Origin: Oscillospiraceae bacterium
GTDB taxonomy: Bacteria; Bacillota; Clostridia; Oscillospirales; Oscillospiraceae
Assembly: GCA_015067935.1 (NCBI GenBank)
Contig: SVLL01000001.1
Location: 53,439 to 117,438 of the forward strand
Length of the DNA stretch: 64,000 nucleotides
Reading direction: 5' to 3'
A program made the translations under genes and the position numbers. Below, piece by piece: positions 1-64,000 of the stretch (within the stretch, counting starts at the first letter, position 1; every line of letters begins with the position of its first letter). The notes beneath the pieces were generated by a model. The model saw only the letters and a list, made by a program, of their open reading frames with translations, was not told the origin of the DNA and made no database searches.

Positions 1-964
1 CATCCCGCTTCAGCTCGATGACGATGCGCATACCGTTGCGGTCGCTTTCGTCACGAATATCGGAAATACCCTCCAGCCGCTTGTCGTTGACCTGATCGGC
101 CATAGACTTGATCAGCATTCTCTTGTTAACCTGATAGGGCAGCTCAGTGATGATGATCCGGGTACGGTCCTGACCGAATTCCTCAAAGTTATGCCGGGCG
201 CGCATCACCACACGGCCCTTGCCGGTGGCATAGGCGGCGCGGATGCCGCTGCGGCCCATAATAATGGCCTTGGTGGGAAAATCCGGACCGGTGATATGCT
301 GCATCAGATCCGCCAGCGTTGCCTCGGGATCCTCCAGCACGCAGATGCAGGCATTGATGACCTCGGTCAGGTTGTGGGGCGGAATGTTGGTAGCCATACC
401 AACAGCAATACCGGAAGAACCGTTGACCAGCAGATTGGGGAATCGGCTGGGCAGAACACGGGGCTCTTTCCGGGTCTCGTCAAAGTTGGGATCCCAATCC
501 ACGGTATCCTTTTCGATATCCCGAAGCATTTCGTTGGCCATTTTGGACATTCTGGCCTCGGTATAACGGTAAGCAGCCGGGGGGTCGCCATCCACGGAAC
601 CGAAGTTACCGTGGCCGTCGACCAGCATATAGCGCATAGAGAAATCCTGCGCCAGACGCACCAATGCGTCATAAACAGAGGCGTCGCCGTGGGGATGGTA
701 ACGACCCAGCACATCACCGACGCAGGTAGCCGACTTGCGGAAGGGCTTGTCTGCGGTGAGGTTATCCTCGTACATTGCGTACAGGATTCGACGGTGAACG
801 GGCTTCAGACCGTCCCGCACATCGGGCAGCGCACGGCCGACAATAACGGACATAGCGTACTCGATGTAGCTGTTTTTCATTTCCTTAACAAGCTCAGACT
901 CGATAATAGCCTGATCCGGGTACATAATGTCCTCGGGCTTGTAATCCTTCTTATGTTGTGCCAA
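1..964 (-). CDS. gyrA: DNA gyrase subunit A (N-terminal part, truncated by window edge)
   Basis: Minus-strand translation from a TTG start (964-962): [64 protein letters not shown]..., typical GyrA with the AASVYDAL-type region; AGGAGG-like RBS upstream. Confidence 0.95.
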
Positions 965-1004
965 AAGAATTTCCTCCTTTTGTTTTGTAGAAGATCCCCG
1001 GTCG

Positions 1005-1476
1005 TGTCATTGCGAGGGCCTTTAGGCCCGTGGCAATCTCCCGGTACCATTTTTGTTTTGTACGATGTGTCGATGAGCTTTACCAGCCAAATCAGCCACG
1101 CATCAATTGCGGATATAAGTCCTCCCAATGGGGGTTATTTTCCATAATAAGTGCAGTTTTTCTGTCACGATTCCAGCTTTTGATTTGTTTTTCTCTTTCC
1201 AATGCTGCTTTCACATCTGAGGTTTCTTCAAAATAAACCAGTCTGGTAACATTGTATTTTGCCGTAAAACTATCATTGTCGAGATGATTTTTGTGTTCAT
1301 AGACACGCCGGATCAAATCACTTGTCACACCGGTATATAGCACTGTGCAATGCTTATTTGTTAAAATATACACATAGTATTTTTTCATTTTACTCTGGGT
1401 GTGTTCACCGATCAGTATTACAATAACGAACATTGTACCGGGAGATTGCCACGTCGCTTCGCTCCTCGCAATGACA
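1005..1476. mobile_element. Palindrome-family-A element enclosing the GIY-YIG gene, bounded by inverted TGTCATTGCGAGG / CCTCGCAATGACA
   Basis: Left arm tgtcattgcgagggcctttaggcccgtggcaatctcccggta (1005 on) and right arm taccgggagattgccacgtcgcttcgctcctcgcaatgaca (to 1476) are inverted copies of the dispersed element. Confidence 0.6.
1092..1388 (-). CDS. GIY-YIG nuclease family protein (YhbQ/UPF0213-like)
   Basis: MKKYYVYILTNKHCTVLYTGVTSDLIRRVYEHKNHL...FEETSDVKAALEREKQIKSWNRDRK; classic GIY-YIG family pattern. Start chosen at internal Met of the ORF. Confidence 0.9.
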   Translation of the reverse strand: MKKYYVYILTNKHCTVLYTGVTSDLIRRVYEHKNHLDNDSFTAKYNVTRLVYFEETSDVKAALEREKQIKSWNRDRKTALIMENNPHWEDLYPQLMRG

Positions 1477-1499
1477 GAGGGCAATCTGTTCGTTTTTTA

Positions 1500-1620
1500 T
1501 GTCATTCCGAGGGCCGAAGGCCCGTGGGAATCTCCTGCTCAAATTCATCGATATGCTGTGCAGTAACAAACACCGTACCGGGAGATTGCCGCGTCGGGCT
1601 GCGCCCTCCTCGCAATGACA
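1500..1620. repeat. Palindrome-family-A intergenic element (~120 bp)
   Basis: tgtcattccgagggccgaaggcccgtgggaatctcctg...caccgtaccgggagattgccgcgtcgggctgcgccctcctcgcaatgaca; terminal inverted repeats. Confidence 0.85.
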
Positions 1621-1634
1621 TATTGGACGGTATA

Positions 1635-2498
1635 TCAATACTTAGAGCTATAAGGATCCTTGGGCAGTTCGGCGCGGCCCTCATCGGGGTTTTCAAACAG
1701 CCGCTCCAGCCAATTGACAGAAAGCTGTACCCATTGGGCAAAGCTCTTATCCTCGCCCCATGTGTTCACCTGATGGGTACCCAGGCTCATACCGTGGCCG
1801 CCGTTGGGGAAAATATGCAGCTCATAGGGCACGCCCGCATCCAGCATTGCCATTGCAAAATAGATGCTGTCCTTGGGCGGCACGCCCGCATCCCGGGCGG
1901 TATGGCAAAGAAAGGCCGGAGGCGTATGCTTGCCCACACCGGTGTGAAGATTCAGCTTTTTATAGGTGCTGTCCCAATCATTGTTGCCGATGATACGGGC
2001 CAGCTGATCCTGATTTTCCATCCAGGAGGTGGAAATTACGGGATAAATCAGTATCAGGGCATTGGGCTGATTCTCGCCGTTTTTACAGCCGGAACGCGCC
2101 ATGATCTCCGGATCGTTCCAGTAAACGCCCAAGCTGGCCGCCAGATGACCGCCGGCGGAAAAGCCCAGAACGGCGATTTTGTCTTCGATGACGCCCCAGC
2201 TTTCCGCATTTTCACGGATCAGCTTCATGGCCGCGCACAGATCCAGCAGAGAATTGGGAAATACGGCATTTTCACCGCAGCTGTACTCCAGCACGAAGGT
2301 GTTGTAGCCCCGGGCCATAAACTGCATCGCCACCGGATCACCCTCTCGGGGGCAGCAATAGTTATAACCGCCGCCGGGGCAGACCAAAACAGCCGGACGC
2401 TTCAGCACATTGGGCATAGAATCGGGGTGCTTTTCAAAGGTATAGCGCATCAAATAGCTGCCGTGTGCCTCATTAAGGATATATTTTTCACAAATCAT
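1635..2498 (-). CDS. alpha/beta hydrolase (acetyl-esterase/BD-FAE-like)
   Basis: 287 aa; PAVLVCPGGGYNYCCPREGDPVA, GFSAGGHLAASLG nucleophile elbow, C-terminal NGGHGM. Confidence 0.85.
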   Translation of the reverse strand: MICEKYILNEAHGSYLMRYTFEKHPDSMPNVLKRPAVLVCPGGGYNYCCPREGDPVAMQFMARGYNTFVLEYSCGENAVFPNSLLDLCAAMKLIRENAESWGVIEDKIAVLGFSAGGHLAASLGVYWNDPEIMARSGCKNGENQPNALILIYPVISTSWMENQDQLARIIGNNDWDSTYKKLNLHTGVGKHTPPAFLCHTARDAGVPPKDSIYFAMAMLDAGVPYELHIFPNGGHGMSLGTHQVNTWGEDKSFAQWVQLSVNWLERLFENPDEGRAELPKDPYSSKY

Positions 2499-2509
2499 AC
2501 TGTTGCCTC

Positions 2510-4838
<2,329 letters not shown>

Positions 4839-4851
4839 TGGTTCTGCGTTG

Positions 4852-5952
4852 CTAGATTACCTGTCCCTTTTCGATTTCAATAGTCTTGCCCAGCTGGGTA
4901 AACCGCCCGGGCTCACAGCAGGTAATGAACACCTGTCCGGACGAGATATGGTTCAGCACAAAATCCTGCCGGGCAGGATCTAATTCCGACAAAACATCGT
5001 CCAGCAAAAGCACCGGCTCTTCCCCGAACTCCCGGCGGTACAGCTCCCGTTGGGCCAGCTTCAGGCTGATGGCGGCGGTACGGGTCTGTCCCTGAGAGCC
5101 GTAGGCCTTCAGGTCGATTCCGGAAAGGCTCACCTCAAAATCGTCCTTATGCGGACCGGTCAGGCATTGCCGGGATTCCAGCTCTGCCCGATAATGGCTC
5201 TCCAAATGCGCCCGCAAATCCTCTTCCAGTTGCACAGTTTTGGCAAACGGGTCGGAAACCGTGGACACGGTGCGGTATTGCAGACGGAATTCTTCTTTTC
5301 CGCCGGAAAATTGATTGTGAAATTTTGCCGCTTCCAAGCCAAGGCTGTCATAAAATCGGGCCCGATAGGAAATCAGCAGCGCACCCACCTGACACAGCCG
5401 GGTGTTGTACTCGGGCAGAATCTCCAAAAGGGCGGGATTTTCGGAATAATCCTTTAAAATCCGGCTTTTCTGCTCCAGGATCCGGTTATATTCCGCCAGC
5501 GCAGCATCGTAATTGGGTCTAAGTTGACATAACGCCTGATCTCCTAATTTCCGACGGGCGGACGAGCCGGCCTTCAGTACCATAAGATCCTCAGGGCAGA
5601 ACAGAACGGTTGACATAACACCTGTAATATCTGCGGTGGTTTTCTTTTTTGCCCCATTGCGCCACAGCTGACGGGGACGGCTGCCCCCAAACAGCACCCA
5701 GCGCAGGGTCTGATTTCGCTCCTGAGAGAAGATTTCTCCCTCAATATCCGCAAAATCCGCCCCAAAACGGAGCAATTCGCTCTGTTTTTGCGCCCGAAAG
5801 CTCTTGCCGGACCCGAGATAGGCCACTGCTTCCAGCAGATTCGTCTTGCCTTGGGCATTCTGTCCCACGATCAGGTTCACCCCCGGATCGAAGGCAAGAG
5901 AAATTTCTTCATAGTTCCGGAAATTCCGGAGATTCAATTTACGCAGTTCCAT
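4852..5952 (-). CDS. recF: DNA replication/repair protein RecF
   Basis: MELRKLNLRNFRNYEEISLAFDPGVNLIVGQNAQGKTNLLEAVAYLGSGKSFR; LLLDDVLSELDPARQ. Confidence 0.96.
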   Translation of the reverse strand: MELRKLNLRNFRNYEEISLAFDPGVNLIVGQNAQGKTNLLEAVAYLGSGKSFRAQKQSELLRFGADFADIEGEIFSQERNQTLRWVLFGGSRPRQLWRNGAKKKTTADITGVMSTVLFCPEDLMVLKAGSSARRKLGDQALCQLRPNYDAALAEYNRILEQKSRILKDYSENPALLEILPEYNTRLCQVGALLISYRARFYDSLGLEAAKFHNQFSGGKEEFRLQYRTVSTVSDPFAKTVQLEEDLRAHLESHYRAELESRQCLTGPHKDDFEVSLSGIDLKAYGSQGQTRTAAISLKLAQRELYRREFGEEPVLLLDDVLSELDPARQDFVLNHISSGQVFITCCEPGRFTQLGKTIEIEKGQVI

Positions 5953-6190
5953 CGTTTACGATGACGAAAACATCGCCTTCATAGCTGAATTTGTCCCCGG
6001 GATACAGCTTTTTGCCCCGCATGGTGCAAACCTCTCCGTTGACGGACACAAAGCCCTCCTGAATTTCCAGCTTGGCAGAGCCGCCGGAAGGGACAATATT
6101 CATCAGCTTCATAGCCGATTCCAGCTTGATAAATTCCGTGCTGATGGGCACAGAAATTGCATTTTCTTTTCTTTTTACCGTTACTTTCAT
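5939..6190 (-). CDS. yaaA: S4-domain RNA-binding protein (YaaA family)
   Basis: Small S4-like protein (EFIKLESAMKLMNIVPSGGSAKLEIQEGFVSVNGEVCTMRGKKLYPGDKF) between recF and dnaN. Confidence 0.85.
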   Translation of the reverse strand: MKVTVKRKENAISVPISTEFIKLESAMKLMNIVPSGGSAKLEIQEGFVSVNGEVCTMRGKKLYPGDKFSYEGDVFVIVNDGTA

Positions 6191-6217
6191 AGTTTTCCCC
6201 TTATAGAGATTTGCGCA

Positions 6218-6409
6218 AAGCCTCCCTTGTGTAAAGGGAGGTGGCTGCCCGTAGGGCAGACGGAGGGATTGTCAAAGATTGAAAAATTACAATCCCCCAG
6301 TTAAAAATCAAAGATTCTTGCCAGCCCTTCCGGGCTCGTGCCCCCTTTGTTCGCTTTGCGGACATTTCCCCGCTACCGGGGGAATCCGCCCTTTACAAAA
6401 GGGGGTCTT
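6218..6409. repeat. Palindrome-family-B intergenic element
   Basis: aaagcctcccttgtgtaaagggaggtggctgcccgtagggcagacggagggattgtc ... gccctttacaaaagggggtctttt. Confidence 0.6.
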
Positions 6410-6432
6410 TTGTTGCGGTCATATTTTCAGAA

Positions 6433-7542
6433 TTAGCCGTTCTTGATCCGAACCGGCAGGACCATATAGGAGAAGTCGTGCTTCTCGTCCACGGGAGTCA
6501 TCACGATGGGGCTCAGACCGTTGGTCAGCTCCAGCACCACTTCCTCGGAGGGGATCACCCGCAGGGCATCGGCAATGTAGCGCACATTAAAGCCGATTTC
6601 CAGATCCTTGCCGTCGCCGGCAATGGCGCAGCGGTCCTCAGCCGCACCGATAGTGGTATTGGTTCGCACCTGCAGCACCTGATCGGAGAACACGCACCGC
6701 ACCGGGCTCTTATACTTTTCGGAAACGATCAGACCTACACGCTCCATGGAACGGGCCAGATCACCCACATTTGCCACCAGCTTAATGGGGCAGTTGGTGG
6801 GCACCACCTTGCGCCAATCCAGAAAATCGCCTTCCAGAAGACGGCAGATCAGGGTTGCGTTGCCGATTTCAAACAGAATATGCTTACTGCCCAGGGTGAA
6901 AGCGGCCTCATCCTCACAATCGGAGACGATCTTCTCCACTTCCTTCAAGCTGGCGGCAGGCACCACAAAGCTGACGGTGCGGCCGTCGGGGCTTTCCATA
7001 TGATAGGTGCGCCGGGCCAGACGGAAGCCGTCCACCGCAATGGCAGAAATGGTATCATTCTCTACCTCAAACTTGACACCGGTGTGAATGGGACGGCCCT
7101 GATTCTCGGAAACGGCAAAGATCGTGCCGGAAATCAGCTCCTTCAGCGCGGCCTGAGGAATATGAATGCCACGGCCTGCGTCCACATCGGGCAGCTCGGG
7201 ATAATCCTCAGCGGCCTCTGCGGAGATATTGAAGGCGGCATAGCCGCTGCGGATGGACACCTTGTAGTTATCATCCACCACAACGGTCACGGGACCTTCG
7301 GGGAGACGGCGGACAATGTCGCCGAACAGCTTGGCAGGCAGGATGCACACACCGGGATCGGTGACCTCTGCCTCCACAGTGTAGGTGATGGCAGTTTCCA
7401 TATTGTAGCCGGTCAGGCTCACGCCCAGATCCGCCCGGCAGAGGATGCCCTCCAAAACGGAGAGGCTGCTCTTCTGAGCAACGGTACGGCCTGCAATATT
7501 CAGGCCCTGCACCAGCATACTTTTTTCACAGGTAAAACGCAT
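6433..7542 (-). CDS. dnaN: DNA polymerase III beta subunit
   Basis: 369 aa MRFTCEKSMLVQGLNIAGRTVAQKSSLSVLEGILCRA...; C-terminal SPIVMTPVDEKHDFSYMVLPVRI. Confidence 0.97.
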   Translation of the reverse strand: MRFTCEKSMLVQGLNIAGRTVAQKSSLSVLEGILCRADLGVSLTGYNMETAITYTVEAEVTDPGVCILPAKLFGDIVRRLPEGPVTVVVDDNYKVSIRSGYAAFNISAEAAEDYPELPDVDAGRGIHIPQAALKELISGTIFAVSENQGRPIHTGVKFEVENDTISAIAVDGFRLARRTYHMESPDGRTVSFVVPAASLKEVEKIVSDCEDEAAFTLGSKHILFEIGNATLICRLLEGDFLDWRKVVPTNCPIKLVANVGDLARSMERVGLIVSEKYKSPVRCVFSDQVLQVRTNTTIGAAEDRCAIAGDGKDLEIGFNVRYIADALRVIPSEEVVLELTNGLSPIVMTPVDEKHDFSYMVLPVRIKNG

Positions 7543-7559
7543 AGCGGTCTTCCTTTCTG

Positions 7560-7790
7560 TCTGGATTATTTAATAATAAAATAATAAGAATATATTTTTT
7601 AGTGGTTGTTGTAGTAGGGGAAATTTATGTGGAAAACCCCATTTTCGCCTAGGGCCGCAGGGACTTTTTTTCCACAGGGGGTGTGTGCAAAATTTTTACT
7701 TTTCCACAGCCGGTTCCGACAGTTTTTTTTCACGACTTATCCACAGTGCAACTTGTTCCTTTTCCACAAGGGGTTGTGGAAAGTTTGGAG
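7560..7790. promoter_or_regulatory. Candidate oriC / DnaA-box cluster (dnaA-dnaN intergenic)
   Basis: TTATCCACA at 7737-7745 with several near-boxes (TTTTCCACA 7700-7708 and 7760-7768, TTGTGGAAA 7774-7782, TGTGGAAAA ~7629) next to an AT-rich tract (taataataaaataataagaatatatttttt). Confidence 0.55.
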
Positions 7791-7854
7791 CGCGAGCCTC
7801 CCCTGTGTAAAGGGAGCCTTGCGGCTGCGCCGCAATATTATTAAGGGGCAGGCT

Positions 7855-9171
7855 TTAGAGCATACTGTTGATATTGGCGGTAATGTCCCGGATGTTGTTC
7901 TGCAGATTGGTTTCGCCCTTCTTCAGGTCGCTTTCCACCTTGCGGATGGAGTGCAGGACCGTTGTATGGTCCTTGCCGCCGAATTCCATACCGATGTCCG
8001 GCAGGCTCAGATTGGTCAGCTTCCGGATCAGATACATAGCGATCTGCCGGGCCTCTGCCACATTACGGGTGCGCTGATTGCCCCGCAGGATCGCCTCGTC
8101 CATACTGTAGAACTTGCAAACCTGAGAAATGATCAGGCTGGGCGTGGGCACTGCGTTGCCCTCGGCCTTGAACATATCCTCAATGGCCCGGGAGATGTTA
8201 TTCAGGTCCAGGGGCATATTGTTCAGGTCCCGGTAGGCCAGAATCTTCTTCACCGTTCCCTCAATGGTCCGCACATTGTTGGTGATGTTCACCGCTATGT
8301 AGTTGCACACATCGTCGGAAAGCTCCAGACCCAGACCGTGGGCCTTGTTCTTCAGGATGGCCATTCGGGTTTCATAATCCGGGGGCTGGATGTCCGCCAG
8401 CAGGCCCCATTCAAAACGGGTGCGCAGACGGTCCTCCAGTGTCAGCATATCGCTGGGCTTCCGGTCGGAGGTCATCACGATCTGCTTGTGCTCCTCATAG
8501 AGCTTGTTGAAGGTATGGAAAAATTCCTCCTGCGTACCTTCCTTACCGGCAATAAACTGCACATCGTCGATCAAAAACAGATCCGCTTCCCGGTACTTAT
8601 TTCGGAATTCGATGTTCCGACCGGACTGGATGGCGGCAATCAGCTCGATGGTGAACTGGTCACCCTTGATGTAGACAATGTTGGCGTCCGGCTTCTGCTT
8701 GCGGATACCGTTGGCGATGGCGTACAGCAGGTGGGTCTTGCCCACACCGGGAGGTCCGTAGATGAACAGGGGGTTATACACCTGTCCGGGTGCCTTGCTT
8801 ACCGCAATGGCTGCGCCGTGGGCGAACCGGTTGGAGGGGCCCACAATAAAATTGTCAAAAGAAAATTGGGGATTAAAATCCAGTGCCGTGGGGCTTTTCC
8901 CCTTGTTTTTATAGGTCTCCAGCTGAGCGTCGTCAAAAACAGTGACCTTCACATCGGAGTTAAACAGCTCCTTCATGGCGTCCTTCACATGGTCAGCGCA
9001 CCGGCGGGCGATCACTTCCCGGCGCAGCTCCGAGGGACTGTACAAAATCAGCTCATCTTCGGTCAGTGCCACCACCTCCGCATCGTCAAACCAAGTGGAA
9101 ACGATGGTGGGGGTGAGCAAGTCTTCCAGATAGCCGATGACCTTGCCCCATACATAAGCGTTTGATAGCAT
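7855..9171 (-). CDS. dnaA: Chromosomal replication initiator protein DnaA
   Basis: YNPLFIYGPPGVGKTHLLYAIAN, LFLIDDVQFIAGKEGTQEEFFHTFN, C-terminal GGKDHTTVLHSIRKVE; start at MLSNAYVWGKVIGYLED. Confidence 0.98.
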   Translation of the reverse strand: MLSNAYVWGKVIGYLEDLLTPTIVSTWFDDAEVVALTEDELILYSPSELRREVIARRCADHVKDAMKELFNSDVKVTVFDDAQLETYKNKGKSPTALDFNPQFSFDNFIVGPSNRFAHGAAIAVSKAPGQVYNPLFIYGPPGVGKTHLLYAIANGIRKQKPDANIVYIKGDQFTIELIAAIQSGRNIEFRNKYREADLFLIDDVQFIAGKEGTQEEFFHTFNKLYEEHKQIVMTSDRKPSDMLTLEDRLRTRFEWGLLADIQPPDYETRMAILKNKAHGLGLELSDDVCNYIAVNITNNVRTIEGTVKKILAYRDLNNMPLDLNNISRAIEDMFKAEGNAVPTPSLIISQVCKFYSMDEAILRGNQRTRNVAEARQIAMYLIRKLTNLSLPDIGMEFGGKDHTTVLHSIRKVESDLKKGETNLQNNIRDITANINSML

Positions 9172-9354
9172 TTCAGGGCTCCTTTCCCGTTTATTTCTTC
9201 GCCAAAAGCCTGCAAAAAACGGCAAAAACGGCGATACTCTCTCAACCTAAATTTTAACACATTTCTGTGGAAAAAACAAGGTTTTTTTGTCATTATACAA
9301 TATAAAATAGAATAAAAAAATTTTCCCTTCTATGTCATTGCGAAGCCCCACAAA

Positions 9355-9520
9355 CCCTCCCCCGGGGGGAGGGTGGATGCCCGAAGGGCAGACGGGAGAG
9401 GAACGGCGGCAGAACCAATATAGAAACATGTCTGCACAGCGGCAGTAATCCAAGATTACCGCCCGTATTCCTCTTCCGTCACCGCCTTGCGGCGGCGACA
9501 CCTTCCCCTCGGGGGAAGGT
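9355..9520. repeat. Palindrome-family-D intergenic element (~166 bp)
   Basis: ccctcccccggggggagggtggatgcccgaagggcagacgggagaggaacggcggcagaac...ttaccgcccgtattcctcttccgtcaccgccttgcggcggcgacaccttcccctcgggggaaggt; near-identical copy at 31328-31492. Confidence 0.85.
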
Positions 9521-9563
9521 ATAAAAACACACCCACTTTCGTGGATGTGTTCTTTATGTATCA

Positions 9564-9800
9564 ATTATCCAAGCAGACTGCAAACGCTCAGCGGTTTCCT
9601 GCTTCGCATTTGCCGGCCGCATTTGTTCTTAAAAAATGCATATTCCCCTGCCTTGCGGCAGGGGAATGGCATTATCCAAGCAGACTGCAAACGCTCAGCG
9701 GTTTCCTGCTTCGCATTTGCCGGCCACATTTGTTCTTAAAAAATGCATATTCCCCTGCCTTGCGGCAGGGGAATGGCATTATCCAAGCAGACTGCAAACG
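9564..9800. repeat. 107-bp tandem repeat (two full units plus a partial third overlapping the oadB 3' end)
   Basis: attatccaagcagactgcaaacgctcagc at 9564, 9671 and 9778 (period 107 bp); each unit contains the hairpin attcccctgccttgcggcaggggaat. Confidence 0.95.
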
Positions 9801-11005
9801 CTCAGCAGGAAACCTGCGGCAATTGCAGAACCGATGACGCCGGCCACATTGGGGCCCATGGCATGCATCAACAGGTAATTGGAGGGATTGGCCTTCTGGC
9901 CTTCGATATTGGCCACACGGGCGGCCATGGGAACTGCAGAAACGCCTGCAGAGCCGATGAGAGGATTGATCTTGCCCTTGGAGATCCAGTACAGGAACTG
10001 TCCGCCCAGCAGACCGCCGGCAGTGGACAGACCGAAGGCAAACACGCCCAGCAGGATGATGCCCAGCGTCTCGAGTGTCAGGAAGCTGGTGCCCACCATA
10101 GTTGCGCCCACAGCGGTACCCAGGAAAATGGTGATGGTGTTCATCAGCGCATTTTGCACCGTGTCGCTCAGGCGGTCGGTCAGGCCGGTTTCCTTGAACA
10201 GGTTACCCAGCATCAGGCAACCGATCAAAGCGGCAGTGTCGGGCAGCAGCAGGGCCACAAACACGGTAACCAGAATGGGGAAGATGATCTTCTCGGTCTT
10301 GGAAACTGTTCGGGACTGGACCATTTTGATCTCTCTCTGCTTTTTGGTGGTCATCAGCCGCATAATGGGGGGCTGGATCAGAGGGATCAGAGCCATATAG
10401 GAGTAGGCAGCCACCGCAATGGCACCCAGCAGATGGGGGGCAAGGCGGGTGGTCAGGAAGATGGCGGTAGGACCGTCCGCACCGCCGATGATGCCGATGG
10501 AAGCGGACTCGTTCAGATCAAAGCCCATCAATCGAGCAAGGAAAAATGCTATAAACACGCCCAGCTGGGCAGCCGCGCCCAGAATCAAGCTCTTGGGATT
10601 GGCGATCAGGGGGCCGAAATCGGTCATTGCGCCCACGCCCATAAAAATCAGGCAGGGGTACAGACCGGTCTTGACACCGATGTACAGAATGTCCAGCACG
10701 CCGCCTTCACGCATAATGGCACCGTAGCTGTGATAAGCCGGATTTGCAGGATCCATAAAGGCATCCCACAGCTCCTGATGGTACAATCCGCCGCCGGGCA
10801 GATTGGAAAGCAGACAGCCAAAGGCAATGCCCACCAGCAGCAGCGGCTCAAACTTTTTCTTGATGGCCAAAAACAGCAGCACGAAGGACACGATCAGCAT
10901 CACGGCATACTGCCAGCCACCCTCAGCAAAAAAACCGGTAATGATATCGGCAAAGCCGGAGCCATTCCAGATATTTAAGAGGATTTCACCGATATTGATA
11001 TTCAT
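9779..11005 (-). CDS. oadB: Sodium ion-translocating decarboxylase beta subunit (oxaloacetate decarboxylase-like)
   Basis: 408 aa; [49 protein letters not shown]. Confidence 0.93.
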
Positions 11006-11023
11006 TTGCGGGACCTCTTAAAA

Positions 11024-11422
11024 TCAGTTCAGAACGATCATTGTATCGCCGGTGTTCACATTGGCACCCTTGGAAACAAGAACCTGTGCAACAGTACCGG
11101 CCTTGGGGGCCATAATTTCATTTTCCATCTTCATGGCTTCCAAAACGCACAGCACTTCGCCGGCCTTCACAGCCTGACCGGGCTGTACATTGATCTTCAG
11201 AATGGTGCCGGGCATAGGTGCGGCAACCACTTCACCACCGGCCACGGGAGCGGCGGCAGGAGCGGCAGCGGGGGCTGCAGCAGGCGCAGCGGCAGGGGCA
11301 GCCACAGGAGCTGCAGCAGGTGCTGCAGGTGCGATGGCTTCATATTCGTCAAGGCAAATTGCCTTACCGGCCTCTACCTCAATTTCATAGGTGCGGCCGT
11401 TCAGAGTTACCTTATATTTCAT
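11024..11422 (-). CDS. Biotin/lipoyl carrier protein of decarboxylase complex with Ala/Pro linker
   Basis: C-terminal CVLEAMKMENEIMAPKAGTVAQVLVSKGANVNTGD (biotinylation EAMKME); Ala-Pro repeats in the middle. Confidence 0.93.
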   Translation of the reverse strand: MKYKVTLNGRTYEIEVEAGKAICLDEYEAIAPAAPAAAPVAAPAAAPAAAPAAAPAAAPVAGGEVVAAPMPGTILKINVQPGQAVKAGEVLCVLEAMKMENEIMAPKAGTVAQVLVSKGANVNTGDTMIVLN

Positions 11423-11423
11423 A

Positions 11424-11759
11424 TTACTTGACCTCCTTGATGGAAATGAAACGCAGCTCATTCAGGGGCTTGCCCATCTGGTCTGCAACAATGGCCATAA
11501 GCATGGCGGCAGTCTTGGGGGGTGTATCGTAGAGCTTCAGCTCGCCGCAGGAGCCGGGTGCGAGAGGCTTTTCCGCAGCGGGAACTTCCTCAACCACCAC
11601 GGGGGCGGCAACCGGCTCTTCCTTGACCTTCTTCTTTGCGGAGAAGGCTTTGCCGACGGCAGTAACCACCAGCATCAGCGCGATCAGACCCACGAACACA
11701 ACGGCCCAGCCGAGAACGGCCAGCAGGCCCTGATCAGGAACAGTAACTTCACTCAACAT
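11424..11759 (-). CDS. oadG: OadG family decarboxylase gamma subunit
   Basis: Single N-terminal TM (LLAVLGWAVVFVGLIALMLVVTAVG), position between alpha subunit and biotin carrier. Confidence 0.8.
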   Translation of the reverse strand: MLSEVTVPDQGLLAVLGWAVVFVGLIALMLVVTAVGKAFSAKKKVKEEPVAAPVVVEEVPAAEKPLAPGSCGELKLYDTPPKTAAMLMAIVADQMGKPLNELRFISIKEVK

Positions 11760-11770
11760 AGCCCTTCTCC

Positions 11771-13153
11771 TTATGCTTCTACGATGGTGTAGGTGCAGGC
11801 GTTCTCTTCCTTAGCCTTGCGGTTCTCAAAGAACTTTTCAGCCAGATTGGGGAATGCAATGTAGCTGAGCACATCCTCGTCGGACTTTGCCAGCTCGCCC
11901 AGCTTTGCCCGGGCGTCTTCCACAACGGGAGCCAGCGTGTCGGCATAACGGCCTTCAACGGGCTTTTCGTCGCCCAGAATCTGTGCACGGATGGCAGGAT
12001 CAATGGGAGCGGGGGTCTGACCGTATTCGCCGCGGCAGTAAGCCTTGATTTCCTTGGAAACGGTCTTGTAACGCTCGCCGTCCAGCACATTACGGACAGC
12101 CTGCACGCCGACCATCTGAGAGGTGGGGGTGACCAGAGGGGGATAGCCCATATCCTTACGGACCTTGGGAGTCTCGGCCAGAGCTTCCTCAAAGCGGTCC
12201 AGAGCGTTCATCTGCTTCAGCTGGCTGAGCAGGTTAGAGAGCATACCGCCGGGCACCTGATAGGTCAGGCACTGGGTGTCGGTAGCCATGGACTTGGGCA
12301 TCATAGTGCCGTCGGCCACGAACTCATCACGAACGCCCTTGAAGTAGTCGGCCATTGCCACCAGGCAATCGTCGTTCAGGTCCACCTGATAGCCCAGCTG
12401 ACGCAGTGCGTAAGCCAGAGTCTCAGTAGCAGGCTGGCTGGTGCCGCCGGAGAAGGGAGAAATGGCGGTGTCGATGATGTCCACACCGGCTTCGATAGCC
12501 TTCAGGTAGGTCATAAATGCCAGACCGGTGGTGGAGTGGGTGTGCAGGTCGATGGGCAGGTCCACAGCGTCCTTAATGGCGGAAACCAGATCGTAAGCCT
12601 CCTGAGGACCCATAATGCCGGCCATATCCTTGATGCAGATGGTGCTTGCGCCCATCTCCTTCAGCTCCTTGACCATCTTCACATAGTTTTCATGGGTGTG
12701 AACAGGGGATGTGGTGTAGGAAATGGTACCGGAAGCGATGGCACCGGCCTTGACGGTGGCCTCCATAGCGACCTTCAGATTATTCACATCGTTCAGAGCG
12801 TCGAAAATACGGATCACATCGATGCCGTTTTCCACAGCCTTTGCAACGAACAGCTTGACGAAATCATCGGGGTAGTGAGAATAGCCCAGAACATTCTGAC
12901 CGCGCAGCAGCATCTGCAGCTTGGTGTTGGGCATCTTAGCGCGGATCTTGCGCAGACGCTCCCACGGATCCTCGTTCAGATAGCGCAGGCAGACATCAAA
13001 AGTAGCACCGCCCCAGCATTCTGCAGCATAGAAGCCGGCCTTGTCGATGGTCTCCAGCATGGGCTCGAACTTATCGAAGGGCAGACGGGTGGCGATGAGA
13101 GACTGGTTTGCATCACGCAGCACAGTTTCCACAAATTGAACCTTTTTTGCCAT
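11771..13153 (-). CDS. oadA: Oxaloacetate decarboxylase alpha / pyruvate carboxylase subunit B (carboxyltransferase)
   Basis: VQFVETVLRDANQSLIATRLPFDKFEPMLETIDKAGFYAAECWGGATFDVCLRYLNEDPWERLR. Confidence 0.95.
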   Translation of the reverse strand: MAKKVQFVETVLRDANQSLIATRLPFDKFEPMLETIDKAGFYAAECWGGATFDVCLRYLNEDPWERLRKIRAKMPNTKLQMLLRGQNVLGYSHYPDDFVKLFVAKAVENGIDVIRIFDALNDVNNLKVAMEATVKAGAIASGTISYTTSPVHTHENYVKMVKELKEMGASTICIKDMAGIMGPQEAYDLVSAIKDAVDLPIDLHTHSTTGLAFMTYLKAIEAGVDIIDTAISPFSGGTSQPATETLAYALRQLGYQVDLNDDCLVAMADYFKGVRDEFVADGTMMPKSMATDTQCLTYQVPGGMLSNLLSQLKQMNALDRFEEALAETPKVRKDMGYPPLVTPTSQMVGVQAVRNVLDGERYKTVSKEIKAYCRGEYGQTPAPIDPAIRAQILGDEKPVEGRYADTLAPVVEDARAKLGELAKSDEDVLSYIAFPNLAEKFFENRKAKEENACTYTIVEA

Positions 13154-13287
13154 TTGGTGTAACCTCCAGATATAATAAATATTTTAACTATGTAATTAAA
13201 GTGCTTCACGCACAGTGAACAGCATAAAGCGTGTTTATGCTCTGCAATATGTGTGAAGTTGACAGTTTTTGCACAATGTTGCGATTA

Positions 13288-13334
13288 TGTCATTGCGAGG
13301 AGGGCCACAGCCCCTTCGGGGCTTCGCAATGACA
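13288..13334. repeat. Short palindrome-family-A derivative
   Basis: tgtcattgcgaggagggccacagccccttcggggcttcgcaatgaca. Confidence 0.7.
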
Positions 13335-13441
13335 TATCTGAGGTACGGTGCTTTATCGTAGGGGCGAACTGTGTTCGCCCGCGGGCAATTGCAAATCGCT
13401 CCTACGGTGAAAACACACTACGACCCGCCTCCCCGCAGATA

Positions 13442-13574
13442 CCTTGCCTCCCTCTGAGGAGGGAGGTGGATTCGCCGTAAGGCGAAGACGGAGGGAGAGA
13501 AAATAAAACCATTTCTCTCCCCCAGTCAAGAATCAGAGATTTTTGCCAGCCCCCTCCTCAGAGGGGGCCAAGGG
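13442..13574. repeat. Palindrome-family-B element
   Basis: ccttgcctccctctgaggagggaggtggattcgccgtaaggcgaagacggaggg...cagtcaagaatcagagatttttgccagccccctcctcagagggggccaagg. Confidence 0.7.
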
Positions 13575-13592
13575 CAGAAAAAACAAACTTAA

Positions 13593-15197
13593 TTACTCAG
13601 CCTTGGGGCCGGCGGCGACCAGAGCCTTGCCTTCGTCATTGCCGGTGTACTTCTCAAAGTTCTTGATGAAGCGGGCGGCCAGATCCTGAGCCTTTGCGTC
13701 CCAGATCGCGGGATCGGCATAGGTGTCGCGAGGATCCAGAATGCCGCTGTCCACGCCGGGCAGGGCGGTGGGAACCTCGAAGCCGAAGTAAGGAATGGTC
13801 TTGGTCTCAGCCTTCAGGATGGAGCCATCCAGAATGGCGTCGATGATGCCGCGGGTATCCTTGATGGAGATACGCTTGCCGGTGCCGTTCCAGCCGGTGT
13901 TGACCAGATAAGCCTTGGCACCGCTCTTTTCCATCTTCTTAACCAGCTCTTCGCCGTACTTGGTGGGGTGCAGCTCCAGGAATGCTGCGCCGAAGCAAGC
14001 GGAGAAGGTGGGAGTGGGCTCAGTGATGCCACGCTCGGTGCCGGCCAGCTTGGAGGTAAAGCCGGACAGGAAGTAGTACTGAGTCTGCTCGGGGGTCAGG
14101 ATGGAAACGGGAGGCAGAACGCCGAAAGCATCAGCGGACAGGAAGATGACATTCTTGGCATCGGGGCCGCAGGACTTGGGACGGACGATCTTCTCAATGT
14201 GGTTGATGGGGTAGGAAACACGGGTGTTCTCGGTGACGGAGCCGTCAGCGAAGTCGCACTTGCCGTTCTCGTCCACAGTCACATTCTCCAGAAGAGCGTT
14301 GCGGCGGATGGCGTTGTAGATATCGGGCTCGGAGTCGGCATCCAGATTGATGACCTTAGCGTAGCAGCCGCCCTCGAAGTTGAACACGCCGTTGTCGTCC
14401 CAGCCGTGCTCGTCGTCACCGATCAGCAGACGCTTGGGGTCGGTGGACAGAGTGGTCTTGCCGGTGCCGGACAGACCGAAGAACAGAGCGGTGTTCTGGC
14501 CGTTCATATCGGTGTTGGCGGAGCAGTGCATGGAAGCCATGCCGTTCAGGGGCAGGTAGTAGTTCATCATGGAGAACATACCCTTCTTCATCTCGCCGCC
14601 GTACCAGGTATTCAGGATGACCTGCTCACGGGAGGTGATGTTGAAGAGAACTGCGGTCTCGGAGTTCAGACCCAGCTCCTTGTAGTTCTCGACCTTAGCC
14701 TTGGAAGCGTTGTAGACCACGAAATCGGGCTCGAAGTTAGCCAGCTCTTCCTCAGTGGGAGCGATGAACATATTCTTGACGAAGTGAGCCTGCCATGCCA
14801 CTTCCATGATGAAGCGGATCGCCATACGGGAGTCGGGGTTGGTGCCGCAGAAGACATCCATCACATACAGCTTCTTGTTGCTCAGCTCTTTGATAGCCAG
14901 CTCCTTGCAGGCTGCCCAAGCTTCAGCGGAAGCGGGCTTGTTGTCGTTGGCGAACTCCTTGGAGGTCCACCACACGGTGTCCTTGGAGTTTTCGTCCATA
15001 ACGATGAACTTATCCTTGGGGGAGCGGCCGGTGTAGATACCGGTCATAACATTCACAGCACCCAGTTCGGTCAGCTGACCCTTTTCGAAGCCCTCCAGAG
15101 TGGGGTCCATCTCAGCCTGGAACAGCTCCTCATAAGAGGGGTTGCAGATGACTTCGGTTGCGCCGGTAATGCCGTACTTTTCGAGAGACAATGCCAT
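13593..15197 (-). CDS. pckA: Phosphoenolpyruvate carboxykinase (ATP)
   Basis: 534 aa; [51 protein letters not shown]. Confidence 0.97.
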
Positions 15198-15404
15198 TTT
15201 ATTTTCCTCCTAAAATTATGTGCGGTCTTTTTAATGCCGCTTAGATTATGTTGTTGCGAGATTGTTAAAGTCCAATCTTCACCGCATACATCATAACATA
15301 AAAGTGTGGAATTGTCTACCTTTTTTCTACGCATTTCCGTACATTTTTATCGGAAGTATTTACATAAATATCTTTCTCACAGCATCCCCGGTGGAATGCA
15401 TAAA

Positions 15405-15433
15405 AATTCCCCGCCGGAGCGGGGAATTTTTAA
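15405..15433 (-). terminator. Intrinsic terminator downstream of jag
   Basis: aaaaattccccgccggagcggggaattttt. Confidence 0.8.
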
Positions 15434-16297
15434 TCAGCGAACATATTCGATTACGATTCTGCGGTTGGGCTCGGTGCCGGTGGAATGGGTGGTGATATTG
15501 TCCATATCCTGCAGCGCGGCGTGGATCACATGACGCTCGTAAGCGTTCATGGGCTCCAGCGTGGTGCGGCGGCGTGCCTTCAGCACCTGCTGTGCTTTCT
15601 TACGGGCATAACGGCGCAGGCTGTCTTCCCGCTTTTCCCGGTAGTCCTCGGCATCCACATTGATGCGCAGACGGCCTTCCACACCCCGGTTGATGGTGTA
15701 GTTACACAGGTGCTGCAGCGCATCCAGCGTATCGCCGCGGCGGCCGATCAGGTAGCCCAGATCCTCGCCAACCAGCTCTACATCGTAAGTATTGCCCTCG
15801 CCCTTGACGGCGTGGGGCACGGCCTTGGAGCCCATATGCTCCAGAAGACCCTTCAGGAAGGTTTCGATCTTCTCTTCCACACTGCCGGGCTCAGCAGGGG
15901 TGTAGACCTTGGGCTCCTTGGGAGCTTTTACTTCTTCCTTCTTGGGCTCAGCCTTGCGCTCGGGCTTGGGAGCCTTTTCCTGCTTGGGTGCAGCAGGCTT
16001 TGCTTCCTGCTTGGGCGCAGCCTTGGGGGGGTCGGGCTTGACCTCGGGCTTGGGAGCTTCCACCTTCTTCTTGGGCTTGCTCCGGGAAGCAGAGGACAGC
16101 GCAGCCTTGGGGGCTTCGTCGGGGACTTCATAGGTGACCTGAATCTTGGCAGGCTGTGCGCCGATGCCAAGGAAACCGGACTTGGGCTGGGAGATGACCT
16201 GAACGGAAACACTGTCCCGATCCAGACCCAGCTGATTCAGCGCGGCTTCAATGGCCAAATCGATGGTTTTGCCGGTGGCAACCATTGTCTTTTCCAT
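15434..16297 (-). CDS. jag: RNA-binding protein Jag/KhpB (SpoIIIJ-associated, KH-R3H)
   Basis: Jag_N-like MEKTMVATGKTIDLAIEAALNQLGLDRDSVSVQVISQPKSGFLGIGAQPAKI; LIGRRGDTLDALQHLCNYTINR; R3H-like C-terminus; K/P/A-rich linker. Confidence 0.93.
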   Translation of the reverse strand: MEKTMVATGKTIDLAIEAALNQLGLDRDSVSVQVISQPKSGFLGIGAQPAKIQVTYEVPDEAPKAALSSASRSKPKKKVEAPKPEVKPDPPKAAPKQEAKPAAPKQEKAPKPERKAEPKKEEVKAPKEPKVYTPAEPGSVEEKIETFLKGLLEHMGSKAVPHAVKGEGNTYDVELVGEDLGYLIGRRGDTLDALQHLCNYTINRGVEGRLRINVDAEDYREKREDSLRRYARKKAQQVLKARRRTTLEPMNAYERHVIHAALQDMDNITTHSTGTEPNRRIVIEYVR

Positions 16298-16303
16298 TGT
16301 TAA

Positions 16304-17500
16304 TTATTCCTCCGTTTTGTTGTAGCGGTTGGGATCGTAGGCCCGACCCTTGCAGTAGGGGCGGTCAGCAATGCCGGAAAGGGTCTTCTTTTCCTCCGGC
16401 TCTTCTTCCACGATGCCCTTCTTGGCGTCATATTCTTTCTTTGCGGCAGCCTTGGCAGCGGCTTCCTCGGCCTGCTGCTGCTTCTGCAGCTTCTTCTTGC
16501 TGGTGTTTTCGGTGATACCGTCAGGATTTGCGGCCCGCTTTTCTGCGCGGATGCGCTCCTTTTCGGCCTCGATCGCTTCCTGCTCCATAGCCTTCTTCAG
16601 CTTTTCAGCGTCCTCGGCATCATAGATCTTGCGGTACTTCTTGGTGAGCAGAATATCCTCAAAGGTGCGGCTCACACCGCCGATGAACCAGTAAAGGCTG
16701 AGTGCCGCCGGGACACTGAAGCCGATAAACAGGCTCATAATGGGCATCATCCACATCATCACCTTGCCGGTCTGTGCGCTCTGGCTCTTTTCGGCCTCTT
16801 CCTTGTCCTGCACGCCCTTTTCATTGGTCACCAGAGAATTGTTGACCTTACGGGAGATCTGGGTCTGCAGGATCTGGCTGCCGGCGGAGATCAGCGGCAC
16901 CAGCATTGTGCCGATGAAGGGCCAGCTCCATGTCCAGGAGCCGATGATGTCGCTGGGGATATTACCCAAGGGAATACCCAGAAAATCAAAGTTGATACCG
17001 GCCAGCGTCTGTGCGGTGATGCCGGGGATATCGGCAAACCGGGAGGGGTCGGCAAAAATCGCCTGAGCGGCGGTGATCTGCCAGTAGCCGTTGTTCATGT
17101 CCAGATTCAGAATCTTGGCGATCTCGGTACGGACAGCTTCGTCTGCGCCCAGCATATTGGTCAGAGGCTCACGAATAATCGTATAAAGGGGGATCAGGAT
17201 AAACAGAGGAACGAAGCTCCAAAGGCAACCGCCGCAGCCCATTCCCACGCCCTCTTCCTTCTGGATCTGGGCGATGGCTTCCTGCTGTTTCTGCTGATCA
17301 TTGGCATATTTCTCCCGGATGGCATTGAGCTTGGGCTGGATCCGGGTCATTTTCATCATACTTTTTTTGGATTTTGCGGTGATGGGCAGCAGAACGATCT
17401 GCACCAAAATGGCAAACAGAATCAGAGAGACACCGTAGTTGCCGGTCAGGTTGTACAGTTGGTTCAGCAGCCATCCGAAGGGGATAGTGATAAATTCCAT
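16304..17500 (-). CDS. yidC: Membrane protein insertase YidC
   Basis: YGVSLILFAILVQIVLLPITAKSKKSMMKMTRIQPKLNAIREKYANDQQKQQEA. Confidence 0.95.
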   Translation of the reverse strand: MEFITIPFGWLLNQLYNLTGNYGVSLILFAILVQIVLLPITAKSKKSMMKMTRIQPKLNAIREKYANDQQKQQEAIAQIQKEEGVGMGCGGCLWSFVPLFILIPLYTIIREPLTNMLGADEAVRTEIAKILNLDMNNGYWQITAAQAIFADPSRFADIPGITAQTLAGINFDFLGIPLGNIPSDIIGSWTWSWPFIGTMLVPLISAGSQILQTQISRKVNNSLVTNEKGVQDKEEAEKSQSAQTGKVMMWMMPIMSLFIGFSVPAALSLYWFIGGVSRTFEDILLTKKYRKIYDAEDAEKLKKAMEQEAIEAEKERIRAEKRAANPDGITENTSKKKLQKQQQAEEAAAKAAAKKEYDAKKGIVEEEPEEKKTLSGIADRPYCKGRAYDPNRYNKTEE

Positions 17501-17519
17501 TTAGATTACTCCTTATGAG

Positions 17520-17732
17520 TCATGGTACGGGGTCATAAAAACTCCCTTTGTAAAAGGGATTGCACCGCAGCAGACGGCGTAAAGCGAGCCATCCGCCCTT
17601 CAGTGCCCCGTATTTTTCAATGGCCTCGCAGGCATAGGCCGAACAAGTGGGGCGAAAACGGCAGCAAGGCGGCTTATTGGGCGAAATTTGCCGCTGATAG
17701 AAATGGATCAGAGCCAAAAAAATTCGTTTCAT
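17520..17732 (-). CDS. yidD: Membrane protein insertion efficiency factor YidD
   Basis: [54 protein letters not shown]. Confidence 0.96.
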
Positions 17733-18073
17733 ACGGTATTATCCTTTAAAATGCCGGCTTTTTGTGCCAGCTCCAGATATGCCTTAGTAAGCACCGCGAA
17801 GTCAGCACCGATGCACTTGCTTCGGGCCACCACAACGATGTCCCAGCCGGGGGTGAACTGTGCTTCGTTCAGCCGGTAAACTTCCCGCAGACGGCGACGC
17901 ACCCGATTGCGGACCACTGCGTGACCCAGCTTTTTGCTGACGGTGATGCCAATCCGGTTAATGCCCAGCCGATTGGGGCGGGCGTAAAGCACCAGATGGC
18001 CGTTTGCCACCGCGCCGGTGTGATACAGCCGCCGGAAGATGTGATTGAGTTTTAAGGCACACGAATATTTCAT
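17729..18073 (-). CDS. rnpA: Ribonuclease P protein component
   Basis: [28 protein letters not shown]; position between rpmH and yidD. Confidence 0.94.
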
Positions 18074-18330
18074 ACTGAAACCCTCAATTGAAGCACCAAA
18101 AGGCTTCTCCTCGAGGAGAAGCTGGCGTTTGCGAGGAACGAGCAAATGACTGATGAGGTGGAAAAAATTATGACACCTCATCCGCCTCACATTCGTTCGG
18201 CACCTTCTCCTCCAGGAGAAGGCTTGGTGCAGCTTCCTGAAATAAAAGGGGAAGCGGGGCGAATATGTTCTCGCCCCGCTTATAGCTCCCGTTTCGCGTT
18301 AGAGCGATTTACCTGCATTCCTTACCCAAA

Positions 18331-18465
18331 TCAGGCGGACAGAACCTTGCGGCCCTTTGCACGGCGACGAGCCAGAACCTTGCGGCCGTTGGAAGTAGCC
18401 ATTCTCTGACGGAAACCGTGGACCTTGGAACGATGACGGCGGCTGGGCTGATAGGTACGCTTCAT
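18331..18465 (-). CDS. rpmH: 50S ribosomal protein L34
   Basis: [44 protein letters not shown]. Confidence 0.99.
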
Positions 18466-18814
18466 AAAGTTACACCTCCTGTTTTTCTGATATCGGTTAT
18501 TTATGCTCAACAGTCCGATTGGACCGCAGCAACACACAGCTACTGACCATACTAGGTCATTCTAAAGCATTATAGCCGAAAAAACCAATAAGGTCAACCA
18601 CTTTTTTGGGATTTTTTCGCTTTTTTCAGAAAATCGCCCCTAAAAAGCTTCCCCTGGGGGGGAGTGAAGAGTGAAGGGTGAAGAGTGAAGGTGTCGCAAG
18701 CGACGTTTTTAGATTTTAATTGTAGCGGCGGCTATTAGCCGCCACAAAACCTTCCCCTTTTGTGGGGCGTCGAGGGCGCCGCCCCCTACAATAAACGAAT
18801 AAATCCTTCAAATA

Positions 18815-18944
18815 TGTCATTGCGAAGCCCCGGAGTTTACGAAGGGGCTGTGGCAATCTCCCGGTGCAACGGTGGTCAGATTGCCGTGTGTCGATAGATG
18901 TTACCAGGAGATTGCCACGGTCGCTTTGCTCCCTCGCAATGACA
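18815..18944. repeat. Palindrome-family-A element
   Basis: tgtcattgcgaagccccggag...ggctgtggcaatctcccggtg...ccaggagattgccacggtcgctttgctccctcgcaatgaca. Confidence 0.8.
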
Positions 18945-18992
18945 TAATTGGTAGATGGGAAGAATGCTGCGGCATTAGGACCGTCGAGGATG

Positions 18993-19026
18993 CAAAAAAA
19001 TCCCCCCCGGGAGGGAGGATTTTTTT
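18993..19026 (-). terminator. Intrinsic terminator downstream of rsmG
   Basis: aaaaaaatcccccccgggagggaggattttttt. Confidence 0.7.
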
Positions 19027-19730
19027 CACAAGGGTGCTTGTTTGATTTTCGCGAATCTTCTGGGATACGCTGCCGGTGTGGGGGCGATTTTCTTCAGCAC
19101 GATCACCCCGTGGGACGCCCCGTCAAAGACAAATTCCCGGGTTTCCACCAGCGAAAGTCCCAGCTTTTTAATGGCATTTTTCGCCTCTGCCAATTCTTCC
19201 TGCGCGGCAGAACCCTTTAAAGCCACCACAAAACCGCCTACTTTTACATAGGGCGCGGTCAGCTCCAGCAGGATATTCAGCCGTGCCACAGCCCGGCTCG
19301 TCGCAATGTCATAGCTCTCCCGCCGGTCCGCAACATATTCCTCCGCTCTTGCGGTGACGCACTGTGCAGAAATTTCCAGAGAGGGCAGAACCTCCTCCAG
19401 CCATTTCATCCGCTTGCCAAGACTGTCCAGAAGGGTCACCCGGGTATTTTTGCAGGCGATAGCCAGCGGCACGCCGGGAAATCCCGCACCGCAGCCCACA
19501 TCAATGAGCGTTTTGCCATCCATATCCACACAGGCGGCAACCGTCAGGCTGTCCAGAAGGTGGAGCTTGGCAACGGCGGCATCCTCCGTGATGCCCGTCA
19601 GGTTCATCACTTCGTTTTGCTTTACCATTGCCCGGGCGAAGGCGCAGAGTTTTTCCCGTACCGGCATTTCCGGCGACAGCCCCAAATCGGGCAGACCGGC
19701 ATTGAGGGTTTCCAGCATCCGATCGCCCAT
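19026..19730 (-). CDS. rsmG: 16S rRNA (guanine527-N7)-methyltransferase RsmG
   Basis: NEVMNLTGITEDAAVAKLHLLDSLTVAACVDMDGKTLIDVGCGAGFPGVPLAI. Confidence 0.95.
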   Translation of the reverse strand: MGDRMLETLNAGLPDLGLSPEMPVREKLCAFARAMVKQNEVMNLTGITEDAAVAKLHLLDSLTVAACVDMDGKTLIDVGCGAGFPGVPLAIACKNTRVTLLDSLGKRMKWLEEVLPSLEISAQCVTARAEEYVADRRESYDIATSRAVARLNILLELTAPYVKVGGFVVALKGSAAQEELAEAKNAIKKLGLSLVETREFVFDGASHGVIVLKKIAPTPAAYPRRFAKIKQAPL

Positions 19731-20905
19731 CAGCCCAACCCCTCACCGAAAACATAGTCCTTATCGAAGGGGTCAAAGCTGTCTTCTTCCACGATCTCAT
19801 CGGCATGCTCAGGCAGATAGATTTCCTGCCAGTACCAGCACAGCAGAAGATCTGTCACCTCGCCGTAGGAGCGGATGCCGCTGCTGTCGCCGCTTGCCTG
19901 AATGTAGGCGTTATTTACAGAGCTGGCAAATTTCGATGCATCCTTGTCGATGCGCTCGGTGCAGTAGAGAGAATAGGTCTGCATATCCCGGCGCATACTC
20001 TCGGTCATACCGTTGTACAGCCGATTCACCGCATTGGTTGCGGTTGCGGTGGAAAGGGAGGCCAGGGAGCTGTAGCAGTACCGGAAGGCCATAAAATAGC
20101 CGGAGTACTGATACAGAAGGTCGTCATTGTTGGTGCAGGAAAGAAATGCCGCCAGATTGGCATCCCGTTCCGGGGCAATGCACATCCGGTGCGCCATTTC
20201 ATGGCAGATGGTAAAGGGCAGGCTCACAACGGGGATGTTGGGATTCACTGCCGCCTCACCGGTCAGAGGCATTGTCACGCCGGAAATACCCATGGAGGTG
20301 TACATATCCGCCCAGCCCAGCTCTTTGACCGGGGTGGTCACGCCGCCAAAGACAGGATAGTTCTTTTTATACACCAGATTGTGAAAACCGTTTTCCGCCT
20401 GCAGGGCGGTGTCGTCAAAGGAAGAGATCTGCGGATTGCCGGTTTCGTCACGCTGTATCTGATCGGAAAGGGCATTGGCCTGATCCCGGAAATAGGTGGC
20501 CGCATTGATCAGGGGTGTCAGGCTGTCACCGGGAACGGTGGTATTCAGGCGAATATCCGCAGAAAGGTCGCTGCTGTACTGATTCAGCCCGTAAACACCG
20601 GTATGCAGGCACCACAGCAGGCACACGCCGGAGAGCACCCAGCCCATCCACTGGAAAAAGTTCCACTTAAAAAGGATCATTGCGATGACGGAAGCCAGCA
20701 GTAAGACCACCAGCAGCACCACGATGACCTGCCACAGACAGACCGACACACCGGCGGACCACTCCGCCAGCATATCCTGAATCAGGCGGGAGGCGTAGGG
20801 ATAGACCATATCCACCAATGCACCGTGGGCTTTGGCGAATTCCGTCAGGCCCCAGGTCATCAGGGCAAGAGCCGCCGCGATGAGGTAGCCGCGTATATAC
20901 TTCAA
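19730..20905 (-). CDS. DUF3810-like membrane protein with HExxH motif
   Basis: 391 aa, N-terminal TM segments, SLPFTICHEMAHRMCIAPERDANLAAFLSC. Confidence 0.8.
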   Translation of the reverse strand: MKYIRGYLIAAALALMTWGLTEFAKAHGALVDMVYPYASRLIQDMLAEWSAGVSVCLWQVIVVLLVVLLLASVIAMILFKWNFFQWMGWVLSGVCLLWCLHTGVYGLNQYSSDLSADIRLNTTVPGDSLTPLINAATYFRDQANALSDQIQRDETGNPQISSFDDTALQAENGFHNLVYKKNYPVFGGVTTPVKELGWADMYTSMGISGVTMPLTGEAAVNPNIPVVSLPFTICHEMAHRMCIAPERDANLAAFLSCTNNDDLLYQYSGYFMAFRYCYSSLASLSTATATNAVNRLYNGMTESMRRDMQTYSLYCTERIDKDASKFASSVNNAYIQASGDSSGIRSYGEVTDLLLCWYWQEIYLPEHADEIVEEDSFDPFDKDYVFGEGLG

Positions 20906-21094
20906 AGGAATCCCTCCTTTTGATAATTGATAATTGCGTAAAACCGCACATATTTGTTCATCTTATAGTATAGCACACTTTTTGTTCCTTGTCTGCCCTT
21001 TTTTTAATTTTTTATTTTTTGCCAGCTGTAGACTTAACTGTGTCATAATTCTGGTTAACATAAATTACCTAAAAGTTGTACACAGCCGGACAAC

Positions 21095-21140
21095 CAAAAT
21101 AAAAGTTTTCCACATTATCCACAGCTTTTTCCACAAGCCA
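21095..21140. promoter_or_regulatory. Second DnaA-box cluster
   Basis: TTTTCCACA (21106-21114) directly abutting TTATCCACA (21115-21123), then TTTTCCACA (21127-21135), all same orientation. Confidence 0.5.
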
Positions 21141-21233
21141 TCTATGGAAAATCCCTGCAAAAATCAGCTTTTGCAGGGATGAAAGGGCTTCTTGGGCAAT
21201 TTTGCCGCTTTTTGGGAAAAACGCGCCTTTGGT

Positions 21234-21989
21234 TTACAGAACAACTTCCGACAGCTCCACCTTGGCAGAAAACACACGGCTGTGAGCGGTGGGCACTGCC
21301 TCTTGGGTGCGCACCGCCTCAACGGTAAGCACCGGACCTTCTCCCAGATCCCAATGGAGAGCCACCTGCTCCTTTTCCGTCACCTCGGACATATAGCAAA
21401 GGGTAAACTCCCGGATCTCGTGGGCAGCGTGAAAGGCCATAGGCAGAAGATCCTCCACCCAATCCAGATACCGGCAGTTGTTCATATGTCCGTTGATATC
21501 CAGATCCGTAAAGCGCACTGTCCGCAGCTCCACTTCCCCCATATCCCGGCCCATCAAAGAGCTGGGAGCCTGCAGCTCACAGCCTCTGAGCAGACCGTTG
21601 ACCTCCACGCCGCTCTTGCCGGGCAGAACCATCGCCCGGGTCTTTGCGTCCATCAGGATCCAAAGGCTGATGGAGCGGAAGCACTCGTTGCCCTTTTCGT
21701 CGTAGGCAATGGTGGAACGGGGATAGGCGGTACGGGTGGTGGGCATGGGCCAGGTCTCCAGACGGAGCTTTTCTCCGCTGCGGGGGGTACGGGTGATCTG
21801 CACCCGATGACGGATCACTGCCCAAAAGAGGTTTTTATCCATCAGCTGATTCTGGGCTGTGCCCAAAATGGCACTGTGATCTCCTGCCACATCCTGCAAA
21901 AACGAAAGGATACGGCTGGCCTTCAGCCGTCCGTGGGCATCCACCGCCACGGGGGAAACCTCATATTCCTTTATATAAATCGGTTCCAT
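21234..21989 (-). CDS. Acyl-ACP thioesterase (hotdog fold)
   Basis: VSPVAVDAHGRLKASRILSFLQDVAGDHS; RFTDLDINGHMNNCRYLDWVEDLLP. Confidence 0.88.
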   Translation of the reverse strand: MEPIYIKEYEVSPVAVDAHGRLKASRILSFLQDVAGDHSAILGTAQNQLMDKNLFWAVIRHRVQITRTPRSGEKLRLETWPMPTTRTAYPRSTIAYDEKGNECFRSISLWILMDAKTRAMVLPGKSGVEVNGLLRGCELQAPSSLMGRDMGEVELRTVRFTDLDINGHMNNCRYLDWVEDLLPMAFHAAHEIREFTLCYMSEVTEKEQVALHWDLGEGPVLTVEAVRTQEAVPTAHSRVFSAKVELSEVVL

Positions 21990-21990
21990 A

Positions 21991-23190
21991 TTATTTTCCT
22001 GCCTCAGTCAAAGTGATGGTTGTGGTGTACTGACTGCCGCTGCGGTACATAGTCAAAGTAACCGTATCCCCGGCCTTGTGGGAGTAGAGAGCCTTTTCCA
22101 GCTCCTCTTCCGAGGTGACCCGGGCCTGGTCCACGGACAGCAGAATATCCCCGGCGCGGATTTCGGAGTTTTCCGGTGCTTCGGTGATATACAGACCGGC
22201 AGGGATCCTGCGGAAGATCTGGTCGAAGGAGCTGACCCACTGTCCTGTCAGCTCCAATGCCGGCCGGCCGGACACATAACCCTGGGAAATCAGCTGGTTG
22301 ACAATGTCCTGCACGATGACGGACGGAATGGCAAAGCCCAGTCCCTCCACACCGGCATCGTCGGCAAAAATGCCGATTTTCATTGTGTTGATGCCGATCA
22401 CCTGTCCAAAGCAGTTGATCAGCGGACCGCCGGAGTTGCCGGAATTTAAGGCGGCATTGGTTTGGATCAAAGTCATTGTCCGACCGCCGGAGACCACATC
22501 CCGGTTGATGGCGGAAACAATGCCGTCGGTCATCGTGCCCCGGAAGGCAACACCGAGAGGATCACCGATGGCCACCACCGCATCACCCACTCTCAGCTGA
22601 GAGGAATCTCCGAACTGAGCGGGGACAAGATCGTTGGTGTTGATGTACAGCACCGCCAGATCGGAAAGGGTGTCCGCGCCCACAAGCCGGGCGGTAAAGG
22701 TCCGACCGTCGGTCAGCAGGACCTGAATGCTCTGCGCTCCGTCCACAACATGGGCGTTGGTCACCAGATAGCCGTTTTGGGACAGCACCACACCGGTGCC
22801 GCTTCCGCTGCCGCCGGAGAAGGTGCAGGTGATGGACACCACAGAGGGGATATTTTTATCATAAATATCCTGCAGCCCCAATCCGCCTGCCTGGGGCACA
22901 TTGTCCACCTGACCGGGGATGGGAGAAAGCTCGATTTGTGTCTGATTGTCCGGATTTACGGGCATCTGCGTGGGGACGGTGGGGGCGGATGTAGGTGTCT
23001 TATCATCAGAGAAAAGCACATTGCTCACATCATCCAAATTGACGGTGAAATCCACCACCGAGCCGATGAGGGAAACTACGCCCACCAGCACAATGAGGAT
23101 ACAAAGCACCACTGCGATGATACCGCCCCGATTCTTCGGCGGCTTGGTAGAGCCGTTGGTGTAGGAATTTTGTTGATTGTTTTCGTACAT
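21991..23190 (-). CDS. S1C-family trypsin-like serine protease with PDZ domain (HtrA/DegP-like), membrane-anchored
   Basis: SGSGTGVVLSQNGYLVTNAHVVDGA, QTNAALNSGNSGGPLINCFGQVIGINTMK, N-terminal TM. Confidence 0.93.
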   Translation of the reverse strand: MYENNQQNSYTNGSTKPPKNRGGIIAVVLCILIVLVGVVSLIGSVVDFTVNLDDVSNVLFSDDKTPTSAPTVPTQMPVNPDNQTQIELSPIPGQVDNVPQAGGLGLQDIYDKNIPSVVSITCTFSGGSGSGTGVVLSQNGYLVTNAHVVDGAQSIQVLLTDGRTFTARLVGADTLSDLAVLYINTNDLVPAQFGDSSQLRVGDAVVAIGDPLGVAFRGTMTDGIVSAINRDVVSGGRTMTLIQTNAALNSGNSGGPLINCFGQVIGINTMKIGIFADDAGVEGLGFAIPSVIVQDIVNQLISQGYVSGRPALELTGQWVSSFDQIFRRIPAGLYITEAPENSEIRAGDILLSVDQARVTSEEELEKALYSHKAGDTVTLTMYRSGSQYTTTITLTEAGK

Positions 23191-23294
23191 AAAAAAACCT
23201 CAAAGGGAAAAATTGAGAATGATAGCAGAAACCGCAGGCGTAGCCTTGGCCCCCTCTGAGGAGGGAGGCAAGGGCGGCAGATTGCCGCCTCTCC

Positions 23295-24725
23295 TTATCG
23301 CACCAGCGGCAGAGTGAAGGTAAACTCTGTTCTGCCCTGCTGGCTGGTGACGGAGATATTCTCTCCGTGGAAGTCCAGAATGGTCTTGACGATGTAAAGT
23401 CCCAGACCCCAGCTGTCCCGATTTCGGGAGCGGCTCTTATCTGCCTTGTGGAATCGCTCAAAAACCAGTGGAAGCTCCTCGGACGGGATCTCTTCACCGT
23501 CATTATATACGCTCAGGTAGATCTTATCCTTGCCGGTGCTGAGCTTAATGCCCAGCACGCCCGCCTCGGGGCAGAATTTTACGCCGTTGTCCACCAGATT
23601 GTAGATCACTTGATTGATGGTATCCTGATTGGCTATGGTATACACGGGATAATCTGGCATATTCACCTGTACATCCAGCTTTTTGCCGTTGATTTGCTGT
23701 TCGAAGGAAATCAGCACCTGACCTGCCAGCTCGGTTACATCAAAACGGCTCTTTTCCTCCTCGGAAATGCCGCTGCGCTCCCGCAGCCGGGCAATGTCCA
23801 GCATATTGCGCACCAGCCGGTTCAGTCGCTTGGTCTCCTGCGATACCAAAACCAAATACTGCCGGCTTTTTTCTGGAGGGATCGTCCCGTCCAAAATACC
23901 GTCCACATAGCCGGAAATGGAGGTCATGGGGGTTTTCAGCTCGTGGGATACATTGGCCACAAAATCCTGCCGCTGATTCTCACTCTTTTCCAAGGAGGCG
24001 GCCATATTATTGAAAGCCAGTGCCAGCTCCTCCACTTCTTGGGGGTTGCGTCCGTTGGTAGTGACCCGGGAGGAAAAATCCCCGTGTCCAAAGGCCTTTG
24101 CGGCTTTTGCCATATCCCGCAGGGGATTGGATTGCTTCCGGACGAAGAAGGTCATGATCACCACTGAAAGCACCAGCACCAGCAGACCTACGATGAAGAA
24201 GGAGTTGGAAATCGTATGCATAATCGATACGGTGTCGCCCACCGGAGAGGACACCATCACAATGGCCCGCGGGGCATTGCTCCCGGGGTCGCTCACCACC
24301 TGAAAGACCATATGCCGCTCCTCCGGGTATAGCCCGGAAATGATGCCGGTATCCGTAAAGCTTCCGGTATTCAGCAGCTGCTGCAGATAGGCTCTGTCCA
24401 GCTTAAGACCCACATGGGCGCAGCCCATAGGGGCATTGGCGCACATCAGCAGCTCGCCGTGGGGATCACAGATGACCGCATCGGCCCCGGAAACGGAAAC
24501 CGCCACCGTCAGGGCCATATAAAAATCCTGAGTGGAGATGCTTTGGTCCGCATAGCAGGACCGGAGCAGGGAGGAAATCACCGCAGCATCGTTTTTCAGG
24601 GACGAAATGGCCTGATCGGTCAGCGATCGGTTATACAGCCATTGAAAGGAGATGCCGATGAGTACCGTTGCTGCCAGAAAGATCAGAGACAGCGAGGTAA
24701 ATAACCGGCTGAAAGCACTTTTCAT
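23295..24725 (-). CDS. Sensor histidine kinase (HAMP, HisKA, HATPase)
   Basis: FVANVSHELKTPMTSISGYVDGILDGT; WGLGLYIVKTILDFHGENISV. Confidence 0.95.
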   Translation of the reverse strand: MKSAFSRLFTSLSLIFLAATVLIGISFQWLYNRSLTDQAISSLKNDAAVISSLLRSCYADQSISTQDFYMALTVAVSVSGADAVICDPHGELLMCANAPMGCAHVGLKLDRAYLQQLLNTGSFTDTGIISGLYPEERHMVFQVVSDPGSNAPRAIVMVSSPVGDTVSIMHTISNSFFIVGLLVLVLSVVIMTFFVRKQSNPLRDMAKAAKAFGHGDFSSRVTTNGRNPQEVEELALAFNNMAASLEKSENQRQDFVANVSHELKTPMTSISGYVDGILDGTIPPEKSRQYLVLVSQETKRLNRLVRNMLDIARLRERSGISEEEKSRFDVTELAGQVLISFEQQINGKKLDVQVNMPDYPVYTIANQDTINQVIYNLVDNGVKFCPEAGVLGIKLSTGKDKIYLSVYNDGEEIPSEELPLVFERFHKADKSRSRNRDSWGLGLYIVKTILDFHGENISVTSQQGRTEFTFTLPLVR

Positions 24726-25444
24726 ACTTCCGTGCCCCCATCCGAAGCTTCCGGACAGAGATCCACTTCAAACTTGTAGCCCACGCCCCAAACAGTCTTG
24801 AGCCGCCAATATTCGGAAACATCCTCCAGCTTTTCCCGGACTCGCTTGACATGCACATCCACGGTGCGGCTGTCGCCGAAATATTCAAAGCCCCAGATTT
24901 CGTCCAGCAGCTGGTTACGGGTGTACACCCGGTTGGGAGAGGAGGCCAGATAGAACAGCAGCTCCATTTCCTTGGGGGGCGTGTCGATTTTCTTGCCGTT
25001 TACGATCAGCTCAAAGGCATCCATATCGATGATCAGCTTGTCGTAGACCAGCCGACGGGCCTTTTTCTCCGGCACTGCCGGCGCACTGCGGCGGAGCACC
25101 GCCTCGACCCGTGCCAAAAGCTCCTTCATTTCAAAGGGTTTGGTGATGTAGTCATCGGCACCGGCACGCAGACCCTGCACCTTATCAGAGGTCTCGCTCT
25201 TGGCGGTGAGCATAATGATGGGGGTCTGGGAATCGGCCCGGATCGCCCGGCATACAGCCCAGCCGTCCATAACGGGCATCATCACATCCAGCAGAACCAG
25301 ATCGGGCTTCAGGGTGCGGTACATATTAAGACCCTGACCGCCGTCCGTGGCCTTTTCCACCCGGTAGCCTTCCTTTTTCAGATAGATTTCCAGAAGGTCT
25401 GCAATGTGCAGATCGTCTTCTACGATTAAAACGGTTTTTGTCAT
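24722..25444 (-). CDS. OmpR-family response regulator
   Basis: MTKTVLIVEDDLHIADLLEIYLKKEGY, LVLLDVMMPVMDGW, winged-helix YTRNQLLDEIWGFEYFGDSRTVDVHVKRVREKLE; overlaps kinase start by 4 nt. Confidence 0.95.
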   Translation of the reverse strand: MTKTVLIVEDDLHIADLLEIYLKKEGYRVEKATDGGQGLNMYRTLKPDLVLLDVMMPVMDGWAVCRAIRADSQTPIIMLTAKSETSDKVQGLRAGADDYITKPFEMKELLARVEAVLRRSAPAVPEKKARRLVYDKLIIDMDAFELIVNGKKIDTPPKEMELLFYLASSPNRVYTRNQLLDEIWGFEYFGDSRTVDVHVKRVREKLEDVSEYWRLKTVWGVGYKFEVDLCPEASDGGTEV

Positions 25445-25504
25445 AATAAACACCTCTTGAAAGTTGATAGTTGAAAAGTATACGCGAAATGTACCAACAA
25501 ACGA

Positions 25505-25626
25505 TGTCATTGCGAGGAGGGCGTAGCCCGACGTGGCAATCTCCTGCTTCAACCTATCGATGCGCTGTGCAAAATCAAACATCGTACCGGGAGATTCCCA
25601 CGGGCCTGACGGCCCTCGGAATGACA
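25505..25626. repeat. Palindrome-family-A element
   Basis: tgtcattgcgaggagggcgtagcccgacgtggcaatctcctg...catcgtaccgggagattcccacgggcctgacggccctcggaatgaca. Confidence 0.85.
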
Positions 25627-25803
25627 TCATTGTGAGGTTATGCATTCGTTAGGGGGTGACATATGGTCAAAATTTGCTTTTTACCATATTATAACACATT
25701 TTTTTGCCTTTTCGTGAACTTTTTTTGAAGAGTTAGACCCAAAAATGTGAACAGCTAAATTTTTCTTGCATTTCACTATCTGTTGGGCTATGATAGAGGC
25801 GTA

Positions 25804-25919
25804 AAGGCTCCCCTGTGTAAGGGGAGCTGTCAAAAATCTTTGATTTTTGACTGAGGGGTTGTCACAATCCCTCCGACCTCGCTAACGCTCGGCCACCTCC
25901 CTTTACACAAGGGAGGCTT
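25804..25919. repeat. Palindrome-family-B element (compact complete copy)
   Basis: aaggctcccctgtgtaaggggagctgtcaaaaatctttgatttttgactgaggggttgtcacaatccctccgacctcgctaacgctcggccacctccctttacacaagggaggctt. Confidence 0.85.
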
Positions 25920-25948
25920 GATTCCGTTACTTTGAAAGGAGTACTCCT

Positions 25949-26806
25949 ATGATCGAAATTTTGCAAGCGATTCTGTTTGGTATTGTAGAGGGCGTTACCG
26001 AATGGCTGCCCGTTTCCTCCACCGGCCACATCATCCTGCTCAACGATATCTGGCCCTTAAATGTGTCGGAGGCCTTCTATGATCTTTTTGAGATCGTCAT
26101 CCAGTTGGGCGCGATTCTGGCGGTGCTGGTGCTGTTTTTCAAAAAACTGAACCCCTTTGCCCCCTCCAAGACCGCAGCAGAGAAAAAGAATACTTGGGTC
26201 TTGTGGCTGAAGGTCATTGTGGCGGTGCTGCCGTCGGCGGTCATCGGTCTTGCTGTTGACGATCCGCTGGATAATTTCCTGCGGGGCACGCCGGTGCTGG
26301 GTACGAACCTGAATGCGGTGGTCGTGGCGGCAATGCTGATCATCTACGGCGTGTTCTTCATCTTGGTGGAGCGCAGCAAAAACCGGGAATTTAAAATTCA
26401 GGATACCACCCAGATCGACTACCGCACCGCCCTTCTCATCGGTGCATTCCAGTGCCTGAGCATCATCCCCGGCACCTCCCGTTCCGGCGCGACCATTCTG
26501 GGCGCGATTCTGCTGGGAGTTTCCCGTCCTGCCGGTGCGGAATTCTCCTTCTTCCTGGCGATTCCCACCATGCTGGGAGCCAGCGCACTGAAGCTGCTGA
26601 AATACATACTGGGTGGTGTAATGCCCTCCGGCACAGAGATTGCCGTTCTGCTCACCGGCTGTGTGGTGTCCTTCGTGGTGAGCCTGCTGGTGATCAAGGG
26701 TCTAATGGATTATGTGCGCAAGCACTCCTTCTCTGTGTTCGGCATTTACCGCATTATTCTTGGTATTGTCGTGCTGGCCTATTTCGTTCTGACATCGATG
26801 GTTTGA
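25949..26806 (+). CDS. uppP: Undecaprenyl-diphosphatase
   Basis: ILFGIVEGVTEWLPVSSTGHIIL; IIPGTSRSGATILGAILLGVSR. Confidence 0.96.
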   Translation: MIEILQAILFGIVEGVTEWLPVSSTGHIILLNDIWPLNVSEAFYDLFEIVIQLGAILAVLVLFFKKLNPFAPSKTAAEKKNTWVLWLKVIVAVLPSAVIGLAVDDPLDNFLRGTPVLGTNLNAVVVAAMLIIYGVFFILVERSKNREFKIQDTTQIDYRTALLIGAFQCLSIIPGTSRSGATILGAILLGVSRPAGAEFSFFLAIPTMLGASALKLLKYILGGVMPSGTEIAVLLTGCVVSFVVSLLVIKGLMDYVRKHSFSVFGIYRIILGIVVLAYFVLTSMV

Positions 26807-26856
26807 TTAACCTTCCCCTTGTGTGGATGCTGATATAAACGCACAATGTAAAAATA

Positions 26857-27037
26857 TGTCATTGCGAGGAGCATGCTGCATAGCGCAGCGGTCAAAATCT
26901 AAATGATTGCCGGTGGCAATCATACCTATCGCTATGCGACGTGGCAATCTCCTGCTCAAATCTACCGATACGCTGTGCAAAAACAAACATCGTACCGGGA
27001 GATTGCCACGTCGGGCTGTGCCCTCCTCGCAATGACA
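26857..27037. repeat. Palindrome-family-A element (long variant)
   Basis: tgtcattgcgaggagcatgctgcat...gcgacgtggcaatctcctg...catcgtaccgggagattgccacgtcgggctgtgccctcctcgcaatgaca. Confidence 0.85.
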
Positions 27038-27100
27038 CCGTTTATTGGTACATTTCGCGTATAATTTTCAACTGTCAACTTTCAACTCCCGGAGGGTATA

Positions 27101-27136
27101 AAACCACCGCGACGGAAATTCGTCGCGGTGGAATTT
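27101..27136 (-). terminator. Intrinsic terminator
   Basis: aaaccaccgcgacggaaattcgtcgcggtggaattttt. Confidence 0.75.
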
Positions 27137-27328
27137 TTATTCCTCGTATTCGTTGGGGATAGGCGTGACCACCGGGGTGCCGTCCCGGTCCAGAAGCACC
27201 GTCAGCCCACCGGCATAGCCGCTTGCATGGAACAGGTAATTCACGCCGGTTTTCCGGTCCACCCAGATCTCATTGCTTCCGAATGCGCCGTCGGAATAGG
27301 TTTTAATAAACCGCTTTTCCTGCGCCAT
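27137..27328 (-). CDS. DUF6440-like small protein
   Basis: 63 aa MAQEKRFIKTYSDGAFGSNEIWVDRKTGVNYLFHASGYAGGLTVLLDRDGTPVV; strong terminator downstream. Confidence 0.75.
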   Translation of the reverse strand: MAQEKRFIKTYSDGAFGSNEIWVDRKTGVNYLFHASGYAGGLTVLLDRDGTPVVTPIPNEYEE

Positions 27329-27331
27329 GGC

Positions 27332-28252
27332 TTACTCCTTGGTGCCTTCCACAATGCCGTTTGCCAGACCCACCAGACCCTGCATTTCGCTGGGGATGAT
27401 GATCTTGGTGGCCTTGCCGTCGGCAACCTTCTGCATGGCCTCAATGGCCTTCAGACGCAGCACGGCATCGTTGGGGGCCTTATCGTTGAGCATTGCCAGA
27501 GAATCGGCCAGTGCCTTCTGCACAGCCAGAATGGCCTGCGCCTCACCGTCAGCCTTCAAAATAGCGGCCTGCTTTTCTGCCTCAGCCTTCAAAATGGCGG
27601 CCTGCTTTTCCGCATCGGCCTTCAAAATGGCAGACTCCCGTTCGCCTTCGGCAATCAGGATGGCAGACTTCTTCTGACCCTCAGCCTGCAGAATGGCCTG
27701 ACGGCGGTCACGCTCTGCCTTCATCTGCTTTTCCATGGAGCTCTGGATATCCGCAGGGGGAAGAATGTTCTTCAGCTCCACCCGGTTGACCTTAATGCCC
27801 CAGGGGTCGGTGGCTTCGTCCAGAATGGCGCGCATTTTGGTATTGATGATGTCGCGGCTGGTCAGAGTCTGATCCAGCTCCAGATCACCGATGATGTTAC
27901 GCAGGGTAGTGGCGGTCAGGGTTTCCATAGCAGCCATGGGCTGCTCCACGCCGTAGGTGTACAGCTTGGGGTCGGTGATGGAGAAATACACGACCGTGTC
28001 GATCTGCATGGTAACATTGTCCTTGGTGATAACGGGCTGGGGGGGATAGTCCAGAACCTGCTCCTTCAGGCTCACCCGACGGGCGATCCGGTCAATAAAG
28101 GGCACCTTGAAGTGCAGACCCACGGTCCAGACGGTCTGGAATGCACCCAGACGCTCGATCACATAAGCCCGGGACTGCTGAACCACCGCGATATTGGAAA
28201 TCACGATCAGCAGAAGAACCACAATAATGGCAACGATGATAAATAATTCCAT
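27332..28252 (-). CDS. SPFH/Band 7 domain protein (stomatin/QmcA-like)
   Basis: IAVVQQSRAYVIERLGAFQTVWTVGLHFKVPFIDRIARRVSLKEQVLDYPPQPVITKDNV. Confidence 0.94.
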   Translation of the reverse strand: MELFIIVAIIVVLLLIVISNIAVVQQSRAYVIERLGAFQTVWTVGLHFKVPFIDRIARRVSLKEQVLDYPPQPVITKDNVTMQIDTVVYFSITDPKLYTYGVEQPMAAMETLTATTLRNIIGDLELDQTLTSRDIINTKMRAILDEATDPWGIKVNRVELKNILPPADIQSSMEKQMKAERDRRQAILQAEGQKKSAILIAEGERESAILKADAEKQAAILKAEAEKQAAILKADGEAQAILAVQKALADSLAMLNDKAPNDAVLRLKAIEAMQKVADGKATKIIIPSEMQGLVGLANGIVEGTKE

Positions 28253-28291
28253 AATATACCTCCTAAGATTTTATGTTATTGCAGAGTTGTT

Positions 28292-28726
28292 TTATTCCTG
28301 CGTTACCGGTGTGACAAAGGCCTTTACGCCTTCAATTTTGTCCACCTGTACCAGCGTACCGGCAGGAATGTTTTCACCGGAAGAGCTCCGGGCGGTCCAT
28401 TCCATTGCACCCAGCTTCACCTGACCCCGGGCATTGAGATTGTCGATCTCCGCGGTTACCAGCCCCTGAGAACCGATGACGCTGTCCACATTGGTTTTGG
28501 TGATTTTGGGTGTGAAGTACTTTCTGGCCAGCGGGCGAAGGGATGCCAGCAGCGCAATGGAAACCACGAAGAAGATCACTGCCTGCAGCCAAAGCTCTGC
28601 ACCGCACAGCGTGGCAATCAATGCAGCCAGCGCACCGGCACCGAACCACAGCGACACCATCGTGACCGTCTGGGATTCCACAGCCAAAAAAAGGACCATA
28701 AGTATCAGCCAGATAAACATATCCAT
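28292..28726 (-). CDS. NfeD family membrane protein
   Basis: N-terminal TM helices and C-terminal OB-like GSQGLVTAEIDNLNARGQVKLGAMEWTARSSSGENIPAGTLVQVDKIEGVKAFV; adjacent to SPFH protein. Confidence 0.9.
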   Translation of the reverse strand: MDMFIWLILMVLFLAVESQTVTMVSLWFGAGALAALIATLCGAELWLQAVIFFVVSIALLASLRPLARKYFTPKITKTNVDSVIGSQGLVTAEIDNLNARGQVKLGAMEWTARSSSGENIPAGTLVQVDKIEGVKAFVTPVTQE

Positions 28727-28876
28727 TGGGAAAGCCTCCTTTCTTTCTATTTATATTATAACAAAACCTGCAAATGTTGTAAAGTAAAAAAGATGTAAAG
28801 AATTCCTTTTTACCAATGGAACGCAAAAGCACCCCGTTTTTCGCAAGAGCTTTCGTCAAATGCGCACGCAGCATAG

Positions 28877-29016
28877 CTTGGCCCCTTCTGCGGAGGGGGC
28901 TGTCAAAAATCTCTGATTTTTGACTGGGGGAGAGAAAGAAAGTAGTTTCATATCTCTCCCTCCGTCATTTGCGCATTCTTCGCAAATGCCGCCTCCCTCC
29001 TCAGAGGGAGGCAAGG
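28877..29016. repeat. Palindrome-family-B element
   Basis: cttggccccttctgcggagggggctgtcaaaaatctctgatttttgactgggggag...ctccctccgtcatttgcgcattcttcgcaaatgccgcctccctcctcagagggaggcaagg. Confidence 0.75.
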
Positions 29017-29026
29017 GGAAAACGAA

Positions 29027-29056
29027 AAAATGAGCCGTTCCGAATCGGAACGGCTC
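29027..29056 (-). terminator. Intrinsic terminator
   Basis: aatgagccgttccgaatcggaacggctctgctta. Confidence 0.65.
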
Positions 29057-29067
29057 TGCTTATTTCG

Positions 29068-29616
29068 TTAATCGTCCAGGGATTCTTCCTCGTCCAGAAG
29101 AACCGTCATCACCAGATTGTACACATCCTCCGCCTTCTTTTCGAAAAGCTTGCTCAGCCGCACAGCCTGCCGCTGATTGGGGGCCATCAGCTCCAGTGTC
29201 ATCAGGTTGCCGGATTCATCGTCCAGCGACAAAATGACGGAGGCGTCCCCACCCTCCCGGGGGATGATCTGAGTCTTGACAAAGCTGCTGCGGCGAAGCT
29301 GCCGATTAAAACGGACAACGGCGTTTTCCGCTCTCTGCTTAACGGTGTAAGCGATGGAATCGGCAGTCAGTGCGGCGGTTTCGCGCCCCTTTTCGGTGAT
29401 TTCGTAACGGTCATCCTCCAATGCCTTCAGGTGCCCGGTGGTCACCATTTCCGGAATGGCGGTACACACATCAAAATAGCTCAGGCACTCGTCCTGATAG
29501 CACAGTTCGTAAATCTCCTGACTGGTCATCGGATAGCTGCTCCGGGATGCCACGAACAGAATCAGAACTTTTACATCCAGCATATCGTGAATAAAGCCAA
29601 GTCTTTGCATAGTCAT
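29068..29616 (-). CDS. DUF4364 family protein
   Basis: 182 aa; winged-helix-like N-terminus, acidic C-terminus; pattern typical of Clostridial DUF4364. Confidence 0.75.
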   Translation of the reverse strand: MTMQRLGFIHDMLDVKVLILFVASRSSYPMTSQEIYELCYQDECLSYFDVCTAIPEMVTTGHLKALEDDRYEITEKGRETAALTADSIAYTVKQRAENAVVRFNRQLRRSSFVKTQIIPREGGDASVILSLDDESGNLMTLELMAPNQRQAVRLSKLFEKKAEDVYNLVMTVLLDEEESLDD

Positions 29617-29776
29617 TCTCCTCTTTTATTCTGCCCTTATTATAGCCGAAAAAGTGGAAAAAAGCAAGCACATTCAGCACCTTTTCCACATATTCTGGAG
29701 TAAAAGTCTTGTTGCCATATACCCTCCCCCGGGGGAAGGTATGGCGGTGCGGTAATAATCAAGAAAGGGTGATTTT

Positions 29777-30457
29777 ATGGATAGCATAACGATTTTTCCC
29801 ATAGGTGACAGCCCGGCAGTGGAATGTGCAGCCCGTTACTTGGCATCCGAGGGGATTGCCACAGATGAGGAAAATGCCACCCATCTGCTTTTTAATACAC
29901 CCACAAAACCGGTGGATCTGGGATGGATTTCGCCAAATACCACCGTTATCGGCGGAAATCTGGATTGGCTTCCCCCGGTATTTCCCCGATTGGATTTGCT
30001 CCGTGACGAAAAGTATGTGGCGGAAAACGCCCATTTAACGGCGGATTGTGCCGTCCGCCTTTTGGGACAGCATCTGCCCTGCGCGTTCCGCGCTTGTCCG
30101 GTGCTGATCATCGGCTGGGGGCGCATCGGGAAATGCCTTGCAGCGATGCTGAAAACTCTGGATGCAAGGGTGTCCGTGGCGGCACGGAAAAGCACGGATC
30201 TGGCGATGCTCAGCGCATTGGGCTTTGATGGGGTTTCTGAAATCCGGCCGGAGCAGTACCGAGCCATCATAAACACCGCTCCGGCCCCGGTGCTGGGTGC
30301 GGGGGATGGCTTGCGCATTGACCTTGCATCCCAAAAGGGAATCGCCGGGGAGAATGTAATCTGGGCCCGGGGCTTACCGGGGAAAATGCTCCCAGAAAGC
30401 AGCGGAAAATTGATTGCCGAGGCGATTGTGCGCCATTTGAGGGAGGAAGAAAAATGA
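29777..30457 (+). CDS. dpaA: Dipicolinate synthase subunit A
   Basis: VLIIGWGRIGKCLAAMLKTLDARVSVAARKSTDLAMLSALGF; followed by 4-nt-overlapping dpaB. Confidence 0.88.
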   Translation: MDSITIFPIGDSPAVECAARYLASEGIATDEENATHLLFNTPTKPVDLGWISPNTTVIGGNLDWLPPVFPRLDLLRDEKYVAENAHLTADCAVRLLGQHLPCAFRACPVLIIGWGRIGKCLAAMLKTLDARVSVAARKSTDLAMLSALGFDGVSEIRPEQYRAIINTAPAPVLGAGDGLRIDLASQKGIAGENVIWARGLPGKMLPESSGKLIAEAIVRHLREEEK

Positions 30458-31020
30458 CGGTCGGATTTGCCCTATGCGGTTCTTTTTGTACCTTTTCTCA
30501 GGTTTTCCCCGTCATGGAACAGCTGGCGCAGGATCACAAGCTGATCCCCATTCTGTCTCCGGTGGTCTGCTCCGTCAATTCCCGGTTCGGCACTGCGGCA
30601 GGGCATATTCAGAGGGTAACGGACATCTGCGGCTGCAAGCCTGTTATGACCATTCAGGAGGCGGAGCCCATCGGACCGAAAAAACTGCTGGATGCCCTGA
30701 TTATCGCCCCGTGTACGGGCAATACCCTCTCCAAGCTCTCCCACAGCGTGGCGGATACGGCGGTGACCATGGCGGCTAAGAGCCATCTGCGCAACGGAAG
30801 ACCTGTGATCGTGGCTATCTCCACCAACGATGCGCTGGCCGGTGCGGCGGAGAATATCGGCAGGCTCTTGGCGCGGAAAAACTACTATTTTGTCCCCTTC
30901 GGGCAGGATGATGCCATAAATAAACCCACCAGCCTTGTGGCGGATTTCGGACTCCTTCCCGAGACCCTGACACAAGCCCTGATGGGCAAACAAATCCAGC
31001 CGCTGTTGCTGGGGAGATGA
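30454..31020 (+). CDS. dpaB: Dipicolinate synthase subunit B
   Basis: flavoprotein-like VGFALCGSFCTFSQVFPVMEQLAQDHKLIPILSPVV; IAPCTGNTLSKLSHSVADTAVTMAAKSHLRN. Confidence 0.92.
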   Translation: MTVGFALCGSFCTFSQVFPVMEQLAQDHKLIPILSPVVCSVNSRFGTAAGHIQRVTDICGCKPVMTIQEAEPIGPKKLLDALIIAPCTGNTLSKLSHSVADTAVTMAAKSHLRNGRPVIVAISTNDALAGAAENIGRLLARKNYYFVPFGQDDAINKPTSLVADFGLLPETLTQALMGKQIQPLLLGR

Positions 31021-31054
31021 TCGTTGAAAGAATTAACGCACAATGTAAAGAATA

Positions 31055-31174
31055 TGTCATTGCGAAGCCCCAAAGGGGCTGTGGCAATCTCCTGGTAAAG
31101 CTCACCGATACTGTCTGCAGAAACAAACATCGTACCGGGAGATTCCCACGGGCCTAAAGGCCCTCGGAATGACA
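31055..31174. repeat. Palindrome-family-A element
   Basis: tgtcattgcgaagccccaaaggggctgtggcaatctcctgg...catcgtaccgggagattcccacgggcctaaaggccctcggaatgaca. Confidence 0.85.
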
Positions 31175-31327
31175 TATCGGTAGTGCATATTTGCTGTTGG
31201 GGCGGCAATCCGCCGCCCACAACCCCTCCCCCCGGGATGTTGCATAGCGCAGCATCCTCGGGGGAAGGTATTGCGGGCGTTTCGTGAATCGTCCGGTAAA
31301 TGGTACAAGGGGCGGTGGGCGTACAAA

Positions 31328-31492
31328 CCCTCCCCCGGGGGGAGGGTGGATGCCCGAAGGGCAGACGGGAGAGGAACGGCGGCAGAACAGAGCATAGGAA
31401 TAAGCCTATACAGCGGCAATCATCCAAGATTACCGCCCGCATTCCTCTTCAGTCACCGCCTTGCGGCGGCGACAGCTTCCCCCCGGGGGAAG
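31328..31492. repeat. Palindrome-family-D element
   Basis: Near-identical to 9355-9520 over both arms and central core. Confidence 0.85.
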
Positions 31493-31553
31493 TAATTACG
31501 GACGAGCAATGCTCGACCCTACAAGATGCAAGCAAACGAGGTTTCGCCTTGTG

Positions 31554-32024
31554 TTATCGGATCTTTTCACCGTTGAGCACTGCTTCGATGAGCTTCTCCC
31601 CGTCGTAGCGGAGCTTCAGCAGGAAAAAGGGTGCATCCTGCCAGAGCAAATCCAGAAAGATCTGATCGCCTTCCCATTTGGGCAGGTCATTCAAAAATTC
31701 CCGGCTTACCCATTTCAGTTCACCCTCGTCGCAGTCGATGAGTTCACCCTCAAAGCCGTCGGCGGTGAACAGATACATATACTCACCCTCCCATTGCCCG
31801 GTAGTGAGGAAGGTGATGACCCCCCGGCATTTCCAGCGGGTCAATGTCAGACCGGTTTCCTCCTTTGCCTCCCGGAGCAGGCACTCGTCGGGGCTTTCTT
31901 CACCCTCAAATTTGCCGCCGATGCCGATCCACTTGTCCTGATTCAGGTCGTTCTTTTTCTTCACCCGATGGAGCATCAGTACTTCATTTCCCCGGGTGAT
32001 GTAGCATAAAGTTGTGTTGTACAT
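31554..32024 (-). CDS. NUDIX hydrolase (8-oxo-dGTP diphosphatase-like)
   Basis: GIGGKFEGEESPDECLLREAKEETGL Nudix box. Confidence 0.9.
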   Translation of the reverse strand: MYNTTLCYITRGNEVLMLHRVKKKNDLNQDKWIGIGGKFEGEESPDECLLREAKEETGLTLTRWKCRGVITFLTTGQWEGEYMYLFTADGFEGELIDCDEGELKWVSREFLNDLPKWEGDQIFLDLLWQDAPFFLLKLRYDGEKLIEAVLNGEKIR

Positions 32025-32054
32025 AGGATACCTCCTGATTCTTTGAGCAGTCCA

Positions 32055-32166
32055 AAGGCTCCCCTGTGTAAGGGGAGCTGGCAAAAATCTCTGATTTTTG
32101 CCTGAGGGGTTGTCAATCCCTCCGTCTGCCCTTCGGGCAGCCACCTCCCTTTACACAAGGGAGGCT
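32055..32166. repeat. Palindrome-family-B element
   Basis: aaggctcccctgtgtaaggggagctggcaaaaatctctgatttttgcctgaggggttgtcaatccctccgtctgcccttcgggcagccacctccctttacacaagggaggct. Confidence 0.85.
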
Positions 32167-32207
32167 CGCGCTTTGCGCTCCGAAACACTTCCCCCGGGGA
32201 AGGTACA

Positions 32208-32238
32208 GAAATGCCCCAACCGGGAGGTTGGGGCATTT
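32208..32238 (-). terminator. Intrinsic terminator downstream of rny
   Basis: aatgccccaaccgggaggttggggcatttt. Confidence 0.75.
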
Positions 32239-32241
32239 TGA

Positions 32242-33798
32242 TTACTTTGCGTATTCCACAGCCTTGGTTTCCCGGATGACATTGATCTTGATCTGACCGG
32301 GGTATTCCAGCTCGGCCTCGATCCGCTTTGCCATATCCCGGGCCAGCAGGATCATATTGTCCTCGGTGACCACCTCGGGCTTGACCATGATCCGCACCTC
32401 GCGGCCTGCCTGAATGGCGTAAGCCTTCTCTACGCCGGGATAAGAGCCGGTCAGCTCCTCCAGCTTCTGCAGACGGCGAATGTAGTTTTCCACATTCTCG
32501 CGGCGTGCGCCGGGACGGGCGGCAGACACAGCATCGGCAGCCTGAACCAGCACAGCGATGACGGTCTTGGGCTCCACATCCCCGTGGTGCGCCTCGATGG
32601 CATTGATGACAACGGGATTTTCCTTGTACTTCCGGGCAATGTCCGCACCCAGCTGCACATGGCTGCCCTCTACCTCGTGGTCGATGGACTTGCCCAGGTC
32701 ATGCAGCAGACCTGCACGCTTTGCCAGTGCCACATCCAAACCCAGCTCTGCGGCCATCAGGCCTGCAATGTGGGCGACCTCCATGGAGTGATTCAGCACA
32801 TTCTGACCGTAGGAGGTACGGTATTTCTGGCGACCCAGAATCTTGACCAGCTCAGGGTTGAGGTTATGCACACCGGTTTCGTAGCAGGCGCGCTCGCCCT
32901 CCTCCCGGATGGTGCGATCCACTTCCTTGCGGCTCTTTTCCACCATATCCTCGATACGGGTGGGGTGGATACGGCCGTCGGCAATCAGCTTTTCCAGAGC
33001 CAGACGGGCGATTTCCCGACGGACAGGATCGAAAGAGCTGACGGTGATGGCCTCGGGGGTATCGTCGATAATCAGATCCACGCCAGTGATGGTCTCAAGG
33101 GTGCGGATGTTCCGGCCCTCACGGCCGATGATGCGGCCCTTCATTTCGTCGTTGGGCAGAGCCACAACGGAAACGGTAGCCTCGGCGGCATGGTCGGCGG
33201 CGCAACGCTGAATGGCAATGGAGAGGATCTCCCGGGCCTTTTCGTCGGCCTCGTCCTTGAGCTGCTGCTCGATTTCCTTGATCTTGAGGGCAGTTTCGTG
33301 GCGGACATCCTCCTCCACGCTCTGCAGCAGGGTCTGCTTTGCCTGCTCCTGGGTCAGACCGGAGATAATCTCCAGCGTCTTGACCTGGGAAGCCTTGATG
33401 GCATCCACCTCAGCCTGTGCCTCAGCCACTTTCTGCAGCTTGGCGGCCAGTTCCTCTTCCTTCTTTTCGAAGGCTTCGCTTTTCTTATCAAGGGTAGCTT
33501 CTTTTTGTTCCAGGCGTCGCTCAGTTTTGCTCAGCTCCGCGCGGCGTTCTTTGACTTCTTTTTCGTACTCTGTGCGAGATTTATGGATTTCGTCCTTGGC
33601 TTCCAGAAGCATTTCCTTCTTGCGGCTTTCGCCACTGCGGATGGCTTCGTTGATCAGACGGGTGGCCTCTGCTTCCGCAGAACCGATTTCCCGTTCAGCG
33701 ACCTTTTTGCGGTAAACGATGCCGATTCCGAAGCCGACAGCGATACCGAGAGCGGTACCAACGACGATGAGAATAATTGCAAGATACAATTCCATCAT
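32242..33798 (-). CDS. rny: Ribonuclease Y
   Basis: N-terminal TM, coiled coil, KH ([34 protein letters not shown]), HD domain ([17 protein letters not shown]...[15 protein letters not shown]). Confidence 0.96.
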
Positions 33799-34218
33799 CT
33801 CTATGCGCACCTCCTTTACTGAAATGGCATGGCCATAAGGGGGTGGGCGCAATGGTCCCATGTGAAATTTGTATGAAATTGACAATTGACAGTTGACAAT
33901 TGAAAATGTCTGTAAGGTATCCGTTTTTCCAAAAACGGGAATGTAACTTCCGGGGGAAAACAGGGTCTGCAGACGATAACAAATAACGCCATGAGGCGCA
34001 AAAACGCTTAACCCGGCCTATGCCGGTTATGAATGAAACGCCGGATTTACCCAGCGTACACTATACCGTGTATCATTGTACTCGCGAAAAGCACAGTTGT
34101 CAAGCATTTTTCCACAGCTTGGCGGGAAATGTTGACTTTTTTTCTTCCCCGTGATAGAATACAGCAGGCGAAAATTGACAATTATCAATTGTCCATTGTC
34201 AATTGTCCATTCATATAT

Positions 34219-34301
34219 GCGGATGTGGTGGAATTGGTAGACTCATTGGATTTAGGTTCCAACGCGCGAGCGTGCAGGTTCGAGTCCTGTCATCCGCACC
34301 A
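34219..34301 (+). tRNA. tRNA-Leu (anticodon UAG)
   Basis: GCGGATGTGGTGGAATTGGTAGACTCATTGGATTTAGGTTCCAACGCGCGAGCGTGCAGGTTCGAGTCCTGTCATCCGCACCA; acceptor stem GCGGATG/CATCCGC, anticodon loop TTTAGGT, encoded CCA. Confidence 0.95.
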
Positions 34302-34476
34302 AAAAAGCACGATGGTTTTGATACGAAACTATCGTGCTTTTTCTATGTCTGTAAACCCATGCACCACAAGGGCTTTCCGCATTTGTCAGAAAGACTAGTT
34401 TCATTGCACCAAAATTAATTGCGCCAAAGTTCGAGTAAGAGGACTCGAACCCACCCATTTTTGCGTTAATCTAAAA

Positions 34477-34585
34477 TCACAATGAAATTTTTTCTGTTAG
34501 TTTAGTTTCATTGTGATTGGGAAAGTTTCATCGTGGCTGGAATAGTTTCATTGTCTAAAGATAAGTTTCATGGTGAGAGATTTTC
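34477..34585. repeat. Direct repeats AGTTTCAT(T/C/G)GT at exact 20-bp spacing plus one upstream inverted copy
   Basis: agtttca at 34504, 34524, 34544, 34564; inverted atcacaatgaaa at 34477-34488. Confidence 0.85.
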
Positions 34586-34628
34586 TCTTTAGAATCTGCA
34601 AAATTCGGGCATTATCGTTTCCATGTTA

Positions 34629-34656
34629 TTGACAACTTATTGTTTTCTGATATAAT
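34629..34656 (+). promoter_or_regulatory. Sigma-A-type promoter for RiPP precursor
   Basis: TTGACA (34629-34634), 16-nt spacer, TATAAT (34651-34656). Confidence 0.7.
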
Positions 34657-34744
34657 TATATTGTATTATTGTATCAAAAACGATTCCGATATCCCTTTTA
34701 TTTTTAATACACCATACAACAAAAGATTGAGAGGAGATACAATT

Positions 34745-34942
34745 ATGTTATTGTCTGACCAATTGATGTCATTACTCGAAAAACTTATGCCTAAAAAAGC
34801 TTACGCCGTCGAGGGCGATGTCTTGTTTGCAAGCGGTTGCACCTGCTTCGGAGGATGCGGATCCGATTGTACTGGCGATTGCTCTAGCAGTTGTTCTGGA
34901 TATTGCTATAGAAGTTGCGACCACACCAGTATCAGCCATTAA
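34745..34942 (+). CDS. Cys-rich RiPP precursor peptide with C-x3 repeats
   Basis: 65 aa MLLSDQLMSLLEKLMPKKAYAVEGDVLFASGCTCFGGCGSDCTGDCSSSCSGYCYRSCDHTSISH; core C-FGG-C-GSD-C-TGD-C-SSS-C-SGY-C-YRS-C; RBS gagagga; radical SAM gene 11 nt downstream. Confidence 0.88.
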   Translation: MLLSDQLMSLLEKLMPKKAYAVEGDVLFASGCTCFGGCGSDCTGDCSSSCSGYCYRSCDHTSISH

Positions 34943-34953
34943 GAAGGTGAACT

Positions 34954-36099
34954 ATGGCTGAGAAAATTCGCTTTTCTCCATCTATATGTTTAACTCACGA
35001 TTGCAATCTTAGTTGTATATATTGCTATCAAAGCCATTGTGTAGGCAATGTGATGAGTTTTGATACAGCTAAGCGATGCATTGACACAATATTCTCGTCA
35101 ATTCCGGTTGAATGTAGTGGTGTAGAAATTGGCTTTATTGGCGGAGAACCACTCTTAGAATTCGAGTTAATTAAACAAATAGTAGACTATGTCGCTTCTA
35201 AAAATTTCCCAGATGAGTATATATTCTTTGCGTCAACAAACGGAACTCTGTTAACCGAGGAAATGAAGTCCTGGTTCAAAGAGCATAAAGATAGGTTTGT
35301 TTTAGGGCTCAGTCTTGATGGAACACCAGAAACCCACAACTACAATCGTTGTGATTCTTATGGAAGCATAGATTTTGATTTTTTTATCAATACTTGGCCG
35401 AATCAAGGGGTCAAGATGACCTTATCAGAACATTCATTAGCTAATTTAGCTGCAAACATTAAACACATTCACTCTTTAGGATTCAAGCAAATTAGCGGAG
35501 TAAACTTATTCGAAGGAACATTTGATTGGGGCCAAGAGCGTTTCATTGATATGCTATTGCCGCAACTGACTGAATTGGTGGAATTTTATGTAGAAAATGA
35601 CGATCTGACCATCAACCAAATGTTGGATAGGCGCTTGATCCTCTGTGAAGAAAAACCTCGAAAAAAGAGGAAGTGGTGTGGTATCGGAACGGGAACACTG
35701 TTTTTTGACACCGATGGTTCGATTATGCCCTGTGCTTTCTGTACTCCTATGACATTTGATGTTTCTACTATCAGTCGAATTCGGCAGACTGACTTTTCTG
35801 TCGATAACGATTTCATCGATGATGAGTGCTTTAATGAATGCTATATGTACCCGATATGCCCATACTGTGCAGGTGCAAACTATTTGACTGAGGGTACTTT
35901 CAAGACGAGGTCAAAGAAAAAATGCAAAATCCAAAAGCTAATCACGCTTTATTCTGCAGAATTGCAAGCACGTAGGATGGTTAAAAATCCAGATAGATTT
36001 AGTGATGCTGAAAAGTACAATTTGATTAATGCAATCAAGAAGATCCGTAAACATTATTTACCTGAGTTCGTTGATATTATCGAAAAAGCATCACAGTAA
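34954..36099 (+). CDS. Radical SAM/SPASM peptide maturase
   Basis: CNLSCIYCYQ (CxxxCxxC), GGEPLLE, NGTLL; C-terminal Cys-rich SPASM-like region C..GTLFFDTDGSIMPCAFC...C...C...CPYC. Confidence 0.93.
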   Translation: MAEKIRFSPSICLTHDCNLSCIYCYQSHCVGNVMSFDTAKRCIDTIFSSIPVECSGVEIGFIGGEPLLEFELIKQIVDYVASKNFPDEYIFFASTNGTLLTEEMKSWFKEHKDRFVLGLSLDGTPETHNYNRCDSYGSIDFDFFINTWPNQGVKMTLSEHSLANLAANIKHIHSLGFKQISGVNLFEGTFDWGQERFIDMLLPQLTELVEFYVENDDLTINQMLDRRLILCEEKPRKKRKWCGIGTGTLFFDTDGSIMPCAFCTPMTFDVSTISRIRQTDFSVDNDFIDDECFNECYMYPICPYCAGANYLTEGTFKTRSKKKCKIQKLITLYSAELQARRMVKNPDRFSDAEKYNLINAIKKIRKHYLPEFVDIIEKASQ

Positions 36100-36125
36100 C
36101 CTCACTCTTCAACAAGGCAATCCCA

Positions 36126-36545
36126 ATGACAAGGAAAATTGATATGATAGTGAGTAGAACAGAGATCGCTATTAAAATTTGCTACTGTGTATACTCGGAA
36201 ACTTGCATAACTACTCAAGAAATATCATATCGTCTGCACCATTCAGATGAATATAAAAATGGCCTTTATTTTGTTTTTGATGATTCTAACCATGTAATTT
36301 ATATTGGGAAAGTCGGTCCTAGTAAAACAGCAAGTCTATATATGCGTTGTATTGGTAACGGGAAGAACGCTCACTCAAAAGAAACATGGTACACACAATA
36401 TGCGAGATATATTAAGTTCCACAAGTTCCCAAATTATTCTGACGAGCAATTGTTGCTTGCAGAGAGAATTGCTATTTTATACGAAAGACCCATCTTTAAC
36501 GATCAGCACACTGATATCGATACCCTCAAGAAATATGTATGGTAA
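36126..36545 (+). CDS. GIY-YIG-like protein in RiPP island
   Basis: GLYFVFDDSNHVIYIGKVGPSKTASLYMRCIGNGKNAHSKETWYTQYARYIKF...ERIAILYERPIFN; GLY...YIG spacing and following R. Confidence 0.6.
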   Translation: MTRKIDMIVSRTEIAIKICYCVYSETCITTQEISYRLHHSDEYKNGLYFVFDDSNHVIYIGKVGPSKTASLYMRCIGNGKNAHSKETWYTQYARYIKFHKFPNYSDEQLLLAERIAILYERPIFNDQHTDIDTLKKYVW

Positions 36546-36642
36546 CATTCAAATGACAGGTATCGGTAAAAAGGTTTCATTTTTGAGTGAAACCTTTTGA
36601 AACCATATGAAACCGTATCATTATTGTCAAAACACTTCATTA

Positions 36643-36676
36643 AAAGAGCCATCCCTAACGGGGTGGCTCTTTTAAT
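36643..36676. terminator. Hairpin terminator
   Basis: aaaagagccatccctaacggggtggctctttta. Confidence 0.65.
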
Positions 36677-36814
36677 ATTGTCAGATAGCAGACGGGCTCG
36701 AACCCATCTGAATGCAACGCGGATGAGCGTTGCCGCCGAGGACTTGCCGCGGCGATCATTTATTTTGCTCCCCGGGAGTAAAATGCAAATCGAGTCCTGT
36801 CATCCGCACCATTA

Positions 36815-36852
36815 AACAGACTATCCCGAAAGGGATAGTCCGTTTAATATTT
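36815..36852. terminator. Hairpin terminator next to the tRNA fragment
   Basis: aaacagactatcccgaaagggatagtccgttta. Confidence 0.6.
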
Positions 36853-36894
36853 GCGGTGGAGCATACGGATAGGTGCAACAAAAGTCCCTTTTCC

Positions 36895-37437
36895 TTACTT
36901 CAGCTGCCATTCTAAGTTTACGCCCAGCTTGTTTTCACAGTAATTCTGCAGCCGTTCCGCTTCCGCAACCGTGAAATTGGGAGCGACCACATAGGTCAGG
37001 TCCACACCGTCGCCGAAGGCCGACCGACGGTCCTCCGTCTGGGAGCGGATATTTTGTATCAGCGAGTCAATGTCGTGGTAACACTTATCTTCCCGGATGT
37101 GAATGCCCTCGACATCCTCCATAAACAGGTCCGGTCTTTGCGCGCCGGGAACATTGCGGCTGCAATCGATCCAATCTCCGTATTCGTCCTGCAGGGCAAG
37201 ACCGGTTTCCTCATCGATCTCAAAGGACCGCTGGGTGTCAAATTCCGGGTGGCGGTAGCTGTCCACGAGCTCTACCTCCATCCAGTTGCGCTCGGTGGCG
37301 GATTTTTCCAGAGCCTCCGTCAGCCCTTCATCCGGCATCTCCGCCGTTTCCTCTTCCCATTCGGTCAGCTCGGAAAGCTCTTCTTCGTCCACATCGTCGA
37401 TGTAATCCTCAAAGTCGATGTAATCCTCAAATTCCAT
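36895..37437 (-). CDS. Acidic protein of unknown function
   Basis: 180 aa MEFEDYIDFEDYIDDVDEEELSELTEWEEETAEMPDE...; start codon overlaps the HerA stop by 1 nt (catta at 37435-37439). Confidence 0.8.
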   Translation of the reverse strand: MEFEDYIDFEDYIDDVDEEELSELTEWEEETAEMPDEGLTEALEKSATERNWMEVELVDSYRHPEFDTQRSFEIDEETGLALQDEYGDWIDCSRNVPGAQRPDLFMEDVEGIHIREDKCYHDIDSLIQNIRSQTEDRRSAFGDGVDLTYVVAPNFTVAEAERLQNYCENKLGVNLEWQLK

Positions 37438-39776
37438 TACGCTTCTCCTTTCGTATGTTTCCAAAGGCGGTTGGCGGCGTTCAGGGTGTTTTCCGTGTGC
37501 AGCTTGTGGGTATGGACTCTGTTGAAATCCCGGATGAACTGGACGAGGGCGCAATTGCTTTCTACGATGCTGCCCGTCCAAGCACCCATACAGAGCTGCT
37601 CCATAATGCCGTTTACCTGCCTGGAACGCTGCTTTTCCTCCTTCATGGCCATCGCTGCCTGCAGGGGCTCTGTCCATTTCCGGGTCAGCTCCGCAGCACG
37701 CTGCCGGGCGGCTGTCTTTTGCTTGTAGCTGCACTGCCCCCGGGCAGGACACATACTGCATTCGTGGAAGGTTGCCACGGAAAGCTCGGGATGGGCCTGC
37801 AGATAGCTGTTCTTGTGGGGATACGGCTTGTCCAGCTCAAAGCAATCGATCAAATTGGGGGTCTGGAAATACTGGGCGCAGGGCATCCCTTCGGTGATGT
37901 AGCAGCCTGCACCCGTTTCGCACAGATACAGATGCTGCAGTGCCTGCTCATCCGCCCGCAGGGAATCCATATAGGACCGGATGCCGCTGTCCGGAGAGCC
38001 GCCCAGAAAAATCTTGGTGGCGCAGGTGTTTGTGATAATGGAAGGGATGTTGTCTGCGCTCTGGTCCGCTATCAGGACGCCCACACCTTGCGAGCGCAGC
38101 TCAAGAAGCATATTGGCAAAATCAACGGAAAACGGGAAAGATTTACCCTGTGCGTCCTGCGCACTCTGCAGGAGATTGTGACTCTCGTCAAGGATGATCA
38201 TCAGCTTCAGGGGCTTATCCGCACAGTGCGTACCCCGCAGGCGCAGGTATGCGCTGATGCTCACTAGCAGCATACTGGCAAAAAGCTGTTTGGCCTGCGT
38301 GGTGGTAAGGCAGTTCAGCTGCAGCACATTCGACCCGGACAGCAGTTCGGTGACAGGAACGGAGTTGACCGAGTCAAACACATCCCGGTCCTGATTAAAC
38401 AGTGCCTTCAGCCGGACGATACCGGCGGTTTTTACATCCTGATTGGTGCGCTGGGAATAGCCGTCTTCCGAAAGCAGACGGACAAACTCTTCCATATATT
38501 CGTGCATACCGAAGGGCGTTCCGTCGTCCCAAGCAGAATCCTCGCTGTAGCCGTGGGCGGCAAAGCAGCGGTTCAGGGTGTCGGAGAACAGTTCTTCCAG
38601 AGGACCGTCAAGCTTGAAGCAGATTCGCAGCTGCTGGAGCATGGCTGCCCGATACTCCCGCAAGGTCACCCCGGGCGGCAGACAGAAGGGATTCAGCACA
38701 AACTCCTGCCCTTTGGGCCGCCAGCACCGCAGATCGGGTATTACCTTTCCCAGATGGTGCTGCTCTTCCTTGGCAGACTCAATCAAAAGTATCGGAATAT
38801 CTTTCTTATACAGCTGTGTCGCGACAGAGAAAAGCATATTACCCTTGCCTGTACCTATGGGGCCAAAGAGTCCAATATGCTTGCGCATCTGCTTCAGGGC
38901 CAGCATCACCGGCGTTCCGTCCTGCCGGCTGCCCAAGCGGATGGAGGGCACCTTTTCCGGCTCCTGCAGAAGCGGAATGTCGAAAAGGGTATCCTTGTTG
39001 TACTCCAGGCCGTAGCGGCCGGCGGAGGCAGACAGTGAGGAAAGCACCTGCAGCTCCTCCGGCAGGAAGGTGCTTCCCAACAATTTGAGGGGCGCAGGCA
39101 AAACCGGGTGATTTGCCGCGAAAAGCAGGTTCTTGCTTACGGTCTGCTTGGGGATCTTCAGCTCCTGAAGACCGCTGAAGTTGTAGCGCAGTTCCGAGCA
39201 GAGCAGCTCCCCTTGCTCTTCCTGACCGTAGATGCAGCCGACCCCCTCAAAAAGATCTCCGCTGCGCAGCAGCTTGCCGCAGATGCTGTCCGGCTCAGCG
39301 GATGCATTGTGCAAGGCGGTAACCGTACCGCTGTCCAAGGGCTTGCTGCGGCGGAAGAAAAAGGCAATGCCGCTTCCTTCCCGGCAGTGGGACAGCGCGG
39401 TGAACAGCGCGCCTGCCCGGGTGGGATCGACAGAAACCTGCGCAGGCAGGAACACCTGCGTGGGATTCTGTCCGGGCTTGAGGATGTAACGGCTTTCTAC
39501 GCTGCGCAGCAGCAGACGGCTTGCTCCGTCATTTTGGGGCAGACGCTCTGCCGTCTGAAAGCCGTAGCCGTTCGCACCCAGCAGGAGCAGCAGCTGCGCC
39601 TGACGCTGCGGCGTTTCCGTGCCGATATAACATTCCACCCGCTTCGCGCCCCGGTGGAGCCGAAGCTCCACCGTTTCCTCACAGGAGAAGATCCGCGCCG
39701 CCAGATCTGCGGCAGGATAGATCTCGTGCTGTCCGCTGCGGAGGATGGGTACCCGAAGAATCTGCGTATAGATCAT
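37437..39776 (-). CDS. HerA/VirB4-like P-loop ATPase with Cys cluster near C-terminus
   Basis: 779 aa; Walker A IGLFGPIGTGKGNMLFSVA, Walker B LKLMIILDESHNLLQ, LIADQSADNIPSIITNTCATKIFLG; HECSMCPARGQCSYKQ. Confidence 0.85.
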   Translation of the reverse strand: MIYTQILRVPILRSGQHEIYPAADLAARIFSCEETVELRLHRGAKRVECYIGTETPQRQAQLLLLLGANGYGFQTAERLPQNDGASRLLLRSVESRYILKPGQNPTQVFLPAQVSVDPTRAGALFTALSHCREGSGIAFFFRRSKPLDSGTVTALHNASAEPDSICGKLLRSGDLFEGVGCIYGQEEQGELLCSELRYNFSGLQELKIPKQTVSKNLLFAANHPVLPAPLKLLGSTFLPEELQVLSSLSASAGRYGLEYNKDTLFDIPLLQEPEKVPSIRLGSRQDGTPVMLALKQMRKHIGLFGPIGTGKGNMLFSVATQLYKKDIPILLIESAKEEQHHLGKVIPDLRCWRPKGQEFVLNPFCLPPGVTLREYRAAMLQQLRICFKLDGPLEELFSDTLNRCFAAHGYSEDSAWDDGTPFGMHEYMEEFVRLLSEDGYSQRTNQDVKTAGIVRLKALFNQDRDVFDSVNSVPVTELLSGSNVLQLNCLTTTQAKQLFASMLLVSISAYLRLRGTHCADKPLKLMIILDESHNLLQSAQDAQGKSFPFSVDFANMLLELRSQGVGVLIADQSADNIPSIITNTCATKIFLGGSPDSGIRSYMDSLRADEQALQHLYLCETGAGCYITEGMPCAQYFQTPNLIDCFELDKPYPHKNSYLQAHPELSVATFHECSMCPARGQCSYKQKTAARQRAAELTRKWTEPLQAAMAMKEEKQRSRQVNGIMEQLCMGAWTGSIVESNCALVQFIRDFNRVHTHKLHTENTLNAANRLWKHTKGEA

Positions 39777-39777
39777 A

Positions 39778-40704
39778 TTAAGGACCTCCCAGATAGCCCA
39801 GCCGCTGGCAGTGCTGGAAAATGGTTGCCGGGGAATGGAGCTGGCACAGATTCTTCAGCTCTGTGCAGATTCCCAGCAGCTTGGTGTGGTCATCGTTGGG
39901 ATGGGTCTGCACATAGCTGACGATCAGCTGCACCATCTCACCGGGAATGGGACTCTTGCCGTAGGTCTCCAGCAATACGCCCATGATCTTTTCCCGCATC
40001 TGCTTGCGCTCCAGATACAGCGTGTTGCTCTTCTGGACGACCTCTTCCATATTCGCGATCTCCAGCTGCACCTTGCAGTCGGTGATGCGCATCCAATCCA
40101 GCTGCTTCTGGGTCTGCCGGGCGATCTCCTTACCGAGTTCAAGGGCAATGGTATCCACCATACCCAGCGCATCGTGGGGGTCAGCCTGACGGAGCGCGCT
40201 GCTGACCGTAGTGGGATAATTGTCCAGCAGACACTCCTCCAGCGCGGCGGAAATGGTTGCCTCGGGGGACTGCATACCGGTCTGCAGGTAATCCTTTACC
40301 AGCGCGCAGGGGTCGGTAATGCAGGCACTGGCACGCACAGTGCCGGTGAGGGTGATGCAGGCCTTCTGACCGTCATCAAATACTACGGGGATCGCCTTCC
40401 GGTTTGCGAGGGAAATGCTGCCGATGGGGAACACCTCCCGGTCCACAACGATGGCATAGGCCTCGTGGGGATTGGGGGAGAGCCGTTCCAGACCACGGAT
40501 GGGGGTCTCCATCCGGCTGCCGTTTTGGAAGGGGGTCTCGTTGAGCTTTCCGTCGATGACAGTGAAGATATCCTTGCGAAGGGTGCCGCCGGGACAGTTG
40601 AAGAACAAACGGCGTCCGTCGCCGGCCAGCTCAAAGGGAATCACGGAGAGCGGACCGCTGCAGTTCAAATAAGCATCGGTATAGGTCAAAGGCATATCAG
40701 CCAC
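39778..40704 (-). CDS. Possible SPFH/virion-core-like domain protein
   Basis: 308 aa; VVDREVFPIGSISLANRKAIPVVFDDGQKACITLTGTVRASACITDPCALVKDYL...; pattern resembles SPFH domains. Sandwiched in the operon. Confidence 0.55.
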   Translation of the reverse strand: MADMPLTYTDAYLNCSGPLSVIPFELAGDGRRLFFNCPGGTLRKDIFTVIDGKLNETPFQNGSRMETPIRGLERLSPNPHEAYAIVVDREVFPIGSISLANRKAIPVVFDDGQKACITLTGTVRASACITDPCALVKDYLQTGMQSPEATISAALEECLLDNYPTTVSSALRQADPHDALGMVDTIALELGKEIARQTQKQLDWMRITDCKVQLEIANMEEVVQKSNTLYLERKQMREKIMGVLLETYGKSPIPGEMVQLIVSYVQTHPNDDHTKLLGICTELKNLCQLHSPATIFQHCQRLGYLGGP

Positions 40705-41654
40705 TCCTTTCCAAGATCGTTCAGCTGCTGTTTCAGCTGCAGGTATTGGGTGCAGGAAGCTTGCAGCTTCTGAAGATAGGTTTCGTAGTCCGGATCCTGC
40801 TTTTGCCGCATTTTTTCGGCTTTGTCGAAGGCGTGCTCCAGATATTCGGTCATCTCCGCCAGCTGCTTGCTGACGGCATCCCGCAGCCGCTGCTTACGCA
40901 GCAGCTCCCGGAGCGAACGGAAGGTGTTTTGCAGCTTGTTGCGGAAGCTTTCTGTTTCGACTGCTTGAGGAAGATAGACCATCACCAGCGTCTGATCGTC
41001 ACCGTGGCGGCCCTCATAAAGAGCTTTTTCCGTAAAATCCGCCAGCTTTTCGGGCTCCAGCAGACCCTCGGAAAGCTTCCATGAATCGCTGTAGCCGTCG
41101 GTGCAGAGGGTCAATGCGCTGCAGCCGGGATATTCGCAGTGGCGGAAGCTGCGGACCACCCGTTCCGGGCTCTGGATCATACTGGTGGTGATGCTGTGAA
41201 AGCAGTCTTTGTCCTTAGGCAGAAGCTGCATAAAGCGGCCTTCGGCATCCAGAGCGCGGATCTCACCGTCGCCCAGCTGGAATACCTCAGCCTTATCTGC
41301 GGTCATCACCGCCGCCAGCAAGGTCGTGCCGTAAGCAAGGTGGGGGGCTTTGTCGCCCAGAAGCTTCTGCTCCCGTTCGTTCAGGGGCCACCGCTCCAGA
41401 TGCCGCTGCACCATACGGTCAAAGGTCTCCTTCACCGCCTTAGGGAAATCCGCTGCCGGGGTGCCTGCACGCAGCAGCCGGATGGCTGCCGCGCAGGCGA
41501 TTCTCGCACCCATGGAGGAGCGGACATAGCACTCTTTGCCGTGACCGTCTGCCACAGCGGCTATGACCTTCTCCTCATCGGTATAGAGCCGGTAATGGTC
41601 CTGAATGAGGCGGTGGTAAGTGCCGGTGTTTTGCCGGCAACAAAGCTTAAACAT
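40686..41654 (-). CDS. PP2C-family protein phosphatase
   Basis: MFKLCCRQNTGTYHRLIQDHYRLYTDEEKVIAAVADGHGKECYVRSSMGARIA; AYGTTLLAAVMTADKAEVFQLGDGEIRAL; LTLCTDGYSDSW. Confidence 0.85.
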   Translation of the reverse strand: MFKLCCRQNTGTYHRLIQDHYRLYTDEEKVIAAVADGHGKECYVRSSMGARIACAAAIRLLRAGTPAADFPKAVKETFDRMVQRHLERWPLNEREQKLLGDKAPHLAYGTTLLAAVMTADKAEVFQLGDGEIRALDAEGRFMQLLPKDKDCFHSITTSMIQSPERVVRSFRHCEYPGCSALTLCTDGYSDSWKLSEGLLEPEKLADFTEKALYEGRHGDDQTLVMVYLPQAVETESFRNKLQNTFRSLRELLRKQRLRDAVSKQLAEMTEYLEHAFDKAEKMRQKQDPDYETYLQKLQASCTQYLQLKQQLNDLGKEWLICL

Positions 41655-41676
41655 CGCGTCCACCTCTTTTCGATAA

Positions 41677-42546
41677 TTATGCGCCCAGCAAACCGTTGCC
41701 CAGCAGATCGTCGATCTTCTGCTCCAGCTTCTTCTGGGTGAAGTCTTCAGCAGTGGACATACCCTCTTCCTGACGCTCCACGGCCTGCTTGCCAACAGCG
41801 GCGGGGGTCTGGTTGTCCACATCGTAGTCAGTGTGGGTGGGATCCACATAAGTCAAGGTGGTCTTGATCATAGTGGGGGCCAGACGGCGGCTCAGGTCCT
41901 TATCAAGTGCGATGATGTTATCGGCGGAACCTGCCAGCAGAACGGCCTCATTCTTGTCCTTCTCGTTGCCCACATACACGCAGATCACATCCATCAGCTG
42001 CTTGACCAGACGGTTGTGATTGATCCGCTCGGTGGCCTGCTTACGGACAGCGGCATCGTCGGTGCCGGCAAAGTCGGTGATCATGGGGGCAATGATCTTG
42101 TAGTCACCCTTCTTGCGGTTGGTGACCATGGGATTGGTGCGGCTTACATCCAGATAACGGATGGCTGCGCTCAGGTTGGTGCCGCCATGGCAACGGAGCT
42201 GTTCCCGGGTAAAGATCTCAGCCAGCTGCTCAGGGGGCAGGGGAGTGCTGTTGAACTCATGGACATCGTCGTTGAAGGTCACGATCTTTACGCGAAAGGA
42301 GATCTTCAGGTCGGTCTTATTCTGCTTGGCAAGGCTCATAAGGGTCTCCTGAACGGCTTCGTACATATCCTCCTCGTGGATGCCCATAGAACCGCTGGTG
42401 TCCAGCATCAAAAGCACCAGACACTCGCGCAGCTGCTCGGCATCCTCATGCAGGCCGTCATCCTCGAGGACACGGATGCGCTCCATAGTGTGGTTGAAAA
42501 CGGCGGGGGTGAACAGGTTGGCAGAATGGATGGGGTAGGTTTTCAT
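41677..42546 (-). CDS. vWA domain protein (TerY-like)
   Basis: CLVLLMLDTSGSMGIHEEDMYEAVQETLMSL (MIDAS DxSGSM), CHGGTNLSAAIRYLD, APMITDFAGTDD. Confidence 0.88.
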   Translation of the reverse strand: MKTYPIHSANLFTPAVFNHTMERIRVLEDDGLHEDAEQLRECLVLLMLDTSGSMGIHEEDMYEAVQETLMSLAKQNKTDLKISFRVKIVTFNDDVHEFNSTPLPPEQLAEIFTREQLRCHGGTNLSAAIRYLDVSRTNPMVTNRKKGDYKIIAPMITDFAGTDDAAVRKQATERINHNRLVKQLMDVICVYVGNEKDKNEAVLLAGSADNIIALDKDLSRRLAPTMIKTTLTYVDPTHTDYDVDNQTPAAVGKQAVERQEEGMSTAEDFTQKKLEQKIDDLLGNGLLGA

Positions 42547-42580
42547 AGTAGTTTCCTCCTTGATATTTAAAGTTTTAGAT

Positions 42581-43549
42581 TTATACGGGATAGGACATTT
42601 CCAGAAGCTTCATAAAGTCGCCCAGACCGCGGCGGGGGGTCTGTCTGTGAAGGCAGTCGTCGCTGAAAAGGTGGCAATAGTAAAGCTTCAAAGGCTCGGG
42701 GATCTGTGCCCAGCGGGTCCGGGCGAGGGGAAAGGGGGTGTTGTTGTTCTGACCGAAGGAAAAATGGGGGGCTTTGCCGTAATGCTTGATAAAATTCTCG
42801 GGTGTATCGGGCTCTGCAAGCACCAGCTCACCGTCAAGGGGATGGTGGCGGCAGAATATCAGAAATGAGAGAACGCCAAACCCGTGAATATCGCTCTGAA
42901 TGCTGGGAACCTGGGGCTTTCCGGTGGCAGGATCGGGAACGATCTGCTCGGGTGCCCGGTAGTCACCGGTGCCGCCCAGACCCATATTGTACTTCTCCAG
43001 ATTCACATTCTCGCAATCGATGACCCGCACGCTGAAGGTGCCGTCAGGATTGATCTTGAAGAGGAAGTTGCTGTCGGAGATATCGCCGTAGATCAGGCCC
43101 ATCCGGTGCAGGACCATAATGGGCTCTGCCATGGCCTTGACCAGCTTGGCACGCTGCTGCATGGTCAGCTGCTTGTTCTTGATGGCGGCAGTCACCGGCA
43201 AGTAGCCTTCCACCAAGGGCATGGTGTACAGAAAGCTTGTCCGGTCCTTGTTCATCAGGCTCACCGACTTGGGCCAAACCAGTGCCGGGTGGGGAGAGCC
43301 CTCCTTAGCCATCAGCATACACTTGCGGTGGAAGGCCATTTTGCCCCCCATACCGTTGAACTTCTTGCGGTTGTTGGCGAATCGGTTGTAAAGGTGCTTC
43401 AGAGCCAGCAGCTCGCCGGTGCTCACATCCTGCACCTTGTATACATCGCCCTGCTCACCGCTGCCCAGAAAATCCAGAACCCGGACCTGTGTCGGCTTGG
43501 GGGCGTGAAGCTGCAGGATCTGACCTGCTTGGAAATTCATCTGTTTCAT
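42581..43549 (-). CDS. Ser/Thr protein kinase-like protein
   Basis: VLDFLGSGEQGDVYKVQDVSTGELLALKHL; GLIYGDISDSNFLF (catalytic loop); RVIDCENV (DFG-equivalent); GTGDYRAPEQI. Confidence 0.9.
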   Translation of the reverse strand: MKQMNFQAGQILQLHAPKPTQVRVLDFLGSGEQGDVYKVQDVSTGELLALKHLYNRFANNRKKFNGMGGKMAFHRKCMLMAKEGSPHPALVWPKSVSLMNKDRTSFLYTMPLVEGYLPVTAAIKNKQLTMQQRAKLVKAMAEPIMVLHRMGLIYGDISDSNFLFKINPDGTFSVRVIDCENVNLEKYNMGLGGTGDYRAPEQIVPDPATGKPQVPSIQSDIHGFGVLSFLIFCRHHPLDGELVLAEPDTPENFIKHYGKAPHFSFGQNNNTPFPLARTRWAQIPEPLKLYYCHLFSDDCLHRQTPRRGLGDFMKLLEMSYPV

Positions 43550-43569
43550 GGTGTCACTCCTTTTTTCGT

Positions 43570-44229
43570 TTAGCCCATGTAATACTTGCGGTTGGGACTG
43601 TACATTCTTTCAAACTCGGCACACATCTGTGCCACCAGCCGGGGATCCAGATTGGGCTTGTAATGGCAGCTCTTGGGACAGACATCATAACGCTCGGGCA
43701 GCCAGTGGTGCTTGTGCGCCTGCATATAGGCGTCGCTTTTCAAATAGTAGGTGTAAGAACCGTAACGGCTCCGGTGGAGATCCCAAGTGGGGTCCATGTG
43801 ATAGGTGGTCATACACCCGTTTTCGTCCGGGAGTCTGACCTGAAGCCAAGCGTGGTGATCCTTGGAGCCGGTGATGCAGCCGATCACCACGCGGCAATCA
43901 ATGCCGCACAGCCGATAGAGGACGAAGAGAATCTCGCTGATCCCCATACAGACCGCTGTGCCCGTGAGCATTGCCGATGCGTAGGTAAACCGAAGGTCAT
44001 TATCCTTTTCATTATGGTTGTACTGAACACATTCGGTCACCACGCGGTACAGCAGCAGGGCTTTTTCGTGGGGCGTCAGATTTTCGGGCATCTTCGTACA
44101 GAAGATAAGCAGCTTTCGTTTGATCTGCGCGAACTGTGCATCATTCATCGCGTTGCGGGTGACAAGGATGTTTTGCCGTTGATAGTTCTTGTGAACCCTC
44201 AGCAGCTTACTGCGGATTGCCGGTGTCAT
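43570..44229 (-). CDS. Transglutaminase-like protein
   Basis: Cys/His/Asp triad motifs LTGTAVCMGISEILFVLYRLCGI, SKDHHAWLQV, TYHMDPTWD. Confidence 0.85.
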   Translation of the reverse strand: MTPAIRSKLLRVHKNYQRQNILVTRNAMNDAQFAQIKRKLLIFCTKMPENLTPHEKALLLYRVVTECVQYNHNEKDNDLRFTYASAMLTGTAVCMGISEILFVLYRLCGIDCRVVIGCITGSKDHHAWLQVRLPDENGCMTTYHMDPTWDLHRSRYGSYTYYLKSDAYMQAHKHHWLPERYDVCPKSCHYKPNLDPRLVAQMCAEFERMYSPNRKYYMG

Positions 44230-44260
44230 TTTTTTGCCTCCTTCCGGTGGGTTTGATTGA

Positions 44261-44289
44261 AAAATATCACAACTTGAAAAAGTTGTCAA
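44261..44289 (-). promoter_or_regulatory. Sigma-A promoter for the leftward operon
   Basis: On minus strand TTGACA (44289-44284), 17-nt spacer, TATTTT (44266-44261). Confidence 0.7.
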
Positions 44290-44520
44290 TAACTATTTTT
44301 TCAAAGCAAAAATGCGGATTTAGATGCGATAAAAGTTAGATTTTCTAGGTTTTTCAGAAAATAAAAAATCTGATTTTTTCCTTTTCGATTTCCGTTTTTT
44401 TCCTCCGTTGGAATCCGGAAAAGCAGTGCGACTTTTTATCCGTTATTCGGAATTCTGATTTTTGGGCGGTTTTGAATTCAGAAAAGCTTTTCGACAAAAA
44501 TTATTCAGAAAAAACATCTG

Positions 44521-44549
44521 TTGACGGAAAGAAAAAGAATTATTACAAT
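44521..44549 (+). promoter_or_regulatory. Sigma-A promoter for rightward operon 1
   Basis: TTGACG (44521-44526), 17-nt spacer, TACAAT (44544-44549). Confidence 0.7.
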
Positions 44550-44596
44550 AATTGCAGAAAAAGAAAGATACCTTACATAAAAAGGAGAAATGGAAT

Positions 44597-45448
44597 ATGG
44601 CACCGAACAACAGACGGTCCAACGGCTCGAATAATTGGTTTTTCTTCCCTATGCAGGATCCTTTGGATATCAAGATACGCCAGATGCGTGACAAGGAACG
44701 GAAGCTGGAGGCGATGGAAAACGCCCTGCTTCAGTTGAAAGCGGATGTGGAAGCCCGGGAGCAGAAGCTGGCATCCGCAGCGGAAGATATAAAGAACCGG
44801 CAGATGCAGCTGGAGCTTTGGGCAAACGAATTGCAGAAGAAGGCAGACCGGCTGGGCGAAAGAGAAAGCCACCTGACCGAATGGGATCAGGCGGTTAAGG
44901 AAGCCTACGAGCAAACCGCAGCACAGGCAGAGCAGGCCCGGCAGATGGAGCGTTGGCAGCAGTCATTGGAGGAATCGGCAGAACGCTACCGTCAGGAGCG
45001 GACCAACTGGGAAAGCACAGTGGGCTCTATGCCCGAATCCGATTACCGGCAGAATATTGAAGCAGGTATGCAGAGCCTTACGGAGCATTTCGGAAACACC
45101 TTCCGGGAAATGCAGGAGCTGCGCAATCAGATCCGGGAATTGAGCGGAGCCATTCAGAGTTGCGATTGGGCTGCGGTGGAGCAGCTGTGCGAGCTGCACA
45201 GACGGCTGGAGCTGCTTGCTACCGGAGAGGCTCTGCGGGAGGCGGATTTTCTTGGGGCGATCCTCAAGAAATACTATAACCTCTGCCCCATTGAGCCGGC
45301 TCTGGGCAACAATTATTCCGAAACCCACCACGAGCGGCTCCATCGGGAGCAGGGCGGTCGGCTGATCATTCGCTGCTTCAGCAAGGGCTGGGCGAGCAAT
45401 GATACGGTTGTGCGCAGAGCCTTGGTGGATACCGCAGACGCGGTTTAA
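44597..45448 (+). CDS. Coiled-coil protein with GrpE-like C-terminus
   Basis: Long heptad-rich coiled coil; C-terminal NNYSETHHERLHREQGGRLIIRCFSKGWASNDTVVRRALVDTADAV resembling GrpE head domain; located 21 nt upstream of an Hsp70-like gene. Confidence 0.7.
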   Translation: MAPNNRRSNGSNNWFFFPMQDPLDIKIRQMRDKERKLEAMENALLQLKADVEAREQKLASAAEDIKNRQMQLELWANELQKKADRLGERESHLTEWDQAVKEAYEQTAAQAEQARQMERWQQSLEESAERYRQERTNWESTVGSMPESDYRQNIEAGMQSLTEHFGNTFREMQELRNQIRELSGAIQSCDWAAVEQLCELHRRLELLATGEALREADFLGAILKKYYNLCPIEPALGNNYSETHHERLHREQGGRLIIRCFSKGWASNDTVVRRALVDTADAV

Positions 45449-45469
45449 AAGAGAAAGGAGCGTTTACTG

Positions 45470-47080
45470 ATGGCACTTGTTGATGAACTCAACGATATGC
45501 TGGGCGACGGAAATGCCGCCGGAACCAGCTTCGGTATGGACTACGGCACTACCACCTGCGTATTTGCCTATAAGGAAGGTCCTTCCGCACCGCCCAAGGT
45601 GGTTAACTTCAGCAGCGTTTTGCGGAATTGGGAGATTCAGGATAATGCACCCAGTTTGTTTATGTGTGACGACAACGGCAGGGAGTACGCCTGTGATGAG
45701 GTCGTAGCGAAAAACGGTCTGGTGAACAATCCCGGAGCGGTTTGCAATTCCATCAAGACCAAGCTGGAAGAAAAAGAGATCATCCTGAACGGGCGCGAAT
45801 ATAAAACCCACTATATTGCCGTGGCGGTTGCCAAGCGGTTTATGGAGATCTGCAAGCTGGCTCTTAAGGAAGAGATGGTCTGTGATCCAATCAATTTGCT
45901 TGTGATCGGCGTGCCGGTGCTCTTCAATGCCGCCGCCCGGCGCGAATTAAAGCTCATTTTGCAGGAAGCCACCGGAATATCGGTGTATTTGGTGCCGGAA
46001 CCCATTCTGGCTGCGGTTGCCCATTCCTTTTATCTGCGCCGCCGCAAGGATGTAGTTTTTGTCGCCCGGGATACGATGACGCTGGATGTGGGCGGCGGCA
46101 CCACCGACTGTGTGGTTTTGAAGCCCAATCCCAAGCCAACCGCCAGCCAGCCCCATCCCTACACCGCCCATAATCCCGACGGTCTGATCGAGGCCGGCGA
46201 TGATATGGACCTCTGCATGATGAAGCTGATGACCGAAAAAATCTGCCGAAATCCCGGCACCATCAGCCAGAGCAATATCAAGGAGCTGTCCAATAAGAAC
46301 AGTTATATGTATTGCAGCCTGCGCCGGTTTGCCAAGCGGTTCAAGGAGCAGCTGTCCGGCGTGGATGTATTTGAGGATAATCTTTCCTTCGGTAAGGACT
46401 ACGGCAATACCTTTGTGAAGGTCACCCGGGAAGAATACGAAGATGCGATCCGCCCCCTGATCCGCAGAATCGTGGATCTGGCAGATCAGGTGCTGCGCAA
46501 GACCTACAGCGCGGCCCGGCCCGATGTGGACATTCTGCTGGTGGGCGGTGCTACCTACACCCCTCTGCTGACCCAGATGCTGCAGGAACGGTTTCCCTGG
46601 CTGAAGGACCGGATCTATCAGCAGTTCCCGGAGAAGGCAGTGGCAATGGGTGCGGCAATCTATGCGGAAACCCCGGATCTGGTGACCCCCAAGGTGGCAT
46701 TCGGCTATGCCGTGGATACCTTCGCCAGCGACGGTGTAACGGAGGTCCTGCAGGTGGTGATCCCCTCCGATGCGGTCCTTCCCAAGAAGGATATTTCCAA
46801 CTACAAGACCTTAAAGGAAGGCCAGACGGCGGTCACCTTCCATGTGTACGAGATTTACAATACGGACGGACGCAAGGTTCTTTCTATGGATGAGGGCTCC
46901 CAGAAGGAGTATTCCATCACCCATAAATTCGGGCGCAGAGTTCCTATGGGCACCAATGTATCGCTGACAACCACCCTTTCGGAAGAGGGCTTGCTGACGA
47001 TGAAGGTTACGGATTTCCTCTACGACAGCCCGGGACCCACAACGGTGACCTTTAATCTTTCCGGCACGACCCCTGTCTGA
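45470..47080 (+). CDS. Hsp70/DnaK-like ATPase
   Basis: FGMDYGTTTCVFAYKEG (phosphate 1), TLDVGGGTTDCVVLKP (phosphate 2), DILLVGGATYTPLLTQML (adenosine), AVAMGAAIYA. Confidence 0.92.
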   Translation: MALVDELNDMLGDGNAAGTSFGMDYGTTTCVFAYKEGPSAPPKVVNFSSVLRNWEIQDNAPSLFMCDDNGREYACDEVVAKNGLVNNPGAVCNSIKTKLEEKEIILNGREYKTHYIAVAVAKRFMEICKLALKEEMVCDPINLLVIGVPVLFNAAARRELKLILQEATGISVYLVPEPILAAVAHSFYLRRRKDVVFVARDTMTLDVGGGTTDCVVLKPNPKPTASQPHPYTAHNPDGLIEAGDDMDLCMMKLMTEKICRNPGTISQSNIKELSNKNSYMYCSLRRFAKRFKEQLSGVDVFEDNLSFGKDYGNTFVKVTREEYEDAIRPLIRRIVDLADQVLRKTYSAARPDVDILLVGGATYTPLLTQMLQERFPWLKDRIYQQFPEKAVAMGAAIYAETPDLVTPKVAFGYAVDTFASDGVTEVLQVVIPSDAVLPKKDISNYKTLKEGQTAVTFHVYEIYNTDGRKVLSMDEGSQKEYSITHKFGRRVPMGTNVSLTTTLSEEGLLTMKVTDFLYDSPGPTTVTFNLSGTTPV

Positions 47081-47093
47081 ACGGAGGTAGTAT

Positions 47094-48149
47094 ATGGCTA
47101 AGAAAAAGTCTGAAAGCTCTGCGCAGGGCTACTGGTTTGATATTGTCAGCGGCATTTGTTTTTCCGACCCCCTTCTGGATTACACCAACTTTATGCTTCT
47201 TTATTTGGCACCTGCCACAGTAACCTGCGGCAAAAACTACGGTAAGACCACCGGCCGTACCGCCGGTCGGGCCAAAAAAGGCGAGGAAATCAAGAAGGAT
47301 AAGCTTGTCCTGCGGCAGAAGGAATTTCTCAATTTCTATACCGAGACATTGAAGGAAATCTCTGTGGATGACAGCATCAAATCCCCTGCGGACCGGGCAA
47401 AGGAATTGGTGGAAAAGCTTACCGCGCCCCGGTTCTTTGTGGCAGAGGACAAGGAGTACGGCGCAAAGCCGGAGAACTGTACGGAAGACCGGTATCTGGG
47501 AATGTTCACCAATGTGATGCACGCCGGAAACCGCAATGCGAAAAAGGTGATGGACGAGGTGGTCACCATCTATGCGTCAATTGCCGGAATCGTCTATGAG
47601 CACACGGAAAAAAAGCAGCTCAGCTTCATCATCGATACCCTGCAAACGCAGATTCTGGCGGCGTTTCCCGAGCTGCGCATTCAGGAACACGAGGATGAGA
47701 TGACCCATCTGGGCTGGCTGATGTGCACGATGCTTCTTCTGCAGGCGTGGAAAAAAGACAGCACCGAGCCGGATTGCGCCCTGATGAACGGTCTGTTGGG
47801 ACTGGAATTGGAGGCGGCAGAGAAAGTTGTCCAGCCCCAGAAGCGGAATATCGCGCTGGAAATTCCCATGTTCCGGAATCTCTGTATGGCTGCGCTGCGT
47901 TCGAAGATGCAGCTGCAGGAGATGCAGGATTTTTACAATCTGCTCAAGCGGATTCACCAAACCATGCCCGAGTGCCTTACCCCGGACATCGTGAACGCCT
48001 TCAGTACGCACTTGTCCGAGGCCTATCAGGAGCAGATCCGGCAGATGCCTACCATCGATAATGCAAACAGCCTGATCGATGTTCTGAAAAACCTGCAGGA
48101 AATGGAAAAGACCTGTCAGGAAATCCTCCGGGCAATGGACAGCGTGTAG
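47094..48149 (+). CDS. Hypothetical protein (351 aa) co-transcribed with Hsp70-like gene
   Basis: Long ORF with RBS (ggaggt), 13 nt after hsp70-like stop; no recognised domain. Confidence 0.8.
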   Translation: MAKKKSESSAQGYWFDIVSGICFSDPLLDYTNFMLLYLAPATVTCGKNYGKTTGRTAGRAKKGEEIKKDKLVLRQKEFLNFYTETLKEISVDDSIKSPADRAKELVEKLTAPRFFVAEDKEYGAKPENCTEDRYLGMFTNVMHAGNRNAKKVMDEVVTIYASIAGIVYEHTEKKQLSFIIDTLQTQILAAFPELRIQEHEDEMTHLGWLMCTMLLLQAWKKDSTEPDCALMNGLLGLELEAAEKVVQPQKRNIALEIPMFRNLCMAALRSKMQLQEMQDFYNLLKRIHQTMPECLTPDIVNAFSTHLSEAYQEQIRQMPTIDNANSLIDVLKNLQEMEKTCQEILRAMDSV

Positions 48150-48162
48150 CCGTTTCTCCTTG

Positions 48163-48191
48163 TTGCATCTGCCTAGGCAATGTGGTATACT
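48163..48191 (+). promoter_or_regulatory. Possible internal promoter for TIR gene
   Basis: TTGCAT, 17-nt spacer, TATACT, in the ~170-nt gap before the TIR gene. Confidence 0.45.
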
Positions 48192-48320
48192 GGCGGCAGC
48201 AACAAGCAGGTTCAGGACGGAAAGCTGCTGAGAAACCGTGGGCTTTACCGCAGGATATACGAGCTGTATCCCGTTTGGGCCGCATACAACAAAAATCACA
48301 AAAGAGCGAGGGGGATTGTT

Positions 48321-49574
48321 ATGCCGGTCAAAACCCAATCAAAGGACATTTTTATAAGCTATCGGCGGGAGGACGGCTCTCTCTATGCGCATATTCTGGC
48401 CCAGTCTCTTGCAGAAAAGGGGTATTCCGTTTTTTATGACCGCAGAGCACTGGTCGTTGGATCTGTGTTTCCGCAGGAGCTGACCTGCGCGGTGGAAGAC
48501 TGCCACGACTTTATTGCCATCGTTTCCCCTATGTATCTGGCAGCGGAAAAGGATGGGGCATTGCGCATTGAGCAAGAGGAGGATTGGGTACGCAAGGAGA
48601 TCAGCCTTGCGCTGAAAAACGGCAAAAATATTATGCCCGTCGTAGTTGGCGGTGCCGCCAAAACCCCGTTGCCCAAAGATTTGGAAGCGTTTTCTAACCG
48701 AAACTTTATCAGCTTTGACCAGACGGCACCAATCGAGGAATTTGTTACCCGTCTGGAATTGGGTTTTTCTGAGGAAACCAAGGAAAATCGGGAATATAAT
48801 ACCCTTATGCAGGAACTGCGGGACATCAGCGATGAGCAGGACAATGATTTTAATATCAAGGTCCGCAAGCTGATTATGAAACACGACGAAGAGACCGTGG
48901 AAAAGAAGCTGCTGCCGCTGATCAAAGCTATGAAAGAGCCTGATTTGTGTTTCACCGCCTACTATGCGGCATTTACTTTCTACCGACGGCTGGGATATGT
49001 GTATAAAATTCACGATTTGGTGGATCACTTTAACGAGCAATTTAAGGATTATCGTTTTAATAACATCATTCTGTCCCAGCATTACAGCACCCTGTTTCAG
49101 CTGGAGGGGCATAAGCCGGAGGATTTACGCAAAGCCATAGAATATGCCCGCATTGCCTTGGAAAAGATCCCGGAAAACAGCGGCGTGATGCAAAATTACG
49201 CGGACCTGATTACCAAGGGCTTTGAGATGGGGGTAATGGGGAAAAGAAAAGACAAAGAGCAGCTGGCGTATGCCATCGGCAGAATTGAAAATGCCCTGAA
49301 AATCAATCCGGGTTATCCAAAGTATCACTGCACACTGGGAAGATTGCTCTCCTTCAAAAACCGTTTTGATGAGGCAATTATGGCCATTGAAAAGGCGATC
49401 AGTCTGGAAAATATGGAAACGAAGGATTCTTTTATCCGCATCGTGGAGTACAACAAGTATATTTTCGACATTAAACTCCGAAAGGTGCAAAGCAGGGTGC
49501 AGAATGGCTTTTTCTTCACCGGTGCGATGTTGGGTATTCTGGCAGTATTATGGATTTTGGGGCGTGTGCTATGA
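48321..49574 (+). CDS. TIR domain - TPR-like repeats - C-terminal TM protein
   Basis: KDIFISYRREDGSLYAHILAQSLAEKGYSVFYDRRAL...EEDWVRKEISLALKNGKNIMPVVVGG; helical repeats; C-terminal FFFTGAMLGILAVLWILGRVL. Confidence 0.9.
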   Translation: MPVKTQSKDIFISYRREDGSLYAHILAQSLAEKGYSVFYDRRALVVGSVFPQELTCAVEDCHDFIAIVSPMYLAAEKDGALRIEQEEDWVRKEISLALKNGKNIMPVVVGGAAKTPLPKDLEAFSNRNFISFDQTAPIEEFVTRLELGFSEETKENREYNTLMQELRDISDEQDNDFNIKVRKLIMKHDEETVEKKLLPLIKAMKEPDLCFTAYYAAFTFYRRLGYVYKIHDLVDHFNEQFKDYRFNNIILSQHYSTLFQLEGHKPEDLRKAIEYARIALEKIPENSGVMQNYADLITKGFEMGVMGKRKDKEQLAYAIGRIENALKINPGYPKYHCTLGRLLSFKNRFDEAIMAIEKAISLENMETKDSFIRIVEYNKYIFDIKLRKVQSRVQNGFFFTGAMLGILAVLWILGRVL

Positions 49575-50353
49575 GCAAACTGGAAACAATTTTGGATTTT
49601 TCCCACGGCAGCTGGGGTGAGGACCGGATTTTTGCCGGGGAGAAGCTGTGCTTTGTGATCGACGGTGCTACTCCTATTTCCGGTGCGCCCTTTGGGGCAT
49701 ATCACACCGGTGCGGAGTGGATGGCAGAGGAATTGAGCCGATATTTGGCGGAACATGATGGAGAGATTCCGGCACTTTGCAAGCAGTTTACGGAGCAAAC
49801 CCAGTGCCTTCTGCAGGAAGAGTTCCGGGATGTACACAGTATGCCCTGTGCAGTGCTGTCGGCTGTCCGGTGGGAGAAAGCGCATATTCAGGGCTATGTT
49901 CTGGGAGACTGTGCCGTATATGTTCTGCACAATAGCGGAGAAATTGCCTGCTATGCAGACCGGCGGACGGCAACTTTTTATAAAAAAACCCTGCAGGCGA
50001 AAGCCAATGCCGCAAAAGCCGGTATGGATGTGGAGGAAGCAGTCCGGGACCAGAGAAAAAAGAACAAGGCGGCAATGAATCAGCCTGGCGGATATTGGAC
50101 CGTTTCCTATATCGGTGATTTTGAACGGGAATTTTGTACATTCCGGATTCCTGCGGAGGAAATTCAGGGAATTTTGCTGTGTTCAGACGGTTTTGACAGA
50201 ATTTTCGAAAGGAATCTGTTCACACCGGAAGATATTCTCAGGGGAAAAATATCCCTGAATGCCGCTCTTTCCAAGCTGCGTGCAGCGGAGAAAGTAAGCT
50301 CAGCGGATGTGAAGGTTCACGACGATGCCTCGGCAATTCTGCTGCGTCCGTAA
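49571..50353 (+). CDS. PP2C-like phosphatase
   Basis: EDRIFAGEKLCFVIDGATPISG, VLGDCAVYVLHNSGEI, ILLCSDGFDRIF, VKVHDDASAILL; overlaps the TIR stop by 4 nt (ATGA). Confidence 0.8.
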   Translation: MSKLETILDFSHGSWGEDRIFAGEKLCFVIDGATPISGAPFGAYHTGAEWMAEELSRYLAEHDGEIPALCKQFTEQTQCLLQEEFRDVHSMPCAVLSAVRWEKAHIQGYVLGDCAVYVLHNSGEIACYADRRTATFYKKTLQAKANAAKAGMDVEEAVRDQRKKNKAAMNQPGGYWTVSYIGDFEREFCTFRIPAEEIQGILLCSDGFDRIFERNLFTPEDILRGKISLNAALSKLRAAEKVSSADVKVHDDASAILLRP

Positions 50354-50361
50354 AGATTACA

Positions 50362-50389
50362 GAAAGCACCCCTTTTGGGGTGCTTTTTC
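50362..50389 (+). terminator. Intrinsic terminator
   Basis: aaagcaccccttttggggtgctttttc. Confidence 0.8.
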
Positions 50390-50485
50390 TATGCGAAAAA
50401 ATGTTGCAAAAACGGTTATAAAGTACAAAAAAGGAAGTAACTATGGTGTAAAACCCGGAATCAAGACCCGTTTGGAGGCTTTTTG

Positions 50486-50514
50486 TTGACAAGGGGCGAA
50501 TTAGGGTGTATTCT
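50486..50514 (+). promoter_or_regulatory. Sigma-A promoter for rightward operon 2
   Basis: TTGACA (50486-50491), 17-nt spacer, TATTCT (50509-50514). Confidence 0.65.
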
Positions 50515-50574
50515 ATTTATAATATATGTATAATCGGTAAATAGTAATTTTTTTGCTTTAAGGAGGCAGAGGAA

Positions 50575-52695
50575 ATGAAGAGAATCGTTAGCGTCGCCCT
50601 GCTGCTGGTGCTGCTGATCGGCTTGATCGGTACGGTGCCCTCTGCGCAGGCGCAAACCGCTACCATCCGTAACCGGAAGATCGTTTCCGTGGTGTACGAC
50701 GACTCCGGCAGTATGGACGGCGAGAAGTGGGAGTACACCAGCTACGCTATGCAGTGCTTTGCCGCAATGCTGAACAAGGTGGACCGGCTGGACATCACCT
50801 ATATGAGCTCCTATCAGCAGGGCTCTTTCCGGGTGGATACCGACAACCGTGTGCAATCCGTTCAGCAGATCCGTGACCACACGGACCGCAGCGGCAAAAC
50901 CCCTGTGGAGGCGGTGCAGACCGGCTTTGATACCCTTGCATCCGTAACGGACAGCAATCCCAACACCGAATACTGGCTGATCGTGATGACCGACGGCAAA
51001 ATGAGCGGTGCAGAGGAGAAGATCAACAAGCTGGCGGATGAGAGAATGCCCAACGGCAGCAAGCCTCACATTGTGTTTCTGACACTGTGCGATACCACCG
51101 GTGAGTACACCCCCAGCTTCAGCAAGGAAAATGTGGAAAGCCGTTCCGCACGGACCGCAGATGAGATCATCAGCGTGATCTCCGATCTGTCCGATGACAT
51201 TGCCGGCCGCTTCGCGGCTGCGCCCATTGCCATCAAGTCCGTCAGCGATACGGTGGTGGAAGTGACTACCGACCTGCCTCTGTTCAATATGGGCATCTTG
51301 TCCCAGCGGTCCACCGCACAGATCGTCAGCGTCACCGGACGGGACGGCACCGGGCTGGTCAGCGAGGGTAATGTGCCGGTAAAGGCTCCTGACAAGTTCC
51401 TCCACGACCTGAGTGCGGATGTGCAGGCCGCGCTGAACGGCAATGTGGCTCTGTTCAGTGCCCCCAGCGGCAACATCAAGGCCGGCACCTATACGGTCAC
51501 CTTCTCCGAGCCGGTGAAGGCGGAGAATCTGGTGGCAATGTTTGAGCCTGCCTTTGACCTGCGTCTGGAGCTGACGGTAGACGGCGTGGTTGTCACCGAC
51601 CCTGCCAAGCTGCAGGAGGGACAGATCCTGAATGTCCAGGCGGTCCTTTACGAAACGGGCACCGACAACAAGATCGCCATGGGTATGCTTCCCGGCGAGG
51701 GAAAGAGCTACATCTACTACAGCGAGAATGATCAGAAGCTTTCGGAGGATCATAACGCCCTGCGTCTGAGCAATCTGGAAATGAAACCCGTAACCACGGA
51801 GATTTCCGCGACATTGACCATTCCCGGCTTCTTTACGGTGTCAGATACCATCCGCTTCCGCCCCCTTGCTACGGTGCTGAGCGGTATGAGTGCCCAGCTG
51901 TACTACGACGGCTCAGAGCGTATGACCGATGAAAACGGCCAGCCCGACCCCGACAATGTGGTGTACATCACCTCTATGGATACCAACAGGACCGGTATCG
52001 CTTTTACCCTGTTCGTTGAGGGACAGCCCATCGGCAAGGAAGAGGCGGAGGCGCGCAAGGATGCCTTTATCCAGCGGCTTTCCCTTGATTTCCCCAATTA
52101 TGAGGTTGCCGTCACCGAGGATGGCAAGTACATCGTCTATCCCACGGACCACGGTATGCTGGACCTTGCCTATGCCTGCATCTATCAGGGCAGCCACACT
52201 GTCAGCTGCACCTATGACGGCTTCACCGCCGGCGGCGAGCTGATCTTTAAGATCGGCGATACCTTGGCAGCACATATTGCGTTCTTTATGGTCGTGTTCT
52301 GGATCCTTCTGTTCCTGTACCTGATTTGGTGGATATTCTTCAAGCCCCACTTCAAGCCGGGTCTGATCCGCACCTACCAAACCACCGTCAGAAACGGTGC
52401 CTATATCGATTTCGGTCCGGGCACCAAGCGCATCCACTACCTTGCCTCCTGCGGTCTGCTGAACTTCATCGGCCCCAGAGGTATGCGCAAGCGGCTGGGC
52501 GGCATCGGTCTTGCCGTGCGTGCCACCGCCGGCGGCGGCTACCGGGTAGAGGGCGTGAAGGGCAAGCGTGTGTCCACCGGCGTCCAGTATCCCAACACCG
52601 GCGTGGCTGTCTGTTCGGAGCATTTTTTCGATTTCGACAACACGGTTTACATCTTTGACAATGCCGGTAATTACTACAAGATCTCTGTGAACTAA
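50575..52695 (+). CDS. Secreted/membrane-anchored vWA domain protein
   Basis: Signal peptide MKRIVSVALLLVLLIGLIGTVPSAQAQ; VVYDDSGSMDGEKWEY MIDAS; C-terminal TM HIAFFMVVFWILLFLYLIWWIFF then cytoplasmic tail. Confidence 0.88.
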   Translation: MKRIVSVALLLVLLIGLIGTVPSAQAQTATIRNRKIVSVVYDDSGSMDGEKWEYTSYAMQCFAAMLNKVDRLDITYMSSYQQGSFRVDTDNRVQSVQQIRDHTDRSGKTPVEAVQTGFDTLASVTDSNPNTEYWLIVMTDGKMSGAEEKINKLADERMPNGSKPHIVFLTLCDTTGEYTPSFSKENVESRSARTADEIISVISDLSDDIAGRFAAAPIAIKSVSDTVVEVTTDLPLFNMGILSQRSTAQIVSVTGRDGTGLVSEGNVPVKAPDKFLHDLSADVQAALNGNVALFSAPSGNIKAGTYTVTFSEPVKAENLVAMFEPAFDLRLELTVDGVVVTDPAKLQEGQILNVQAVLYETGTDNKIAMGMLPGEGKSYIYYSENDQKLSEDHNALRLSNLEMKPVTTEISATLTIPGFFTVSDTIRFRPLATVLSGMSAQLYYDGSERMTDENGQPDPDNVVYITSMDTNRTGIAFTLFVEGQPIGKEEAEARKDAFIQRLSLDFPNYEVAVTEDGKYIVYPTDHGMLDLAYACIYQGSHTVSCTYDGFTAGGELIFKIGDTLAAHIAFFMVVFWILLFLYLIWWIFFKPHFKPGLIRTYQTTVRNGAYIDFGPGTKRIHYLASCGLLNFIGPRGMRKRLGGIGLAVRATAGGGYRVEGVKGKRVSTGVQYPNTGVAVCSEHFFDFDNTVYIFDNAGNYYKISVN

Positions 52696-52716
52696 TGTTT
52701 ATTTATAAAGGAGTTT

Positions 52717-55700
52717 GTGACTATGGAACAAGTAAAAGAGGTTCTCAAGTACATCGTTGACCCCCATCAGGTTCGTTCTCCCACTCTGTTGATCGGCATC
52801 GGCGGCATCGGCGGCCAGATCGTCAAGGGCGTGTATGACGCCATGTCCGATTATGACCGCACCTATGTGGAAATGCTGGTAATGGACACCGATACCAACG
52901 CTTTGGATAAGTTCAAAGACACCGGTATCCGCTATATCCAGACCAGCGAAAACAAGACCGTCCAGTCCTATCTGGAGGCCAACGAGGAATACGCGGAAGG
53001 CTTCCCGGTCAACCCCCTGATCAACGGCAAGAATCTTTCCGACGGTGCCGGCCAGATCCGTGCGGTTTCCCGTCTGGGCGCGCTGGCCAGCAAGGCCGAG
53101 GGCAAGTTTGCCGCCATTGACGATGCCATCGACAGAATCCTCACCAACCACGGTGACACCCTCCAGCGTGCGGTGCGTGTTATGATCGTGGGTTCTTCCA
53201 CCGGCGGCACCGGCTCCGGTCTGGGCGTACAGCTGCCCTTCTATGTCCGCAATGTGCTGAAGCGGAAGAGCGTGCCCGCTGCGCTGGTGCGTGGTCTGTT
53301 CCTGATGCCCAGCCTGACCGAAGGCGAGCAGGAAACCGAGGCTTCCGCAAAGGCCGTGAATGTAAACGGCTATGCATTTTTGAAGGAGCTCAATGCCTTC
53401 TACCGTATGCAGATGGTGGATGCAGAGGATAATCCTCTGGTTCTGGAGGAGTATGTGCCCGGTGTCAAGTCTGCTACTACCGGTGGCAAGACTCTGGCCG
53501 CAGCCGGGGCAATCCCCTATGATTTTCTGTTCCTTGTGGAAAAATACGGCAAGCGCGGTTCCATCGGCGAGCTGGAGGATTATATCGCCCGCTCTGTGCA
53601 GATCGTTATGAACCAGCTGTTCTCCCCTGTGTCCGTTGCAGGCTTCTCCAAGGAAGATAATCTTATTATCTCCGCCGTGGAAAAGGGCGGTATGAACCGC
53701 TACTGCGGCGCAGGTATTTCCCACGCCATTTACCCTAAGGATGAGGTGGTGCGCTACTGCACCGTCCGCTATGCCGGCGAGCTGATCAAGGGCTACTGGC
53801 TGCAGATCGACGACGAATTCCGCCGTCGGGATGAGCAGCAGCGTCGCCTGAGGAAGGCAAATCCCAATCTGTCCTCTCTGGACCGGGGCGAAACCTACTG
53901 CCAGATCTTTGACGATATGTGCGACCCCAAGAAGCACACCATTACCGGCGAGCTGACCTCTCTGCAGAGCGAGCTGAAGGTGAATGTGATCCGGGAAGTG
54001 GGCAATGAGAAGATTTCCGAGCCCCAGCCCCTGACCGATTGTCTGGTCAACTATATTGAAGGTCACATTGACGAGGTGTTTGCCGCCAGCGGTCTGCAGG
54101 CAGATTCCGCTGCCTGCGGTATGAACACCACACTGCTGAAGATCCCCACTCAGGCAGAGGGCGAAATTTCGGCCAAGATGAATTTGCTGACCAACTTCCG
54201 CCAAAAGGCAGATACCACCGTCAGCAACCTGATCGGTGCTGTCGCAGAGGACATTCTGCCCTCTGATCTGAAGCTGGCTCAGGGTATTTCCAAGGATGCC
54301 CGGCATAACCTCTTTGTTTCCCTGCAGGAAAAGCACCCCATTGCCGCCCGCTATGTGCTCTACAGTCTGCGTACGCGCCTGCGCCAGAAGAAGCAGGACT
54401 CCGATCAGCGGCTGGAGGAGCGTTACAACCGGGAATCCATCTTTACCAAGGACTACTTCCGGGAAGGCGGCAGAGATACCCACAATGAAACTCCCATTGA
54501 GGCGATCCGGAAAGTCCGGCCCGGCTTCCTCTCCTCTTTGGGTCTGACGAATGCTGCTTACAGCAAGCTGGTCCGCACCATTGCCAACGATGCCTCCGCT
54601 GAGGCCGCGCATCTGCTGGATATGGCCGAGCACACCCTGAAATCCACCGTTTACCGCATCGTGCTGGAGCGGCTGGATGTGATGATCGAGCTGTACGAGA
54701 AGTTCTTCGAAGAGCTGCGCAACATTATGAAGGCAAAGGAAGAGGAAACCGAGCGTCTGGAAACCGGCAAGGGCGCAGAGGGCAGCGGCGATTTCAAGGG
54801 CGATAAGTATATCTGCTGCAACGCCGCCTGCAAGAAGGCTCTGTATGATGAGTTCCAGAAGAATATCACGCAGGCTGACCGGGAAATGTCCGCCGAGGTG
54901 AAGCAGGGCTTCTTTGAGAAGATGTTCGGTGAATATGCCGTACAGCTGGAGAAGAAGGAGCGGGACAGCATCTATGTCACCAGCATGTCCCTGCCTCAGC
55001 TGTTTGAGCAGGGTGTGCTGCAGCCCATCGCCGCCCAGTTTATGAACCGGGGCTTCAAGCATCTGGATATGAGCGTGCTTGAGGCTGTCAAGAAGCAGTA
55101 TGAGATCGAGAATATGCGCAAGGTCACGGACCGTAACGATCCGGAATACCGGCAGTATTTCAACAAGCTGTGCAAGAGCCTGCAGATTCTGGCGGATCCC
55201 TACCTGGCCTACAATAAGGAAGTGGCCGGCTATGTTTCCGGCGGTAAGCTGGCTTATACATGGGGCCTGAATCACTCCTCCGTGGCCATCTACCAGAGCG
55301 GCACAACGGATCAGGGCGTGGATAACGCTGTGCTGGGTGCTATGTTCGCAGGCTGCGAAAACAGCACACCTCTGGCAGACGAGTCCTTCTCTCCCTATAC
55401 CATGGTCTGCTATGCAACCGTGTATGATCTTCGTATTGAGAACTGCTCCGCCTATAAGAAGGGCGAGCGGGCACAGAGCTGCTATGTCGAGCGTCTGCGC
55501 AATGTGGTGGATCAGACCTTTGTCATCAGCGATGAGCAGGATGGCTATCTGGAAGTGGTCCATCCCCATCTGGATTGCCGTTGGCACGAGCGGGCATACC
55601 TGCCGGAGCTGATGGAATACGATGACAAGAAGATGCGCAACGACACCCGCGTTTCCTTTATTGCTGCCCTGTGTATGGGTATGTGCGCCTACTGGGAGGA

Positions 55701-56220
55701 AAAGAGCGAGGGCCTGAAGTGCTGGTGGTACCGCCGCGCCGATGCCAAGCATTCTACCCCCGTCTTTGTCAATGACAGGGAGCTGCGCAGTGAGTCTGCC
55801 TTTGCCCTCTATAAGGCCTTTGACTGCAACCGTATTCTTGTGGAAGATGCCCAGAAGGTGCTGGAGGAGGCAAAGAAGGAGGCTTATCAGGAGCGTCCTC
55901 TGGCCGGTGTGACCGCCGAGAGTGTGGTTGCCCAGCCCGTTATTCAGGCTCTGATCGGCAACGGTAAGGGCAAGCGCAATGTGCTGGATATTCTGTATAA
56001 TCTGATGCAGGACAGCGGCAGCCGTAAGGAGTTCAGCGATACGCTGGCTGCGCTGGAAAGCTATCTGCAGGAGTACTGCCTGAAGATGGCAAACGACAAT
56101 GCCAACAAGGCCGGTGTCTTCTTTGATGCGGTCCGCAAGGCCATCGGTGGGGCATCTGCTGCCCTCCAAAGTGACGATACCTCCAAGATCTTCAAGGAAA
56201 GCTGCGAGGAGTATCAGTAA
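52717..56220 (+). CDS. Tubulin-like domain protein (Tubulin_2-type), 1167 aa
   Basis: PTLLIGIGGIGGQIVKGVYDAM; MIVGSSTGGTGSGLGVQLP (tubulin/FtsZ-like GGTGSG signature); DGAGQIRAVSRLGA. Confidence 0.82.
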   Translation: MTMEQVKEVLKYIVDPHQVRSPTLLIGIGGIGGQIVKGVYDAMSDYDRTYVEMLVMDTDTNALDKFKDTGIRYIQTSENKTVQSYLEANEEYAEGFPVNPLINGKNLSDGAGQIRAVSRLGALASKAEGKFAAIDDAIDRILTNHGDTLQRAVRVMIVGSSTGGTGSGLGVQLPFYVRNVLKRKSVPAALVRGLFLMPSLTEGEQETEASAKAVNVNGYAFLKELNAFYRMQMVDAEDNPLVLEEYVPGVKSATTGGKTLAAAGAIPYDFLFLVEKYGKRGSIGELEDYIARSVQIVMNQLFSPVSVAGFSKEDNLIISAVEKGGMNRYCGAGISHAIYPKDEVVRYCTVRYAGELIKGYWLQIDDEFRRRDEQQRRLRKANPNLSSLDRGETYCQIFDDMCDPKKHTITGELTSLQSELKVNVIREVGNEKISEPQPLTDCLVNYIEGHIDEVFAASGLQADSAACGMNTTLLKIPTQAEGEISAKMNLLTNFRQKADTTVSNLIGAVAEDILPSDLKLAQGISKDARHNLFVSLQEKHPIAARYVLYSLRTRLRQKKQDSDQRLEERYNRESIFTKDYFREGGRDTHNETPIEAIRKVRPGFLSSLGLTNAAYSKLVRTIANDASAEAAHLLDMAEHTLKSTVYRIVLERLDVMIELYEKFFEELRNIMKAKEEETERLETGKGAEGSGDFKGDKYICCNAACKKALYDEFQKNITQADREMSAEVKQGFFEKMFGEYAVQLEKKERDSIYVTSMSLPQLFEQGVLQPIAAQFMNRGFKHLDMSVLEAVKKQYEIENMRKVTDRNDPEYRQYFNKLCKSLQILADPYLAYNKEVAGYVSGGKLAYTWGLNHSSVAIYQSGTTDQGVDNAVLGAMFAGCENSTPLADESFSPYTMVCYATVYDLRIENCSAYKKGERAQSCYVERLRNVVDQTFVISDEQDGYLEVVHPHLDCRWHERAYLPELMEYDDKKMRNDTRVSFIAALCMGMCAYWEEKSEGLKCWWYRRADAKHSTPVFVNDRELRSESAFALYKAFDCNRILVEDAQKVLEEAKKEAYQERPLAGVTAESVVAQPVIQALIGNGKGKRNVLDILYNLMQDSGSRKEFSDTLAALESYLQEYCLKMANDNANKAGVFFDAVRKAIGGASAALQSDDTSKIFKESCEEYQ

Positions 56221-56239
56221 GCAAGTGTTTTAATCACCA

Positions 56240-56274
56240 AGGCCCCGGTGTGCAGCGCAGCACATCGGGGCAAA
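56240..56274 (+). promoter_or_regulatory. Intergenic hairpin within rightward operon 2
   Basis: ggccccggtgtgcagcgcagcacatcggggc: long stem between two operon genes, no T-tract. Confidence 0.5.
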
Positions 56275-56284
56275 GGGGTTTACT

Positions 56285-58168
56285 ATGAAGTATTTTATTG
56301 TCAATGTTAATAAATGCCTGAAGCTGTCCCAGTACGCGCCCTTTTTCTATGAGCATATCTATGACGGGGATCTGGTGATACTCGATGATATCGAAAATAC
56401 CTGCCAGCTGGATAAAACCTACCTGCAACTGGTATCCCACCTGAACCGGAATCCCTTCGCTTATCAAAAGAGCGTGATTATGCTGTTTATCGACCGGGAT
56501 TTTTCCCGGCCTCTGCAGGCGCAGGATTATGAGCTTTACAATGACATCCACATTTATAACCACCTGCTGCGGAAGCTGAGCAGCAATTTCAAGGTGTACA
56601 CCTTTTATGTGGATCGCACCGGCGAAGCTCTGCAGAACGATCCGACCTATCTGCAGCTGCGCACAGTGAGCAAAACGCTGCAGGCAGAGGGGAAACCGGA
56701 ACTGGCACCTTATTTTCTCTCCCTTGAACGGGATGACGCTGCCTGCTCCGGCTCTTTTAAGGATTTTCTGCGAGAGCGGATCTCCCGGCTGTCCGATTGC
56801 ACCCGTCCCTTCTATTTGCAGATGCTGGACAAGGTTTCGGATATGCAGGGCACCCCTGCGGCCTTTCAGAACGGCCTGAACAACTACATCGGCGAGGCCC
56901 GCAGACATCTTTCCGGGGTAGAGCATATCTATGCCCCCGTTTACTGGCTGGACATTGCCATCGAAACCAAGGAATGGTTCAAGATCATCTATTATATCAA
57001 GGAGATGATTGCCGGCAAGCGGGAGCCGATGGCGTATAAGGACTATTCCTTCGACCGCTACGACGAGGTGCGTCGGCTGATCGCCACCTACCGCAAGCGT
57101 TTGGAAAGCTGGTCGAAATCCACACCCGAGATCTCCAAGAAGGGTGCCGCTGAAAAGCTGACCTTCCGGGAAACCGCAAAAGCGGCTGAGGAGTATCACA
57201 ATAAGGTCAACGAGCTGATTACAAAGGAACTGGGGCAGGAAAAGAAAAGCAAAAAAAGTGCCCAAAAGCCTGCTGCCGGAAAAATAGGACAGTTTGAGGA
57301 AAAGAGCATTGTTGACCAAAAAAGCGTGGACAGAATTTTCGAGCAGCTGCGCAAGGTCATTTCCGATGCCAAGGGTCAGCTGGAGGATTTCTGCCAAAAG
57401 CAAAGTGCGTTTCTGCTGGAACCATCCAACTATCAGAAAGTGGGTATGGATACCTTTGACCGGGACAAAACGGACCGGGAGGAGCTGCAGCAGGAAGCCG
57501 AGCAGCTGAGCCAAATGAACCAATTCGGAACACAGGCCTTGGATCAGCCCGACTTTTCTGAGGAAAACAAGCTGGTTCAGGAGCTGGATATCGATTATAA
57601 GCAAATAATTCAGATCATCACCAATCAGAAGGAATGCAGGAAAACCACCTTCCTCGGTGCGCTGCTGTTTGCCCTTCTGGCGGTGGCAAGTCTTTACTTA
57701 GGTGCCCAGTACAGCATCTTCCTCAAGGAAAATTCCTGGTGGATATTCTTGGCCTATATGGCGGTAGTGGGCGTGGTTTTCGCCACAGCCTATTTTGTGG
57801 TTCTTCGGAAATTCCGCAAAGAGATCGAAAAGCTGATAAGGGATTCCAAAGAAAAGGTGTCCAAGTTCCTGCAAAGCTACAAGGAGCAGGCTGCAGCCTT
57901 CGAGAAAAACACCCTCGCAGCCGGCAAGTACTACTGCCTGAAGCATACGCTGGATGCCAAGCGGGCTGACCGGGAAGCCTATCAGCTGACTATGCAGCAA
58001 TATGCATGGCATAAAATGAAGGTGGATCAGCTGCTTCGGGATCTGACCTTCTTTAACGGCTTTGTGGGTAAGGCTTCCGTGTACGAAGAAAGCGCGGTTA
58101 CCTTTGATGATTTCACCCACGATCCGGAGCATACGGAATTTTATCTGATGAAAGTGATCCGTAAGTAA
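56285..58168 (+). CDS. Hypothetical protein with coiled coil and two TM helices
   Basis: 627 aa; C-terminal FLGALLFALLAVASLYLGAQYS / WWIFLAYMAVVGVVFATAYFVVL; no recognised domain. Confidence 0.82.
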   Translation: MKYFIVNVNKCLKLSQYAPFFYEHIYDGDLVILDDIENTCQLDKTYLQLVSHLNRNPFAYQKSVIMLFIDRDFSRPLQAQDYELYNDIHIYNHLLRKLSSNFKVYTFYVDRTGEALQNDPTYLQLRTVSKTLQAEGKPELAPYFLSLERDDAACSGSFKDFLRERISRLSDCTRPFYLQMLDKVSDMQGTPAAFQNGLNNYIGEARRHLSGVEHIYAPVYWLDIAIETKEWFKIIYYIKEMIAGKREPMAYKDYSFDRYDEVRRLIATYRKRLESWSKSTPEISKKGAAEKLTFRETAKAAEEYHNKVNELITKELGQEKKSKKSAQKPAAGKIGQFEEKSIVDQKSVDRIFEQLRKVISDAKGQLEDFCQKQSAFLLEPSNYQKVGMDTFDRDKTDREELQQEAEQLSQMNQFGTQALDQPDFSEENKLVQELDIDYKQIIQIITNQKECRKTTFLGALLFALLAVASLYLGAQYSIFLKENSWWIFLAYMAVVGVVFATAYFVVLRKFRKEIEKLIRDSKEKVSKFLQSYKEQAAAFEKNTLAAGKYYCLKHTLDAKRADREAYQLTMQQYAWHKMKVDQLLRDLTFFNGFVGKASVYEESAVTFDDFTHDPEHTEFYLMKVIRK

Positions 58169-58192
58169 TTATCGTAACACAGGAGAATACCT

Positions 58193-61100
58193 ATGTTTGT
58201 GATTCTTTCTACCTTGTTGATAGGCTGCATCCTTTTGGGGTGTATATCTGTCAAAGAGACCAAAATGGAGATGGCCCATCGGGTTTTGCACATTCGGTAT
58301 GTGTTCGTTACAGTGCTGTATGTGATTCTCTGTGCCACCTTGTTTGCGAAGGTTCTGGACCTGATAAACTGGATCATATCCCTGCCGCTGATTCGGGATA
58401 TTCTGTTCTTCGTCACGCCGCCCGGCAATGTGGCCGGCAGCTTTTACTGGATCATCACCTTGCTGTGCTGTCTGTTGCTGACAGTGATTTATCTGGCATT
58501 GATGAACCTGCTGAAGAAGTGCTGGCTCCAGCCTCTGGAGAAAAGAAAGTATCTGGAAACCAAGCTCTTTTGGGAAAAGTTTTTCAATGAGCTGGCCGGC
58601 GGCTTTTACGAAATCGACGACGCCGGTGCAAAGCTGAGCCCCAAGTTCTACACTGTGGGACGCTGGATTCGTGCGATGCGTTGGGGCTATGGCTTTTTCC
58701 TGCTGGCAGAGGTTTTGTTTATTACCCTCTATGTGCAGTTCAACTGGACATTTTTGGGAGAAGAATTTTTCCCCGATCTGGTCAAGAGCCTGTTTATGCT
58801 TCCGGTGCTGGTCTATTTCCTGCTGGAGCAGGTGGAGCTGTTTTTGGCTGCCGACCGGACGAAGGATGATATTCTCGTGGAAACCGAGAAGGTCGGTATG
58901 GTGCAAAAGGGCGATTTTACGCCCTTTGTGGAAGAATATCAGAAGCGTTTTCAGGACAAATCTCTGATTGCCTATCACAAAGGCGATCCGGAAAAGGTCC
59001 GCCAAAGTTTGTTTACGGGCATTCAGGCGGAGCAGAAGCAGCGGGTACAGAATCCTGCGCTTCTGGAGGCTCTTTGCCGCAATGTGGAATGTGCCACCAA
59101 CATTTCCCACCAGTATGTCAACGGCCTGATCGACCTGATCAACGGGGAAAATATTGCAGTTTTCGACACGCCGTGGGGTGATTTTGACCCCTACTATCTT
59201 TCCTATGTCCAGCACAAGCTGGTGCTGAAGAACACGGTGCTGGTGCTGTGCGACAGCCAGCTGCAGGTTCAGCGGATGTGCAAGCGGCTGCATTCTGTGT
59301 TCACCAAGCTGAACAGAGTTTGCCCCATTTGGCGAATTCACAATATGGGCAGTATGGTGGACGGACAAACCGATGTTCTGGTTTGTACCGAAGAGGAATT
59401 TTTGTCCAACCCCATCGACGAGCATCACAAGGACTTCACCAAGCGTCTGGGCGTGGTGGTGATGCTGGATGCCTACGGCCTTTTGTGCCGGGAAAGTGCC
59501 TATTCCTCCCGGATTTTTGATTTCCTCGGGGAGCGCAAGCTGCAGTACATCTTCTATCTGCCGGAAAACAGCACCGATATTCGCCATCGCCTGCAGGAGC
59601 GGATCGGCTGCGGAGAAATCCAGCTGCGGGAAAATCCCCAGATCAATCAGGATACCCACCTGATGCTCTGGCGTGCGGATGCCATTTATAAGCCGCAGAC
59701 GGTGCTTTCCACCCGGCTTTATGAGGACTTCGGCGTTGCCTATGCCATTGCGATCCTCGCAAGTAAAATGGGCGCGACCGCGGTCAATATCCTTGCCCCG
59801 GAGTCCGTTCCCCTGCAGACCTACTACCACCTGGTGACCCAGAAATATACCAAGGAGCTGATGGTTGATGCTCTGCAATCCGAGGCCATCAACCTGAGCA
59901 ATATCATCCGCAACAACGATTACAGTGTGGCGGAGCCCTCCCAGTTGAATTTCTGCATCGTTTATGACGAGCTGAACAATTTGCTGGATGTGGCCCAGAC
60001 ATGGCTTGCCTACGGCGGCGCAGCCAGCTCCATGCTGCACATCGTTTCTCCTCCCTATATGCTGCGTGACTATTTTGCCTGCAATCAGTCCTCCCTGATG
60101 GCAGATACCACCGGTCTTCAGATGCTGATCCCCAAAAGACCCTTGGGCCGCCGAGTGCCTGCCCTCGCCCTGCTGCTGAGAATGCACCGGGGTGTGCTGT
60201 GTCAGGATGTGGAGGCCTTTGCCAAGGCAAACCAGATTAGGGCAGACCGACTGGAGGATATTATCAAGGCCGCGCTGGAGATCGTATTCGGCGATAGCCG
60301 CCGGTATGACATCTACACCAGCTTCTCCTTTACGGAGTGTACAGAGCCGACCTTCGACGGCGGCTATAAGTACACTGTTCAGGTCAAGCTGATCAACGAG
60401 TCCCTTTATAAGGCCCTTTGCCGTATGACGGAGCAATTTGCCCGCCTGACCGGTGCCCGGAATGAGATGCTGCCTATCCACGAGCAGGATATTTACAACC
60501 ACTATCTGCCCCAGCAGCTGGTATCCTTCGGCAACGAACGCTACCGGGTGCAGGAAATCAAGGACGGCAGAGTGCAGATATCTCCCGAGGCCACCATTCC
60601 TGCAGACCTGTTCTACACACCGCTGTATGACATTCTGGATCTGAAGCGCACCGATACCCGTATGCCGGCCGTGCCTATGAACAACAAGGTGGTAATGGAC
60701 TATTTTGAGGCCGCTGTCACCCGTCAGATCACCGGCTTCTTTGCCCATCCGGGTATGCTGGACCTGACCGACAAGAACGCCACCCATCTGGAAAAGCTGT
60801 CCACCCCCATTGTGGAGACCAAGACGGTGCCCTGCCTGCAAATGGAGTTCTCCTGCCCCATGAGCGGCCGCAGCGACAAGATCGCCAACACCCTGTGTTT
60901 CCTGCTTAAGGGCGCGCTGGCCACATTCCTGCCCCATAACCACAAGGATCTGCTGGTGTTCTCCCGGCTGGATATGGACAAGATTTTTCAGGGTGTGAAT
61001 TTCCACGAGGACAACGGCCTGTTGCCGGATCCCATCCCCTCTGATCTGTGGACCGATTTCAACAAGGAAGAAGAGATCGATCCTGCCATCTGCAAGCTGA

Positions 61101-62011
61101 TCCCCCAGATCACCAGCGACGATGTGAAGGAAAATACGGACGATAAGCTCTACATCTACATCGCCCAGTTCTCCGCCCGGGATACCGGCGCGCTGACCGC
61201 CATCGCAGAGGATCTAGACCGGATTCTGAGCACGGTGCTGAAGTACCTGAAATGGTCTGAGGCGCAGAAAATCGGTGCACCGGAATACCTGCGCTTCGGC
61301 TATGAAGAAGTGCCCGGCATTTTTGCCACCCACGATACGGTGTACTGTCTGCCCAACTTCTTTGACCATGTGCCCGACAGCGAGCCCCTCGGGAAAGAAG
61401 AGGACACCGCCCCGAGAATCGGAGATAAGAGGTGCAGCTTCTGCGGCAAGCGCGTATCGGCCGCCTATACCGAGATGGACGATGGGCGCATTATGTGCCC
61501 GGAATGCGGCAGCCACCTTGCCAATAGCCGTGAGGAAGTGAAGCAGCTGCTGCAGCAGGCGATCCAGATTCTGGAAAAGACCTACGGCATCACCCTTCCC
61601 GACGGCATCAAGGTCAAGTTCAAGAGTGCCTCCACCATCCGCGAGCATACTCAATCCAACGGACGGGTGCTGGGCTTCTACAACCTAAAGCGCAAGGAAA
61701 TCTGGATCGAGCGCAACGGCCCCAAGGCCTGCGTGCTGTCCACCCTCCTTCACGAGCTGACCCACGCATGGCAGCACGCCAATATTTCCATGGATATTGA
61801 GCTGCATTATCTGGAAGGTCACACCTCCTATGTGGAAGTGGAGTGTATGCGCCTGCAAAAGCAGAGAGCTTATGCAGATTTTCTCAACGAATCCCTGATG
61901 AATGCGGACGATGCCTACGGTCAGGGCTACCGCCTGTGGAAGCAATATCTGCAGGACGAAAGCGACAAGAACATCTTCCACCATGTGCAGAAACAATTTC
62001 CGAAGAGGTGA
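58193..62011 (+). CDS. Multi-TM protein with degenerate helicase-like core, zinc ribbon and HExxH metallopeptidase domain
   Basis: 1272 aa; 4-5 N-terminal TM; VLVLCDSQLQVQRM / TDVLVCTEEEFLS / GVVVMLDAYGLL order; CSFCGKRV...CPECGS zinc ribbon; STLLHELTHAWQ...YLEGHTSYVEVE. Confidence 0.75.
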   Translation: MFVILSTLLIGCILLGCISVKETKMEMAHRVLHIRYVFVTVLYVILCATLFAKVLDLINWIISLPLIRDILFFVTPPGNVAGSFYWIITLLCCLLLTVIYLALMNLLKKCWLQPLEKRKYLETKLFWEKFFNELAGGFYEIDDAGAKLSPKFYTVGRWIRAMRWGYGFFLLAEVLFITLYVQFNWTFLGEEFFPDLVKSLFMLPVLVYFLLEQVELFLAADRTKDDILVETEKVGMVQKGDFTPFVEEYQKRFQDKSLIAYHKGDPEKVRQSLFTGIQAEQKQRVQNPALLEALCRNVECATNISHQYVNGLIDLINGENIAVFDTPWGDFDPYYLSYVQHKLVLKNTVLVLCDSQLQVQRMCKRLHSVFTKLNRVCPIWRIHNMGSMVDGQTDVLVCTEEEFLSNPIDEHHKDFTKRLGVVVMLDAYGLLCRESAYSSRIFDFLGERKLQYIFYLPENSTDIRHRLQERIGCGEIQLRENPQINQDTHLMLWRADAIYKPQTVLSTRLYEDFGVAYAIAILASKMGATAVNILAPESVPLQTYYHLVTQKYTKELMVDALQSEAINLSNIIRNNDYSVAEPSQLNFCIVYDELNNLLDVAQTWLAYGGAASSMLHIVSPPYMLRDYFACNQSSLMADTTGLQMLIPKRPLGRRVPALALLLRMHRGVLCQDVEAFAKANQIRADRLEDIIKAALEIVFGDSRRYDIYTSFSFTECTEPTFDGGYKYTVQVKLINESLYKALCRMTEQFARLTGARNEMLPIHEQDIYNHYLPQQLVSFGNERYRVQEIKDGRVQISPEATIPADLFYTPLYDILDLKRTDTRMPAVPMNNKVVMDYFEAAVTRQITGFFAHPGMLDLTDKNATHLEKLSTPIVETKTVPCLQMEFSCPMSGRSDKIANTLCFLLKGALATFLPHNHKDLLVFSRLDMDKIFQGVNFHEDNGLLPDPIPSDLWTDFNKEEEIDPAICKLIPQITSDDVKENTDDKLYIYIAQFSARDTGALTAIAEDLDRILSTVLKYLKWSEAQKIGAPEYLRFGYEEVPGIFATHDTVYCLPNFFDHVPDSEPLGKEEDTAPRIGDKRCSFCGKRVSAAYTEMDDGRIMCPECGSHLANSREEVKQLLQQAIQILEKTYGITLPDGIKVKFKSASTIREHTQSNGRVLGFYNLKRKEIWIERNGPKACVLSTLLHELTHAWQHANISMDIELHYLEGHTSYVEVECMRLQKQRAYADFLNESLMNADDAYGQGYRLWKQYLQDESDKNIFHHVQKQFPKR

Positions 62012-62017
62012 TAGGCA

Positions 62018-63022
62018 ATGAAAAAGGCATTACAGCTTTTGCTGGTTCTGGCATTGCTCCTGTCGGTTCTGACGGGCTGCGGCTCTGCGAATGATCTTCT
62101 GGATGATTATGTGGGGCAACTGGCCTCCGGGTTTGAGGACTACATCCAGATGACCCCGGAAATGCAGGATGTGCTGGATACGCTGGACAAGATGCTCAGC
62201 GGCTATGTCAGCGGCCTGAACAAGCCCTCTGCCGACAATATTCCCCAGACCTCCCTGGATTCCGACGATCAGAATATTTTCCAGACGGTCACCAACGAAT
62301 GTGCCACAGTGGAGGAAATGAGGGCACTGCTCCTGCAGACGATGAAAAATACGGAGAAAACCGTAAAATTCTACGCCCTCGATTCCTATTACACCAACGA
62401 TGTTTTGTACGATGTGATCTTCAATCAGCTCTGCGACAATTATATGATCGACACGATGGGCACCCACAAGTACACGGTCACCACGATGAAAACCCTGAAC
62501 CGGCAAATCGCCGTACAGGTGGAATTTACCTACTTCGATGACAAGTACCCCCTTGAGCAGGTGAAGTCCATGAAGGAGCAGACGCTGGCAAAGGCCCGGG
62601 AAGTGGTAAGAGAATTGGACCTTGCCAACCTGAGCGTGTATGAACGGGTCAAGGCGGTGAACGATTATCTGATCGACAACTGCGTTTACCCGGATGCCGA
62701 GCCCTATTCCAAGGAATCCCACTCGCCCTACGGCGCGTTGATTGAGCGCAGTGCAGTTTGCGAGGGCTATGCCCGTGCCGCCCAGCTTCTGTTTGAGCTG
62801 TGCGATGTGCCCAGCTACTATGTGGTGGGTGACACTAAGGCAGGCGGTCACGCTTGGAATCTGGTGCAGATCGACGGCAAGTGGTATCAGATGGATGCCA
62901 CCTGGAACGATACGGAAACCAATCGGAATATGTACTTTTTGGTGACGGATGCCTTTATGTCCCATTCCCGTACTTGGGATCGGACCAAGTATCCGGCCAC
63001 TGCAACCACCCCCTATCAGTAA
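62018..63022 (+). CDS. Lipoprotein with transglutaminase-like domain
   Basis: Lipobox LLSVLTGC; RSAVCEGYARAAQLLFELCDVPSYYV, GHAWNLVQIDGKWYQMDATWND (Cys-His-Asp). Confidence 0.9.
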   Translation: MKKALQLLLVLALLLSVLTGCGSANDLLDDYVGQLASGFEDYIQMTPEMQDVLDTLDKMLSGYVSGLNKPSADNIPQTSLDSDDQNIFQTVTNECATVEEMRALLLQTMKNTEKTVKFYALDSYYTNDVLYDVIFNQLCDNYMIDTMGTHKYTVTTMKTLNRQIAVQVEFTYFDDKYPLEQVKSMKEQTLAKAREVVRELDLANLSVYERVKAVNDYLIDNCVYPDAEPYSKESHSPYGALIERSAVCEGYARAAQLLFELCDVPSYYVVGDTKAGGHAWNLVQIDGKWYQMDATWNDTETNRNMYFLVTDAFMSHSRTWDRTKYPATATTPYQ

Positions 63023-63036
63023 AGGAGACGATCGCG

Positions 63037-63816
63037 ATGGCAGAAGAAATTTCCTTTGAGGAAATTAAAAATGTATTTGCCCTGCGGGGCAAAAATGCAG
63101 GCTGCAGCCTGAAGCTCCGGGGCAAAGTGGTGCTGGTGGCTTTCCTGATCAATGACGGCGAAAGCGGCTGGAGCAAGGAAACCGAGAAGCTTTTTGCGGA
63201 TAACCTGAAGCAGATATCCAAGGATCTGATGGATAAAAGCGGATTGAGCCGGGACGAGCTGGAAATTGCTTATGCCTTCTGTCAGGTGTCCGTGCCCTAT
63301 ATTGTGGACAAGCGCAATGTGGATCGGTTTGTGAAGGATGTGCTGCGGCAATTCGGTACTTATCCGGATATTCAGGCCTACCAGAAGCACTATGAGGACA
63401 AATTTTCCCGGGATGAGGCCTGCGTTTCCTTTGTGTTCAACAAAAAATTCCGCTCCTATGCGGTCAAAATCGAGGGTGCTGCCGGTGCGCAGACGGAAAA
63501 TCCCGAGGGCAACGAGTATTCCATCGTGTCCTTTGATGTGCAGGATCCGGAAACCGGGCGCAAGACCTTTATCCACGAACTGATGCACCAGTTCGGTGCG
63601 GTGGATTATTACTATCCCGAATTCGTAAAGCTGAAGGCGGAATACTATCTGCCCGGCAGCATTATGAATGACGGTACGGAAATCGACGATGTGACCCGGT
63701 ATGTGATCGGCTGGGATGCAGAGTTGACCCAGACGGCCAAGGAATTTTTGAAGTCCGTGGCCCGGGTTTCCGATGCGGACCGCAGGAGCGCGCTCCGGGA
63801 AGAATGGGAAAATTGA
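63037..63816 (+). CDS. Putative zinc metallopeptidase (HExxHxxGxxD)
   Basis: 259 aa MAEEISFEEIKNVFALRGKN...; TFIHELMHQFGAVDYYYPEFVKL. Confidence 0.8.
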   Translation: MAEEISFEEIKNVFALRGKNAGCSLKLRGKVVLVAFLINDGESGWSKETEKLFADNLKQISKDLMDKSGLSRDELEIAYAFCQVSVPYIVDKRNVDRFVKDVLRQFGTYPDIQAYQKHYEDKFSRDEACVSFVFNKKFRSYAVKIEGAAGAQTENPEGNEYSIVSFDVQDPETGRKTFIHELMHQFGAVDYYYPEFVKLKAEYYLPGSIMNDGTEIDDVTRYVIGWDAELTQTAKEFLKSVARVSDADRRSALREEWEN

Positions 63817-63824
63817 AGCAAAAA

Positions 63825-63862
63825 CACTCCCAAGCCTAAGGGCTTGGGAGTGTTTTTGTCAA
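63825..63862 (+). terminator. Intrinsic terminator at end of the locus
   Basis: acactcccaagcctaagggcttgggagtgtttttgtc. Confidence 0.85.
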
Positions 63863-63928
63863 AGAAAACCCCTAGCACGGCTGGGGGTTCCAAAAAGCTT
63901 TAGCTATGCCTAGTCCCGCCGCAGCGGA

Positions 63929-64000
63929 AAGCCTCCCCTGTGTAAGGGGAGGTGTCACGGCGCTAAGCCGTGACGGAGGGGTTGTACTCGTAGTGACAAT
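63929..64000. repeat. Palindrome-family-B element (truncated by window edge)
   Basis: aagcctcccctgtgtaaggggaggtgtcacggcgctaagccgtgacggaggggttgt. Confidence 0.7.

What the first reader, a model, noticed from the sequence alone, without database searches (positions are those of the whole stretch)
36895..63816. ~27 kb divergent kinase / PP2C / vWA / HerA / Hsp70 / TIR / tubulin-like / metallopeptidase locus: candidate undescribed system
Seen directly: three apparent transcription units, one leftward (44229 to 36895) and two rightward (44597-50353 and 50575-63816), with consensus-like promoters, tight or overlapping gene junctions and flanking terminators. The units encode a kinase, two PP2C phosphatases, two vWA proteins, a HerA-like ATPase, an SPFH-like protein, two transglutaminase-like proteins, an Hsp70 + GrpE-like pair, TIR-TPR-TM, a tubulin-like protein, two large membrane proteins and two HExxH peptidases. 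Established: kinase/PP2C/vWA modules, TIR domains and HerA ATPases recur in bacterial stress-response and conflict systems (e.g. TerY-P triads). Inference: this is one membrane-associated, phosphorylation-controlled machine, possibly defence, envelope-stress response or programmed cell death. I know of no experimentally defined system with this full composition.
Basis: partly seen in the sequence, partly recalled or inferred. Interest (0 to 1): 0.9.

Follow-up and report, generated by a model that had tools for sequence, protein, structure and literature searches.

The report
Mobile tubulin–vWA–pseudohelicase membrane operon
The 27-kb stretch is not one machine: its last third is a mobile, recurring bacterial gene set built around a tubulin-like protein and a membrane-bound protein with the fold of a DNA helicase whose ATPase motifs are gone, and the other two gene groups merely sit next to it here.

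Summary
The third unit (C, 50575-63816) is a real, widespread system. The order secreted vWA protein (C1), Tubulin_2/FtsZl1 protein (C2), two-TM coiled-coil protein (C3), large polytopic protein (C4) recurs intact in 44 of 74 tubulin loci, many of the rest cut by contig ends, across several phyla. The closest loci, L081 and L082, carry all six C genes and neither of the other units. Units A (kinase/vWA/PP2C/HerA-like/transglutaminase) and B (GrpE/Hsp70/TIR/PP2C) have no sequence match in the 80 loci beyond domain-level transglutaminase and TIR hits.

The surprise is C4. AlphaFold2, Foldseek and profile comparison agree that it is a membrane-anchored YprA/MrfA-type SF2 helicase fold with erased ATPase motifs, followed by a zinc ribbon and a zincin. 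In several genomes a transglutaminase-like peptidase is fused on. A 2025 survey of YprA proteins and two FtsZl1/tubulin papers do not mention such a partner. C4 occurs only in tubulin-positive genomes (5 of 6 against 0 of 54). The tubulin tree implies repeated horizontal transfer. Mechanism and a defence role remain inferred.

The parts
50575..52695 (+). C1: secreted/membrane-anchored vWA protein (signal peptide, intact MIDAS DDSGS, one TM near residue 556-574)
   Evidence: VWA 2.9e-5; TM scan; MIDAS; homologue directly upstream of the tubulin gene in most relatives
52717..56220 (+). C2: Tubulin_2/FtsZl1 protein, GTP-binding GGTGSG motif, helical C-terminal region
   Evidence: PF13809 1.2e-43; conserved motif; 80 named relatives
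56285..58168 (+). C3: protein with an N-terminal alpha/beta domain, coiled coil and two TM helices; core family without a Pfam model
   Evidence: TM scan; AF2 pLDDT 73.5, no PDB match at E<=1e-3; cluster in 49 loci
58193..62011 (+). C4: polytopic protein with a YprA/MrfA-like pseudohelicase fold, zinc ribbon (CxxC..CxxC) and zincin (HELTH)
   Evidence: AF2 pLDDT 81; Foldseek MrfA 6znp E 2e-20; hhalign to MrfA E 2.4e-4 with controls; motifs lost
62018..63022 (+). C5: transglutaminase-like lipoprotein
   Evidence: PF01841 1.5e-12; NCBIfam lipoprotein family 4.6e-29; lipobox also in L081/L082
63037..63816 (+). C6: small zincin (HELMH)
   Evidence: Reprolysin_3 0.0062, M6 domain 0.003; homologues only in L081/L082
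43570..44229 (-). A7: transglutaminase-like protein
   Evidence: PF01841 4.4e-11
42581..43549 (-). A6: protein kinase, catalytic residues present (YGDISDSN, VIDCE)
   Evidence: PF00069 3.6e-17; motifs
41677..42546 (-). A5: vWA protein, MIDAS DTSGS
   Evidence: VWA_2 8.5e-7; no relative at 1e-12 in 398 other phylum genomes
40686..41657 (-). A4: PP2C phosphatase
   Evidence: PF13672 5.1e-27
39778..40704 (-). A3: unassigned protein between PP2C and HerA genes
   Evidence: no Pfam match; SPFH not confirmed
37437..39776 (-). A2: HerA/FtsK-like ATPase
   Evidence: HerA_C 2.3e-4; PADLOC mad8 5e-9; ~30% identical relatives next to SPFH genes
36895..37440 (-). A1: unassigned acidic protein
   Evidence: no Pfam match
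44597..45448 (+). B1: GrpE-like coiled-coil protein
   Evidence: PF01025 7e-4, sub-threshold
45470..47080 (+). B2: Hsp70 family protein
   Evidence: PF00012 3.6e-23; no relative at 1e-22 in 391 other genomes of its class
47094..48149 (+). B3: unassigned protein
   Evidence: no match in 400 other genomes of its family
48180..49574 (+). B4: TIR-TPR-TM protein, candidate effector
   Evidence: TIR_2 1.8e-17; one C-terminal TM
49550..50353 (+). B5: second PP2C phosphatase
   Evidence: PF13672 6.4e-12

Best explanation
The locus is a patchwork of accessory modules next to a tRNA-Leu integration hotspot. Shown: unit C is a horizontally moving operon for a membrane-associated tubulin-GTPase complex of the Tubulin_2/FtsZl1 kind. 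It contains an extracytoplasmic vWA protein (C1), a GTP-binding tubulin-like protein (C2), a two-TM coiled-coil protein (C3) and a polytopic protein (C4) with a YprA/MrfA-type SF2 helicase fold lacking Walker A and DExH motifs, followed by a zinc ribbon and peptidase-like domains (zincin in C4/C6, transglutaminase-like in C5 or fused to C4). Inferred: C1 senses an envelope or extracellular cue, C2 assembles with GTP beneath the membrane through C3, and C4 acts as an ATP-independent binding or scaffold module, perhaps for incoming nucleic acid, whose peptidases then act on the target. The likely purpose is conflict or anti-phage surveillance, less likely envelope remodelling. A and B are a separate divergent pair of operons (kinase/vWA/PP2C/HerA-like; Hsp70/GrpE/TIR), probably a second, rare conflict module.
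For: Order C1-C2-C3-C4 intact in 44 of 74 tubulin loci, many of the others cut by contig ends. Full six-gene C unit in L081/L082 without A or B. C4 found in 5 genomes, all among the 6 Tubulin_2-positive of 60 and always at the tubulin locus, 0 of 54 negatives. C4-transglutaminase fusions in five relatives, ~1730-1760 aa. C4 fold: AF2 pLDDT 81, best PDB hit MrfA 2e-20; hhalign score 40-44 over ~650 columns vs at most 30 (75 columns) in 70 controls; no helicase P-loop or DExH consistently present in the family. Patchy: 10 of 136 genomes of the genus. Tree forces at least 6 label changes for 9 congeners. The tRNA-Leu flank is hypervariable and lacks A/B/C in relatives.
Against: No experiment; the order of events and the purpose are guesses. 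Defence genes are not clearly enriched beside the core: GmrSD_C in 4, TIR in 2 of 125 neighbours. Topology of C4 (helicase part inside) is read from charges by eye. No integrase or far boundary was seen, so the island claim for A-C rests on absence in relatives. Absence of A/B relatives depends on single-sequence searches, which miss distant kin. The 80 loci were chosen for the tubulin.
Confidence: 0.55

Rival explanations
1. One integrated phosphorylation-controlled machine (A+B+C), as first proposed; the kinase/phosphatase pair regulates tubulin assembly and Hsp70/TIR are its chaperone and effector arms.
For: Contiguous, closely spaced and in one accessory region. FtsZl1 operons elsewhere contain kinases (PMC2875224). 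Kaur 2020 lists tubulin, Hsp70+GrpE and kinase/PP2C/vWA as themes of GAP1-N2 GTPase systems, but as non-overlapping themes.
Against: No A1-A6 or B1/B2/B3/B5 relatives in 80 tubulin loci; such families not recurrent among 125 neighbours; nearest full C units lack A/B.
Confidence: 0.12
2. Unit C is a membrane-remodelling or envelope-maintenance system, as Makarova and Koonin proposed for FtsZl1, not a defence system.
For: Membrane-anchored and secreted parts, lipoprotein, tubulin fold; published prediction; little defence enrichment nearby.
Against: Patchy presence within one genus, repeated transfer, hotspot location; YprA-type core, a family central to DISARM, Dpd, Druantia and ARMADA (PMC12458937).
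Confidence: 0.3
3. Unit C is a degraded GAP1-N2/DO-GTPase conflict system (Kaur 2020 tubulin theme).
For: Tubulin with C-terminal helical region and a TM vWA protein, in Firmicutes and Actinobacteria as described.
Against: No GTPase or GAP1 domain found in the window proteins by Pfam; the text describes two tubulins and a YtkA-vWA in Firmicutes, not found here; C4 is helicase-like.
Confidence: 0.08

Closest known systems
FtsZl1 / Tubulin_2 (PF13809) vWA operons (Makarova & Koonin 2010, PMC2875224)
   Same: Tubulin_2 protein with helical C-terminal part, vWA partner, membrane proteins, patchy presence
   Different: No GTPase or OmpA protein seen; a YprA-like pseudohelicase with peptidase domains is a constant partner, not mentioned in that paper
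GAP1-N2 DO-GTPase conflict systems, tubulin theme (Kaur et al. 2020, PMC7159879)
   Same: Tubulin plus vWA, membrane location, Firmicutes/Actinobacteria
   Different: No DO-GTPase, GAP1, FNIII or second tubulin found in the window
YprA/MrfA DUF1998 helicases (MrfAB, DISARM, Dpd, Druantia, ARMADA; PMC12458937)
   Same: Fold of C4 along its whole helicase part
   Different: Membrane-anchored, ATPase motifs lost, zincin/transglutaminase instead of nuclease, tied to a tubulin
TerY-P triad (kinase, vWA, PP2C) for unit A
   Same: Three adjacent genes of the right domains (from own knowledge of TerY-P)
   Different: No Ter genes found in the units; HerA-like and transglutaminase genes in the same operon

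Membership tests
FtsZl1/Tubulin_2 systems | PF13809 protein above cut-off | tested here: met
   150 bits vs cut-off 27
FtsZl1/Tubulin_2 systems | Adjacent vWA gene | tested here: met
   C1 in the window and directly upstream in most loci
FtsZl1/Tubulin_2 systems | Diverged P-loop GTPase (frequent, not constant) | tested here: not met
   none in window proteins by Pfam
GAP1-N2 DO-GTPase system | DO-GTPase and GAP1 proteins | tested here: not met
   no such domain at E<=1 in window proteins, as far as Pfam holds models of them; beyond 64000 is not visible
YprA/MrfA helicases (C4) | SF2 + DUF1998-type fold | tested here: met
   Foldseek 2e-20; profile alignment with controls
YprA/MrfA helicases (C4) | Walker A and DExH motifs | tested here: not met
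   motif positions replaced in the alignment; no consistent match in the family
TerY-P triad (unit A) | adjacent vWA, PP2C, kinase | tested here: met
   A4-A6
TerY-P triad (unit A) | homology to the TerY vWA family itself | not tested
   no TerY reference was compared
MADS defence (mad6/mad8) | full mad1-8 gene set | tested here: not met
   only weak kinase and ATPase hits; no methyltransferase in units A-C

The most novel reading that the evidence does not exclude
A phylum-crossing class of membrane-anchored surveillance machine in which a catalytically dead YprA-type helicase and a tubulin-like GTPase work together with peptidase effectors, an anti-phage strategy not described so far.
Probability: 0.27. 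Interest if true: 0.82.

Novelty: new variant of a known kind. Interest (0 to 1): 0.6.

Why it matters
Tubulin_2/FtsZl1 proteins were described in 2010 and, as far as I found, no function has been shown. A constant partner that is a membrane-bound, apparently dead relative of the helicases behind DISARM and Druantia gives a concrete, testable link between this cytoskeletal family and conflict with phages, and names a minimal four-gene cassette to clone.

Tried and rejected
Single machine A+B+C: rejected by co-occurrence. A3 as SPFH: inconclusive. B2 relatives in viral contigs: none; in plasmids only ~25% identical Hsp70s, one beside TPR, GrpE and FtsK genes. A2 relatives on plasmids: 24-28% identical; the five regions viewed show no kinase/vWA/Hsp70 set. 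C3 fold search: nothing at E<=1e-3. Single-sequence PDB searches of C3 and C4: none. PF09369 in relatives gave only ~620 aa frames; full-length MrfA came from two Bacillaceae genomes.

Full report
OBSERVATION. The ORFs are real and nearly as described, with corrected starts for A1, A4 and C6 by eye. Pfam supports kinase, two PP2C, two vWA, two transglutaminase-like, Hsp70, TIR/TPR and Tubulin_2 domains; HerA-like and GrpE-like are sub-threshold; SPFH for A3 could not be confirmed. Promoter and terminator pattern hits are at chance level.

SETTING. The window is the end of a contig of a 1.78-Mb MAG (79% complete). Record titles of tubulin-bearing congeners call them Oscillospiraceae from herbivore guts (L115 and L120 have the contig lengths of G115 and G071). 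A tRNA-Leu at 34219-34301 has its 3' 22 bases repeated exactly at 36790-36811 (0 expected), flanking a 2.5-kb low-GC insert. In seven relatives with the RNase Y-tRNA-Leu arrangement the sequence after the tRNA holds none of A, B or C, and little of it is shared between them; several of these stretches are short because contigs end. L169 has a similar second copy of the tRNA end. So this is an integration hotspot, and units A-C lie just behind it.

IS IT ONE SYSTEM? tblastn of all window proteins: C2 in 80, C1 66, C4 57, C5 15, A7 6 (transglutaminase cross-hits), B4 2 (TIR), C3 and C6 2 each, all others 0. With profiles and gene order, vWA-tubulin-C3-C4 is intact in 44 of 74 loci and many of the rest are cut by contig ends. 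C3 forms one cluster over 49 loci. L081 and L082 hold all six C genes, in order, at 25-44% identity, and no A/B genes. Pfam scan of 125 neighbouring proteins finds no recurrent Hsp70, kinase, PP2C or vWA (families with at least 2 members are shown). In 60 relatives C4 occurs in 5 genomes, all tubulin-positive, at the tubulin locus; my own hypergeometric estimate of chance for that overlap is about 1e-6. B3 is absent from 400 other family genomes, B2-like Hsp70 from 391 class genomes at 1e-22, A5 from 398 phylum genomes at 1e-12.

WHAT IS C4? AF2 on residues 226-1272 with 32 sequences: pLDDT 81, pTM 0.75. Foldseek: MrfA 6znp E 2e-20, then other SF2 helicases. A profile alignment to two Bacillaceae MrfA proteins is colinear over ~650-670 columns and puts MrfA's ASGKT against C4's WGDFD and IDELH against MLDAY. 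Scores are 40-44 against 20-25 for shuffled or reversed MrfA and at most 30 for 70 unrelated proteins. The family shows no P-loop at the helicase position with any regularity. Behind the helicase part come CxxC..CxxC and HE[LM]TH; some members lack HExxH and instead end in a transglutaminase-like domain, while others carry the peptidase as a separate gene.

EVOLUTION. Tubulin_2 of this kind is in 10 of 136 genomes of the genus at ~25% identity to the window; the window's C2 groups with L081/L082 apart from the other congeners, and starred branches force at least six label changes for nine congeners. This is a horizontally moving cassette.

MECHANISM. Shown: components, order, fold, loss of motifs, distribution. 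Inferred: sensing by vWA, GTP-driven assembly at the membrane, pseudohelicase as binder or scaffold, peptidase output. Defence is favoured over remodelling by distribution and by the YprA relationship, but only moderately.

KNOWN WORK. FtsZl1 operons with vWA, kinases and GTPases: PMC2875224, no helicase or peptidase mentioned in its main text. Tubulin, Hsp70+GrpE and kinase/PP2C/vWA as separate themes of GAP1-N2 systems: PMC7159879. YprA survey: PMC12458937 has no 'tubulin', 'transmembrane' or 'vWA' in its main text. Supplements of these papers could not be read, so an unnamed family there may correspond to C3 or C4.

Noticed in passing
window 34745-36545: Low-GC insert between two copies of the tRNA-Leu 3' end: a Cys-rich peptide that looks like a RiPP precursor, a radical SAM protein (PF04055 3e-8) and a small ORF with a GIY-YIG-like YIG motif (by eye).
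   Followed up: partly
L062, L064, L066 (family relatives): HerA-like ATPases ~30% identical to A2 lie beside SPFH/Band_7 and zinc-ribbon/TPR genes, in one case also a transglutaminase: a recurrent small module.
   Followed up: partly
L108:19797-22799 and 8 other loci: A gene family just downstream of C4 in nine loci; the member tested is an FtsK-like ATPase of 1001 aa.
   Followed up: partly
L098, L134, L137 and ten other loci: A ~600-650 aa multi-TM family flanking the core in 13 loci; one member has a RyR domain.
   Followed up: partly
L152:2464-5073, L160:4798-5637: TIR-LRR (869 aa) and TIR proteins upstream of tubulin cores.
   Followed up: no
L091, L096, L100: Actinobacterial tubulin loci carry a GmrSD_C-Excalibur protein upstream on the other strand.
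   Followed up: no
L174 (Rhodococcus pseudokoreensis plasmid): Hsp70, TPR, GrpE and FtsK genes in a row, an echo of units B and A2.
   Followed up: no
G010:C13:44193-45239: A congener has a far more divergent Tubulin_2 gene with no C4 relative.
   Followed up: no
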